A stretch of 64,000 nucleotides of DNA from Morchella semilibera (lineage: Eukaryota; Ascomycota; Pezizomycetes; Pezizales; Morchellaceae): the NCBI GenBank assembly GCA_009192285.1, contig WBVU01000010.1, positions 310,001-374,000 on the forward strand. The letters are read 5' to 3'. Positions 1 to 64,000 of this stretch are shown here, piece after piece (position 1 is the first letter of the stretch; each line of letters begins with the position of its first letter). The position numbers and the translations under genes were made by a program. The notes under the pieces are model-generated. The model searched no databases. It saw nothing but the letters and a program-made list of their open reading frames with translations, and was not told the DNA's origin.

Positions 1-315
1 GTACCTTCTTTTTCCTTGCCGCCTACCAGCAACACACAGCGCGCACGACGAAACTGGGACGGGGAGGCCGACGGCCCAGAGACTAAAATCGCCCAGCAAA
101 AGCTTGGGTGTGCGCTAGACAGGGACCCCTTGCTGTGGGGTTGATGTTGGTTTTGACCTATTTTTTCTTTCTTTTTTTTCTTTTTTTTTTCTCTGCAGGG
201 TTTGGGGGCATGTTGGTGGATATATGGAGAGAGGATTAGTATGTAATAAAGCAGTAATCAGCTGCATGACTGCAAGAGATACTGGTAATATGTATGGAGA
301 TACATATGTAGTTAG

Positions 316-1146
316 ATTCAATTGGTACATACATGTAACGTATGTATGCATTGTGTGGCAGGAGTTATGGTAAACAGAGACAGAGGGGATGCCAGGAATG
401 TGGTCAGTAAAGCAATGCAAGTTAGCAAAACGTGCGGCGTTAATAGGGCGCTAAGCATCATGGGGTGTCACTCGGTCGTGATGTTCGGTCCGGCCGCGGG
501 ATGTGTTGAGTCACACTTAATATTCATAATTGATAAGTCGGTATGCACGAACTTTCAACGGCTTCGATGCTGCCAGATGGCTTTTCTTGATGGATGTGCG
601 GGCCTATTGGATGCACTTCTCCCCAACCTGTGGTCACCTATGGTGAGTGAAGCCGTTGTAGCCGAGTTGCGTGCGTATGTATGGTTGACTGGTGGTGATG
701 AGACGGGGTTTTCTTTAATGAGGCACCTATGACGTATCCTAATGATGGGGTCTAGGGCTTTGGCGGTCCCCATTGTTCCAGAGTGTGGATTTTTAATACA
801 CACTCAGTCGTTATCTAACTTATTGGCAAAAGACCTCAAGGTCGTATCGCGCTTAACGGTTGTCGTTCTAATATACGTGTTTAATACTTGCTATATAGAA
901 CCATGTAGTGTTTGTGTCGTAGTAAATACTTATGGGGCGGGCACGTATATACATTGGTTTGTTTTAAACCCAAGTCCCGGCGGTCATGCGGAATACGGGA
1001 AGTTGTTAGCCTTGTACCTGGGCTATATCAACCGCGGGGGTGCAGTAAGTCTCTTATTTAATAATAACACTTTTTATAAAAGTATTCGTGCCCATTCTCA
1101 GTCAATTTTTGGCTTTACGAGCTCAGGACTCGAGATAGAAGCATGA
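316..1146 (+). other. Long open frame interrupted by one TGA; possible pseudogene remnant
   Basis: Reading frame 1 is open from just after the TAG at 313 to the stop ending at 1146, except for one TGA at 730-732. That is about 276 codons with one stop. There is no good ATG near the start (the first start-like codon is a TTG at 322), no intron-like boundary around the TGA, and no recognisable domain. The translation is rich in hydrophobic residues and Cys. Chance openness is possible, and so is a decayed transposon or host gene. The function is unknown. Confidence 0.25.
458..475 (+). promoter_or_regulatory. Bipartite motif site 1 (TCATG-N4-GTCACTCGG)
   Basis: Half-sites TCATG and GTCACTCGG, spacer GGGT. 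It lies inside the broken open frame 316-1146. The regulatory class is a guess. Confidence 0.5.
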
Positions 1147-2496
1147 TATCTTTATAGAGTTGAGGGATATAGCCGTGCTTTAATCTCGATTATGAGATAT
1201 AATCCGGTGCTTGAAATGGTCCTAATGTGGCCTGTCTCGTAGTGCAACGGTGCCACCGCTTAGTCTATGCTTGACTTTGGAGGCTCTTGCACTTTGTATA
1301 GATCCGCGGGATTCCGCCACCTTCACCTCTAGTAAATCCCGAACTATAAGGCTGACTGCGGAAGTCCCAAGGCAGGTAGCCCTTCGACGCGGGGTGAGCT
1401 CCGTTGTAGAAATAATACGTAGCCACTAAGTAGCCCCGATTGTTTATGGGGGACTCCCCATGATAGCTGTTTTAATATCCTGACTGCAAGCTCAACAGCT
1501 GTTGGATCATTATTGTAGGACGGGTAGCGTAGCTAAATTTATTCTAGACCTAGCCTACACAGAGTAGCCTTTTAATGTCCGGGGGTAGCTAGGTACTGGG
1601 TGGGCGGCCTTCACATGATGATATAGTTATGGAGCCCCTTCTTGATTGCGATAGTGCCTAACGACTTTATATTCCTCTGCTTCCCTCATAGCTTTTGGAT
1701 TGGGCCTAATACAGGTTTCTGGGCCAGACACATAATCTGTCCAGAATCCTGATACTGAACGAATGCCGCAATAAGCACACCATCTCGGAGGGACTCAATA
1801 CAGAACCGGTTTAATGAGCCAGCGATTCTTCTACGGTTCTCTTCGTCTCGATCACGCCATTAGGCCGCTCTAGAGAGCTCTATATTCCACTCTATTTCCG
1901 AAAAAAAAACCATTGGGATCGGGGGGAGGGCTTATAATTAGCTTAGCCTAAGGGCTGTAGTTCTCCGGTTCCGTGGGCTTTCTAGTGTACCGAAAATGGG
2001 TGTAGCTCCTAGCTATTGGTGGCTGTGCTACGGGCCGAGCACTCGGAATGCTGTACTACTACGTATACACGTTAGCACACTCCCAATATACCTGTGGATA
2101 TCTACGTACATAACGGCTGAAATGTACCACTAAGTAACCATCATGGCTACGAGAACACTTTCCACAGGCCAGCAAGCGAGGACCCACAACCGGTACCTCC
2201 TTGGACGCCTCATCGACCAGTGTGGGTGTGCGCCAATATAGGTCTTGGCTCACGGGGTATCACTCGTATACCGTGCCGGATAGGACTAAGAGCTTTTTAT
2301 CGGTACCTTGAGCTTCCCAAGAGAACAGCAACGAGAGGGCTATGGAAAGCGGCTGACCTATAGCCCAAATAGGGTCCTGAAAGCAAGAAGATAGCTTGCG
2401 CACGGGAGCTTGGTACGGACTGCCCGCGGGAAAAGAACTAGAGGAGCCTATGCTGTGTTTAACACTCGAAACATTCGTGAAGACCCTAGCCCTGGC

Positions 2497-2619
2497 TCTG
2501 TTCGGTTGACGTTGAGTTGGTTGCAATCCATAGAAAAAACACCTCTGGAGGTGATTATTTTATTAGGCCCAATCCATAGATTGCAACCAATCTATGGATT
2601 TTTGTGTCAACCGAACAGA
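2497..2619. mobile_element. MITE-like element with 14-bp perfect terminal inverted repeats
   Basis: The ends are TCTGTTCGGTTGAC (2497-2510) and its exact reverse complement (2606-2619), enclosing 123 bp. Inside are a palindrome CACCTC-TG-GAGGTG (2540-2553) and a hairpin of AATCCATAGATTG, loop CAAC and the perfect complementary arm (2571-2600). A further copy of part of the inner arm (TTGGTTGCAATC, 2517-2528) can pair with 2579-2590. No coding capacity and no clear target-site duplication is visible. A non-autonomous DNA transposon is the simplest reading. Confidence 0.55.
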
Positions 2620-2811
2620 CCCATAAGTTGGGTGTAGGGAGGGGATACCTGGGGGGCCTCCTGGAAGAGAGGTAAGTAGAAGAAGTAGGCGCGGACTACA
2701 AGGGAAGAGGAGAGAGGAAAGACTTCAAAAAAGGGCGGATACAATACCATCATGTGCGCAGATGTTAGGGCTGATGACCTTGCGTTGGGGAGTAATGTGG
2801 GGTGTGGGGAT

Positions 2812-2945
2812 TACCGCAAATCGAAAAATTGGCTATCTCCGGCCAGGGATTACCTCCTTCACGATTGGTTGAAGGGCGTAGATCAGGTCTGCTTATAGCA
2901 ATTTTAATCTCATATGCATAGCCAATTTTTCGAGTAATGGCGGTA
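2812..2945. mobile_element. MITE-like inverted-repeat element
   Basis: TCGAAAAATTGGCTAT at 2821-2836 is exactly complementary to 2918-2933. Outside these 16-bp arms a shared TACCGC is found on both sides, offset by a few inserted bases (about 2812 and 2940). The roughly 134-bp unit has no coding capacity. The family is unknown. Confidence 0.5.
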
Positions 2946-3926
2946 TATAGTAGTGGATTATCTACGTACTAGGACTTTCTTTAGGTAACACCTCGGAGCG
3001 TATGCCGGGCCCCTCCCCGTTTTATTTCTTTTGAAATAGCTTGCAATTGTATTGCTGAGGATTGAGTAGAAGGCAGGGTTTAGTCCGGATCAGATCATCT
3101 TATATCTCCCAAACATAGGGATGAGATTAAAAGGGGCAAAGGGTTACCACTATCATGCATTTAGAGGCTATGGATTAGTGGTTGTATGGGATGGGATGGG
3201 TATAAAATGGCCGTGCCCTATAGCCCTAGCCGCGCGTGGGCGCTTGGGTTTGACCTCCTCACCTTGGTTGACTACATGTAAGTAACTCTTTCTCCTACTT
3301 TTTTTTCTTAAATCCAATTAAGTGTACATTTTGGACGGGGCCAGCTCATGGGTACATGTACAGTATACCCTAGGTCAGCTCAGCGATTTCGAACAAATAT
3401 TCTAAGTATAACGTACATGTATGCAGGATACATACATGTAGCTAGATGGACTAAACAAACCAATCGATCAATAGATCAAGGTGTAGATCAGTTGAGTGAT
3501 TCAACAATAACAATTAACAAAAACAAGATGCAAAGTGGTAGCCAATAGCCTAAGGGCTGCATGCAGTATGAAGTATAAATAGATAAATAAATGAGTGGCA
3601 GCTAAAATCGTCGATCGAGTGATAACTCATGCACCGCCACCATCACCCCCATATACTCATGTCGGGTCTCCTTACCCATTTCAAAACACACGTCAAATCT
3701 CCCCTACATTCGAGCCTACACACTCCATACCCCCAAACACTAAGCTAGCCCCTCCACCCACCCAAGTCCTTGGAGTCAGGCTGCTCGATCCTTTAAGATT
3801 AATTAGCCCCGCCTTATAAGAGCTCACCATCGCATCTAAACTACCACTATGATGCCGGTCGTACCTACACCATCCGTGTTTAAAACCTCCCTTACGCCAA
3901 ACATATCATACCCCCAAATATAAGAT

Positions 3927-3995
3927 AGAGAAAAAATCGAAATGACCAATCCATACACGTAGGGCTACAGAATGGTCATTTTGATTTCTCACTCT
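3927..3995. repeat. Imperfect inverted repeat / hairpin
   Basis: Arms at 3927-3948 and 3973-3995 share AAATC(G/A)AAATGACCA in inverted orientation with one mismatch in 15, then weaker A/G-rich pairing. They enclose about 24 nt. It is close in design to the other small hairpin elements here. Confidence 0.4.
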
Positions 3996-4069
3996 TCCGA
4001 AATCCTGAGGCACTGATAGGTTTACAAATTTGGGTGTGCTGGGTCTGATGGCGGATCCCAAAACCACAC

Positions 4070-4087
4070 CCAAAACCACGGTTTTGG
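4070..4087. repeat. Short perfect hairpin
   Basis: CCAAAACC and GGTTTTGG flank a 2-nt centre. It sits in A/C-rich non-coding DNA with no visible gene context. Confidence 0.4.
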
Positions 4088-4444
4088 TAATGAAAACACA
4101 TATATTGTATGTAAAAAAGATGTTTTTGTTCAGAAAACCACCTTAGATGTCCAAATAAATTCGTTTTTTGACCTGATCTAAGTAGGTTTATCGCGACCGG
4201 CGCCATACAAGCCCAGATATATAAACCACCAGCCACACCAACCTCTCCGCTGTCTCAAGACGCAATGCGGCTGCTCCTGCGCTCGTTCCGAGGCATGAGT
4301 CTCGATCTATGCGCAAAAGCCCGCCAGCAAATAACCTACGCAGCCAAATACACCTCGTCCAAGAGCCCTTGCCGCCCACCATCTCTTTTCTGTCTACCGG
4401 CTGAGAGGCCACTAGTCCCCACACCATGCAGCGTTCGCGCAGGA

Positions 4445-4462
4445 TCACCACTCATCACTCGG
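4445..4462 (+). promoter_or_regulatory. Bipartite motif site 2 (TCACC-N4-ATCACTCGG)
   Basis: The first half-site is degenerate (TCACC). The terminal GG overlaps the start of a 21-bp perfect palindrome at 4461-4481 (arms GGTCGGGTTT and AAACCCGACC around one G). Confidence 0.5.
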
Positions 4463-5250
4463 TCGGGTTTGAAACCCGACCAGGTCCGAGACTCAGTTTT
4501 TTTGTGGGGATCGCCTAGCTAGAGTGGTACGTAATAATACCTCTTAGCTGTGCCTACTAATGGCCTACTTTTTTTTGCTGTTCCCTCTCTGCTACATGAA
4601 TCATCGCACGCATTTCTTTGTCTACATAGTTAAATTCACCTCTTCTCGTTCGCGATGACGTCGATCTTTGCGACCCAATCAAAAGATCAGACTGTCCGCC
4701 CCAATGAAGAGGGACAGACATGGTTAGATTCTCGGAACCCATGGACACACTGCCTGCATTAAATTCACGCGCGCGACACGCAGCAATCATACACCTCAAA
4801 GGGAAAAAGGAGAAGAGGAAAAAAACACCGGCTCGAAGTAGCCAGAAAACATCAATAATAAGAAGAGTAGTGGTTGGGGCGGGCAAACGCACACATCTTG
4901 GTCTAAGCAGCTGGCAATATGGGATGGTGGTGAAATGGAGGATGGGGGCAGCACTTTTACAAGAAGAGATTATGAGAAGGGGGAATGAATCATGGTGATG
5001 GTGATAGTAGTAAGAAATAGTAGAAACCGGTCCCACGCCCTCCAAATATTTTTGTTTTCACGATTAACGTATGAGAAGAGAAATATGGAAAGTGAAAAAA
5101 AGAGGAAGCAGATCTCCCATATAAAAAAGCGCCCTTCAAAGGTTCAGAAGAGACGCCCAAAAGAGAAGCAGGACCAAACAACGGATATCAAAACATACTG
5201 TAAAAAACGAAGGAAAAAAAAAAACGCCGATCCCCCCTTCCGTAGATAAA

Positions 5251-5848
5251 TCAGTTCCTCGACCTCTTGACGAGCTGCCCGTCCCTCTCACTCTCTGCGT
5301 CTTCCTCCTCATCCTTCCCCACGATCCTCCCCGCAACCCTCTTCCTGCCACTCCCGTTCCCGTTGGTAATTGCCTTATGGTTCCCGTTGACGATGCTACC
5401 TCCATTCACGATGCGCCGCTCCTCAACGACCTCAACTTCGGGCTCCTCCTCACTCGGATTCCGCAGGTTATGAAAAGACGCGTGGTGACCGCAACCGTCG
5501 CACAGGAACGACGACGCGGCCTGTAGCGGGTTGAGCATGAACCGCAGGCATGGGCAGCACGCCGACACAATCGAAGCCTAAGAATCATTCATTACTAGTT
5601 AGCAACCTGACGCTAGATTGCCACCTCAAATCTCGAACTAGATATCCATACTTTGTTGACACATTTCCTGCAGAACAACAGTTTGGTTAGCAAGGTGCTT
5701 GAGTCAACCATGAACGCAACCGGCGCAGTGGATGAGAGGAGGTTACATACCCTCTGGGAACCGGATAGTTCATCACCTGCCAGATATTCGTAGCGGCCCG
5801 GCCTTGGTTGTTGTTGTTGTTCCCGTTCATCTTTGTCATGGTGCTCAT
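5251..5848 (-). CDS. Conserved fungal small Cys/His-rich protein, function unknown
   Basis: Three exons by splice motifs: 5848-5751, 5667-5652 (a 16-nt microexon) and 5577-5251, giving 146 aa from the ATG at 5848. Intron 1 has donor GTATGT, a GCTAAC branch site and acceptor CTGCAG. Intron 2 has donor GTATGG and acceptor TTCTTAG. The N-terminus is Asn-rich. The core has a CCPCL segment followed by an NPLQ..SFLC..C..HH..FH segment that looks like a metal-binding Cys/His cluster. The C-terminus is acidic, then basic, ending KRSRN, and could act as a nuclear signal. I recall similar short hypothetical proteins in other filamentous ascomycetes but know no assigned function. The exon structure is supported because all three pieces join in one frame. 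Confidence 0.65.
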
Positions 5849-7574
5849 TTTCTCTTGGTCTTCTCGCGATGGAGGAAGGGGGGTGGAGACAATGGGAAGT
5901 GTTAGGTGGTGATAGTGGTGTGAGGGAAGCAAGGAGGAAGGTAAAAGAAGCAGCAGCAGCAGTGTGGATAAGGACGGACGGCAACCGCGTAATGTGCGAT
6001 GAGCTGGCTACCTAGCTGGCTGAACAAGGCGCAAAGATCTTTAGATGACTCGCGCGTCGAAGGAAAAGAAGGAAACGAAGTCTTTATTTCTCTCTCTCTC
6101 TGCCTGTCTTGTTTGTCTGGTAAAGGGGTCCCCGTATGTAGGCGGTAGTCTCGGACAAACAAGCAACTTCCTGGGAACGGGACTGTTTGTAGAAAAGGTT
6201 TCAGGACGCCCGTGTGTGTGGAGTAAATCAATCGCGCAACTCCGTCTTTGGCCGGGGAAGAAAAAAAAAAAGTCTCTCGCGCGGCGTTTGTTGATGGGAT
6301 GGATGGGCTCTTTTGATTCTCCGTTCTTCTAGCCCTCAATCCTTACATACAACAACCCACCCCCCGCCAAGAAAGATTTTTCCAAGCCTCTGGTCTGGGC
6401 GGGAGCCTCAACACTGGCCAACGCCCGCCACAGGGGAGAGGGGCGCGTAAAGTTCTCGTTCACTGATGCGCTCGCTGCTCGGCATCGAGGGTGACACAGG
6501 GACATTGGCTGGAATCGTAAATGGGGGGGCCTGTAATGTGTGATATCTATTGGGCGAGTTGTATGGAGTATTTATTATATGAGTATTACATCCAATGCGG
6601 CCCTATTCTTGTCGAGCTCTCTATTAACAACTCATAGTAATATATATACATGTATGTGGGGGTATTCCGGATATATTAATCATTGCAACACTCTATTCGA
6701 GCTCTCTCGAGTCATAATCAAGTCCCTTGAGATCAGTGAATTATTCTGATTATATTGGAGACATTTATGGCTAAATACGTAGAATTAAATATAGCCTCCC
6801 TCTCCCCCTCCCCCGGCCCCACCACTAGCCATATATATTGTAAAGGAAAACAAAAAATAAATATGTATATCGAAAGAAAGTCTGTTAGAGGTTGAACAAA
6901 GCTCGGTAGCACCGGTGAAGATGTCATAACTGGCAAGTACTATTCGAGGATGGTCCGGGCGTTAGAGTAATGGACAGTATAAAGGAAAAATTCAAGATAT
7001 TCAGTTAGAGCATGGTCAATATGATAGAGAACCCCGGGCATGATCATGATAAAAAACCAATCACTGACTTGTAAAAAGTACTAGAAACAAACTGGCTGAG
7101 GCATGTGTGCAAAAAAAAAAGGGGAGGGCAGATGCATGAAGATTAAAGGAAACCAGCAAAAAGGAGATTACGTAGATTTATAAACGGCAATTGAAGCAAA
7201 TGGAAACAAGAGGCAAACACAGAAATACAGATAAAAAATCAAAAATCACAACGCCGGTTATTTTTTTGTTTATTCAGCTCAGCAAGTCCCCTTCACACCA
7301 AGTCGGAAAAAGACACACACAATCACACACAGATACACGGATACACACAAAAAGCACACAGCACGCAAACACATCACAATACTGCCCGTCCTCACTCTCA
7401 GCTCTGTTCTCAGTTCTGAATTGTTATCGTCCTTTCGTTGGGGTTGACATAAGATAAAATATAATATTGAATAGAAAAACGATTGTCCTGATACTACTCT
7501 TCTTCTGGAACAGTAAAGAGAGCTACTCTCATACGATGGCTCTGTATTAAAGATATATCATTAGTAACACATAC
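5849..7574. other. Intergenic, no gene seen
   Basis: It contains the promoter of the small Cys/His-rich gene, one TACATGTA (6647-6654), A-rich and CA-rich tracts around 7300-7370 and the 3' flank of the ORM gene. No frame with family resemblance was found. Confidence 0.5.
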
Positions 7575-8477
7575 TTAAGTGGGTTTGGTCTGGACTTCAA
7601 TCTTAGTGGCACGTGTGGTGGAGCACGTGATATCGCTTCCGGGAGCGGGTTCAGGAAATAGCCGAAACACGAAAGGACAGATATGGCTGATTACACCAAA
7701 GGACAAGAGGAGGATTTTAATGGTACGTACCGAAGGTAGCTTGGGAATGACGACAGCTAGTACGGCGAGGCAGTTAATTGTGAAATAAGTGAGGTCGTAA
7801 TGTGTGTAATGCGTGCTCATGAGAAACCTTAAAAAACGTCAGTAGGTTTTTTTTTAAGGAGTTTAAGATAAGCTTGACAGGCTGGGTGAACATACAGTAC
7901 TACTGGTACTGTCAATAGAAATTTCTTCGTAGGTGTGTATTGGTCCCCGTTGTCGATCTGCTCCCACATATTCAGGTTGTCATAAGCCCCTGCGTTGAAC
8001 TCGAATGGTATTCCCTGGACCCAATGGAACATGAGATAAGAGCCCTACACCCCCGAGGTTCTTCCCGTTAGCATTTCTACCTCACATATGAGGGCTTCAC
8101 CACCGCCTCCTATCAGTAGAGCAAAGTGAAGGGCGGATTAATCTTGTAGAGACGTACAAACATGTAAGAAATGTTCGTTAGTGTCCAGCTAGTCTCCTGA
8201 GACACTCCCGGCATTGTATCGTAAAATATCTTAAGCCCGATAATGAGCACAACGTGGATTCCCCAAGCACCTAAACAGCATCAACACGAATCGTCAGTCT
8301 CCGAGCCACCAAGGCACATTCAATATCAGTAATATTCTCACCTTTGCTGTTAACCCAGCTCGCGTTCAAGTTCGGCAGTGCAGCCTGGTCGGAGCGCTGC
8401 TCGATTGTCTCTGGAGGCTCTTTGTATATCAGGGAGCTGGAGCGGCGCCTTCGGCCAGCATGATTGGCGTCCGCCAT
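7575..8477 (-). CDS. ORM1/ORM2-family (ORMDL) sphingolipid regulator
   Basis: Four exons: 8477-8342, 8270-8158, 8044-7896 and 7827-7575, predicted 216 aa, the usual length of yeast Orm1/Orm2. The family consists of ER membrane proteins that bind and inhibit serine palmitoyltransferase; in yeast their N-terminal Ser residues are phosphorylated to release the brake. Here an N-terminal RRRRSSSL stretch offers comparable sites. The family blocks NLNASWVNSKG, SWTLTNISYM, FHWVQGIPFEF, NMWEQIDNGDQ, STHYTHYD and VVIPKLP follow in order with hydrophobic helices between them. The first three introns have clear donors (GTGAGA, GTACGT, GTATGT) and acceptors. After VVIPKLPS a GTACGT donor-like site occurs, but no downstream acceptor restores a good frame. 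The last about 50 residues are therefore read through and are the least certain part. Confidence 0.85.
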
Positions 8478-10041
8478 GGGGCCGCCGGAAGGGGGGGTTA
8501 TGCGGGGGAGGATAAGGGAATGAATTTTGAAGGTTGTGGGGTAGTTGCCCGAGAAGGCGACTGGTTATCGAATAAGTCGGGTTGAGAGCAAGGCTGAGGC
8601 TTGGGAAAGAGAGAGGCGGATGGAATGGGTGTGAGTGAGGTAGGGTTGGGTTAGGTTAAGTTTTGGGTTGGGTTGACTGGTTGGCCTGACAAGAGCGGTA
8701 AGGTGTACGCGGGTAGGATTCACAGAGGAGGTGGGTATGAAAAATATGTAGACAAGTACAGGAGCTACACAGTGAGGTGCTTGAGGTGTATGATATACGT
8801 GCGAATAAGACGAATTGAGCTAAGGGGAGAAAGGAGAACAAGCGAGCAAGAAGTTTAAGGACGAGTGAGAGAAGAGGAAGAAGGGTGTCTATTCCAAGAT
8901 CGAGAAACGAGAGACAGAAGAAGATAAGGAGCGAGCGAGTGACTGGGCCGACACGGACAGAGTGAGCCGAGAATTAGAACAGGGAATATGGAACAAGAGC
9001 AAGAATCCGTGCTTAGTCTAGTCACCTCTGTAAAGTTTAAAGGAGAGAGAAGGTACTAGGACTTTAGTGTCTGAGGGGGAACTCAAGGGGAGGGGGGGGT
9101 GGATGTGGAGAGTGAGCGTGTGTGTGTGTGTATGCGCGACGGTCTAGTGTTATGCGTGTGTGCCTACTGCACGTATGGAGCTGTCTTTCTTCGAGAAGCC
9201 TTCCTACGATCCGTCCGACTTTCTCGAAAGAGCAACAGGCGATGATTGCTGATGAGCGCAGTAGGTACTGGGAGGGATGCGTGGGATGAAGCAGACGCCA
9301 GATTGTTCCTACCTAAAAGTATTCCTTGGCGATTGAAACGACCGTGCATCAAAAGAGTAGGACACGCGAGATTTGTCTCCTTTTCTTGGGTCAAAGAGTC
9401 AGGACGAGATAATGTGAGTACTTCGACACCTGTCTACTTGTCTACTCTCTACAGTATGCCCTACAACTTAATAATATTCAGCTTTACCTAGGCCTGGCAT
9501 GTGAAGGAGCGACTCCAACTTCCACTCAGGCAAGGGGATTGAGCTCTGGAAGACAGCTGTGCTAGCTATGGAAGGAACGAAGGAAGTAAAAGAACGATTG
9601 GAATTGATTAATCTGCCCAAGCGACGGGATTTCGGGACCCACCCATGCATATTAACAAGCACCACAGAAATATAATATAGAAAAAGCAAAAAATAAACCA
9701 ATTAGAAAGAAAGAGGGGGAAAAAAAAGAACACATCGTCTTACCCGGCCGGCCTGATTCATACCCCCAAGCCTTAGCATCGATCTCCTCTTAACGATAAC
9801 TAGAAGGAACGGATTCTCAACTGCCCCGGACTCGTTTTTAATATAAGACGGGTAACTGCTTCTTCGTAACAACCGAGTATCGTAAGTTCGCCCCCGCGTT
9901 TAAGATTTCACATCACCTTACTACAACTACTCGCTGATACTTTCCAGCACCGCCCCTTTTGCATCGCACCAATTCTCTTAATTACGCACGTGATATAATC
10001 TTCTTTAGGTTAATTTATTGCCCGCTTCTTCTCTCCCCATC
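8478..10041. other. Divergent intergenic region (ORM / zinc-knuckle gene)
   Basis: About 1.56 kb between two divergent starts. The ORM-proximal half is purine-rich on the plus strand (GA/GAG tracts 8500-9060) with a GT dinucleotide run near 9118-9131. No gene is visible. It probably carries both promoters and 5' leaders. Confidence 0.5.
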
Positions 10042-12372
10042 ATGGAGGGGGCCAGCGCAGCGCCGGAAAAGCGCGACCCTACGATTACGACCCCTAAAAA
10101 TCCCTCCAGGCCATCCTCAAGAGGCTCAAATCATAAGCGCCAACGCACCGACCCTAAGAAAGCAATGGAGCCTTCAGCTGATTTTATATCACTGGATTTT
10201 TCAGATGGTGCTGACGATGAACCAGTCGAGGTGGAGTACATCGGTACTAAGCGCTCTAAGCGTACACCTTTGACTTCTGGAAACACCACTCCGGTAACTC
10301 CAAAGAGTTCTGGTACACAGGACGAAGACGACCAGGAAGGTGGTGTGGAGGAAAAGACGGCCACAAAGAAAAAGAGAAAGGGAAAGCCACTCATGAGGCC
10401 TAAGGAGGAGGAAGATGGTGCAAAACAGGAAGCCAATAGGTCCAGACAGCCTACAACTCCTAGCTTACATAGCAGAGGCGATTCATCAGATGAGGATGGT
10501 GGTATCAGCATCAAAACGCCGTTAAATGGTATTCATACCTTGAAAGACGACGAGTCCGAGATTGAAGATGAGGATAAGGATTCCTCTACTCGGCGTGTTT
10601 TAAGTGCCAAAAAACTGAGTGGTGCACGAACCCCTGGGCAGGAAGACAACCCAACGCCTGAATCTGTGGAGATTGCAATTGCGACAACTTCTAATCCAGA
10701 GGCTTCTAGTGTTGTAGCACCCGCCAGCGAGGAATTTGAGAAAGATTCCGCAGTTGTGAACGGGAAGGCCAAGAAGCGGAAGCCAAGGAAGAGGAAAAAG
10801 TCAGTGGCAGAGGCAGAAAGAAATGCACAAATTGACCTACCCAGGGGAGGAGGGTTTAAAAACATTTCTGACAGAAAAGATGACGATGACACGTCAGCAT
10901 CGTCATTAGGTGATGAAGATGATGACGAAGGACTAGAAATCCACGTTGATCTCGACATGGTTGACATTGGCGATAATGTGAAGACTAAAAGTAACCACAT
11001 TAGCGACGAGGAAGGAGAGGTTGTAGAAACTCTAGCTAAAAAGGCCGATATAGTTGTGATCGACGAGAACGAAAGTGGTGATGGTGGTGATTCTCCTCTC
11101 GTTGACCAGGCTGTAGCCATGAGGCAGCGGAAGTACTATTCTGCATATGTACCACCTCCGTTTAGGCTTGAAGAAGCGCGTCCGTTCTTCGGCTCAACTT
11201 CAGGTGTAGACTTTACAGCAGATGTGATACAGGAACGAGAGCTTGGCGCTGTAATGGCGACACCTTTTTCTGAGAGTAAAAGGATATGTTCTGTTTGTAC
11301 CAAAACAGGGCACTCAGAGGATAATTGTCAGGAGCTAAAGGTAGGCTTCTAGTCACTTTTTGTCGGGTTCCAGGAACCTGATACTGAACAAAGGAACTCT
11401 TACTAATTGCAATCTCTGGAACAGTGTAAGCATTGCGGAAGCTGGAATAAGCACTTTTCACACACCTGCCCAGATGCCAAGAAGGATGACGAGGAAGAGT
11501 CACGCATAAAAGACGTAAGCAAACCTCTGAAACACATCCTCACAGGCCGTTATACTAATCACCCTCCAAAACAGCACTGGCGTCGCATCCCCACTCACCG
11601 ACACAAACCAACCCAACAAAAAAAATCTCTTCCCATTCATTGCTACATGTGTGCTGGAAGCGACCACTATGGTGATGACTGTCCCGGTTGCTCGCCGCCT
11701 AGGATTAGTGGCTCTTTCTCGTTGTCTGAAATCAATGTAAACTCTTATGCCACCCAGGAATGGTTATTGGAATCTGGGGACATACTCCAAGCCCTTGGGC
11801 TAGGTAAAGGAAATCCTAAATTTGGGGTTGCGGGTACTAAAATGACGATAAAACCAACACTGGACCCCTTCAGAGACCTGCGAAATTTCGACAGGGAAGA
11901 TCCATTCCCGAAGCGTGCACCCCCTACTGGGCCATCTAAGGGCAGAGACTCCTATAAGTCAAGGAACGCCCAGAGAGATGGTAATGGTGCGTCGTACCGT
12001 CAGCGAAGCCGGAGCCCTCACAGAGACCCTATATTTGATAGATACCGTCAACATTTACCGGCCAGGCCGACCCACGGACTACCCCCAAGACCTCGCTCAC
12101 GCTCACGAAGCCCGCTACGTATTAGGGGTAATAGTAGCCGAGGTGGTGGAAGCATAGGTAGGGGCGGGGGTGGGAGCGGAGGTAGAGGTGGGGCCCGTAT
12201 GTATGGACCTCCGGGGGATATTCACAACCGCCCTGCAGCTCGCGAATCTAGGGGAGGCTATGAATCGCGTTCACAGCCCCCGCTGCCAAGAGAACCAGTG
12301 CCCAGACGTACAGAAGCGTTTAGACCAATGCCATCGAGTGCTAGAGGGAACTGGCAGAAGTACAAAACCTAG
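10042..12372 (+). CDS. Air-like CCHC zinc-knuckle protein with RGG/SR tail
   Basis: The start is the ATG at 10042. Exon 1 is 10042-11340; intron 11341-11424 (GTAGGC..AACAG); a second very likely intron is 11515-11574 (GTAAGC, TACTAAT branch, AACAG). Product about 728 aa. The N-terminal 400 residues are acidic and low-complexity with basic KKRKPRKRKK blocks. CCHC knuckles follow: CX2CX4HX4C at about 416-429, a second at 434-448 (CX2CX5HX4C), and a third CYMCAGSDHYGDDC. The C-terminus is Arg/Ser-rich with GRGGGG/RGG repeats. Knuckle spacing and the RGG tail resemble Air1/Air2 (RNA-binding subunits of the TRAMP nuclear RNA surveillance complex), but only three knuckles are visible against the usual five. 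Orthology is therefore inferred. RNA binding is the safest role. Confidence 0.8.
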
Positions 12373-12947
12373 AAAGGCCAGGTAGTTGTTTTAGCGGTAT
12401 ATGCTCTCTTTTCTAGTTTAATCCATGGTTTATTTTACTCTTTTCGGCGGTCTCTTATAGGCTGGCCACTTTTGTGTATCAATACTTAGGCAAGGTTGTG
12501 TGGGTTCCGGAAACTCATTGCTGGCGCGATGGAGGGGAGCCACCAAGGACCTTCGCTGCCTTAACTTAACGTAAGATATGGGATGTTTTGTGCCTATTAA
12601 TAAAAGTAAATGATTTGGCGCTCCATGATTCGATCATTGGCCTTTCGAAGCGACTCGCTAGCGTCATATATGATCACTCGGTGCATAGGGGCAGACTACA
12701 AGACTGATAAGGTTAGTTATTAATCAAGTAGTGTACCTCCTCGGTTAAGGAATTCTTCTCTATAATCAGTTAAACCCTTTACATTAGGCGTAACTTTTAC
12801 TGCGATCCTCATCTAGTTTCTTGGTTATGCACATGCGTAATAGCCACGAATCCTCGTGTAACATGGCATATTGAGAGGTGATGAGGGCCATCGTAACTTT
12901 GGGCGCGTAGAAAAACCTCTTCTCCTTACTAACTGATACTTGCAACA
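12373..12947. other. Intergenic, zinc-knuckle 3' end to MSH5 start
   Basis: It holds the 3' flank of the zinc-knuckle gene (AATAAAAGTAAA near 12599 could serve polyadenylation), one perfect bipartite motif, and the MSH5 promoter. Confidence 0.4.
12664..12681 (+). promoter_or_regulatory. Bipartite motif site 3 (TCATA-N4-ATCACTCGG)
   Basis: It lies 267 bp upstream of the MSH5 start, spacer TATG. Confidence 0.5.
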
Positions 12948-15900
12948 ATGCCCCGAACTCGTCGAGCGTCTGTGGCATTCGCCTCTGAACCCCTCTTCCG
13001 CCCACCTTCTCGCTCTTCCTCTCAGACAACTCGAAGCTCCCTCACCGCCACTCCTGGTACCTCAAAATCACGTAAACTGAACCCATATAACAGGACTGTC
13101 GAAAGTCAAGATGAAGATGAAGATGAGGAAATCTCTGAGGAGGAGGAAGACGACTCTGAGGATATCATCATGGCCGTTGATCGGAGGGGAAGAAAGATAG
13201 GGTGTGCATTTTACTCGATGGCAGAGCAGAGATTAAGTTTAATGGAGGATATCGAGTTTCCTACTTCGGACTGCTTAGATGCTTGTGAGTGCTCTTGCGC
13301 GGGGTTGGATTGGCCTACTAATGTAGTTGCGTGGGGGGTAGTAAAATTCCATATAAAACCTACAGTCCTGTTACTGCCGTCAAGGTTTGATGAAACCATT
13401 GATAAATCGCTTAATCCTGATTCTAAAGGCAAATGATCCAATCTGCTTCTGTAGGTATGTTTGTGACTCTTGCTCACACGTTTACCAGATGAATTTGCGA
13501 CGCCTTATCACATTTCCATCCGCCCTACTGCCGAGTTCTCCTATGACTCGGCAAGAAACAAACTCATCTCAACCCGTATTGGTGAATCCAACGGACCATC
13601 AATCACAATCCAGACTCCTGGCGACATGCATGACATATCCGGCGAGTCACGGAGACGTGGAAATCTACTGAGACTTGCAGGGTGGATCAACGTGGAAAGC
13701 AAGGTTACTGTAGGGTGTGCTGGTGCCGTATTGACGTATCTGCAGAGGAAGGCAAGTATTGACGGAGGTCCTGGAGATGTCGATGGAGGGGGAATATTAG
13801 TGGCAGAGATTGAGATGTGGAGTATGGCTGATGTTATGTATGTGCTAAGAGGGTGTGTGTTTGTCTGGTGAGAAAAAGTGACTGACGGGGAGCAGGTTTG
13901 TAAATGCAGATACGATATGCTCGCTGCAGATCTTTGAGGATGAGTCGCACCCGAATTTTCATATGCAAGGCCCCAAGGGCCGCGGTAAAGAAGGTCTATC
14001 TTTATTCGGAATTATGAATGGGACTAGATCTCCGCTTGGGCATGTTATGCTTAAACAATGGTTTCTGCGCCCAACCCTTTCGCTCTCAATACTGACCTCC
14101 CGTCATGATACACTGACCGCGTTCCTCAATCCTGCCAACTCTCATGTCCTCGCTACACTCGGGAAGTCACTGCGATATATCAAAAATATCCCAAAAGTCC
14201 TTTCAGGATTACGGCGAGGCTTAGGTAGTGGTGGCCGAGGGGGCGAATGGGTTTCGTTAGCAAAATTCTCGTTCTACGCACTGAGGATCAGGTCCTCTCT
14301 GCAAGAGATGAGTGGAGTTCGAGGGCTAGTGATCTATAAGAAACTGATGGACACAATTGATGTCAAGGCCATTCAGGCCGTGGGACAGCTTATCCACGAC
14401 ACAATAGACTTTGATGAGAGTGCACTGCAGCACAGGGTAGTCGTTATGAGGAACGTAGATGATGAGCTAGACCGGATGAAGCAGATGTATAATGGCATGG
14501 ATAGTATGCTCTCGCAGGTCGCTCGACAAGTCGCAGCAGACATACCGGCCGGTGTGGCGATCAACTTGAACGTTATTTATTTCCCGCAGCTCGGGTATCT
14601 GATCGTTGTACCCACACTCGAAGGTAGTAGCAATGATGGTGGAGAGGAGGATGCAGTGGGGAGGCCTGTGTATGCGGGCCAAGACTGGGAATTTCAGTTC
14701 TGTACAGGAACGAGTTGGTATTACAAGAACCCGCAGATGAGAGAGATGGACGGGTACTTTGGGGATATGTACGGGCTTATCTGTGGTAAGTTTGTGTGGA
14801 TGGATGGAACGAGTGATTACTAATGACGCAGTGAAGATAGGGAGATTGAGCTAGTGCATGAGCTGCAGGTAAGGGTGCTGAAGTATGATGAGATACTTAT
14901 AGACTGTGCTATGATAATCGCGGAGCTTGATTGGTATGGTCTTGGGATCCTTTTTTCTTCTCTTCTTTTCACGATATCACAATTGGACTATAGCTAAGGG
15001 TTGTTAGTCTTCTGGCCCTGGCCCTGGCGGCGGAGAAATACAAGTACTCCCGGCCTATAATCACCGAGGAAAACATCATCAAGATTACTAAGGGCCGGTA
15101 AGCGAGTTCTTGTCTTCCTAGAAGACGCAGAAACTATCATTGACAATAACAGGCACCCGCTCCAAGAACTCTGCGTGTCCTCCTATGTGGAGAACGATAC
15201 AAATATCCTTGGAGGTAAAGGTTCAGATGAAAAATTAAGTAGCATAGATATCGAAACTGCCCCAGACGCAAATGAGGCTAATCTGGCTACACCACCGATG
15301 GCGGTAAGAGGTGTTGAGAACGCCCCCACTGAGCCAAGTATGGTGCTTATCACTGGGCCTAATTACTCCGGGAAAAGCATTTACTTAAAACAAGTCGCAC
15401 TCATAGTTTATATGGCTCACATTGGATCGTTTGTTCCAGCCGAGAGTGCAGTGATAGGATTGACAGATAAAATACTTACCAGGATTCAAACCCGAGAGAG
15501 TGTTTCAAAAGTACAAAGTGCGTTTATGATAGACCTTCAACAGATCGCTATCAGCCTTAGGCTTGCCACACGTCAGTCTCTTCTAATAATCGACGAGTTC
15601 GGTAAGGGTACCGACTCAAGTGATGGTGCAGGGCTAGCCTGTGGTGTATTCGAACACCTCCTGAACCGCTGTGACGATAGGCCAAAGGTTTTGGCAGCTA
15701 CTCATTACCATGAGATATTTGAAAACGGCTTCCTTACTGAGCACAAATATCTACAATTTGCTCACATGAAAGTTCTCCTTGATCATGATGCAGAGCAAAC
15801 AGAAGATCAAATCACGTATCTATACCGAATGGAGATCGGCCGGAGTACTAGTAGCTTTGGGACTTGCTGTGCGGCCCTTAATGGTATCGATCCAGCAATT

Positions 15901-16140
15901 GTTGCAAGAGCTGAAGATCTAATCCTGCTGGCTGCAAGGGGTGAAGATTTAGTTGCTGCATGTGGGAGGTTGACCGGCGGAGAGACTAAGGAGTTGGAGG
16001 AGGCCGAAGAGGTTGCAAGGGAGTTTTTAAAGCAGGATTTTGACTTTGAAGGTAGTGATGGGGATGAGAGCGCGGGAGAGGCCAGAAGAAAGCTAGAAAA
16101 GATCTTGGAAGGCGTTAGAAGGGCTGAAGAATGGATATAG
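12948..16140 (+). CDS. MSH5: MutS homologue Msh5 (meiotic crossover factor)
   Basis: Seven exons: 12948-13284, 13342-13428, 13489-13852, 13896-14785, 14837-14933, 15008-15097 and 15153-16140, giving 950 aa. Msh5 pairs with Msh4 to stabilise meiotic recombination intermediates for crossover resolution; it lacks the mismatch-binding domain of Msh2/3/6. After a Ser-rich, acidic N-terminus ([16 protein letters not shown]) the protein opens with the Msh5-typical [18 protein letters not shown]. The blocks [16 protein letters not shown] and [15 protein letters not shown] follow, then a long lever/clamp region. Walker A GPNYSGKS is at about 690-697 and Walker [15 protein letters not shown] around 769, with ATHYHEIF after it. 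Intron 2 (13429-13488) appears to be GC-AG (G|GCAAAT). Intron 4 uses acceptor GAAG at 14836, six bases beyond a CAG that would give a stop. Family identity is very secure; some splice sites are inferred. Confidence 0.93.
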
Positions 16141-16632
16141 TAGGAATAGCTGCTAATATGGGGCTAGGTGGAATGCAAACAGGGGAGCTATATTGAGCGT
16201 GTACTACTATCCTCTTGTGCTATATATATATGCAGTGGCTATATATTTACGGTGATAGGTGCAACTTAAGTGAAAAGAAGAGATTTAGGATCCTAAATAT
16301 AAATATACTGGATCGAATTGCACTTACCTAAATTAAGATCGTATTCCTCATAACTACATCGTACATGTAGTTAAAAGCAATGGCTTTTTATTCAGCATAA
16401 AACCCCTCCCTAATTCTATGTTTATTCGAGGCCGCAGAGGATCGCTCGCCCCACGGGGACCCCAGCCTTGGCATTTCAGCAGCCCCAACCCCACCTTTTC
16501 AGCCGCATCAGCTCACCTGCAGCCTTGTCCATCGCACCCAACATCAATTCATCATTCCATAACCCGATCAATTATTAGTTCCCGAGAACAGAGAGAAAAC
16601 ACACCCAAAACCACAACAACTACATATATTGT
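16141..16632. other. Intergenic between MSH5 and F-box gene
   Basis: AT-rich 3' flank of MSH5, one TACATGTA (16362-16369), then C/A-rich leader DNA before the F-box start. No gene seen. Confidence 0.4.
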
Positions 16633-17912
16633 ATGACTGCCATCTTAACTGCCCTCCAACATCAGGGACCGTCTAGAGCTACATACTACATCATGTTACC
16701 CCCCTCATACTCGGATCATGATCCTTTACCACCCCCGTCTTTCGACCCTTTATCGATGATATTGAGTCAGTACCCAATTGTGACGCAGTTTGTAAAGTTC
16801 ATAACTACCGGTGACTGTACGATTCTTCTCCTGCAAGCTATCACTACAATCATGTGTGTTTACTGATGAATGATATACGTATACATTGTGAGCAGTAATC
16901 CAGCTTTCTCGCACGTCAAGCACAATCCGTGAAACTCTCCTGCAATCACCGGAATACTGGCACGAACTTCTCTCCCGGACAACTCTCGTATGTTCCGAGA
17001 CCACTCACATCAAAGGTGACAACGTCAAGAGCTGCGTAATATGCTCCATGCCCGTCTGTGAGGTAAGCCCCGCAATCCCAGTCCGCGGCCCCCACACGCA
17101 CTGTCACCCCCACTAACCAACACTCTTAGACCTGCATCGTCAAATCCGACTTCCACGGTACCTCAGGCACCTTCTCCAACCGTATCCGCACCTTTTGCGA
17201 ATCCTGCTGGTCCGCCACGGACTTCTCTCACCCCCCAAACTCCCCGCACTCCTCTGCTCCGCCGCTCTGCGTCTGCGTCGCAAAAGACGGCTGGCTCTGC
17301 TCCCACTGCCGTGCTACGGAGCGCGATGAGCTCCTGGAGAACAAATATACATGTGCAACCGACGGGTGCTCTCAGCCCCACAACACCTCCGAGAAGCAGC
17401 GCGTATGCACCTGGTGCCGCCTTCCACTGCCGCCGGCTTGGCGCCCCGTCACCGCAGAGCAAATACCGATCTCGGAATCGCTGGGAGCCAACGGAAACAA
17501 TGTACCAGAGGATGATGCACCGGGGTATGAAGAAGACGGTGGGAGTATAGGTGGAAGGAGAACATCCGATGTGTTGGACTCCCCCGTGGATAAACCGAGG
17601 ATCGCCGGTTGGGACCAGATGACCGAGGATGAAAGGCAAAATTACCAGACGGCGTGGCTGGCGAAGGGTGTAAGGGAGAGGGCACGCGGAGCGGTTGTGA
17701 GGAAGTCGGAGCCTGGCATGTCTGATGGAGCCGCCCCGGGCTTTGAGGATATCGGGAATGAGGAGACGGGTGAGGCCAGTGGCAGTGCTAACGTCGGGGA
17801 AACTGGCGAGGCCAGTGGTAGTGGTGGGATAACAAACAGTGCTAATGGTACTGGCGTCGAGGAAGCAGCGGGTAAATTGAAGGACGTTGACCTTAGTGGA
17901 GGCAGTAGTTAA
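16633..17912 (+). CDS. F-box-like protein with Cys-rich (putative zinc) region
   Basis: Exons 16633-16816, 16896-17062 and 17130-17912 join in one frame to give 377 aa from the ATG at 16633 (an ATG at 16694 is an alternative). Joining exons 1 and 2 creates an F-box-like helix set, YPIVTQFVKFITTGDLIQL followed by SRTSSTIRETLL and SPEYWHELL. This suggests a substrate adaptor for an SCF ubiquitin ligase. A Cys-rich part follows: CVICSMPVCETC, RTFCESCW, WLCSHC, CATDGCSQ and CTWCRLPLP, with CxxC pairs suited to binding zinc. The C-terminus is Gly/Ser/Glu-rich and probably disordered. It is tandem with MSH5 and converges on the dynamin gene. Its specific target cannot be told from sequence. Confidence 0.72.
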
Positions 17913-18946
17913 TTACTTATTCTTCCTTTCCTGATCCTTTCTCTTTTTCTTCTATTAGAAATAAGGAGTCCGGTCTAACTGGCTGAATTTGTGATCTTTT
18001 TCTTTTATTCCTTGTTTGAACCCCCCCCTTTTTTTTGCGCTGCTTTTTGCAGATTGATGATATGATGAATGTGTTTTTATGAGAACATGGAAACTGGAGT
18101 TTTGCTTTTTATCTTTTTCCTCTTTTTTCTTTGCACGCAGTGATGGGGCGGATAAAGTTTTTATATAGGATATCGCTACCATACTTAATACATACATTGT
18201 ATTAAGGATTTTTGGGCGGTGTTTGTCTTTGCGTGTACCTAACTACATGTAAGTAGGTGGCGGCAAGCCTCCCAAACCCTAGCCTGACATTATGTGTGGA
18301 ATATCCCGCCGGCTTTTAGACAGTACAAACCCACTTATATAGGAAAATTAGAAAGAGTTGAGATCTGACTACTTAGTACCGTATGATGGCACCTTGAAGA
18401 TCATACCCTTTAATACCGTCATGGTTCTCTTCAAATGTTAAAAGTTATTGTTAACTCTCATATTCGGCGGGGGTTCTAGACTTCCTGCGAGGATTGTTAT
18501 AGCATGATGACAGAAAGTCGGTCCCTTCGGCCTATTTTCTTCATGATGGGCGTTGTTCACATCATGGGCTATCACTCGGAATAACGTGTTTGGTGAATGA
18601 CAAACTACTCGGGGTACCCTACTCTACCTTTTATAGGCGTTTCTCAATGCTTGTGTATGTCCACCTTTTTTTTACTTTCTCATCTTGTGTTTGTGTCAAA
18701 CCTATTGCTCGAGAGGTGTGCATGGAAGTTTTGGCACTGTCGGTCTAGGTATGGGTTGTAGAGTTTGATATAAAGTCAATAGATGTTTGCCAAAATAAGA
18801 TATATAATCTGCCAACATAGAAAATAACCCAGAAATACAAATAGCTACACCAATACGAAACAAAACAACTTGCCCCCAACCAAAAACCAACAAAATAAAC
18901 AAAATGCTCTTCACCGGAGACAACCAAGAAAATGACAGATCATCAG
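17913..18946. other. Convergent intergenic region (F-box / dynamin 3' ends)
   Basis: T-rich 3' flank of the F-box gene, one TACATGTA (18244-18251) and one perfect bipartite motif (18562-18579). No coding frame of interest. Confidence 0.45.
18562..18579 (+). promoter_or_regulatory. Bipartite motif site 4 (TCATG-N4-ATCACTCGG)
   Basis: Perfect consensus with spacer GGCT. It is located between two convergent 3' ends, so it is not an obvious promoter element. Confidence 0.55.
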
Positions 18947-21498
18947 CTACCAATACTCATTCGAAATTCCCTGTGCACCCTCCAGTCTCTCCAGCTTTGC
19001 CTCTAGAATTCTCCTCTTCTCAACGACAGTCTGGTCCTCGCCTCCAACAGCGTTCAACTCCTCCTCAGTTAGCCCTCCAATATACTCGGGCGAGAACACC
19101 CTAACAGGTCCTTTGCGACCCAGGTAATGTCTCTCAATGACCTGAAGCGCCACGCAGTCTACATAGCGCTGTCTTGCAACTTCATAGTAGGACCGTAGCA
19201 CGTTGTATATCTCGGCCACTCTCTGAGCCTCATTAATAAGATGTGGGTCTCCCGGGGCTTCGGAAGCACTGGGTTCCTCCTCATGGCCGTCGCCGGCCTT
19301 CACATATCGCGTTTTGGATTTATCTAGGTTTTGGGTATAGTAGTGATTGTAGGTTATCAATATACCCTCCCTCTCATCACTCAATATCTTTAGCAGTTCG
19401 TTTTCGGCCCTCTTATAGAGCGCGGCAAACAAGGGGCGGAGCTTCATCGAGATCTTGTGGCGTAGGCTGTCGTCGGGACATTTGAGACGGAGCAAATCAA
19501 CGAAGAAGCGCTCAACCTGCGTCCTAACGCTGAGGATGTGCTGTCGGGCGATAGTCCCCCATTTCTCTGTTTGCATTCTGAACAGTAGCTGCACGACACC
19601 CGGGTTCACCATGCCCGGCAGCTCGGGGCCCCGGGATAGTTGATATGCTTTTTTGATCCATTCGTAGATTGGGGTACTATTCACGGCCATAAGATATTTT
19701 GTATAGTCACTTTTAAGAGCTCCAGTAGGCCCAAAATTTGCTGCATCTCCAAAGTCTTTCGTATGGCCCTCTAGCTTCATCCTGTCCGAGAACTCTTCGT
19801 TTAGGTTCTGGATGTGCATCCGTATCCGCAGAGACTCCCGATCTAGGGAATCCATCTCATAGAGCCCCATCAGTGCGTTCCGCGCAGAAACCTGGAAATT
19901 ATTCGAAATCTTGATCAGGATGCTTCTCTGCTCATCACTCGATTCCCTCTTTGGTCCCATAGCCTCCAGCTCCGACCGAGAATCTTCTATCAATGCGTTA
20001 ATCTCCATAACCATCTTTGGGAACTCTTTCTTAACATGGTCGAAGAGGAGCCTCTGGAGGAACCTCTCCAGTGCTGGGACCCCAACCCTGTCGCGAGGGA
20101 GCACTCTCCAGGGATCTTTCTTGAAAAAGTTCTTCTCATTCTCAAGTCTCTCGCCGCTACTAATGTCCCTTTTGACCTCATCAGTGGAACGGTTACGAAC
20201 GGTGAACCATCCGTGGTTGAGGACAGTAATTTTGTTCTGAGCTGTTTCTATGACGCGGGTTTCGTCTCCGGGTTGAATAGCATCAGGCTTTGTGAGGACA
20301 CCGACAGTACGGATACCGTTAGGGTCTGCTTCGTTGGCAAGACGGAAGACCTTCTGATTGGCGGTCTCGTTAAGGGAGGAGGCCACAGCCCTAGTAGTAT
20401 TGTTAGCAGTGCACTATTTGGTAAGACCGAGCCTTAAGTTCGAGCATACAGAATGATGGTTCTCTGATCCTCGATATAGCTTTTTACAAGATTCTCGACC
20501 ATCTCCAAGTCCGCTTCATTCTGGTAACGAGTAGCACCTGGGATCCATTAGTACTCTTGCAGCAAAAGAGGAGTGAAGAGGAAGTAGGAGCAGCCCTACT
20601 TTGAAAAAGTCCCGGGACATCAACAACGCTAAAATGCGAACGTGACGGTCCGCATAGCTCGATTTTCAGTACGTCATCACTGAATCTCTCATTCTTCTCT
20701 GAATCTGTAGTCTCATCTGCACTCTTTGACAGCCCCATCAATTCACTCGCCTAAGTTTTTCCAGCCGTCAGTAACCACCATCAATAATAGGTAGCGGTAT
20801 CATTCAATACCTTATCCATAATTTCGCGGAATCTCTCTGGAGTCAGCTCTACCACCGTGTCTAAGAAACGACGCAGCTTTGCCTTTCTCTCATCGTCACT
20901 TCTTTTCGCGGGGATAATCGACACGGTGATCTTTTCCTCAATGCTCTTGCGAAAACTGATGTGTGTTGCAAAGCGGGTACAGAGTGTTGAGGCAGTGGGG
21001 AAACGGATTCCCGTGAGGGCCTCCAAGAGGGAAGATTTCCCAGAGGACTGGTCACCCACAACTACTAGCTATTAAGGCGGGGGAGGTGGTAAGAAATATT
21101 TCTCTGCAATTATTGGTGGGGTTATGAGGAAATCATACTTGAGGGAGTGAGATGTCTTCACTTGCACCAGACTCACGAAGCTTATCAATTATCTCGAGCA
21201 GCTTTGCAAGTTCAGGACTTTCGAGCTTGTCAGCTAGAGCGCCTGGAGATTTTTTCGCTGATGACATGATGTTTGGCTGAGGAAGACGAGGAGGGTTGGT
21301 AGTAGCAGGAGAAGAAGGACCTGGAAAGGAACAAGGTATAAAGGTGCGCGCGTCGGGGTTTGGCTTATGTTTGAGAGATGAGGAGGCGGGAGAAGCGGGA
21401 GAAGAAGAAGAGGAAGAAGGAGACGAGGCAGATGGTGTCGCAATTGGTGTTGATGCAGGACTGAATGAAGATATAAACCCCGTGAATGCTTTAGTCAT
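18947..21498 (-). CDS. Dynamin-superfamily large GTPase (Mx-like)
   Basis: Five exons: 21498-21139, 21068-20811, 20750-20600, 20537-20450 and 20390-18947, giving 766 aa. Dynamin-family GTPases assemble on membranes or other scaffolds and couple GTP hydrolysis to remodelling. A Ser/Pro-rich, probably disordered N-terminus of about 90 residues precedes the GTPase domain. G1 is GDQSSGKSS (about 125-133), G3 DVPG (about 250-253) and G4 TKPD (about 319-322), with FPTASTLCTRF as the G2 region. The middle/stalk and C-terminal GED-like region follows, ending SNEYW. No PH domain and no transmembrane segment is visible. The layout fits the fungal Mx-like group of unknown function rather than Vps1, Dnm1 or Mgm1. 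All introns are 59-70 nt. Confidence 0.88.
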
Positions 21499-22866
21499 TG
21501 CAAGAGGGAATGTTAGGGATTTATATGTGAGAAGCCTAGAGCATTGAAAGCAGAGGTTGTGGGGATTATATGAGGAAGGGTTCTAATCATCTTTTTAAGG
21601 CCTCACTCAGATAGTGTTTCTTAGGCCTCCAATTACCGTAGATGCTCGAGGAATTCGCTAGCGCCGTTTGCACCAAAAAGTACTCAAAGTGCCGTTTTTG
21701 GTACTCTATGTATGATATGCGGGTAGGTGATGTTTCACTCGCATTAGACCAACCATCAATCCTGGATTACGGTGGCCTTACAAAAGGGCAAATACGTTTT
21801 TGGGGGTGCAGCACAGCGCAACACAACGGACCACCACCGCAACTATAAAGTACATGTATGTAACTTATACTTTGAGCGCCTTATTGACACTGACTTAACT
21901 ACACATGTTGAGTAATAATCAAGTAGTTTTTGTATCATCTGAATATGCCCTAATTATCTGTAGTGAAAATCTTTTCTTAGAATGCAATATAGACCTCTTG
22001 ATGTAACGCTTCGAATAAAGATACTACCACTATGACACTATGAGGGAGCCCATATACAAGAATTTCCTTAATTCTCTTGTGGTTATGGAGTATATTTACA
22101 TGAACGCCTGTCCACACTGGGGCTACTATCATATGCGATCATGACTCTTACTCGACAGCTTTTACCATCACTCATCACAATCACTCTTATTTACTATTAG
22201 CTAGGTTTGATTGTTTTGATTGTTTCAGTTGTAATTATAGGCTGCCGTAAGGGATCGTTTTGCTAGGCGGCAGACAGCATTTCTCAAAGTTGATGGTTGG
22301 CCTGAAATCTCTATCCCTATTTCATGCACCGCACTCCTAGATTGGATAACAGAATACGGTGGCCTAGCGCGCGTATGTTTGCTTGAAAAATTTCTCTCAT
22401 GCGCGGCAAGGCTCGGATCGGCACTGGTTGATGCGTCCCCAACCTCTTTTTTTTTTTAAGCGCTGGTGATTTGGCAGTAGGCCATAATGCAGCTTACGAG
22501 GAGAAGGGGGGGGGCAGTTGTTACATTGCCTGGTATCTTACCTCTCTGAGTGATGTCTTTTATTTTTAGTAGACTGGCTGCCTAAACTCCTGTATTTGCA
22601 CAAACTGTTGGTACTCGGCTTTCCAGTAGTTTATTACGCCCCGGGGTTCTCTGGAGCGAGATTACATGTAGATTAGTTATCAAAAATACCGCGCAGACCG
22701 TGCGGAGTAGGTACATGTAGGCGAGTGATCTCATATGAATAACCGAACGACTGACGACGTAAATCCTCTTGGCACCAACTGGGGGTACTAGTCCACGTTA
22801 ACCAATAGTATTACTACGCCCCCCTCCACATACAATCCCATTCATTCACTAAAGTGCCCTCCCGTG
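21499..22866. other. Divergent intergenic region (dynamin / HAD hydrolase)
   Basis: About 1.37 kb without a credible gene. It contains three TACATGTA copies (21851, 22663, 22712) and a one-mismatch minus-strand copy of the bipartite motif (22721-22738), 129 bp upstream of the HAD start. Confidence 0.45.
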
Positions 22867-23770
22867 ATGATCTCCCGCAGGCTACTGACCCGGTTTACAT
22901 CCACGATGACTACCCCACCTATACGCCGGCGCTTCGCGCCCCTCAACCCCTCCCTTAGCGCCAGCTCTACAGCGCCGAAACTCGCAGGTGTAGTTTTCGA
23001 CGTTGATGGCACTTTGTGGTTCGTGCATATGTACTCGACTTTTACCCCCATTAATCTGATGGGAAGAATGTAGTGAGCCACAGACATGGATGTTCGCAAA
23101 GATGCGTGCCGCCCTCGGGATCGCAAAGACCGTGGATATACTAGATCATGTATACACGCTCGCCCCTGGCATCCAGAACGCCGCGATGGAATCAATTCGT
23201 GACGTGGAGCGCGATGCGATGACGAAAATGATACCGCAGAGGGGTCTGCTGCCGCTCATGGAGTATTTGGAGAAGCGGGGGGTGCAGAAGGGAATCTGCA
23301 CCCGGAACTTTGAGTCCGTTTCCATAGAATCCATCCTCATAGCTGGGCTAGCTGACACATGTGTAAATGTATAGAACACCGGTCAACTTCCTGATCGAGA
23401 ATTTCTGCCAGGGAAAAATTTTTGCACCTATCGTGACACGAGAGTTTAGGCCGCCGAAGCCGGATCCGGCGGGGATCTTGCATATTGCAGGACAGTGGGG
23501 GCTGGGGGACGGTGGGAGGCTGATTATGGTTGGGGATAGTATCGATGATATGGCGGCTGGGAGAAGAGCTGGCGCGGCGACAGTTCTGTTGAAGAATGAT
23601 GTTAACGGGGAACTAGCGGAAAGTGAGATGACTGACTGTGTGATTGAGAGGTAAGTTCGTAGTTCATATTCTGAGAGTGGCGCGCAAGTAAATTAACAGT
23701 GTGTAGACTCGATGAGCTGATTGAGATACTGGATAATGGGTTTGTTGAAAGAGATAGAAGTAATCCCTGA
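22867..23770 (+). CDS. HAD-superfamily hydrolase
   Basis: Exons 22867-23018, 23074-23313, 23375-23650 and 23707-23770 join to 243 aa. HAD enzymes use a nucleophilic Asp, mostly to remove phosphate from small metabolites. The motif I block VVFDVDGTLC (Asp45 nucleophile, Asp47 acid/base) is complete only after splicing intron 1. GICTRNFETP supplies the motif II Thr region, EFRPPKPDPAG the motif III Lys, and VGDSIDDMAAG the motif IV acidic pair. The Arg-rich, acid-free first 23 residues (MISRRLLTRF..) could be a mitochondrial targeting sequence, or translation may start at the internal ATG giving MTTPPIRRRF. Intron 2 has an unusual GTCCGT donor and intron 1 GTTCGT. The substrate cannot be inferred. 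Confidence 0.82.
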
Positions 23771-24243
23771 CTTCGTGAAGACCAAGGTTTGCTTGCGAGG
23801 TGAAATCCTCTAACTTGCTGCCAAACCCCCCGGAGTCCATGTTTCGTAGCTATGGCCCGGTAATCAATAAAATAGATTTTGCTTCAATAACATTCTATAT
23901 AAGCTCATTAGTCCAGTATCGGCAAAAGAAAAAAAAAAGTCTAGTATCAGATTTTTCTATATTCACCAATTTCTTGCATTATTAGTATCAACCCAATTGA
24001 GAAACCCACTAATATTAATACCCCTGCTACTAACCTAAGCCGTATGTTGATAATGGCGGCCCGTACTCATCCCCTCCGGTGTACTTAGCATATAGAGTAG
24101 TGTGTAGGCTCAACGTTGTTTAATATCTAAGCGCGCTATTAGACTTCAATATGACATATTCCTAGTGCTTAAGGCCTACATGTAGTTAACCCTCTGACAG
24201 CCATTCTTCAAAAATGTCAGTTGACTGCATGTACCCAGAGTGT

Positions 24244-24448
24244 CGGAAAGTGATGCACATTCGGTGGTTTCATGGCCCCACGGAAATTAATTTCTACACA
24301 AGGCTATTTCAAGGTAAATATGAGTATGTTCTTCATCAAGTATATGCTTAGTGCTTAGGTATGGTAGAGAGGTTCTGTACAATTGTATTGTATATTGTGA
24401 TAAAGCATTTGGGCGTTGTCTGTGTAGTCAAACATGCATCACTTTCCG
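24244..24448. repeat. 14-bp perfect inverted repeat pair, candidate MITE ends
   Basis: CGGAAAGTGATGCA (24244-24257) and its exact complement (24435-24448) bracket 177 bp with no coding frame. The repeats do not extend further and no target duplication is obvious. Confidence 0.45.
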
Positions 24449-24999
24449 TAGGAACGACATGTAAACATAGGGACAAGTCTATGCCAAGCCCGCTACACTT
24501 CCGGCCTCACCTCATCTTCTCTTCCCCTCCTCGCTCCCAATCTTCTCTTCCCTTCTATGCTCGGGCTCGTAATTCTCTATACAAGCAACTATAGGCTCCC
24601 ATCATCGGATCTGGGCTAACAAACGCCTTTTGGTTGAGGGAAGTCTCAAACCCATTAACACCTAGGAGTCTCTGATTGTTCCGAAGAATTTAGGGGGTCG
24701 AAGAGCGACTAGAGAGGCTCCAGGATTGGTGAGCGGCTCTTTGGACGCTATTCAGGGAAATACATGAGATATTCAACGGGCAAGTTGTGAGTTAATCCTG
24801 GTCTCTCTCGTGCTGTGTTCTGTGGGATCATCATACATGTCCATCTCCCCTAACTTTGGTGTTAAAGGAACTCAATAGAGGGTGCTCTTAAGGGCTTTAT
24901 CAGCCGTCACGCTCCGGAACGCATGAATTATAATCCCACTCTCAGGCTACTCTCAGGCTACTCCACAATTACAGAAACCAGCAGACAGATGCATTTTAG

Positions 25000-25017
25000 T
25001 CACAGTATATCACTCGG
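25000..25017 (+). promoter_or_regulatory. Bipartite motif site 5 (TCACA-N4-ATCACTCGG)
   Basis: It lies 158 bp beyond the aldo/keto reductase stop, next to the tandem ACTCTCAGGCT duplication. First half-site degenerate, spacer GTAT. Confidence 0.5.
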
Positions 25018-25174
25018 GTACCTTGATTTTTTCCTTTTGTTTAATTATACTTCATACATGCATGACACCCGTAGGTTATGGCAACTGATTAGAGATTTAG
25101 ATTCAACTAAAGATCTATCATTTCTAGTACATTCATATGACCAACGCCCCCCCTGCCCCACAGCCCCCACACCC

Positions 25175-26418
25175 TTAGTTTAGCGGGGCTGAGTCTCCAT
25201 AGTCCATATTGTTCATCACCCCAGCTGCCCTGTCACCGGCGGGCTCGCAGTTTTCGCAGTACTCTCTGATCTTCTTGGACTCCTCGAGTGTCAACTTCAC
25301 ATCAATGGCATCGATGTTCTCCTGGAGGTATTTTGCCTTCTTTGTTCTATCCAAAGTGTTAGCTAACAAGCAAAACAAACCCTCAAATGACACTCAAGGA
25401 CCTACCCTGGCAATGGAATGAAATCGGGCCCCTGTGCTAAGATCCACGCTAAAGTCGCTTGCCCCGGCGTGATCCCCTTCTTCTCTGCAATTTCCGTCAC
25501 TTTGTCTACCAGCTCCAAATTCTTGCCAAAGTTCTCTTCGCTAAACCTAGGGTAAAACTGCCTGCAATCCATTGGTTCGAACTGGTCTCTACTCCTGATT
25601 TGCCCCGTCATCATACCCCTTCCCAGGGGACTATAGCATACCACTGCCACACCAAGCTCACGGCAAGCCCTCAGGAGGTCCACATCTGGCCTCTCGATAT
25701 CGAGCGCGAAGGGGCTATACTCGACCTGTACGCATGAAATGGGGTGCACGGCGTAGGCACGGCGGAGAGTATCAGCGGAACACTCGGATAGTCCGAGATA
25801 CTTTATTTTTCCGGCATCAACGAGCTCAGCCATTGCGCCGACGGTGTGCTCAATTGGGGTGGAGGAGTCGATGCGGTGGACGTAGTAGAGATCCACGTAG
25901 GGTACGCCGAGTTTGGACAATGAAGCGTTGATAGCCTCGTGAACGTATTCAGGCTTTCCGTTAGCAGACATGGAAAAGGTTCCTGGGGCTAGTTGGATCT
26001 ATATATCCAATTCGCACTATAAGTAAGAATACAGAGATACAGGTGTAAGGCAGGGTGACATACGCCAAATTTGGTGGCGAGAAAGATGTCGTCTCGTTTT
26101 CCGGGACGAGTCGCAAACCATTTGCCGATGAGGGCTTCGTTGTCGCCATAAATGTCGGAGGTGTCCCAGAAAGTCTCGCCTTTTTCATAGGCATAATCGA
26201 GGAACTTGAGGCGCTCCTCTTCGCTATCGACTGATCCGTATGCAATGGAGAGACCCTGGATTTCGAGGTAGTATCAGCAACAATACTGTTGTATGTTTAG
26301 GGAGTTCTAGTGTTTAGGGAGTTCTAGTCCGGCTACGAACCATGAGACCCAAACCAATTGCAGTGACCTGGGGCCCGTTCTTTCCTAGCTGGCGGGTGGG
26401 AAGCTTTGCTGGTGCCAT
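25175..26418 (-). CDS. Aldo/keto reductase
   Basis: Exons 26418-26341, 26255-26064, 25998-25406 and 25346-25175 give 344 aa from the ATG at 26418. NADPH-dependent reductase of aldehydes and ketones with a TIM-barrel fold. The catalytic tetrad is visible: Asp57 and Tyr62 in DTSDIYG, Lys88 in LATKFG, and His131 in YYVHRID. The start MAPAKLPTRQLG and GLGLMGLS, plus later CVQVEYSPF and YSPLGRG, place it in the class near yeast Ypr127/plant auxin-induced and fungal pyridoxal-reductase-like AKRs. Intron 2 uses an acceptor ending ATATATAG, which restores frame with IQLAPGTFSM; a nearer CCAG acceptor would break it. Intron 1 holds a perfect 17-bp tandem duplication (26294-26327). The physiological substrate is unknown. 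Confidence 0.9.
26294..26327. repeat. Tandem duplication of 17 bp in an intron
   Basis: Two back-to-back copies of TGTTTAGGGAGTTCTAG lie inside intron 1 of the aldo/keto reductase. Confidence 0.7.
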
Positions 26419-26949
26419 TTTGAACTGGTGTTGATAAAGGGTAGTAGGGTACTGATGTGATAGTAGTATAGTAATTTAATGTGAGTTTGTTTGATATTCC
26501 GTCTCACTGCGCTCCCTTCGCCTCCCTTTATACTTTTAAGTTTTCTGATCTCTAGTTTCTATTTAACTTTCGGAGTCTTCTTTTCTCTTCTCTAGAGATA
26601 AATCCGGCCATTAAATCCGAGCTTCTAACTCCATACCTACCGGTGGAATTCTCATACGAGTATTAGCCCACAAGAATGTTTACCTCATCCACCCCCTTGT
26701 CGATTGGACAAGTCCAGTTTAGCCCACACGGAATTCCGTATTAGCAGCATCACTATCAATCACTCGCTCCACGGATAAGATTATGTAGTTGGATCTGCCG
26801 AAGGATAAGGTTAGAGGAGAGGTGAGACAACGGAGCACGGATGATAGCTGAGCCGACGGAGGGTAGTTTGTCCACCCTGAGCCTGTAGGCGGCTCGGCAT
26901 GCCATGGGTATGCTTTCGGATAAGATTGGCCGACAGTCACGTGAGATTG

Positions 26950-26967
26950 TCATGAGTTATCACTCGG
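26950..26967 (+). promoter_or_regulatory. Bipartite motif site 6 (TCATG-N4-ATCACTCGG)
   Basis: Perfect consensus, spacer AGTT. It is 532 bp upstream of the aldo/keto reductase start, with a looser copy 200 bp closer (26750-26767). Confidence 0.55.
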
Positions 26968-28977
26968 TTGAGAACTACCAAATAACTCCCCCAGCATATA
27001 CGATATACCTGACTGACAATGCAATGTGAGACATTCCGGGCTTGCCTTTCCCTGCGAACTGAGGCATTGTCATACATCTGCCAGCGAATGTATGCTTAGC
27101 CCGCCTTAGAGCCATCCAAGACGGCTTGAAGCCCCGCTCTGGTGGAACTCTGTTCTGAGAAAATGTGTTGTGTTTGGTGACCCATTTTGCGGGCCAGAAA
27201 ACGACGTTAGCTCCATGAAAATGGAGGTTTCCAATAAACAACTTGGATCTACTTTTTTGCTTAAAACTCCGCCCCGAAATTTCTCCGTTCCCCACCCACT
27301 AACGGAGGATTATCGAGACGCTGTTTTCTACGAGGCCAGCTCCCAAACGGCCCTTACTTAATTTAATTATTGCCATGCGCCTCTAGAGCTACAGCTTGTA
27401 GCCCGCGGGAGACCAGCACCCAGATTTTAGGTTATGCCATCAGCTCGCCTCTGAGTTTAAGGCTGCATGGATAAGCTAGCTAGTAGATGGAATGGATATT
27501 TTATGAACTGGGCTCGATATTAGTGCTTATAATATCCGGGTTAGCCTTGGCTTAGAGAGGGCCAAATATACCATGGTTCTCTGCAACATTAAGGAATATT
27601 CCCATCATAATCGGACTCAGACACTATTCTATCCCACGTATCTGGTGTCGTTGATTATTTTTATGACTCTTATATATATGTGCTGTATCCCCGTCGGTAT
27701 ATGTCTTGGCGAATATATAACCGATTCCTGAATGGTATAGTAATGTTCCTTGTTGTGGCCGAGAGAGCCCCTACCCCCTAAGATATGCTATATAGCATAA
27801 AGTTGTGTAGACTACTTCCTACAAGGGTAATCGCTTTGTAAGGGTAACACTTTTTCACCCTTTTGCTTTTGGTTTTTACGACTCAGTAGTACTCCTGACA
27901 CAAGGGTCGGGAGGCGGCCCCCGTGCAACTATTAACAACCTTCCGCTGCATTGGCATTAACGTAGTAGTCGAAATTCGGTCTTGGTGCCTGACCTGCCCC
28001 ATCATATCCCACTGTTTGTTTCGCCCATGAAGAAACTGGAAATGAGCACTGCACAGCTAGCTATGAGCTTCTCCTTCTCCTAGTCTACCCCCACTTTTGC
28101 TTCTACCCGGGCGAGCAAAAACGGAGGCACCCCTCCCCCCCCCCCCACTTCGCCTTGCTACTTTCCTAGGGCAGAGCGAGTGAGTCTTTCCTTCGTAGGA
28201 AGCTAGCTCACATCAGCACTGCGCGCCTCTTACCTCTCCTTTGCGGGAGTTCCGGGCTGTGTTGGACCTCTAAGGCTTCTTCTAGGGGTTCTACGCAGGA
28301 AGACCCGAAATTCTCTCTTAGTCTCTGAGCTTATCCCAAAAGACTGATCGAGATCTCAATATTCAATTCTCCCTTAGGCCCCGCTCAACTTCTGGAACCG
28401 GTCCGATGGGCTGAATGGAATATTGAAGTACAGACCCCCCCCTCCCCCCCAATTCCCCAGTTATCCTGGGGATTCAATGTGGTATTTTGCCCTCCCTCTC
28501 TCTAAAGAAAGTAACTGACAGTTGTAGGGGTTGAATTGAACCTGGTACGCCTCCTCGGCCAAGAAAACTCTTCTGCACAACGGCTAAGTATTTTTGTCGC
28601 AGATCAATATCCAGCTTTGATTGCAAAATAACTTCTTTGTGGAGATTCTCTGAGGGTTAGAGGAGGCCATTAGATATAGATATCCATAAGGGTGAGTATT
28701 AGGGAGGAAGAAACGTAGGTTGATGCATGGGGTTGGACGGAGAGGTAGCGTAAGAAACCCTAACCCTGTATGACTCAGCTGGAGCTTCCCCATACGATCA
28801 GTTAGAGTTCGGGGGGTTAACATTAATTCGATTGGCATATTTGGGGCTCCTGGCGTAAATAAATCCGACGTTTAGCATAAATATCCTCAAACACACCGCA
28901 ATCACCTCACAATCCGTGGTCTTACCTTGTAGGTCAATGACCGAAATGCTGCCTCTTGGCAGTGGTCCTAGAATTAC

Positions 28978-29092
28978 CTTTAGTGCCCGTTTGGCAACTA
29001 GAAAAAAATCAAGGCCTACCAAAAAGATCGTTGAAACGGGGTCTGCAGTGGTGAAAACCCCGTTTGGCCTGTTGCCAAACTGGCCCCCTTAA
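28978..29092. mobile_element. MITE-like inverted-repeat unit
   Basis: GTTTGGCAAC near the left end (28989-28998) is complementary to GTTGCCAAAC near the right end (29071-29080), with G/C-rich sequence outside on both sides (GTGCCC and GGCCCC). A nested stem AAACGGGGT / ACCCCGTTT occurs at about 29034-29065. It is non-coding and about 115 bp long. Confidence 0.4.
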
Positions 29093-31747
29093 CCGTTCCC
29101 ACTCCGAAATGTTATTTTGGGGAATCCACTACGTTTGTTGTGGGCAGCTAGGCTTCAAAACTGCGCCGCATGCGCAGCTTAATTAACCCGGTTGTAGCCC
29201 CATGCCCAGACTACTTGTGATTTTTTTTTTTTTCATAACTACATAAGTGTGTAGAAGAGGGGCTTGTTTCTTTATTGATTTCGATCGTCAGGGTTCATAC
29301 ACAATTAATGGGCACTTTTTTTGTGGTTCTCCTCTAGACAAAATTGCAACACCCCTGTGCACGTGTAGAGTAGGTACTCCTTGGCAAGTAAAATGCCTGG
29401 GCTGATCTTATAGTGAAGAAACGCGGGTTGGACTGGTGGTCTAGCGCACAAAAATTCGGTCCTGAGGGATATATGGACTCCTAGGGCTTGAACCATAACC
29501 TATATCATTTTTATAGTAGATGGGCGACTTCCCCTCACCACCAGCACCTACCAACCACACCACGTACATATGTACTTCAAGACCGTATCTGCGTCTACTT
29601 TATCAGCTGTCAACACGGCGCAGCGGGCACTAGCTTGCAATTGACATACATACATACACCCCCGGCCTACTTCCCGGCCAACAATTACATACACGCGTCT
29701 CAGCAAGGTAAGTAATTGGTTTAAACACTCGAGAATAGCAACGGTTCATAAATCTCATCACGATCCAACGTCACTGCCCCTCCCTCTGGCCTACACTCCA
29801 TCCACGAGACCGCAACAGGCACTCCAAACGTACCACGCACCCCCTCCCCGCCAGACATATATACTACATGTAAGTACCTACAGATTCGAGCCAGAACGTG
29901 GTGCCCATCTCTTCATCTCATTGGCTACATGTACTAGCTTACCAACAGACCAAATGTAATATTGCAACTCTCAACCCTAACCTTGTGTCACCCTTTCCTA
30001 GGACCAATGATTTCTCCGCCTGGTCCATGTGGTAGTACAAGAATAGTATCCACGACTTTAGAGCTACATGTAGGCAGTTACCACTTTTTTACTATCCAGT
30101 TCCATTCAAGGCCGCGCCAACCGGGCATTGACGAAGTAACATATCCGTTGTCTGTGGCCCATCATTCTGGGAAATGGTTAATAGTACTAGCCCTAGCCCA
30201 AGGACTAGTATTTACCCACCAAAGCTACTCCCCTCGGGCCATATATAGATGTTTCTGGACTGTCCTGGAAACATCCGACGTTTATATGTAGGTCCCCCGT
30301 ATACCTGTCTACTAGTAGCCCACTCTAAAGGCCTCCAAGGCCTTTTAATTAACTGGGGCACATAAAGAAAAGAGAGTACCTACATACCCAGAGAGCTACA
30401 CCAATTGCACCAGGCCCCATCAGCCACGCGCCTACAAACAAAACAAGTCAAAATCTACTCTAGCCCCTCGAGTAAGATGAAAAAGCACACAGGCCCAGCT
30501 GGCCACCCAAGCAGGCCAATGAACCCCCAATTTAAGGCCTCCAACTAGTCCGTACCGACTTAGCTCCCTATTTCCAGAGTTCGAGAGTTCCTGTTACGTG
30601 ATATAGACAAGGACCCCTGCTCTTGGTCCGCGGGCCCTAACCACATGAGCCTACCGGGCATGAAGTACGAGTGCCCTTACATGTTTAGCTTCTGGACGAC
30701 TGGAACTTGAGTCAATGTTGACAGGGCCGTAGTACATACCAGGCGCACAGTGGCGGGAGGCACTCCGGGGACTGTGCTGTGGTGCCGAAACCCTAGCCCT
30801 GATTGGAATTTGGGAACTAATCAACCCCCTTCTTTTGTTGGAAGAACCGCGGTAGCGGATTTAGGTGGTAACGGGTCGAGCGGCCCAAGTGGCTTTCTAG
30901 ACGATATGATCGTACGGCCGGGTTGAATCCGCCTCTGGGAAGTACGGTGACTGGTTTAGGGGGGGGTTGTTGCTGTTCAGACACTACAATAAAAGAGTAT
31001 ATATGCGGTCAAAGACCGCCGCGCCAGTCGGCCGCTATTACCGTTACCCAGCATGCAATGCCCAAGATACTGGTACACTGAATATTGTAGTAGACCCACT
31101 TTAGTAAGTTCTGTCCTATAAAGCCCTCCCTGAGATATCCTCAGTTATCCATATATTACGAGCGGCCTAGCCTAGGCTTTGTACGTGACCTGAGTATATC
31201 AGGCCCAAACAATTAGAAGGATGTGCCCCACGCGGCCGGAACCAGTTTAAAGCGCAGCCCAGTATCTTGGTAGGTCACCGCTGAAAGGACCGGAACCAGC
31301 ACGACCTCTCCCCCCATCCTACCCAATCAAAACACTCCCCAATACCTGTCGGTGACCACGAGTGATCTGCTATGACCATGTTTCCACCAGTAACGGGTGT
31401 GTCATGTGACGGCATGCGGACCGGACCAGAGTGCCAAAAGCGATCAGTTTCTACTATCAGAAGCCAGCCAGCAAGCAAGCAACCCAAAGTGCTGAACTCT
31501 CGAACCCTCTAACTGACCCACTGGCCGTGATCGGCGTGGCAGAGCACGAAGCAAGGGGTTCATTTTTGGTTTCTGCCCCACAATGCATCCATCGTCAGTC
31601 ATTGTCATCACCCAAATAACCACCCCGCGATCCAGAGATGATGAGTCCATCCGTCACCATCCCCAAACCTTCGCGATCTCGAAAACGGCCGAATCCCATG
31701 ACTACTTACCTATCTGGCCACCCTCCATCTTTCTGCCCTGTCCCACT

Positions 31748-31789
31748 CCTTGCCTTGCCTGCCTTGCCTTGCCTTGCCTTGCCTTGCCT
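31748..31789. repeat. CCTTG-type microsatellite
   Basis: Near-perfect pentanucleotide repeats of CCTTG/TTGCC, with one interrupted unit near 31757. Confidence 0.75.
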
Positions 31790-33015
31790 CTCGCTAGCTA
31801 GAGGAAGCTCATGAGTGGGAACATAACATAGGGAAGGAAACACACATCTTCCAGCCTCTTAATTGACGATGTGAGCCTAAAATGATTTGTCGCATAAACG
31901 GATTCCAAACCGCGTTTTGGCGGATCCGATACGCTGGGCAGGGTCTCATATTATCAATGGAATCGGACCCCATACTGGCTCTCGCTCGTTCGTTCGTCCG
32001 TATGTATCCGGCCGCCCCAATAGTATACTACCGCTACCGGCTCGGTTGACAGTGTGTGCGACATAATGTGAAGTTCTTTCGTAACAAGTGCAAAAACGAC
32101 AACGACCTGTAGCTATGTGCGTCTTGAGTAGGTACTCTATATCAACGGAATCACCAAAGTAATTATGCATATTGCCTGATATCTTCGACTCATCGGTTTC
32201 CCTATTGCGCGCAAATCATTACTGATCATTGACCCCGCACTGACTGCACGCTCTCTAAGGGGACCAGACGCGGCCCATCAAGAATCCTATCGATTCGCCG
32301 CATCAAGGGGTCACGCCAGCATTATTCTCATCTAAAGATTATTTGTTTTTTTTGTCCGCTCCCCCTTCACTTCATGGCCGCGGGTGTACCCAACACTCCA
32401 TTCCAAAGTACCTATACTTTTGACTCTGTTCTGTTCCAGTACGTCAAATCTCCCTCACTTGCGGCAGCACAGAACCCAAAACCCAAAACCCCGCCTGTAG
32501 GCACTCTAAACCACGCCATGCTCTCTAGCTCAGCAGTACCACCATTTCACACCTTGCAAGCCTCTCGTCCCGCAGTTTCAAACCTCGCCAATTCCCGCCC
32601 TTCCGCTGCTCAGCAGGCTGCAGGCGCATTTAAGCTTTTTTTCCCCCGGCCTTCGGGTCGAATCGGAAGCCCAACCCAAACCCAAACCGGGCTGCTGGGA
32701 CACCTGCAGGCTTGCCCTCGTCTGATTGGCAGTGCGGAATCCCTGGGCTGCCTCGGTAACACGACGTTACAAGAAAGTGTGGCGTATTGAGAGGCCACAC
32801 AACCCACCACAACAAACACATGCGGCTGCCCTGAAACGAGAAAGAGGCAGATCTGTGATCTTAACCTACCCTGTCGTAAAGGTCGGTCTTCCGGATACCG
32901 TTGTCTCTTACCGAAAGACCTCAAATAACCTGCTAATAGTTACATCTACAACCTCCTCACAAAAACCACCTTACGCATATACCCAATCCCCCTCCCAACC
33001 CACCAAATCACCAAT

Positions 33016-35999
33016 ATGGCAACCTTCACCCCAACCCCTGTGGACACGATCGTGCCCACGGTCGCCCACCTCGACGCCTCCTTCCGCACCCTGAGGTCTC
33101 ACCCGCTCGAGTTCCGCCTGGAGCAGCTCGGCCGCCTTTACTGGGGGCTACGGGACAACGAGCAGGCGCTCTATAATGCGCTGGCGGCGGACATCGGGAA
33201 GCCGGCGTTCGAGGCATTCATGACCGAGTTCTCATGGCCGTTGACCGACATTGTGAACGTGATGAACAATCTCAAGGCCTGGGCGGCAGATGAACCGATC
33301 ACCGATGTGCCGTGGAGTACAAGGCTTGTAAATAGGCCGGTTATGAGAAAAGAACCTTTGGGGACAGTTTTAATCATTGGGTAGAGACCTTTTTTTTTTT
33401 TTTTTTTTTTTACTTTTTCTTGTAGTCATTTTTTTTCTCTTAATTATTTTCTCGCATTTTCCCCCTCTCCCCCATCCCGAGTAGGCATTCATTTGCCTTC
33501 GCCGCATGGAGCATGTCCATGCATGGCAATCAATTGCAAGTAAGAATAGTTGGTGGTGGGCCCAGTACAAAACAATATTGTCATCACTTGAGAAGTGTTG
33601 AAACCAATTTGACCTACCTATGAAATTACATAACGGACCCGAGCAGAAGACTGACTTGCATAACTCTCCGGTTCCGAACAGAGCTTCAAACTACCCCGTT
33701 CAATTGACCATCAGTCCGCTGGTGGGCGCGATCGCTGGAGGCAATGCAGCCATTGTGAAACCCAGTGAACTGACCCCAAGATCTTCTGCACTTATTGCGA
33801 AAATCGTCGCGGGCGTTCTGGACAATGACCTCTACACCGTCATCAATGGCGGGGTCGATGTGACCACGAAGCTGCTGGAACAGAAATTCGACAAGATTGT
33901 CTACACGGGGAGCACTCATGTGGGGAAGATTGTCGCTGCTGCCGCAGCTAAACATTTAACGCCTTGTATATTGGAACTGTGGGTTCCCCCCCCCCCCCTT
34001 CGTTGCAAATAGAGTCCCCTAGAGGTGGTGCCCTTTTGACCAAGAGTACCTTTCAAGTGTGGGATTGGTACTTTGGGGAGCATGAGCCGTAGTTCCGTGC
34101 TCTGAAGTGGCTCGGAAAAGCTTACGATCAAGCTTTTGGAGAGTTCGGGAGGGCTTTGCCGGGCTGGTATTCTGAATTCTCCAAAACCATCAGCTGCACT
34201 CCTTAATAGCGTTATACTATAGTATAATGCCTTAATATAGTTGATTGTACCGCATGTAAAGTACTACAGAAAATCCCGCTGACAATCCATCCATCCTGCA
34301 GAGGCGGTTTAAACCCCGTATTCGTCACCAAAACTGCCGACGCAAAAATTGCTGCCAAAAGGGTCGCCTGGGGGAAGGTACACAATGCTGGCCAAATCTG
34401 TCTAGGACCTGATTACGTTCTCATCCACCCCAGCCTTGAGCACGAATTTGTCGAGAGTTTCAAAAATGCGCTCAAAACATACCTCCCGAACGGTGCGCAG
34501 AACTCCTCGGATTACGGCAAAATTGTCAATGATAGAAATTTCAACCGCATCAAGAAGCTGTTAGACAGCACCGGTGGAACGGTGCTGTGTGGCGGCAGCG
34601 TCGACGAGGCAGCAAGGTTCATCGAGCCAACCCTCGTGAAGGTGACAAATTCGAGTGATAGTTTGCTGAGTGAAGAAATTTTCGGCCCTGTGATGCCCAT
34701 GATGGTTGTGGAAAAAGTTGATGAGATGGTGTTATTGGCGAGGAGGCTGGGGGATACGCCGCTGGCGATGTATGTCTTCTCTGCGGATAAGTTGGAGCAA
34801 GAAAAGAGTAAGTCCACCCTCGCGCACCTCGGTTGGCCGCCCCAGTAGGCGGCCATTTTATGCTGGCCGACGGCGAGCTTCTCTTTGTCAACGCGATGAA
34901 TAACCTAACCGAATAACCGCGGTTGTAGTACTCAAGAGTGTGAGGTCTGGAGGTGTCTCCATTAATGAGTAAGTTTCACAGCCCCTTGCGTTTCCCATTC
35001 AATGAAGTGGAGCATGATCAAGTTTTCTGCCTTATTCGCTTCTGCCTATGGGGCTGCTGTTCTCCCATGGAGCTGTCGCCTTAATGAATTAGTGATGCGC
35101 TTGGGTTCCACTGCAAACAATGTTCGAATTGCTGACAATAAAATGAAACGTAGTGTCATGCTTCATGCCTCAAACAGCTACATTCCCTTCGGCGGGGTTG
35201 GTGAATCCGGACATGGAAAGTACAGAGGTGAGTTTGAGCTGGTGTTTCGTTGTCACGATCCTTGGCGACGGTCCCGTGGTCTCCCCCCTTTCGATTCCCC
35301 TTCCCTTCTATGGACGTACAGAGGGGAGCACTGGCGAGCATTAATTACTTTTGCGGGGAAATACCAACTAGCGGGTATGCAAGCCTCGCTTTCGTGCTAA
35401 ATAATCTGGGGTGCTTCTAGGCCGTGATACTTTTGATTCATTCGTACACAGACGACCGATCCTCAGTCAGCCACTTTGGGTTGAGGGGCAGCTCAGCGTA
35501 AGTTTGGTCTATATTTTGCTTTTTTACAAGAAAACGCATTTTCTCCTCTCCCATGAACCCATGAAGGATGCTCGCGTGCGAATGTCACGATGGGACATTT
35601 ACCGGCAGAGAAGAGTCTGTGTGGTCATTATTTTGCTTCTTCCCATAAACGCTCGCTTGATTGCGGCTTCCTTTTTCAGTGCCGTTGTGTTGTGTTCACT
35701 TTCTAGACTCATCGAGGGAACGATGGAATAACGAACTAATGTTTTGGTGGTTCTTTTTTGGCCCATCACAGATTCGATACCCACCATACACGCCCAAGAA
35801 GCTTGCAGCCCTCAAGAGATTTGTGGCTCACCCAGCTGTGAAATTTGGTAGAGATGGAAAGTATTTGCCACAGTCCTTCTGGCTCCGGGCTTTACTACTG
35901 GGCTCTTCCAGCAAGAAAGGGGGCGTGTTCAGATATTTGCTTGTTTTGATTGGTAAGTTGAACATTTCAACACTTCTCCGCTTAGACAGTTTGCAGTAG
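33016..35999 (+). CDS. Aldehyde dehydrogenase, class 3 / fatty aldehyde type
   Basis: Seven exons: 33016-33380, 33682-33978, 34302-34807, 34929-34968, 35154-35227, 35421-35497 and 35772-35999, product 528 aa. It oxidises aldehydes to acids with NAD(P); relatives such as yeast Hfd1 handle long-chain aldehydes from sphingolipid and ubiquinone metabolism. Seen: [18 protein letters not shown] and [13 protein letters not shown] (cofactor binding), YTGSTHVGK, the general-base Glu at about 220 in ILELGG, and catalytic Cys at about 254 in [30 protein letters not shown] and RYPPYTPKK are family C-terminal blocks. The end ([11 protein letters not shown]) is hydrophobic and may be a membrane anchor. Introns are unusually long for this window (301, 323, 121, 185, 193 and 274 nt), the first containing a run of 22 T. 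The very C-terminus is least certain. Confidence 0.9.
33390..33411. repeat. Poly-T tract of 22
   Basis: An uninterrupted T run just inside the donor side of intron 1 of the aldehyde dehydrogenase gene. Confidence 0.85.
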
Positions 36000-38900
36000 A
36001 AGGTACCTCATGACAAGTCTCAAACGTCATATGGCTCCGTGCAAATCTCACGATCCTCGTTGCGCGTGTGCTGACTCGGAGTTGCATCTATGTTCGTTGT
36101 GTTCCTGCTCTAGCTGGAGCATTGTTGGCGAGAAAATTTCTTCCAGGCGCCAAGGCCTAACTATGGCCCAGCATCCACTCTTCTCACTTTTTTTTTCACG
36201 ATGCTCAGAAGGTGCTTTCGATCAGAGGTTGATTTGTTTGCTTTTTTTTCAAATAAAAAAAAAAAGGCGGTCACGCATACCGGTTGCTAAGGCAATTTTC
36301 TTGTTGTGCCAGTGAAGTAGCAGTACTTGCATGTATGTACCTTAGCGGCCGAGGGGAGGAAAGGCCAGTGAACTTCCTAACTTTAAGACAGTAAAGGGTT
36401 GACGCTTATATGACGCCAACCTGGTCTTGGAGCGTTGTGAATTTGCTTTTTGCATTGCAGTTTCGCCTTCCCAGGTTTGGTTCAGATTCTGAGGCAGAAA
36501 AGGGGGGGGTATGTATGCTCCCCCAGATTTCATATAACCTTTTTCCCTTAAGCCGCAGAAGCGCACGGTGCCTTGGTTATGGGAGAAGGGAGTTTGAGAT
36601 TTGCAGTGTCAAGTGATCTGCCCGAGCAAGACGAGCGCATCATGTAACCAGGGGTGTGGTTGAGCGTTGTGTCGTCGGCCTTGGGCACCGAGCTTCCTCA
36701 AGCTGTCCATATTGCCGAAACCCACGATTGAGGTGAGGAGGGGGCTATTCTCGGCACTCTCGGCCAACCGTTCCAAGCAACTCGCACAGACGCCACTTTC
36801 CACCAGCGTTCTTCGCGTTGGGCTGCCGCTAGAGGGCAAAGAGCAGCATGTGCGGTCTTGGGAAGCCACGAGGGCTGTTTCTCAGGCTTCATCTACAGGC
36901 TACAGCCGTTCACAGGGTTTTACTCATAGTTGAGGCGCTGCTACTTTACAGAGAGATTCGCCAGAACCAGTGAACGGCTATACTCTACTTGAAGATGTTT
37001 GCGGGGGAGGAAGAGAAAAAAAAAAGCCAGGGATTCAGACTGCAAAATTGTAGGCTATGCTCTAGTACACGTGTGTCCGCCGTGAATTAGAATTGGAATG
37101 GCGAGATCTTGGGGATGTACCTGCAGCTTGGGGCCAACGCCCAGCGGCGAGGCGGCGAGCTTGCTTCCACCGTAGACCGAACCCACATCATGTACCTACT
37201 GTATGTACTCAACCCAGATGGTGGACTGAGCTTAGGCTGGGACAGTTTTTGTGGGGATCATTTGAACCTATTGTTAGAAAGAAGAAGTTAGATGCCCTGT
37301 TTAGAACGCATGGAAAAAAATTTTCCTCATCGCTTATGTGTTTCTTTTTTCCCAATTTTGTTTTTCCCTCTGATTCTGTCTGCCTCGAGCATCCTTCCTT
37401 CCATTCGACTCAGGCTGTGGGTACATGTATGTATGTAGGGTTAATCTCTCGTACATACGTTTGATGACGTCTCAGAGGGAGATCAGATCGAGTTTGGACG
37501 ACAACAAGAAGAAACGTTAACGTTGTGATCCTCTGATCAATTCCCCCTCCAGCCTCGATTTAGTTTTTTTTTTTCAACAGGTAACGCCACACCTGGACAT
37601 GCCCGGGCGGAATAACGTATTCTTGTGCAAGAAAGAAATAATTCTTTGACAGCACCCACACACCAGGGGCAAACAAGCAAGCATGCCACTCTAGAGTAGT
37701 TCAGTATGTCTACGGCAAGCATGCCATAACCCAAAACTCCATTTCCCCTACATACATACATAGAATAGAGTACCTACATACCCTCCTACCTAGAGTAAAT
37801 TCCCTTGTAACCAACAAAGGTCAGATGGTCCAACCCGTGCTCCACAATTACCTAACAGCCATACCCCCAAACGGAAAGGCGCCAGTCTCCCATGCCCCCA
37901 TCTGGTTGGTCGCGCAGTTTCGCTCTCGTAATGAAAGCGCCTGGAACAGGAATGGAGAGCCACTGCTACCTGTAGCACTCGCCTCGCTGCTAAAAAAAAT
38001 TTCACTCGTCATCATTTCTCACGATATTTTTTTTTTCCCACTCAACCTTTCGCAGGGCAGAAAGAAGCAATATAACCGCGAGGCCCTGTGCTCATCCCCT
38101 ATCCGCAGCCCTAACCGAACCAGCGACAGAAGGTGCTGCGGTAGCATGTATGTAGTGGATGCAAATCGTTGTCCAGGATGGAGCTTTTTTTTCCCTCCTA
38201 TGCCGTGAGCTCTGGGTTGTTTGAACATTGACCTGCAGTTGCAGTAGTAGTAGTAGTAGGAGCAGTAGGACTCATAGTCAATCATAGTTGCTCACTCAGT
38301 TTTCCAGTCAATGAAAAGTTTGTGTGTGTGGTGGCCATCAATGGGCATGAACAAAGCTGACCCATTCACTCACTCGTTCACTCTGTCCTATTGTTCTCTG
38401 CATCCGGTTGATAAACTGTGATTTGATTTATTGACCAAAACCAGGAGGTGGCCGTGCCATGGATTTTATTGATTGATGGGATATGATGGTATTATGGTGT
38501 GTGTGTGCGTATGTACTGGATCACACATAGAGTACCGACATGTAGGTATTCTACTGGGTATGGCAAGGAATGGTACAATAACAAATTTAATGGTGAAATT
38601 AGGTCATGATGGTCCAAGTGCGGTAACAATCCCCTCGTGATGGTTGTGGTGGTGGTGGTGGTGGTGGACTGGCTAATATTCAATCAACTACCAAGATGGT
38701 GGTGCATGCGTTACAACTTACGAGGAGTCAGTGATCAGTTACACTACGAGTCTACTGGGGCGTTAGCCAAGGGTTGCATGGGTTGGGAGTGCATGGATGC
38801 ATGGCAATGACCGCCAACGCCCCAAAATTTATTATTTTTGCCTTAACAAGTCCCACGATCTTCAGGGCACTGATTTATTTTCCTGAAATATAAAGGCTCT

Positions 38901-39183
38901 TTGGCTTCCCACTAGAATTGACCTCCCATCCACACACACTCACACACAGCAAAGCATAGCAACTCCGTACTATTGCACCAACAGCAACCATAAATCAATA
39001 AACCAATACAAGCTCATCATATAAACTCAAGTCGAAATATATATAACACCCTCATCTTCCTCCCACTACAACTACCAATATCAAACGGCACCCCTCGAAC
39101 ATAGAAGTCAATTAGCTTCCAACATCTTCACCATACCTTCAAACAAACAACCAAACCCACAACCACAACCCCCCACATACAAA
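36000..39183. other. Intergenic, no gene seen
   Basis: About 3.2 kb. It includes a TACATGTA (37422), two GTAGGTAC-type words (37191, 37773), a 12-bp direct repeat GCAAGCATGCCA (about 37677 and 37720), a TAG-repeat near 38240 and a GTG trinucleotide run (38641-38667). Open frames are short and without resemblance. The last about 300 bp are the CT/CA-rich leader of the next gene. Confidence 0.45.
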
Positions 39184-39678
39184 ATGACCATCCAAATCAC
39201 CGAGGGTTCCCCAGTTCACGACAGCGGTGCCTACTACCACGCCGGCCGCGGCGGCGCAGGCAACTACCGCCGCCTCACCAGCAGCTTCTTTAGCTCGACT
39301 CCCCCTGCAGCCAGCATCCCCGCCGCTACCCCCGAGCACGCCACCTCCCCCCACAACCAGGTCTTCTTCGGTGGCCGCGGCGGTGCAGGAAACATCAAGC
39401 CCAAGACTGAGCGGGCCATGTTCTCGTTCGACGAGGAGCTCGAGAGGGACCGTCTTTTCCACCAGCACCATGCTCCAGTCTACTCCATTGGCCGCGGGGG
39501 TGCCGGAAACGTCGTCCCTGCACACAGCAACACCCTCTCCACTTCTCCAGACTCACCGAGGAGCTCAACTAGCTCAACTTGCTCAATCAGGTCGGCACCT
39601 AGATTCTCAACATCAAGCTTAAGGTCCGGTGCAGACAAGGTGTGGGATACCTTGACCCGTGTCAACTCGAGATCATAG
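39184..39678 (+). CDS. GRGGAGN-repeat protein, Par32/DUF3602-like
   Basis: Intronless, 164 aa from the ATG at 39184. Three evenly spaced copies of GRGGAGN define the family: residues about 21-27, 61-67 and 100-106. In yeast the relative Par32 is hyperphosphorylated when TORC1 is inhibited and down-regulates ammonium permeases Mep1/Mep3. The rest is Ser/Thr/Pro-rich and probably disordered, with a Ser-rich C-terminal part (SPDSPRSSTSSTCS) offering many phosphorylation sites. No signal peptide or membrane segment. The yeast protein has four repeats, so this is a shorter form. The upstream leader is CA-rich and contains TATATATAA about 145 bp before the ATG. Family assignment is firm; the ammonium-transport role is transferred by homology. 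Confidence 0.88.
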   Translation: MTIQITEGSPVHDSGAYYHAGRGGAGNYRRLTSSFFSSTPPAASIPAATPEHATSPHNQVFFGGRGGAGNIKPKTERAMFSFDEELERDRLFHQHHAPVYSIGRGGAGNVVPAHSNTLSTSPDSPRSSTSSTCSIRSAPRFSTSSLRSGADKVWDTLTRVNSRS

Positions 39679-41551
39679 AGATCTATTACAATTTCAACAT
39701 TGCTATTTCCTTGCATCTCTTTTTTTTGGTCTCGGAGTTCAACCTCGGTCGGTTAATCGGTTCGGCGAATTGTCATTCAAGAGCCTAGTGCTTCAGTCAT
39801 CAAGAGCAAAAAGCTAGAAAGGAAAAAAAGCTTGTATATTACTCTGCTTTTTTCTCTTCTCTCTCCTACCGGCTCTTTTCGACAATGCAACTTGGACGGG
39901 ATAATACTTTTGCTTTGATCTTGTTTTTGCTTTCTTTTGCTTTCTTTTGCAGGCGGGGGGAAACTTGTTTTTTTTTATCTGGAAATCGTCGATTTTGAAT
40001 CTTCGTGGCGTCTTACAATTTCTTTCTTTCTTTCCTTTGTTTTTTTAAACTTGTATTTTTTTTTTCAACAACCTGTATTTTTGATTATTTGTTTTGTTTG
40101 ATGAGAGGGGGAAAGCTGTTCGATCCCTCCCTCCCCTACCTACAACAAAAAAAAACCACTTCTTCAACAAACAGAACAGAACAGAACAAAAAAAAAAAGG
40201 AAAAGCAAACATCGCGGATTTTTCGGGGCACAGGGACAATTGGGACATTGGCTATTTCTTTCGTTTGTTTTTTGTTTTTTTACTATCAGAAACCGGTGTT
40301 TAAGCGTTTTTTTTTTCTTGAACGAATCTCCTACTACACTCCTCCGTATGTACGATATAATTAAAGGTGGCGCGGCCAGGAAGGGTATTAAACTACATTA
40401 TGGTTATACTCGGGAATCAATCTCCTTCATATCATCATTGTGGCGTGACTAAGTACTTTGAAACAATTGATGTTGATGGTATGACTCAACACTCTAGAGT
40501 CTTCGGGCTTCATTGTGGGCGAAGATCGATCCCCGCCTCTCTAGAGTAGGCCGCATTCCGCGTCTATCCATGCCATTCCATATACTAGCCCAACAGAAAC
40601 CAGAGTAAATTAGGAAAAAAACCTGCCCACCTCAAATGACGCCCAGGTGCCCTCCTCCAGCCCACGGTGATGGCTGCTGCTGACTGTCCATGCTTGGATG
40701 GCGAATACCACAACAAAGAAAGAAGAAAGCCACGATGGGAATAGATTGGTTGGCCGGGTAGCCTAGCCAGACAGACTGGCTGGCCGCAACCACCTGACTC
40801 CTACGGATGCAGCAACCGCAAGAAACAAAAAAGGAAAACAAAAAAACATCATTTCTCACGATGTTCACCGTTCCTGATGATGATGGGTTGGTTTGGTAAG
40901 CCAGCCAACCAGCCGGCAGCAGCATGGCAGCAGCCTTGCAAAAACTACCCCCCTTACCTTTGTGGTGAGATTGGCGGCCTACCGAGCCGAGAAATAGTAA
41001 CAAAGCAAGGGGAGAGGGGTGTTCTAGGCTTACCTGACAATGTAGTTTACAGAATGCGAGGAAAAAAATCAAAACGTGGGAACTAAGCAAAACAAAAAAG
41101 AAGGAAAAACTGAACTGTGGCATGCATGGTTTTCAGCCGGTGATCCGTGGAGTTAGGTGAACAGACGCCAAACGCAAGGCATGAGAAACTCCACCGGTTC
41201 GGAGATTTCGGTAGTACGCGAGTCAATTCTTTACCTAAACTCACCACCCTTCCCCGCAATTAATCGTCGTACGTACATGTAGCATAAGCAAATTATATGG
41301 CCAAAGCGCGCAATTATTTTAATAGATCGAAGAGAGGATAGGGTATTCGGCCTTCTTTGAACCAAGCCAGTGAAAAACAACTCCGTATAAAAAAAACGCA
41401 CATTATGAATGTGATTATTCCTCTAATCTAAGCACGAATACCTTAGCAGCACAACTAATCTCATTAAATTGTGATGGCTCTGGCTCGTTTTCCCTGGGTG
41501 TAGAGAGTATATTATTGCCAGCAGTGAGTCCTTTACTTGCACTGCACAAGG
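39679..41551. other. Convergent intergenic region (GRGGAGN protein / Arp1)
   Basis: A long T-rich 3' flank (39720-40320, with CTTTTG and ACAGA short repeats), then unique sequence with one TACATGTA (41274). A minus-strand 163-codon frame (41123-40632) starts with ATG but is Phe/Leu/Ser-rich with no homology that I recognise, and it is probably spurious. Confidence 0.45.
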
Positions 41552-43378
41552 CTAAGAGCTAAATTTTGTGTGGATAATCTCCGGGTTCTCATGCCAGTCA
41601 TCGATGCTCACCCACATCTAATACAGAGGTACACCAAGGTGTATGTTAGCCTAATATATTCAGATGATGATGTGACGCTAGGTTCTCTACGAGTCTTGTT
41701 GGTTGCGGAAATAGTAGTACCCCACACGTGTCAAGTGTGGTTTGCTACAAAGGATCCACATGCCAAGCTACAGGGGTAGTATATTTTCAACACGTAAAAA
41801 GAATGCAGAAGTTGCAACATGAAACGTAAGAGAACGGTTAGAATCTACCGTCCGCCGGAGATCACGTATAACCGAATGGGAATATATTAAGGAATTGTGG
41901 GAGAATGGCATAAGACTGACCTTTCTAAACGTGCTCAACCCCGCTAGAATTGAACCTCCAATCCATGTGCTATACTTACGCTCCGGCGGCGCAAATATTT
42001 TAATTTTCATATCCTTGACCGCCAGGCGCTTCACTTCCGAAAGCAGTCGGTCACCAAACCCTGTACAATCATTTTTGAGACACGGTCAGCTGCTTGAACA
42101 TAAGATGTGCGCTCAATTTGTAGTTAATAAACACCACAGACTCTGCCACGAGGTTGCCAACAACGGTGCCTCGTACAGGCCAAAGACGCACCTCTAGTCA
42201 GGGTAGAACCACCCGATAGAACAATATTGCCGAATAGAGCCTTTCTCAAGTCCATATCCGTCCTATTGATAGCGTCTACAACAATCTGGTGGATCCCTGG
42301 ATACTCAAGGCCAATTATTTCTGGGTCGAACAATATTTCTGGGGCCCTGAAACGCTCTGAGCCGAGCTATCCGCATATATGATGTTAACTTCAAGCTTCC
42401 ACTGTATATAATAGTGCGCGGGTCCCTTACCCGCAAAACGTGGCCATCCGGTAATCTATATTCCTCGACTCTACCTGACCCGCCGCCTGCCCACTCTTTC
42501 TCTTCCTTCTTTGGGTCAGAAGCAATGTAGCAAGCCTTTTCCTTCATCAACCGTACGACCTCCTTCTCGGCAGATGTGTGGAACACAGCTCCGGCTTTTC
42601 GTAAAAGGACCTGCAGATGCTCGGTCACATCACGACCAGCTACATCGATGCGGCGGATAGCTGAGGGCATTGCGAATCCCTCATATACAGGAACGGCATG
42701 AGATACACCATCTCCAGAATCAAGAACTATGCCTGTTGTCCGACCGGAAGCGTATCTAATATCGAGTGCGACCAAATATTAGCTAATTAATGTTCGACTT
42801 GTGTTTCAAAACGTAATAGATGGAACCGGGCAGCAAACAGTGATAAAACAGCTTGTATAGAAGTGAATAAAGCAGGCACATTAAATGTTTCGAAAAATAT
42901 TTGAGCAGCTGTATCTCTATTCGTTCTAGGATTCAGCGGTGCTTCTGTCAAAAGCACTGGATGCTAATCCATAACCCAATTAGCTTCCCCCCCGCTCGTC
43001 ACTGCTAGACCTCCGGAGGTCGCTTCCAAAAAAGAAGAAAAGGAATAAATATCAATTCACAAGGCTCACCTCTTCCGATAGTGTTTTTAGCTCTTCGCTA
43101 TAGATATATTGCCAGATTCTCTCCATATCATCCCAATCTGTAACTATGCCATGCTCTAGTGGATACTTGATTTTGAGCAAACCACGTAGCTCCTGTGCCC
43201 GAGATCCTATAAACACATCTCCCTCTAATGCTCCTGCAAGTACTCTGGTATGTTTTGGTCGCCCTACAAAGGAAGGAAAGAAGCATTTTGGTAGATCTTC
43301 TCCAGCGAATCCAGCTTTGATAGTTCCTGATCCATTGTCGATAACGACGGGCTGATTGTGGAGTGAGTCGAGAGCCAT
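41552..43378 (-). CDS. ARP1: Actin-related protein Arp1 (centractin, dynactin filament)
   Basis: Six exons: 43378-43070, 42963-42839, 42755-42431, 42366-42192, 42060-41921 and 41617-41552, giving 379 aa, the normal Arp1 length. Arp1 polymerises into the short filament at the core of dynactin, needed for dynein-driven transport and nuclear migration (ropy phenotype in Neurospora when lost). Seen: [18 protein letters not shown] (nucleotide phosphate loop), [29 protein letters not shown] (second phosphate loop), [45 protein letters not shown], and the small last exon [19 protein letters not shown] typical of Arp1. Intron 2 has an atypical GTTTGC donor. The last intron is 303 nt with a GTCAGT donor. 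It is divergently transcribed from dihydroorotase. Confidence 0.95.
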
Positions 43379-43803
43379 TGTGGGGGCGAGGTAGCTTACT
43401 GGCTGTCCACAACGCAATTGGAAGCGCCCTGACAGATATTATCGCTGGGAGAAATACGGAGACGCCTGGTCACAAGATGGGATTTGAAAATAGGTAAAAC
43501 AGCTGGTGGTGATGTTCCTAGGTCGATTGACAATTCCCCTGTGTTGGCAAGAAGAGCCTCTTGGTTACCCTGCATGCCAAGACGTGAATTTCCCCACATT
43601 GGAGGTTTTCCTCACCTGTCAAGTGTTTCGAAACGTTAGCTCAAATTTGTTGGGACATCTCTAGTTGACTAATTCAGTAAGATATTACTACCTTTTAAGA
43701 GGAGATCAAACATCGAATCACTAATATATAGGATCTAAAAAGACTCTAGAGGCAATCTTTAAACCTTCGATCATTCCGTTCCCCCGAAACATCTACTATC
43801 ACC
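43379..43803. promoter_or_regulatory. Divergent promoter region, Arp1 / dihydroorotase
   Basis: 425 bp between two start codons. No consensus TATA stands out. No gene is present, although short frames occur. Confidence 0.5.
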
Positions 43804-44922
43804 ATGACTTCAATCGAATTGCCCGCAGCTGCAGACTTCCACGTCCATCTTCGTGATGGCAGCATGATGGAAACTGTTGTACCCACTATTAAGAAGGGTG
43901 GTGTTTCTCTGGTCTACGTTATGGTAATCTATAGCCCATGGTGAAATTATCAATATTAAATTGAAGTCAGTATTCTTATTTTGAGATAGCCAAACCTCGT
44001 CCCTCCAATTACTACGGTTGAACAAGCTTTATCTTATCACTCAAGGCTTCAGGCTATCGATAACTCCGTGACTTACATGATGACACTATACCTGTCCCCC
44101 GATATTACCCCCGAGGTCATTGCGGAAGCCGCTAAAACAAATGTAATTTTTGGTGTTAAATCCTACCCTAAGGGACTCACCACCAATTCCGAAAGCGGAG
44201 TTGTCTCTTACACACAGTATTATCCTGTATTCGCCGCAATGGAGGAACATGACTTAGTTCTCAATCTCCATGGCGAATCTCCATCCTCGGAGACCACAAC
44301 AGTCCTCAATGCCGAAGAAACCTTCCTCCCAACCCTGTTCGATATCCATGAAAAGTTCCCTAAACTCCGCATAGTCCTTGAGCACTGCACTACCGCTGCA
44401 GCAGTCGAGGCCGTCAAAAAGTGTGGCCCCACAGTTGCAGCAACTATCACTGCTCACCACCTGTACTTGACCATCGATCAATGGGCTGACAACCCGCACT
44501 GCTTCTGCAAACCTGTTGCAAAACTTCCTTCAGACCGTGCAGCACTTGTTGAAGCTGCCACATCAGGAAACCCGAAGTTTTTCCTGGGAACCGATTCCGC
44601 CCCGCACCCCAAATCTGCAAAGGTAGGTACCGCAACAGGAAAAACTGCAGCGGGAGTGTTTACTCAGCCGTATGCAGTGCAATATGTTGCCAGTGCGTTT
44701 GACAGAGCGGGGAAAGTCAACATGCTGAAGGGGTTTGTGTGTGACTTTGGGAGATCGTTCTACAAGATCGCGGAGAAGGGCTTGGATAGCAAGGATGGTG
44801 GGATCATTGTGCTCAGCAAGGAGCCCGGAGTAGTTGTGGTGGAGACGATCGGAGCAGGTGAGGGGGTAGTTGTGCCGTTCCATGCGGGGGAGAAAATTTG
44901 GGGTTTGGAGTGGAAGGCATAG
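43804..44922 (+). CDS. URA4: Dihydroorotase (class II), pyrimidine biosynthesis
   Basis: Exon 1 43804-43923 and exon 2 43990-44922, 350 aa. It interconverts N-carbamoyl-L-aspartate and L-dihydroorotate, the third step of de novo UMP synthesis; in fungi it is a separate enzyme from the CAD-like protein. Metal site residues are visible at family spacing: His13 and His15 in DFHVHLRDG, the carbamylated Lys97 in GVKSYPKG, His134 in NLHGE, His172 in LEHCT and catalytic Asp242 in GTDSAPH. The length matches E. coli PyrC/yeast Ura4. The single 66-nt intron splits VYVM from PNLVPP. Identity is secure. Confidence 0.96.
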
Positions 44923-47234
44923 TTAGGGTTCCCGAGTGACCGGTTTCTGGTCCGTGTGGCATATGCGAGTGGATTGTTGAATTTTCTGGCACTTGAGAGG
45001 AGTCTGGGGGAGTTTGGATTTGTTGGGTATTTAGAAAGGGGGGGAAAAAAACCGTGAATGAATCCCGAAGTTACATGGTTGGTTAGACTGACATTGAGTG
45101 ATACTACACGATGTGAACGGTGAAAAAAACTAATAAATATTACCCTAACAGTAGCAGAATTGATTGTTTACTCAACGGGCATGATAATCCAACAACATAA
45201 TAGTCTAGCACGAGGCACAAATCAAGCGCAGGCACAGGTACAAGGATCCGTGGGGGAAGCTTTATCAGATACCCTCCGATAAATCTAGATCGGATCATGC
45301 AAGCCATGACATCTCAAGTGTGTTAATCCGCCCATCTCCCGTCGGCCTACATATTTTGTATCAAATACTTTTTGACAAACTTCGGGTGCCTCCGAAAAAA
45401 GGAAAGAATGGGCAGCGTGGGGGGGATACGTCACACTTTATAAACCTTCTCGATCCCATCCCAAAGTTCGATTTCTGCTTAAAAAACAAGCATCTTCACT
45501 GACAAAGCCAATCATCTAGCCCCGCAATGATTAACAACAGGGGCTAGCTGGTGGGTTAATTATAAGCTTATTTCCACGTATGCAGGGGGCACAGCCGCTA
45601 CGAAGGAAACAATACGCAGCTCCTGCAGGAAAATTGTGCAGCCAAAGAAATTTTTCGATATCTTGATATCAGCATGGTATCGGCGATCATTGATCCTGTT
45701 GCATTGAGTGATAGTTGGTGACTCGTGAGTGGAAACAAGTATTCGGTTGTGGCCCGCTCGGGCTTAGTGATGCGTGCAGGGGTGCAAATACCTGCCAAGA
45801 TATTTCGAGGAAAGCCCAATCGGAGATGAGTTCAAGACTCTGCGCCTCGATTTTGGTCTCAACTGCGCATGTCATGGCTGAGTTTTAAGCTCAAGAAACT
45901 AGTGGTGGATCCCCTGAGGCTCGAGCTCAGAGACGTCAGATTTCACAGACCGACTCAGTGGTCGCTCGTAGAATATTGCGTTGTCTCAATTGAACACAGA
46001 AAGTTCGAGAACTACACAGCCTACCTGTTGAATTAAGGTTGTAAGAGTCAGCCGTAAGAGTCACCTACAGGTCGATTGGTAGTTACGGGCATCTTGCTCT
46101 ATGTTGTCCTGTGACCGGCAAAAATTGGAATTGCAGTCTCACTTGGACATAGGTCACAGAAAAGGCTATGCCTGCGAGCGAGGTTTTGAAACATGAGGAA
46201 AAATTAGAGGCGCAGCATCTACATTAAAGTGCCACGAGAGCCGAGTGAGGTCATCTCCTAACCCCTATTGCCTGTCTCCACCTCCTGGGTTAAGGGTTCA
46301 TAAAGAACATCATCTACCTGCAGCAAATCAAGGGCAACATCTATCTACAGTTACCTAAGGCGTCTTTCAATATTAATGATCTATTGGAAATAGATTCAAA
46401 TAAAAGATTATTGGTTGAGTAAAACCTATGCCTGGGTGGTAAAATAACATGGAAAAATTCTTTCTAGGTTTGGGGCCTGGTTTGCCGGGTTTAGGTTCAA
46501 TTGCAATTACATTGTTAGAAAGAGACTAAAATCGATATATGTACTAAGTAAAGAGTGTCCAGAAAATCATGCCGTATAACTGTAACCGGATTTTTGTTAA
46601 TATTTGGTGCCATCCAATTTATCTATAGTGAGATCGAATAATGATAGTGCAGGTCTATAAAACATTCTATCATGTCACATGAGGGTTAAAATATTATTTG
46701 CATAATTTATCACTCGGTCGACGGTATTGCAAAGTAGAGAATTTATTAATCGTATGCAAGTAGAGAGTTGGGTATCCCATATTTGTCGATCTTGGTTTTT
46801 TTTCGTGGGGCGGAACCCATTGGTAGATTAGTTTAAAAACAGTACCGAGACTCACTGCCTCTTAGGCCCATGACTAAACTTGGTGTGTACTCGCTGGTTA
46901 AGACCTTTTACAAACATTCAGGGGATATTTCGGGGCGTGGCAAATCCGTGAAAACAGTGGAAGGGATAAGAAAAATAGGAACCTTGTCCAAAATTCCTGG
47001 TCTTCAAATTACGGAAAGAGAACCTACATAGGCCATCCTTGGGTCTCAAGTTCTGATGGGGTGGGCCGCTGGGAACCCAATACGAGGGGATCTTCTTGGT
47101 CTGTGCATATCTCAGTATAACTTCATGTTTAGCGCTTGCTAGTAGCTGTGACCGTCAGAAGAATGCACTAGTGGGTCAACTAGCGCCTATAATCAAGCTA
47201 GTATACAGGGTTGCCTTTTCAGCAACCTCAACAA
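44923..47234. other. Intergenic, no gene seen
   Basis: About 2.3 kb between dihydroorotase and the tRNA. It carries one bipartite motif (46700-46717). Frames are short and without resemblance. Confidence 0.45.
46700..46717 (+). promoter_or_regulatory. Bipartite motif site 7 (GCATA-N4-ATCACTCGG)
   Basis: The only perfect-core copy whose first base is G instead of T; spacer ATTT. It lies 518 bp upstream of the plus-strand tRNA-Gly. Confidence 0.5.
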
Positions 47235-47316
47235 GCGCCGTTGGTGCAGGGGTAGCATAGTTGCCTTCCATTATCAATGTTAGCAACTGGGAAGGGTTCG
47301 AGTCCCTTACGGCGCA
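47235..47316 (+). tRNA. tRNA-Gly(UCC) with 11-nt intron
   Basis: Acceptor stem GCGCCGT pairs with ACGGCGC, discriminator A. The anticodon stem is GTTGC/GCAAC. The anticodon loop is CT-TCC-A then an intron TTATCAATGTT (47271-47281), placed between positions 37 and 38 as expected for eukaryotic tRNA introns, then A38. The T arm is AAGGG-TTCGAGT-CCCTT. The nearest T4 terminator on the coding strand is about 60 nt downstream. It is identical over all 82 nt to the minus-strand copy at 55495-55576. Confidence 0.93.
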
Positions 47317-50300
47317 TCCTTGCAGCTGCCCATTATTCTCTACTTCGTTGAACGAGTTTATGGTCAGCAATCACTTTTAGCTTTCATTCAAGCTGTGTCC
47401 GTTTGTTTCCGCAGATGATCCTTTTAGGAATCCAGAAGGTCCTGAGAGCTCAACAAGAAATCAATATTCAATTACATGTGAGTGTGTTTTGACTGTAAAG
47501 TAGCTAGCAACAGTATATAGAGAATAGTTCAAACTAAATTAGGAATTCCCTACCCTTTCCAGGGGGGCCTGGGAGGCAGAAGTCAAAAAGGGAATTTTCG
47601 ATAGGGTCACACTATGCAGATACATACCAAACAACATTAAAGTGTACCAAAAACCAACGTTTACAGTCTCAACACAGCAGAAGATTTAGTTAGTACCTAA
47701 TTCCAAATTTCCAGAGCCGCTGTCTTAGACATTTGATAAAGAGTTATGAAAACAGGCCAGCCAGCCATACAAAGAACACGTTCCGGTTCACAACTAATAT
47801 AAAAGCCCGAAACCAAAACCACAACGAATTAGTCCACAGGCTATAGACTGCAGGCAGACCTTAGATATATACCTACCTATATACCGCTTCGAACTAAGTG
47901 AGGTCATGTTTTTTCCTCGTTACTCCCCTTTGCCGAACCGCTAATTATATAGGTACATCCAGAGAAATAATATATAAGGCATAACCCAACATATGGGCGG
48001 AGAGACATGTACAAACCCATGACGAATCGACGACACAAAATCAGTTAGCCGTACGACCTTGCTACAGAGCTGTTAACGCATAGTGGTAGTCATGGAGCAA
48101 AGACATAAAATGGCTCCTCTGTTGATCCGATTGTGAGGGCTGGCTCTTGCAGTGAATTTACAACAAGGGACATGACCGATATATCTATGTAATGATTACT
48201 AGGGGAGAATCAAACAAACAAAGGCTACTTGATGTCATTCAATTGGCCGTAGCTGACTATGTATTTACATGTGTACGAGCAAGAGAAATCGGTTAGTATT
48301 GGATGGCTGCATGCACCACCGTACAGTCACCTAAAAATTCCATTTCGTCTATCCCACGTAGGTTAATCAGGTATTTGACACAGACATAACCAACACCCAG
48401 AACCTGGTCCTTTACAGAACCCAACCCCCCAACCACTGTCACGTCATTTAGATTGAGGTGAAGTTTGTATATAAGAATTTATACCAAAGAAAGCCCATGG
48501 CAGACACCACCTATAGATCAAAAGTGGTGGATCTATATCAATTCTGGTTATGAGTATAAGAAGGCTAGTTAAAACCTGATTTGCTGTTCGATTGTAATCA
48601 GGATCGGCCCTTGCCCAAGATCTTGGATACATGTACTCTCAGCCGTGATACGTATGTTACACTGTGCTGCCTCTATGTGGATTACTGAACAAACACCCGC
48701 CTCGCTATATATTACCCACATTATATTCCGATCTAACCAATCCCATGGGTACTAGATCTGCGCCGCGTTACCGATTACGCATTCCCTGTAGACCACTTAG
48801 ATTTATCGATTGATTATTTATCTATATCACGCATATATACATGTATGCATGCGCGTATAAAGACTCACAGCTCCCCAATAACAAGAAAATTTGGGGCACC
48901 CCGGAAAATGGGTTATAATGTTAGTTAAAATCCATTGGCTACATAAGCGTGGGCCCTCCAGCGCATCCACTGCGAATAGTGAGAGACACAAGGCATGATC
49001 GCTCTGTGCGAGTTCGTCAATCTTATTCGCCCATGTATCTACAAATGGTACGGGATGGCTTTATATGTAGGATGGGGGGGGGGGGTTCAGTCTCGTTCTT
49101 TCCGTCTCTTCCTGATCGATAGTCGCCAGGTGCTATCCCATAAGCTCTGGATATAGGTTGATCATGGTAGAACCATCATAATCCAGCAAGCAATCATTTG
49201 ATCACCGTAGTTAATTAGCAACTAATATCTCTCATCGGCGGGGATACATATGTAATGGTTGGTACAGGGGGTTCAATGGATCCTGGATATACCTATGGTA
49301 AGTCGAGCATTAAGCGGGCCTTGTGAAAAGCCTGAATAGGTGCGCATGCAGATTCAGTAGATTATGGGTGATCCTTATAAACCGCTCGCTTAATAACAAA
49401 TACAATATGGTCAATTGGAAATGACGACTTCATTTTCCAGCTGGTTTGCGTTAATTGCACCAAGTATCGAGTGATAATCAATGATCCTTATTCTGGAAGT
49501 TGCACCTCCGGAGCCTTCTCAACCTACATGTAAATCACCGGTAAAACAGTAAAGGTTAATGAGTTGATGGGGCCTATTTGTTTTAGGTACTAGGTAGGAG
49601 CTTATGAAATGCCTGGTGAGGTAGTATGGTCTAAAACCTGCGTGAAACCAGAGATAAAGGCCTTGAAGTATAAATAAAGTGTATAAACTAGAAAGGTAGG
49701 GTGGGTCGCTTAAGTATTCCATATCGATGTTTGGCCAATCAACTAGAGCTGTGCTTGTACTTACTCGAGGCACCCCGAGTACATCCATGTATATGCATGA
49801 CCTATTCATGGCAACTCATCAGCAAGTGAACAAAAGATATTAGCGATTGAACTACAGCTGCAAATTGTAGTTTGTAAGATGGGAGAGGCTGCCTTTAAGC
49901 AAAATCGGGGCTTGAAACAACGAGCCGAGGTTAAACCTGGATTATGTACGAGTATACGCAGAGCCAGGCTGTGTAGGTACTCATAAGTTCATGACGTTTC
50001 CGAACCCCCGACCACTATTACATGCCATACAAAAAAGGTAGCCTTGGCGGGTTTTTTTCTGTGTATGCAATAGCAGCTGGGTCCGAAAAGGCTATGAAAT
50101 TGCGAGTATGTACCTACATGGAGCCGCCCGGGGAATATATGATCGGGGCGCGGGGTGATCCGGGATAGATACTTAATCTGCCTAGATCTAGATGTGTCCC
50201 TGAATGAGGTTCCCCATCCACCGAAGCATGGAAAGTGGGGATTAAGACACCCATGGCCATCTTTTATGCCATATGAGCAAGTTTCCCGTGCCATGCATGC

Positions 50301-51435
50301 AAAGCAGTAAAAATCTTCGGACCAAAACTCAGCTGAAAACCCCGGTTAGCCAATGGGCGAACCCATGGAATGTAATAGTGGTTAGTAGATTCCCAAGATA
50401 CATAGCCGACTTCACCCAGATCCAGCTCAAGGAACAAATGCCGTGAAACAATGATCAGCGTTGCAGAAAATAGCCGGGGATCTGTCGTACAAGACAACAA
50501 TTAAGGTTAGTACATGTATCTACTTAACTTAGCCAGGCTAACCCAATTAGTGATCCAACTAATAAATCGAGAAACAACATCCCTCCCAAAGAAACTTAAA
50601 TATAAAGACGACACCTCAATCTAGAGCCGAAAAATAGCTGGTGACCAGTTAGAATCGAGAGCAATCCTGAGAGAAAATAAAGAAATTATCGAGACGAGGC
50701 CTTGTTCAGGCATAATTGTATGTACCAGCGGAAGCTTATTAAAGACAATTAATTGCACATGATCAATCAGCGCAGGAGAGTATGTATGTATGTCTCAGTT
50801 ACCGAACTTCCGGGTCTTGTCACCAATGACAAAGTGGGCAATGGATAATAAGATCTAGGGACTTAGAATCTGTATTATGCCGATCTAGATTAAATGTAGA
50901 ATGGTCGGGTTTTGTGCCTGGAACCTTTTCAGGAAGGGACTGATCGGGAGTATGGGAGAGATCATCTTTCTTCAGCTCTTTGATACCCTAAATATTTACT
51001 TGAATGGATTGAAAATGGCAATTGAGGCCCCCCCGCCCTCCGTGTCTCAATACCAGTGCAGTTAGCCTCTATTATGTTCGGTAAGGTTGTATAGGAGTGG
51101 AATTGTTGGCTGTGCCTGCATTTAGGAGCTCTGGGGCGATAAACTTTAATGCACTCAATTGCATCTATGTTGGGCTACATGGTCCTTACTCTATTGCGTA
51201 CGCGCCCCGGGTATGATATACGCATGGCCGAGGCCGGATTTTCCCCAGCCATATGCGGAAATAGAACCCCATGATCTTCAGCTAGTGAGATAATGCTATT
51301 CGGTTATCCAGAGGTGGGGTAGATAGTTCGTAGGAAGATATCAGTTTGATAATCATTCACTTACCTCTATAAAAACCCCACAAGATCCTCCCTTTTTTCA
51401 CACTACCAAACCATCTCCAGTCTTCACAACTCAGG
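47317..51435. other. 4.1-kb gene-poor block
   Basis: AT-richer sequence without recognisable genes. It contains four TACATGTA copies (48628, 48838, 49525, 50511), two GTAGGTAC-type words (49974, 50110) and a looser minus-strand copy of the bipartite motif (49467-49484). The last about 70 bp are the carboxylesterase promoter and leader. Confidence 0.45.
51368..51375 (+). promoter_or_regulatory. Likely TATA box of the carboxylesterase gene
   Basis: TATAAAAA lies 61 bp upstream of the ATG at 51436, leaving room for a short C/A-rich leader. The best core-promoter match seen in the window. Confidence 0.6.
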
Positions 51436-53613
51436 ATGAAGGCACTTCACGCTATCTGTCTCCTCGCTCTCAGCAAGGGCACTCTCTCCTCGCTGATTCA
51501 AAATCCCTTGGGATTTGAACCAACCTTTGACCAAGTTGTCAAGCAGGAAAGCTCCAGCTCCCCGCCCCCCAAGCAGAAAACCCCCGCGTTCCAGGACCCG
51601 TTCAAGGAGCCAGAAACAAAGAATGAAGGGCCTAATCCTTGGATCCTCGAACTTCTTCAGTTGACTGGTGAGGGTGATGAGGAAGAGAATGAGGTTACCG
51701 ATGTAGATGAGGATTCGGGATTCCCGGTTGTACACTTGGACTACGTCTCGCACAGAGCCACCAAGTACCACGTTAGCATCCATTGATATCCCCACTGATC
51801 GAAATCTGCTGACAAGTTTATAGAGGTTAGGCGATTACTACACCTACAAGAATATTCGCTACGCCGCCCCTCCTACTGGAAAGCTTCGATTTGCCGCCCC
51901 ACAGCCTCCGCTTGTACAGGAAGGTATCCAGACCGGCCAAAAGGGTCATTCATGTATTCAAGAAATACCTGACTGGATATCGAACGCAACATTTTCCCGG
52001 TGGATGATCAAGAACGCAATCTTCGGTGGGATAAATGACAATGAGGACTGCTTGTTCCTGGATGTTTCTGCCCCCAAGGCTGCAACGAAGGAATCAAAGT
52101 TGCCTGTTATTGTATGGATTTATGGAGGCGGTTACGTCTTTGGAAGAAAGGACTGGTACCCTTACAACCCTACGGGAATGATGAGGAGGACCGAGGGAGG
52201 CGTGGTATATGTCGCTATGAACTACAGGGTAAGTGCTAAATCTTAGCGTTATTCTATAGAAAACTAACAGTAGGTAGATGGGGGCATATGGTTTCATGGC
52301 AGGACCTCTTTTTTCTCAAGAAAGAAAAGAGGGTGTCCTCGACGCCGTTTCTAACGCCGCTCTCCACGATCAAAGATTTGCACTACACTGGGTCCAGAAA
52401 TATATTGCGGAGTTCGGCGGTGATCCTGACAATGTCACCATTATGGGCGAGAGTGCAGGTGGCGGGTCAGTCTTCCACCAGATGCTTTGGCAGGACAAAG
52501 AAGAGCAGAAGGCACCCTTCCAGAGGGCTATTCCACAAAGTCCAGGCTGGGTTCCGAACGCTGGAGGATTTAAGGCAGCAGATGATCTCCAGGACGATGT
52601 CTATAAGAGGTTTTTGAGTATGTTTTATTATTATTTCTTTGAGATTGCAAATTGGTGGGTTTGTGGACTGAGCTAATGGGAGTATAGGGGAAACTGCGTG
52701 TTTAACTCTTGCATGTTTGAGAGTTGCGCCTTCCTGGCTTATTAAGAGGGCGAACATGAGGCTGATTAGAGATTCACCGCATGGTATGTATTTATTCTGT
52801 CCCGTTTCGCATTAATATCTAATTTAGTGACCAATTAGGAACTTTCACCTTCGGACCGGCCGTCGATGGAAAGTATATCCCCGACCTTCCCGGCAGGATG
52901 CTCCTTGATGGGAAATTCAACAAGGACCTTGAGGTGATGGTCGGTGGTGTCGGAATGGAGGTACTTACAATCCCAAATCGTCCATTAGTTTAAATCCTTG
53001 TCATCTAACATAAGAGCAGGGTGCTGCCTTTGCAGATCGCACAGTGTCTAGCGAGGACAAACTGGAAGCCTATCTCAGTAAAAATCTGCCTCTTTCAACG
53101 CAGGCAACCCGTGACACTATTAAAGAAATGTACCCTCTCTCCAGGTTCAACGGCAACTGGACTGCCCGTGTTATCAGCCTTGCCGGTGAAGCTTTCATCG
53201 ATTGCAATGCCTATGCGCTCGGCAAGGCATATAGCGGAAACACATATCATTATGTGCTGAACCGAACCTTTGTCGACGAATTAGAACCCGCAGGTCACGG
53301 TGGCGATGTTAAGTACACATTCTACAACAACTGGCCATTGGTTGGGAAGGCGAATATGTACCTGGCGATGGGGATGCAGGCGTTTCAGATGTCTTTCTGG
53401 TCAACTGGTGATCCGAATGAGAAAAAGCCCGGTTGGGCGGACCCGATGCCAAAGTGGGGTGATAAGAATGAAATCCTGCGGTTTGATGGAAATACTTGGG
53501 TTACCAAAGGAGTGGTCGACGAAGAGACCATCAAGAGATGTGAATGGTGGTCAAAAGGATACTATGCTAACCCGGATGAACATGAATCATCGAACGAACG
53601 GGAGCTGAAATAA
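51436..53613 (+). CDS. Secreted type-B carboxylesterase / lipase
   Basis: Exons 51436-51771, 51824-52228, 52278-52617, 52688-52783, 52839-52960 and 53020-53613 give 630 aa. Alpha/beta-hydrolase hydrolysing esters, probably extracellular: the N-terminus [20 protein letters not shown] fits a signal peptide. Between signal and domain is an acidic, Pro-rich linker of about 75 residues. The domain begins [33 protein letters not shown] (about 183-195) is the second family signature; the oxyanion region [11 protein letters not shown] follows; the nucleophile is Ser306 in GESAGGG; a late AGHGGDV supplies the likely catalytic His. All introns are about 49-70 nt. A good TATA box precedes it. The natural substrate is unknown. 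Confidence 0.92.
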
Positions 53614-54250
53614 GCAAAGGGGGCTTTCAAAGAATTTTCTATGTCTGTTATGAGAATGATTGTTATTTATCCAAAGAAATAAATTGAACATGATGTTAAT
53701 GACCTAGTTGTGCATCTTCATATAAAATTCATGTCACATTGATCTTAGTTTGTTGGCTGGCTGTGTTCCTTTGGAGGAAAAGAGGGGGCGGGTGTATCAT
53801 GTGATATCACTCGGTATGCGAAAAAACGGCGGGGGAGATGCATTTTTTTTTGTTTACATCATTAATTGTATCCAGCCCGGAGGCTATGACAATCGGGGGA
53901 GATGCATTCACATTATGTTGACCCTCTCCTCCCCTCCAGTTCGACATTGAGAAACCAATACCGAGAAAGTAATATGATTTATCATTTCTGTTGAGTAGTT
54001 GGTGATTTGGGTTCTTAGTCAACCGTATAATCGCCTGATGAGGTATAATCCGTATGTTTGCTATTCCAACCCACAAAAAATCGAGTTGTGGAGGTGTCGG
54101 CTGCATACTACGGGTTGAGTTTTTTTTTCCCAGCACTGAAGAAAAAAGTGAAAAGAAAGAAAAGGGAATTACAGTAAATCTATTTACAAAGCACCGGTAC
54201 AACCCAAAGGAAACTTTTTTTCCATCTAATTATAACTAGCCAAGGGGTAT
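53614..54250. other. Convergent intergenic region (carboxylesterase / Utp11)
   Basis: 3' flanks of two convergent genes, an AAATAAA-like word near 53678, and one perfect bipartite motif. No gene. Confidence 0.45.
53797..53814 (+). promoter_or_regulatory. Bipartite motif site 8 (TCATG-N4-ATCACTCGG)
   Basis: Perfect consensus with spacer TGAT, between two convergent 3' ends. Confidence 0.55.
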
Positions 54251-55030
54251 CTACCTTCTCCTGACTCTGGCCCACTTATTCTTCGCTACCATCCCACCTT
54301 TCTTCATCCTCTCCCGTTGCATCGCCAGCTCCCTCTCGGCAGTTGCCAATTCCCCAGCTCTCTTCATCCTCGCTTCCAATTCCTTGTATTTCGACTCTCT
54401 TTGTTTTCTGATTTTCCTTTCCTCGCCATCCGCGTCCCTAGCCTTCACCTCCACCTCTGCCAATGTTTCTAACCTCGGCCGGTTAAACTTCCGTCCCACG
54501 AGGTCTTTATGTGTGCCGAAATACTCCTCGGCCTTAAACTCCCTAGCCTCCTTCTCACTGTCCACGAAAACCATATGCTTCCCGCCGATGCCCTCAGCAG
54601 TATCCATAAACCCGAGCTCCTTCTCGAGCCTCTCGATCTTGTTCCTCTCCACCGCAACCTGCGTGCGAATATAGCCCGCATCCTGTGTCTTGAGCAGCTT
54701 CACCACATCATTACTCATCGCCTCCGAGTCTGGGCGTTCCGTAACCTTGATACCATTGACGGTAGTTGACGAGGTCATGGCGAAGTAGAACTCGTCCGGG
54801 TTTCTCGCGGAGGCCTTGGAGCGGAGAGACTTGAGCGCCTTCTTTTTAGCGTTGTAGTCGCGCGCACGGAGAACATAGTCCTTCTTCTTCTCGAGGAGAC
54901 CCCATTTTGCACGTTCTTGGGGCTGCGAACGTTCTTTGTGGTTTCGCCGCTGTAGGGTGCGTTAGTATTTTGCAGGCTTGGGATGGCAGGGGAGGGGACG
55001 GACTTGAACGGCATTGCGCATGGACGACAT
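54251..55030 (-). CDS. UTP11: Utp11, U3 snoRNP / SSU processome component
   Basis: Exon 1 55030-55004 (9 codons, MSSMRNAVQ), a 54-nt intron with donor GTCCGT and TACTAAC branch site, and exon 2 54949-54251; 241 aa. Utp11 acts in the nucleolus in early 18S rRNA processing. Nearly the whole protein is charged helix. Family blocks: RRNHKERSQPQERAKWGLLE, KKKDYVLRARDYNAKKKAL, LRSKASARNPDEFYFAM, and a C-terminal KNKWARVRRR. Length and block order match the family. The tiny first exon with an intron after codon 9 and a non-consensus GTCCGT donor could be missed by automatic gene callers. Confidence 0.94.
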
Positions 55031-55184
55031 GGTGATGTGGGATTGGGGTTGGGGTTGGGGTTTAAAGGTGGGTGTGCTGAGAGGTTGTGGGTTGCTAGTT
55101 CTGTACCTCTTGGAGGTGGAGGCTCTGGAGCTTAGTTCCACTTTTTTTTTTTTCGAGGTTGGTCCAGGTTACCCTGAAATGGCT

Positions 55185-55202
55185 TCATACATGATCACTC
55201 GG
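55185..55202 (+). promoter_or_regulatory. Bipartite motif site 9 (TCATA-N4-ATCACTCGG)
   Basis: It is 155 bp upstream of the Utp11 start, spacer CATG. Confidence 0.5.
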
Positions 55203-55494
55203 CCAGCGCAGGTCCAAATCGGGTTTTCTTATATAAAGGGTGTAAAAAAGACTAGTAAGACTACCTCGATAATTGACCAATCAGCATGATTAATCCACTT
55301 AAGATCTGAATTCATTAAGATGATTGAGTAATACCTCCTGAAGTTTCAAAAACGCCCTCCTTTTGTCGCGGCCGAACGAGCTAGCAGGGGGTGCACTTAG
55401 CCGTCGATTAGTAAAGATGTAAACTCACGGGTAAATCTTTCAAAAGAAAAGACCATCTCCTTCAACCGAAACAGTCAAAACACAGACCACGTAA
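55203..55494. other. Intergenic, Utp11 5' flank to tRNA
   Basis: Short AT-rich spacer, no gene. A run of four T on the tRNA coding strand about 14 nt past the tRNA end can terminate Pol III. Confidence 0.4.
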
Positions 55495-55576
55495 TGCGCC
55501 GTAAGGGACTCGAACCCTTCCCAGTTGCTAACATTGATAATGGAAGGCAACTATGCTACCCCTGCACCAACGGCGC
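55495..55576 (-). tRNA. tRNA-Gly(UCC) with 11-nt intron, second copy
   Basis: Exact reverse-orientation duplicate of the gene at 47235-47316, including the intron (55530-55540 on the plus strand). Flanks differ at once outside the tRNA, so the shared unit is only the tRNA itself. The Pol III terminator TTTT lies close downstream. Confidence 0.93.
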
Positions 55577-56035
55577 TTAAAGCTTTGATAAAATTTAAGG
55601 GATGTATTGTAGTGGTATCACGCTAGTGATAATGATCCTAGTCCTTGCATTAGTGCGGAATAGCGCTGAATACATGTACTAAACGCACATCACCAGGCAC
55701 AAAAAAGGTGGCTACATGTAGATCTGATAATAAAGCTTCATGTGCATGTAAGTTTGAACTCCCAAACGTCAAAACCGTCCTTATAAAATTCAACCTAAAG
55801 AAGATTATCCTTGTAAGTACTTTTTAGCGTTCACCAAACCAGTCATCAAGTAGTAAGACGTCGATCAGAACCTCTAAAGGCAAATAACACTCTACGGGAG
55901 CCATTGTCCCCAGATACCTATTCCTACGCCCATAAAAATAACAACCCAAACACCCATGCATTCATCATACCTCATAGACCCTATTAAACGTATACAAAGA
56001 CGGTATAGAAAAATTCATACAAATAAGAAAGAAAT
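55577..56035. other. Intergenic, tRNA to MRC1 3' end
   Basis: It contains two TACATGTA copies 42 bp apart (55671 and 55713). No gene seen. Confidence 0.4.
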
Positions 56036-59000
56036 TCAACTAAAGCTACCTTTCGCCAAAACACCCAATACACTCTGCCTCTTCAATCCCTCCTTCTTCC
56101 TCTCAATCTTTTTCTTTGCCTCTCTCTCGTGTACAACTTTACTCCTGAGCTGCTCTCTAGTGTGGAAGTTGATTGAAGAGCTTGCCTTGCCACCCATCTT
56201 CACACCGGCACCCTCGCTCTGTTGACCGAGGGACCTTTCAGTCCCCGCAGAAGACTCTGAAAGACTACTTGAGGTTGTACGCCGAAGAAGAGTTGGTACT
56301 TTGAAGGCGGAGGAACTGCTAGAGGCTTGAAATGCAAGCTTGGTGGTATTGCTTGTGGCGCTACTGGAGCGCATGACAGCGACACGGTCGATGACGGTGC
56401 AGATACGTTCCCGTCGGAGAGCAGCAGTTGTGTCTTCCTCTTCATCGTTATCCGAGAAGTCAATTTGGGAGTCATTTTCCTCGACGAGGAAGGATAATTG
56501 CTACGAGGGAAGTCAGTCATGATCTGTCACTCGGCCATAAACAAAGGAGGGGTAAATCACCTCTCGGATTTGGGCCAGTGATGAGACCTTAGTTTTGGCG
56601 GGCCTTCTGCTTTGTGGTATTGAAAATTGTGCGACCCCCTCACTAGCCTCTCTGCTGGGATCCTTACTCCCTTCACCAAGCTGTTCATCCCCTCCCATCG
56701 GGGCCGGACTCGCCTCCTCACTTCCCCCAACTGTCTGATTTTGTGAGACACAGTCCGTCTGCGATACCATGCCCAGCTCGATAAACAAATCCTCCTCCCC
56801 TCTATCCAAGAAGTCCATCTCTTCATCCCTATCACGATCCTCAATTGCCGCTAAGAACGCCGCTCTCTTAGGGTTAGCAGCGATCCTTTCGATCTTATCA
56901 TCCTTGAGAAGCTCTTTCCTCATCTTCGCCATCTGCCTTCGCTTTGCGGCCCTACGCCGTGCCTCTGCGTCATCTTCGTCTTCAGAGTCATCGAGGTCGA
57001 AATTGGCACCGCGCTTCTTACGTAGGAACCCGGATTGCATGTCTTTGAGCAACTTGGTAACGTCCTTGGCGTCTTGTGCCATTTCACGCTCGGCGTAGAA
57101 GGCGGCCATGGCATTCTCATCAACAGTCTCAGCGTTGGTGTCGTCAACCATGTCTTCCATCTCGCTGTCATGGCCGTCGTCGGCTTCGTCGTCGGAGGCG
57201 CCACCAATGCCGGCGTATTCATCCTCCGACTCTTCTGCTTGCTCTTGGACCATCCCTTTGGCCTCACTCTTGGATTTATCAAAGTCAGTTGGTTGCTTTA
57301 GTTTCTTCGTCTTCTCGCTCTGCTTCTTTGACGACTTCTTCATCAACTCAAAGACATTGGCAATATCCACCAGCTCTTCCTCCTCCTCTTCGGCAGAGTC
57401 CAACACTCGTTCCTCGTCTTCCTCTACTTCTTCGTCAGAGAAACCCATCCTCCCCCTTACCAGCCGCCCCCTCTTCTTTCTCTGTACACCTAATTGTTCA
57501 TCTAATACCTGTGTCGGGAGGGTACCAGGTACTTCTGGCTCCGGTGTAAACCTCGGGGGTGCCGGAGTGTTCGTAACCGCAAAGCCCTGATCTTGTGTCG
57601 GGTCTGGCATATCCTCTTCGTCCGGCTCATATTGCAGCAATACCTTTGGTAGTGGCTGTGAGTCTGGCTCTACAGGCCACTTCTGACTTTGTGAGTAGTC
57701 CAGCCTGAGCCTTGCACTCTCATCTTGACTCTGGCTCTGGCTTTGTGTTCCGCCGCCAAAGTTGAGCACCTGAGTGTTAGGCATCACCTCATCCACATCG
57801 CGCCGGAGAATATCGATACGTTCTTCGGGGTTGATGGCCTGGGAAGTAGCAACCTGCACGCCCTCAGGGTTCCCCATAGTACTTTCGAAAAGCTGGGTCA
57901 TCCCAATCCCCATCATCATCGGTGGCTGGGCGTTAGGTTTGCGGAAGATGGAGGGAATCTTTGATTCAGCTGGTTTAGGAGCCGGGGCGGGAGCGGAAGT
58001 CTCCTCGTCTTCATCGTCGGAGACAACTCGCATCTTCTTGCGTTGCTGTTTCTTCTTTTTCTTGAGGGGTGCGAACTCACCATTATCGCTGTCGTCGGAG
58101 GCTTCATCGTCAATATAGGCCGACGGCATTTCAGAGAGGCGTGGTGTTGTATTTTCGGGAGGACGCATAGAGGATAAACTAAAAACGGGGGTCCTATTCG
58201 GGTCCTCGAGTTCCTCATCCTCTTTCTCCTCGTCCGAGAAATCGTTGGCATCGGGTTTCTCGCCCTCTTCTGCATCTGCGTCCTCCATCTCCTCTTCACC
58301 ACCAACATCCTCATCAGACCCTGACAAGTACTCAAAGATTGGGTCTTCTTCAGGACCACCCGCCCAATCCTCATCTTGCTCGTCATCATCATCATCGTTC
58401 TCTAGCCCTTTCTCTAGTTTCTCCTGCCTCTTCTCGGCCCTCTTGATCTTGAGTGCCTCCAGCCTAGCTTTCTCTAGGAGATCTTCCACCTCAGCCTTCT
58501 CCTTCTCCCTCTCCTCCGCGGTAGGAACAACAATTCCCTTCGCTCTTAGTTCCTGAATATGTTCCTCTCGCTCCTGCACTGCTTGCTGCCGCCCCTTCTT
58601 TACCAGCTCCATCTGCAGCTCTTTAGCACTCAACTGCCCTGCCTTCTTAACCCGCGGTGGCGATGACCGCCGCACTTTCCGCAGCTCCTGAATCATCTTC
58701 TGGCGCTCAGTGAACGCGGCAAAAGACCGGCCTTGCGCCGTGGAAACTACTCGGTCTGGTAGGATCTCAAGGTCTGAATCAGAGTCATCGGCGGCAGTAG
58801 TAGGGCGGGATGGGAGGATTACACGGACGGGCGGAAGGGAAAGTCGTTTTTTAGTGTCAGGGGGAGGCGCTTTGCCTTTTCCCTTGTCAAGGCGAGGTGG
58901 ACTAAAGACTATTTCTTTACCCTTACCTTTGTCGAGGAGGGACGGGCTGGAGGCTATTCCTTTACCCTTACCTTTATTAAGAACGATTGGAGGGCCGTTG

Positions 59001-60151
59001 TATACTGCTTTGCCTTTGCCCTTATCGAGTTTCTTTGCGGGCGTCCCATCTAGAACCATGGCTTCCAGCTGTGAGTTTGGTACTGGGATCTCTGCATCAT
59101 CCATTGCTGTGTCTTCAATCACTTCCACTATCTCCTGCTCTACAGATGGGGTTACAGGCGATGGCTTCTCTGTAATTTTCTCGGCAGAGCTGTCGGCTGT
59201 CGCGGTAGTGCGGAAATTGAACCTCTCGAATAAGCTCTCCTTCGTGATCTTTTTCCGCGTAGTCGCCTGATGCGTCAATTGCATGCTCCGCGCCATACGC
59301 TGTGTCTCCTTATGTATCTCCTCCATTGCCTTTTTCCCCGCACGTCGTCGAGTTGGCGCCTTTTGAGAGTTGACATAGTGGTTTGTATCTGAATAACTGT
59401 CTTCACCATCTTGTTCTGCTAGCTTTTTCGAGCGCTCAGCTTTAGCAGCAGCTTCTCGAGCTTTTTGAGCTTCACGCTCTGCCCTCTTGCGCGCAATTAG
59501 GGCAACAAATGCGGGAGTTCCACGCACTGCGGCAATTGTTGCTGCACCTTGCGGCCCTTCCTCTTCATCATTGCTACAATCGTCCTCTTCTCTTGCAAGA
59601 GGTGTAACGGTGGCAATGGGGGTAGGTGAGGTACGTTTCTGCTTAGGAGCGCTCTCTGGGGCTGGTGTATCATCTTCTTCTTGGTCTTCTTGGTCTTCCA
59701 TTTCTGCATCGCTATGTTCGTCGCCTCCGCCGAATATACTACGGCGCGCGCGTGGTGGGGCTGGGACCGGGGCTTTTTTTGTCTTTTCTTGTACCTCATG
59801 TGCGGCTATCATTCGCGCAGCGAGCCTCCCGCGGGGCCTTATTTCCTCTTCGTCTAGATCACTGTCTGGGTTAAATAACGACCTCCCTTTCTCGGGCCTC
59901 TTTGTACCCAACTCTTCATCATCTGAACCCAATGACGGCGCCCTGTTTCTCCTCCTGTCTGTAACACCAGGTGGAGGCTCCAAGGCCCTTTTCAGGAGAA
60001 CACTAATATCCTCTTCTACTGCATCCTCATCTTCAGAGTCACTGGCCATTAGCCTCGCAGTCTTTGTTCGCGGTGTCACAATCGGTGATGCGCTCATGCT
60101 GCTGTCCCGGGATGGTGTGCCCGGGGGGGAGGGGGTCGTTGGTGATTCCAT
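56036..60151 (-). CDS. MRC1: Mrc1/claspin replication-checkpoint mediator
   Basis: Exon 1 60151-56561 and exon 2 56500-56036, 1351 aa, with one 60-nt intron. Mrc1 travels with the replisome, links Cdc45/Mcm/Pol epsilon, and when phosphorylated by Mec1/ATR on SQ/TQ sites recruits Rad53/Cds1. The protein is highly charged with long acidic (DEEDD) and Lys/Glu coiled-coil-like tracts. SQ/TQ pairs cluster around 800-900 (SQSQSQ, YSQSQ, PTQ). The Mrc1-like domain is seen in EDEYAGIGGASDDE, AFYAEREMAQDAKDVTKLL, MQSGFLRKKR, FDLDDSEDEDD and FLAAIEDRDRDEE. The N-terminus carries KGKGK repeats (KLDKGKGKA, LNKGKGKGI, LDKGKGKEI, LDKGKGKAP), a tandem expansion. It is divergent from the MAPKK gene. The intron contains a bipartite motif site. 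Confidence 0.93.
56517..56534 (+). promoter_or_regulatory. Bipartite motif site 10 (TCATG-N4-GTCACTCGG), within MRC1 intron
   Basis: It lies inside the single MRC1 intron (56560-56501). On the transcribed strand it ends immediately before the CTGAC branch-like sequence. Confidence 0.5.
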
Positions 60152-61902
60152 GATGAAGATGTGTATATGGGAGATTCAATTCACCAGAATGTGAATGGTG
60201 AAGTAATTCTCGAAACGGCAATGTTGAATGCAACGCGTCTAGGGAAACGCGCCAAGAAGGGGTGACTTTACTTTACGCGTGAAGAATGACTAAGGGGGGT
60301 TCAAATATTTATAGCACGTGATCTTGCGGGATGGGTTAGGGTTGTATAGGAATGAATAACACGTGATAGTAAACGCGGGGTCTTGAGCAGCAGCAGGCGC
60401 AGCAGCAGGCGCAGTATCTGGGAGAAAAGGGTCTTTAGAGGGGTTTTTCCCATTTGACGGGCTGAATGGTAACGATAGGAAGCAATAGGCAGAAAGGACA
60501 TGGACCATATAATGATCGATCATTCTGTATCGAGGATCTTTCTTAATTACTCTCGCCGCCGCTGCCAGTGCTGGTAAACAACAAAGTGTTTCTGCGAGAT
60601 TTCTTTCACCGACATACTTTTTTTGGGGGGAGGGGGGCGAGTTTTTTTTTCTTCTCCTTTTTTCCCCTCTTGTCCTATTGTTTTTTGTTGTTTCCTTTTG
60701 CCCCACTCCCCATGGCCGTACATACATGTAGGCGTAGCGCGGTCGTCGTGGTAGGCCATGCTAAGAATAGAAAACCACTTGTGGGCCATGTTCCCCTTTC
60801 TCTATATCGGGCGCTTGTAGTGATTTGATGGGCCCCAGTTGTGGATTTTTGGTTTGTTAATGGGCGTTTACGGATGGTCATGAAGAAGATCTAGAGGCCA
60901 TGAAAACATGAAAAGGTATCCACCGTTGCAATGTCTGAGTAATTTGTATACGTAGATCTAGAGCCGTAGCAAGTGGTGGTGATGATCGAGGATACAAAGC
61001 TCGCGTATATAACGACCTCCTACTTAAACCTTCTCCTCCCAGCTCATCCATAGGAATATACCTCCCCCTTCCCCAATTGACGTTCAGGAGAGTATTACTC
61101 AGTGTGTGCCTTGGGGTATCTACCTAATTGACTTATTGGGCCGGTAATAATTTCTCTCGTCCTCTCTTTAGAAGAATCAGTCAGCATATACTGCTCTCGA
61201 GCTGCTACTTATTTAGTAGGGTGTTTTTCTCTTCTCTCCTTCCTTTTACCACTGCTCTTGCTGCATCCCTCAATCTTTTATTATTATTATTATTATTTAT
61301 TATTCTTTTGCTTGGACGTCTCCATCTATCCAAAACAAACCCCTTCTATAGTTCTCCGGGTTTCACGATCTCTCTTTGGTGTTTCCCAAACCCAGGCCAT
61401 CTTCGGACCAGGGGACATAAAGCATTCCCCTGCCTGTCCTGTCTGTCGCCTACCTGCCTGCCTACCTACCTGCCTGCTGCCTGTAGACTGCCCCGCCCCA
61501 CCACCAACCACCATTCACTTCAACCGCTATCTTGTATTTCATACATACAACCACTGCCCCCCCCCCCGTAATCCTTCTGATTTCTGGCTTTTGGGCCTTT
61601 ATCTGCAACTCCGCGCGTCTTGTCTTGTCGCATCCTGTGATTGTGGGCCAATAACCACAAAAGCACAGCACAGACAGCACAACAGAAAAGAAAGAACGGA
61701 CCGCCGCCCCCCCCCCCCTCCTCTAATCATACTCATACCCCCCCCTCCTCTCTTCTTCACCGTTCATCACCCACCATCTCTCCCTCTTCTACTCCTATCT
61801 CTCCTACCCATCTCTCTCGTCCCCATCCTCTTTCTCTTCCTTTCATCCAAACTGCCCCCCATTCTGATCAACTCGCCCACCCCCCCATCTACAACATCAA
61901 CA
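60152..61902. promoter_or_regulatory. Divergent promoter region, MRC1 / MAPKK
   Basis: 1.75 kb without a gene. The MRC1 side has a duplicated CAGCAGCAGGCG unit (about 60390-60413) and a TACATGTA (60723). An ACGCGT (MluI box-like, S-phase gene element in yeasts) occurs near 60234 and again near 60276, close to the MRC1 start. The MAPKK side, 61110-61900, is strongly pyrimidine-rich with C runs and a TTA repeat (61276-61305), probably a long leader. Confidence 0.5.
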
Positions 61903-63826
61903 ATGACCGAAGAATCAGGCTTCAAAGCCAAGTCGCTCAAGCGCAAGAACTTGAAGGGTTTGAAGCTTTCAGAAACCCCCAAACCGGCGGCCCCGGCGAT
62001 AGAAGATCCTGCGGCCAAAATCAACGACATTGGCGACCAGCTCAGCACGCTCGAGATAGGGGTGGAGTTTAAGCTAGACCTGAGAGCGGAGGATCTAAAG
62101 GTTGTGAACGAGCTTGGAGCCGGTAATGGCGGGACGGTTAGTAAAGTGGTGCATGCGCCGACAAAGACAATCATGGCGAAGAAGGTACGTTTTTTTCTTC
62201 TCTCTATATTCTATCTATTCTTCGGTTCGGGTTCAAGAGGGGTAGGAGGGGGTTGGTATGCTCCGGGTATTTGGCAGTTGTTGGGGAGTGGGGTCACGGG
62301 AGTGCAGATACGAGGTGAATGGAAACGGATTGGAAACGGAAGACTAACTTCGAGTCAAGGTTATACATATAGATGCGAAACCTTCAGTCCGGAAACAGAT
62401 AGTGCGCGAGTTGCACATCATGTACGAATGTCACTCTCCCTATATTGTCTCCTTCTACGGTTCCTTCCTCAATGAAGGGGATGTAGTCATGTGCATGGAA
62501 TACATGGACTGCGGGTAAGTAACCAAGCTCTCGTTTGATTTCAAAAAACTGTACGCTTTCATTCGAACTTCAATTTATTAACAGCTCCGCAGTTCGCTAG
62601 ACTCAATCGCCAAAAAGGTAGGGCCAATTCGAATCGACGTTCTCGGGAAAATTTCAGAAGCCGTAGTGGAAGGTCTCAACTACCTCTACAACGTTCACCG
62701 AATCCTTCACAGAGATGTCAAGCCCTCCAATATCTTAGTCAACTCCCGCGGTTCAATCAAGCTTTGCGATTTTGGTGTTTCCGGTGAACTTATCAACTCC
62801 ATTGCCGACACCTTCGTCGGCACATCAACCTACATGTCCCCCGAGCGTATAAAGGGAGCCAAGTACTCTGTCAAATCTGATGTCTGGTCGCTCGGTCTCT
62901 CACTCCTCGAGTTGGCCATCGGGCGCTTCCCCTTTGACGCTGACGGCACCAGCGCCGGAACCCGTGCTTCCGCTGGTCCAATGGGAATTCTCGATCTCCT
63001 CCAGAAGATTGTCAACGAGCCAGCGCCGCGCCTTCCCAAGAACAAGGCCTTCCCGCCGAGCTTGGAGAAGATGATTGAACACTGCCTCATCAAGGACCCC
63101 GAGAAGCGACCTTCTCCCCAGGAGCTTCTCGAGGAGTCATTCATGCGCGCCGCGAAATCAACTAACGTAGATCTTGAAGCATGGGCGCACGGCATCCTCG
63201 ACAAACCCCTCAACCGCCCATCGCGCCAGTCACAAATGATGTCACCTCCACCCGCCGCGCATCGTGAGTCCCCTGCCCCACCAAGGCAATCAATACATGA
63301 GCCTCCACAGGCCCCGCGCCGCCCTTCATCCGGATCGGACCGTGTAGATCGCGAGCGGGACCGCCCAGACAGGGGCCACAATTCCCCGCTTGGACACCAC
63401 CCAGCCCGGACCAGCTCGCACACGGGCCTCCGCGAGGAGGGTAGCAGCCACTCGCGCTCCGGCTCCGGCTCACGATCAGGATCACGACACCAGCTCCACA
63501 AGAGCCACACTGAGCCATCGAACCCCCCGACGGTGGACCGGGAGGCCCGGGAGGCCCGGGAGAGGGCCCGGGAGCAGTACATTAGAGAACAGCACGAGGT
63601 TGAGCGACTACGGCAGAAAGATCTGGAGCGCGAGAGAGAACGCGAGAGGGACTATCTCCAGGGCACGATCGGCATCGGGTTCGAGGGCATGCAGATTGGT
63701 GCACCACCCGGAGCACAGCCGGAGATGAGGGAGAAGAAGAGGTTGCCCCCGATGGGCGTCATGAGCAGTGGCAGCGGAACGGGGATGAATAGCAGGCCGG
63801 TGGAGGAGTGGAATGGACGTCGTTAG
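61903..63826 (+). CDS. MAP kinase kinase, Ste7/Fuz7/MEK-2 type
   Basis: Exons 61903-62184, 62360-62514 and 62593-63826, 556 aa. Dual-specificity kinase of the mating/filamentation MAPK cascade (acts between Ste11 and Fus3/Kss1 homologues). N-terminus KSLKRKNLKGLKLS is a basic docking-like motif for the MAPK. Gly-rich loop GAGNGGTV (72-79), ATP Lys in MAKK at the exon 1 end, HRDVKPSN (about 185), DFG (about 205), and the activation segment SGELINSIADTFVGTSTYMSPE with Ser/Thr targets. The tail after about residue 360 is unusually long: Pro/Ser-rich, Arg/Asp- and Arg/Glu-rich, with a predicted charged helix. Intron 2 has two acceptors; only the second (CCGCAG, ending 62592) keeps the frame. The ORM and Arp1 genes are unrelated neighbours. 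Confidence 0.94.
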
Positions 63827-64000
63827 GGTCAACGGAGTGATGGATTCTTTTTTTTTGCCTGTTTTGTTCTCTGTCTTTTTTTTGTCCATTTTGTCCTTTT
63901 TTGTGGTCCTTTTGGACAATTTCTCCCTTCTATAGTGTGTAGTTTTTTTTTTCTTCTTCCAAATTATATCCATTTCCGCTACATCTTTCTTCTCGTTCCA
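63827..64000. other. 3' flank of the MAPKK gene
   Basis: T-rich sequence with several T8 runs, consistent with a 3' UTR. No further gene begins before the window ends. Confidence 0.5.

Follow-up and report, generated by a model that had tools for sequence, protein, structure and literature searches.

Copies of an 18-bp motif in the window

The window, i.e. the whole 64-kb stretch of DNA that was analysed, contains dispersed copies of an asymmetric, two-part 18-bp motif with a consensus of about RTCAY-N5-RTCACTCG(G). Its core RTCACTCGG occurs 11 times, compared with 0.56 occurrences expected from dinucleotide shuffling, and none of 100 shuffles reached 11. The first-pass annotation had listed ten cores, all on the plus strand, and all ten were recovered at their positions, each with the half-site at constant distance that had been described for it (10/10; the copy at 46700 reads GCAT and not TCAT). 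The 11th core, GTCACTCGG on the minus strand, was absent from that list, is not among the half-site matches and is probably a chance match. The looser copies reported earlier were also present, at 2250, 26750, 22721, 31358, 14809 (previously given as 14808), 3615 and 49467. With a threshold of 16 bits, a matrix scan of the window returned 19 sites, 13 on the plus and six on the minus strand. The single-strandedness noted before therefore applies to exact copies that end in CGG and have a half-site, but not to the matrix sites as a whole. The features are:

458..475, plus strand: motif copy TCATGGGGTGTCACTCGG, exact, 24.6 bits; tandem (-/-) intergenic
2250..2267, plus strand: motif copy TCACGGGGTATCACTCGT, 24.5 bits; tandem intergenic
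3615..3632, minus strand: motif copy GCATGAGTTATCACTCGA, 20.5 bits; tandem intergenic
4445..4462, plus strand: motif copy TCACCACTCATCACTCGG, exact, 20.4 bits; tandem intergenic
12664..12681, plus strand: motif copy TCATATATGATCACTCGG, exact, 22.8 bits; inside a gene model that is probably over-merged (predicted intron or gap)
14809..14826, minus strand: motif copy TCATTAGTAATCACTCGT, 20.6 bits; predicted intron, same gene model as the 12664 copy
18562..18579, plus strand: motif copy TCATGGGCTATCACTCGG, exact, 26.6 bits; convergent intergenic
22721..22738, minus strand: motif copy TCATATGAGATCACTCGC, 21.7 bits; divergent intergenic
25000..25017, plus strand: motif copy TCACAGTATATCACTCGG, exact, 24.7 bits; convergent intergenic
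26750..26767, plus strand: motif copy TCACTATCAATCACTCGC, 17.1 bits; divergent intergenic, next copy (26950) 200 bp on
26950..26967, plus strand: motif copy TCATGAGTTATCACTCGG, exact, 26.8 bits; divergent intergenic
31358..31375, minus strand: motif copy TCATAGCAGATCACTCGT, 22.0 bits; divergent intergenic
38282..38299, plus strand: weak motif copy TCATAGTTGCTCACTCAG, 17.1 bits; tandem intergenic
44932..44940, minus strand: isolated core GTCACTCGG without TCA half-site, core match only
45704..45721, minus strand: weak motif copy TCACCAACTATCACTCAA, 16.6 bits; tandem intergenic
46700..46717, plus strand: motif copy GCATAATTTATCACTCGG, 1 mismatch, 20.8 bits; tandem intergenic
49467..49484, minus strand: motif copy TCATTGATTATCACTCGA, 22.1 bits; tandem intergenic
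53797..53814, plus strand: motif copy TCATGTGATATCACTCGG, exact, 25.6 bits; convergent intergenic
55185..55202, plus strand: motif copy TCATACATGATCACTCGG, exact, 21.8 bits; tandem intergenic
56517..56534, plus strand: motif copy TCATGATCTGTCACTCGG, exact, 22.0 bits; predicted 60-bp intron of an MRC1-domain gene

The absence of copies from exons, also claimed earlier, agrees with the rough gene models of the window. Sites 12664 and 14809 lie in predicted introns of one long model, and site 56517 lies in a predicted intron of a gene with a Pfam MRC1 match, where an open frame also spans the site (stop at 56513-56515).

Genome-wide abundance and form of the motif

In the 56.8-Mb assembly the pattern TCA-N6-RTCACTCGG was found 2,513 times compared with four times for the reversed control. 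The core form TCAY-N5-RTCACTC gave 8,496 matches compared with 110 for the control, and these approximately 8,500 matches include a few that are doubled through duplicated contigs. Within a 264-kb stretch of contig C9, 72 sites scored 16 bits or more, where Markov simulations (n=8) gave an average of 0.75, and 78 scored 13 bits or more, i.e. about one site per 3.4 kb. The matrix shows two RTCAY half-sites whose starts are 10 bp, or one helical turn, apart. The gap is fixed: 51 of 67 RTCACTCG cores had TCA exactly 9 bp before the R, and each of the 24 other TCA offsets tested was seen with at most three of the 67. The long bipartite site with fixed gap proposed from the window is supported and far exceeds shuffled and reversed controls genome-wide.

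Copies were mostly intact or absent and there were almost no decayed ones. Sites with 0, 1, 2 and 3 mismatches at 12 core positions numbered 50, 26, 66 and 422, with 0, 2.8, 56.8 and 460 expected, and 20 of the 26 one-mismatch sites deviated at three tolerant positions. The composition of the flanks showed no clear A/T asymmetry and no extra conserved position from about 10 to 160 bp from the motif. With its fixed gap, numbers far above matched controls, unrelated contexts and position outside coding DNA, the motif has the general properties of a cis-regulatory site.

Location relative to genes

Location statistics were obtained for the 264-kb stretch with a home-made gene finder, which predicted 58 genes (coding fraction 31%); these models are rough, with some genes missed or merged. 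Predicted exons held one of the 72 sites, compared with 22 expected. Sites were found in intergenic DNA of all gene arrangements, with 28 of 66 bracketed intergenic sites in convergent regions compared with 16.7 expected (p=0.002; p=0.009 after collapsing clusters). Site density was 0.93 per kb in convergent, 0.36 in tandem and 0.30 in divergent regions (p=0.0003, gaps >8 kb left out). Introns also carry sites, and one intron of 211 bp holds three. The motif was enriched 250-1000 bp beyond predicted stop codons, and 31 of the 58 predicted genes had a site within 1 kb downstream, compared with 17 within 1 kb upstream. The nearest gene end was a 3' end for 46 of 68 motif sites but for 37 of 84 sites of a second dispersed motif, TACATGTA (Fisher p=0.005), which in the same DNA and with the same gene models leans the opposite way, towards promoters. 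The two motifs were not co-located (median distance 1156 bp, null 1184 +/- 247). Sites in tandem intergenic regions were not nearer to the 3' end of the upstream gene (mean relative position 0.49, 22 sites), and their position did not differ from that of TACATGTA (0.52, 33 sites, p=0.83). This mid-position counts against a pure terminator model, which predicts nearness to the 3' end. At the loci examined on contig C1, two of 51 sites lay inside a predicted exon of a weak 201-bp model.

The role beyond ordinary promoter control that had been suggested for the motif is supported in part. Sites in the 264 kb favour convergent and 3' regions over promoters, but the gene models are home-made and the 3' lean at the C1 loci was weak, with 19 sites near 3' ends and 14 near 5' ends. 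A serious though doubtful alternative is that the motif is the ordinary site of a very widely used promoter transcription factor or general regulatory factor (Abf1/Reb1-like), with the convergent and 3' skew produced by low counts or by errors in the gene models. Such factors typically have homotypic clusters, intergenic sites and one site per few kb, and 0.3-0.6 sites per kb were indeed present 250-1000 bp before predicted start codons. The Abf1 consensus also begins with RTCAY, but its second half, ACG, is missing from the matrix, and density peaks in convergent regions and past stops while TACATGTA behaves as a promoter motif.

Orientation and spacing of sites

One-strandedness was not a property of the element. 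The exact pattern occurs 1297 times in forward and 1216 times in reverse orientation genome-wide, so that the one-strandedness in the window is local. Strand runs, which had been proposed as a check, gave no significant result: the 78 C9 sites formed 35 runs (39.7 expected, p=0.17), and 43 were counted among the first 100 C1 sites of the listing (48.6 expected, p=0.14). Of the C9 sites nearest to a 5' end, 16 had the opposite and two the same orientation as the gene; a rule of outward orientation at 5' ends was dropped, as the C1 loci gave five opposite and six same.

Adjacent pairs within intergenic regions had the same orientation in 20 of 33 cases on C9 (permutation p=0.13) and in 14 of 23 at the C1 loci, and 12 of 15 were concordant when convergent regions were taken alone. 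Close pairs were direct in 296 cases, tail-to-tail in 77 and head-to-head in 42. At gaps of 100-160 bp there were 77 direct and 25 tail-to-tail pairs genome-wide, and the imbalance within these direct pairs (60 forward, 17 reverse) may be an artefact. The core-pair period, determined for 97 direct pairs from 100 listed of the 296, was 11-17 bp in only eight and 18-19 bp in 21, as an 18-bp footprint would give. After de-duplication, 13 of 68 direct pairs had a period of 163-167 bp, but nucleosome-like spacing is not claimed, because repeats contribute to this number (three copies of one sequence; tandem chains in contigs C3 and C22).

Instead of transcription or insulation the site could serve replication, pairing, cohesion or recombination, e.g. 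as an origin, a cohesin or condensin anchor or a meiotic site. We consider this unlikely, as about one site per 3.4 kb is denser than expected of origins. The frequent direct tandem copies and the sites in every gene arrangement would fit such a function, as would the lean towards convergent regions, which are described as loop boundaries in S. pombe (PMC10246852).

An action in RNA, as a processing or termination signal of 3'-UTRs or non-coding RNAs with one strand read, would fit the enrichment past stop codons and the excess of direct over inverted close pairs. It is very improbable, however, given the mixed orientation near 3' ends (19 same and 14 opposite on C9, 10 to 8 at the C1 loci), the antisense orientation of two of the three C9 sites in predicted introns, and a motif whose length, fixed gap and 10-bp repeat look like DNA recognition.

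Flanking sequences

We compared the 60-bp flanks of 123 non-redundant sites from the C9 stretch and the C1 loci. Mean identity was 25-26% over 7,503 pairs and no pair reached 50% on both sides, which confirmed the earlier statement that the flanks share nothing. These unrelated flanks and the whole-genome controls also bear out the previous view that the motif is no transposon fragment. Although copies number thousands and a repeated sequence with two cores lies at three places (C1:1863377, C2:2753718, C3:2139472), a part of a transposable element or an insertion target spread through the genome is scarcely credible, being contradicted by the flank comparison and by the mismatch distribution with its near lack of decayed copies, and 10 kb with five sites matched elsewhere only via a separate element of about 220 bp (38 of 169 candidates scored).

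Possible function

The explanation we prefer, with a probability of roughly 0.55, is that one abundant DNA-binding protein, or a small family of such proteins, recognises the motif sequence-specifically, decorates intergenic DNA genome-wide and marks the ends of transcription units. This explanation is based on the observed motif, its fixed gap and number, the mostly intact-or-absent copies, the unrelated flanks, the near-absence from exons and the convergent and 3' skew. A protein would bind the motif, and selection on this binding would keep the sites intact. The 10-bp distance between the half-site starts would allow a protein with two linked DNA-binding modules to contact both RTCAY elements from one face of the helix, with the TCG(G) tail possibly extending the second contact. 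At the ends of transcription units that it marks, the bound protein might form a chromatin boundary and/or a roadblock halting RNA polymerase that reads through into the next gene. It would then act much like the general regulatory factors of budding yeast, but mainly at 3' and convergent regions rather than at promoters. Speaking against this reading are the mid-position of sites in tandem regions, the sites in introns and in the weak exon model at the C1 loci, the lack of a stable orientation to genes, and the weak 3' lean at the C1 loci.

More tentatively, and with rather low confidence, the motif might be the address of a fungal boundary factor, i.e. a CTCF-like architectural protein that separates transcription units, above all between convergent genes. 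Thousands of intergenic sites would then be bound, and read-through polymerase and/or cohesin would be blocked there.

Open-access literature searches with the strings TCACTCGG and CCGAGTGA, with TCACTCG in fungal binding-motif literature and CGAGTGA in that on Neurospora, and on motifs of Pezizomycetes and Aspergillus in general, gave no description of the motif among the matches listed. In the matching text of a paper on Aspergillus promoters, CGAGTGA appears once, inside a primer (PMC4046813). About 8,500 core matches, spaced a few kb apart over the C9 stretch, would imply a binder that touches a large share of transcription units. Even if this were an ordinary abundant factor, the motif would offer a convenient entry point to gene regulation in a group that has received little study.

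Comparison with known systems

The Abf1 consensus RTCAYNNNNNACG consists of a first half RTCAY and a second half ACG. The motif described here is likewise a long fixed-gap site with a first half RTCAY and a second half starting 10 bp later, but this second half is RTCACTCG (RTC at matrix positions 10-12), so that the RTCAY half is the only part to fit. For Abf1-type sites a location mainly in promoters would also be expected, unlike the downstream and convergent preference seen with the rough gene models of the 264 kb. Compared with Abf1, Reb1 and Rap1 of Saccharomyces, the sites number thousands and lean towards convergent and 3' regions in the stretch tested. Abf1 has been described as organising chromatin and as a roadblock to Pol II, and it resides longer at multi-motif sites (PMC7586999). 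A search for the BAF1_ABF1 domain (PF04684) gave no match in the genome and none in any of the 14 control genomes.

The CENP-B box, NTTCGNNNNANNCGGGN, is also an asymmetric bipartite site, and both it and our motif, at 17-18 bp, would be suited to two HTH modules. The matrix, however, lacks TTCG and the A/CGGG spacing of the box, and the 123 non-redundant sites that were compared are dispersed in DNA of unrelated sequence and not in satellites. The genome encodes CENP-B-type HTH proteins, a kind of binder suggested earlier (44 PF03221 matches above cut-off), but none of these 44 was tied to the motif.

The motif resembles the site of animal CTCF in being long, asymmetric, intergenic and present in thousands of copies, and acting as a boundary would be a functional parallel. 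Fungi are described as lacking CTCF, and their boundary elements limiting chromatin loops as not fully characterised (PMC10246852). In fission yeast convergent genes delimit chromatin loops, and the preference of the motif for convergent intergenic regions is similar, whereas the portion of PMC10246852 drawn on here names no sequence motif for these boundaries. A defined sequence with a preference for convergent genes would make the question of loop boundaries in fungi directly testable.

Occurrence of the motif in the window and the genome

A pattern scan of the window recovered all ten RTCACTCGG cores listed in the first-pass annotation, each with the half-site at the place it had described (10/10). 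An eleventh core, on the minus strand at 44932-44940, lacks a correctly spaced TCA half-site. These 11 matches compared with a mean of 0.56 after dinucleotide shuffling, and none of 100 shuffles reached 11. We seeded a position matrix with exact sites and refined it over 30 loci on contig C1, fetched by exact pattern, and the continuous 264 kb to which the detailed work was devoted (C9:210001-474000, the window and 200 kb around it). In the window it scored 19 sites at 16 bits or more, of which 13 lie on the plus strand and 6 on the minus strand.

The scanned assembly (56.76 Mb, 23 contigs), in which the window is C9:310001-374000, contained the exact form TCA-N6-RTCACTCGG 1297 times in forward and 1216 times in reverse orientation, compared with 2 and 2 for the reversed pattern used as control. 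The earlier claim that all copies lie on one strand thus stands for the exact CGG-ended copies with a half-site, as a local property of the window, but not beyond those. RTCACTCGG alone occurred 3,584 times (control 448) and TCAY-N5-RTCACTC 8,496 times (control 110). These genome-wide counts are somewhat inflated because a few contigs resemble duplicated haplotypes: C9/C10, C12/C13 and C21/C22 carry the same matches at near-identical coordinates, the pattern that partial phasing of two haplotypes, or of a heterokaryon, would leave.

Anatomy and clustering

The matrix (129 instances, position 1 being the T of TCA) reads R(0, weak) T C A Y(4) R(5) R N N T(9) R(10) T C A C T C(16) G(17) G(18, weak), where the last Gs are over-weighted because the 30 C1 loci were fetched by exact pattern. 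It consists of two RTCAY half-sites with starts 10 bp apart, the second lengthened by TCG(G). The gap between them is fixed: TCA was found exactly 9 bp before the R in 51 of 67 RTCACTCG cores, and in at most 3 at any other of the 24 offsets tested. Over the 12 core positions, 50, 26, 66 and 422 sites had 0, 1, 2 and 3 mismatches, compared with 0, 2.8, 56.8 and 460 expected (average of six fourth-order Markov simulations), and sites are therefore mostly intact or absent.

The flanks share nothing, as had been proposed from the window: those of 123 non-redundant sites were unrelated, the 7,503 pairs averaging 26% identity on the left and 25% on the right, with maxima of 50% and 48%. Across 129 sites no further column from about 10 to 160 bp from the motif exceeded 0.11 bit. 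Flanks of 24 out of 130 sites matched elsewhere in the examined DNA; many of these were overlapping loci of one place, the rest were short or beside the motif.

Core pairs at gaps of 4-34 bp were direct in 296 cases (control 20), tail-to-tail in 77 (control 1) and head-to-head in 42 (control 3), the last class being restricted by overlap. Random orientation would give twice as many direct pairs as pairs of each inverted class, and direct pairs are therefore in excess. Tandem duplication can add to this excess; C1:25795 has three 18-bp copies with similar spacers. Among direct-pair periods (97 of 100 listed), 11-17 bp were rare (8) and both 18-19 bp (21) and 26-28 bp (23) were common, as expected for putative occupancy of the site over its full 18 bp. 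Particular arrangements were observed at the following places:

C1:1433102-1442199, plus strand: eight exact copies in 9 kb (no other cluster among the 100 listed places is as dense)
C1:1863377, C2:2753718 and C3:2139472: one repeated sequence carrying a pair of motif cores at a distance of 166 bp
C3:2969779-2971593 and C22:1642485-1642985: motif cores in chains with a spacing of roughly 144-168 bp, perhaps a satellite or sites phased with nucleosomes; copies in the C3 chain begin with differing intervening sequence

Location relative to genes

Genes in the 264 kb were predicted with a simple hidden-Markov model that includes splice signals, written for this analysis; it gave 58 genes, a coding fraction of 31% and a median intron length of about 62 bp. 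Of 18 window ORFs tested, 10 had Pfam matches (MutS III and V, dynamin, aldo-keto reductase, aldehyde dehydrogenase, amidohydrolase, Utp11, MRC1, protein kinase, DUF3602) and the other 8 had none. Of the 72 sites scoring 16 bits or more, only one lay in an exon (22 expected), three lay in introns and two beyond the outermost genes. The 66 bracketed intergenic sites were divided into 28 convergent, 27 tandem and 11 divergent. This convergent excess (16.7 expected) gave p=0.002, and p=0.009 after collapsing clusters within 500 bp, where single p-values near 0.01 are to be weighed against the several locations and orientations tried. Without the two intergenic gaps larger than 8 kb, convergent regions held 22 sites (0.93 per kb), divergent regions 11 (0.30 per kb) and tandem regions 25 (0.36 per kb), with p=0.0003. 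Among regions longer than 150 bp, 13/15 convergent, 7/15 divergent and 14/27 tandem ones held a site. A site was present within 1 kb downstream of 31/58 genes and within 1 kb upstream of 17/58.

A word survey of non-coding sequence in the 264 kb returned one 8-letter word stronger than the studied motif, the palindrome TACATGTA, with 86 copies in C9:210001-474000 (in the window e.g. at 330, 3273, 16362, 18244 and 21851). Its extended form TANNTACATGTANNTA occurred 3,317 times genome-wide (control 251). TACATGTA leans to promoters, peaking 500-750 bp upstream of start codons, with densities of 0.48 (divergent), 0.59 (tandem) and 0.29 (convergent) per kb. Under the same gene models the nearest gene end was 3' for 46/68 sites of the studied motif and 37/84 of TACATGTA (Fisher p=0.005), or 40/59 and 21/54 with clusters collapsed (p=0.003). 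A general artefact of the models therefore does not account for the convergent lean.

The 3' lean has limits. Mean relative position in tandem intergenic regions was 0.49, compared with 0.52 for TACATGTA, with no shift of the studied motif towards the upstream gene. The lean was repeated weakly in the C1 loci, which were selected for having sites: of their 51 sites, 19 were nearest a 3' end, 14 a 5' end, 13 had no adjoining predicted gene and 5 lay inside predicted genes (three in one 211-bp intron, two in the exon of a weak 201-bp model). The three copies in this predicted intron (locus C1:322718-325735) are all sense. Orientation relative to genes was not reproducible between the 264 kb and the C1 loci.

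At about 24228-24448 the window also carries a repeat of ~220 bp whose ends are inverted over about 33 bp; it has 38 long matches (75-86% identity) across the genome and looks like a miniature inverted-repeat transposon. Inside it the matrix scan found no studied-motif copy reaching 13 bits.

Possible function

We consider the motif to be a protein-binding site of some kind, with a probability of about 0.9. In the simplest account, two DNA-binding modules linked in one protein would read both RTCAY half-sites from one DNA face. The sharp split into intact and absent sites suggests that they are maintained by selection on binding, and near-absence from exons together with the excess at gene ends suggests that the bound protein would be kept out of transcription units and be useful between them. 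A factor that is abundant, intergenic and leans away from promoters is somewhat favoured. Exon scarcity and gene-end excess led us to judge a boundary or roadblock-type role the most likely one, and we propose it tentatively as the main function.

Comparison with known systems

According to PMC10246852, fungi lack CTCF and their boundary elements are not fully characterised. A Penicillium Hi-C study (PMC9241887) examined globule boundaries for known JASPAR motifs. The part of a centromere review (PMC7463522) consulted on the CENP-B box does not give its consensus. Text searches of the open-access literature yielded no description of the studied motif among the matches listed. CENP-B-type HTH domains are present in the genome (44 PF03221 matches), without a link to the motif. 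The consensus of Abf1 has RTCAY as its first half and 10 bp from the start of the first half to the start of the second. The studied motif has both features in common with Abf1, whereas its second half differs.
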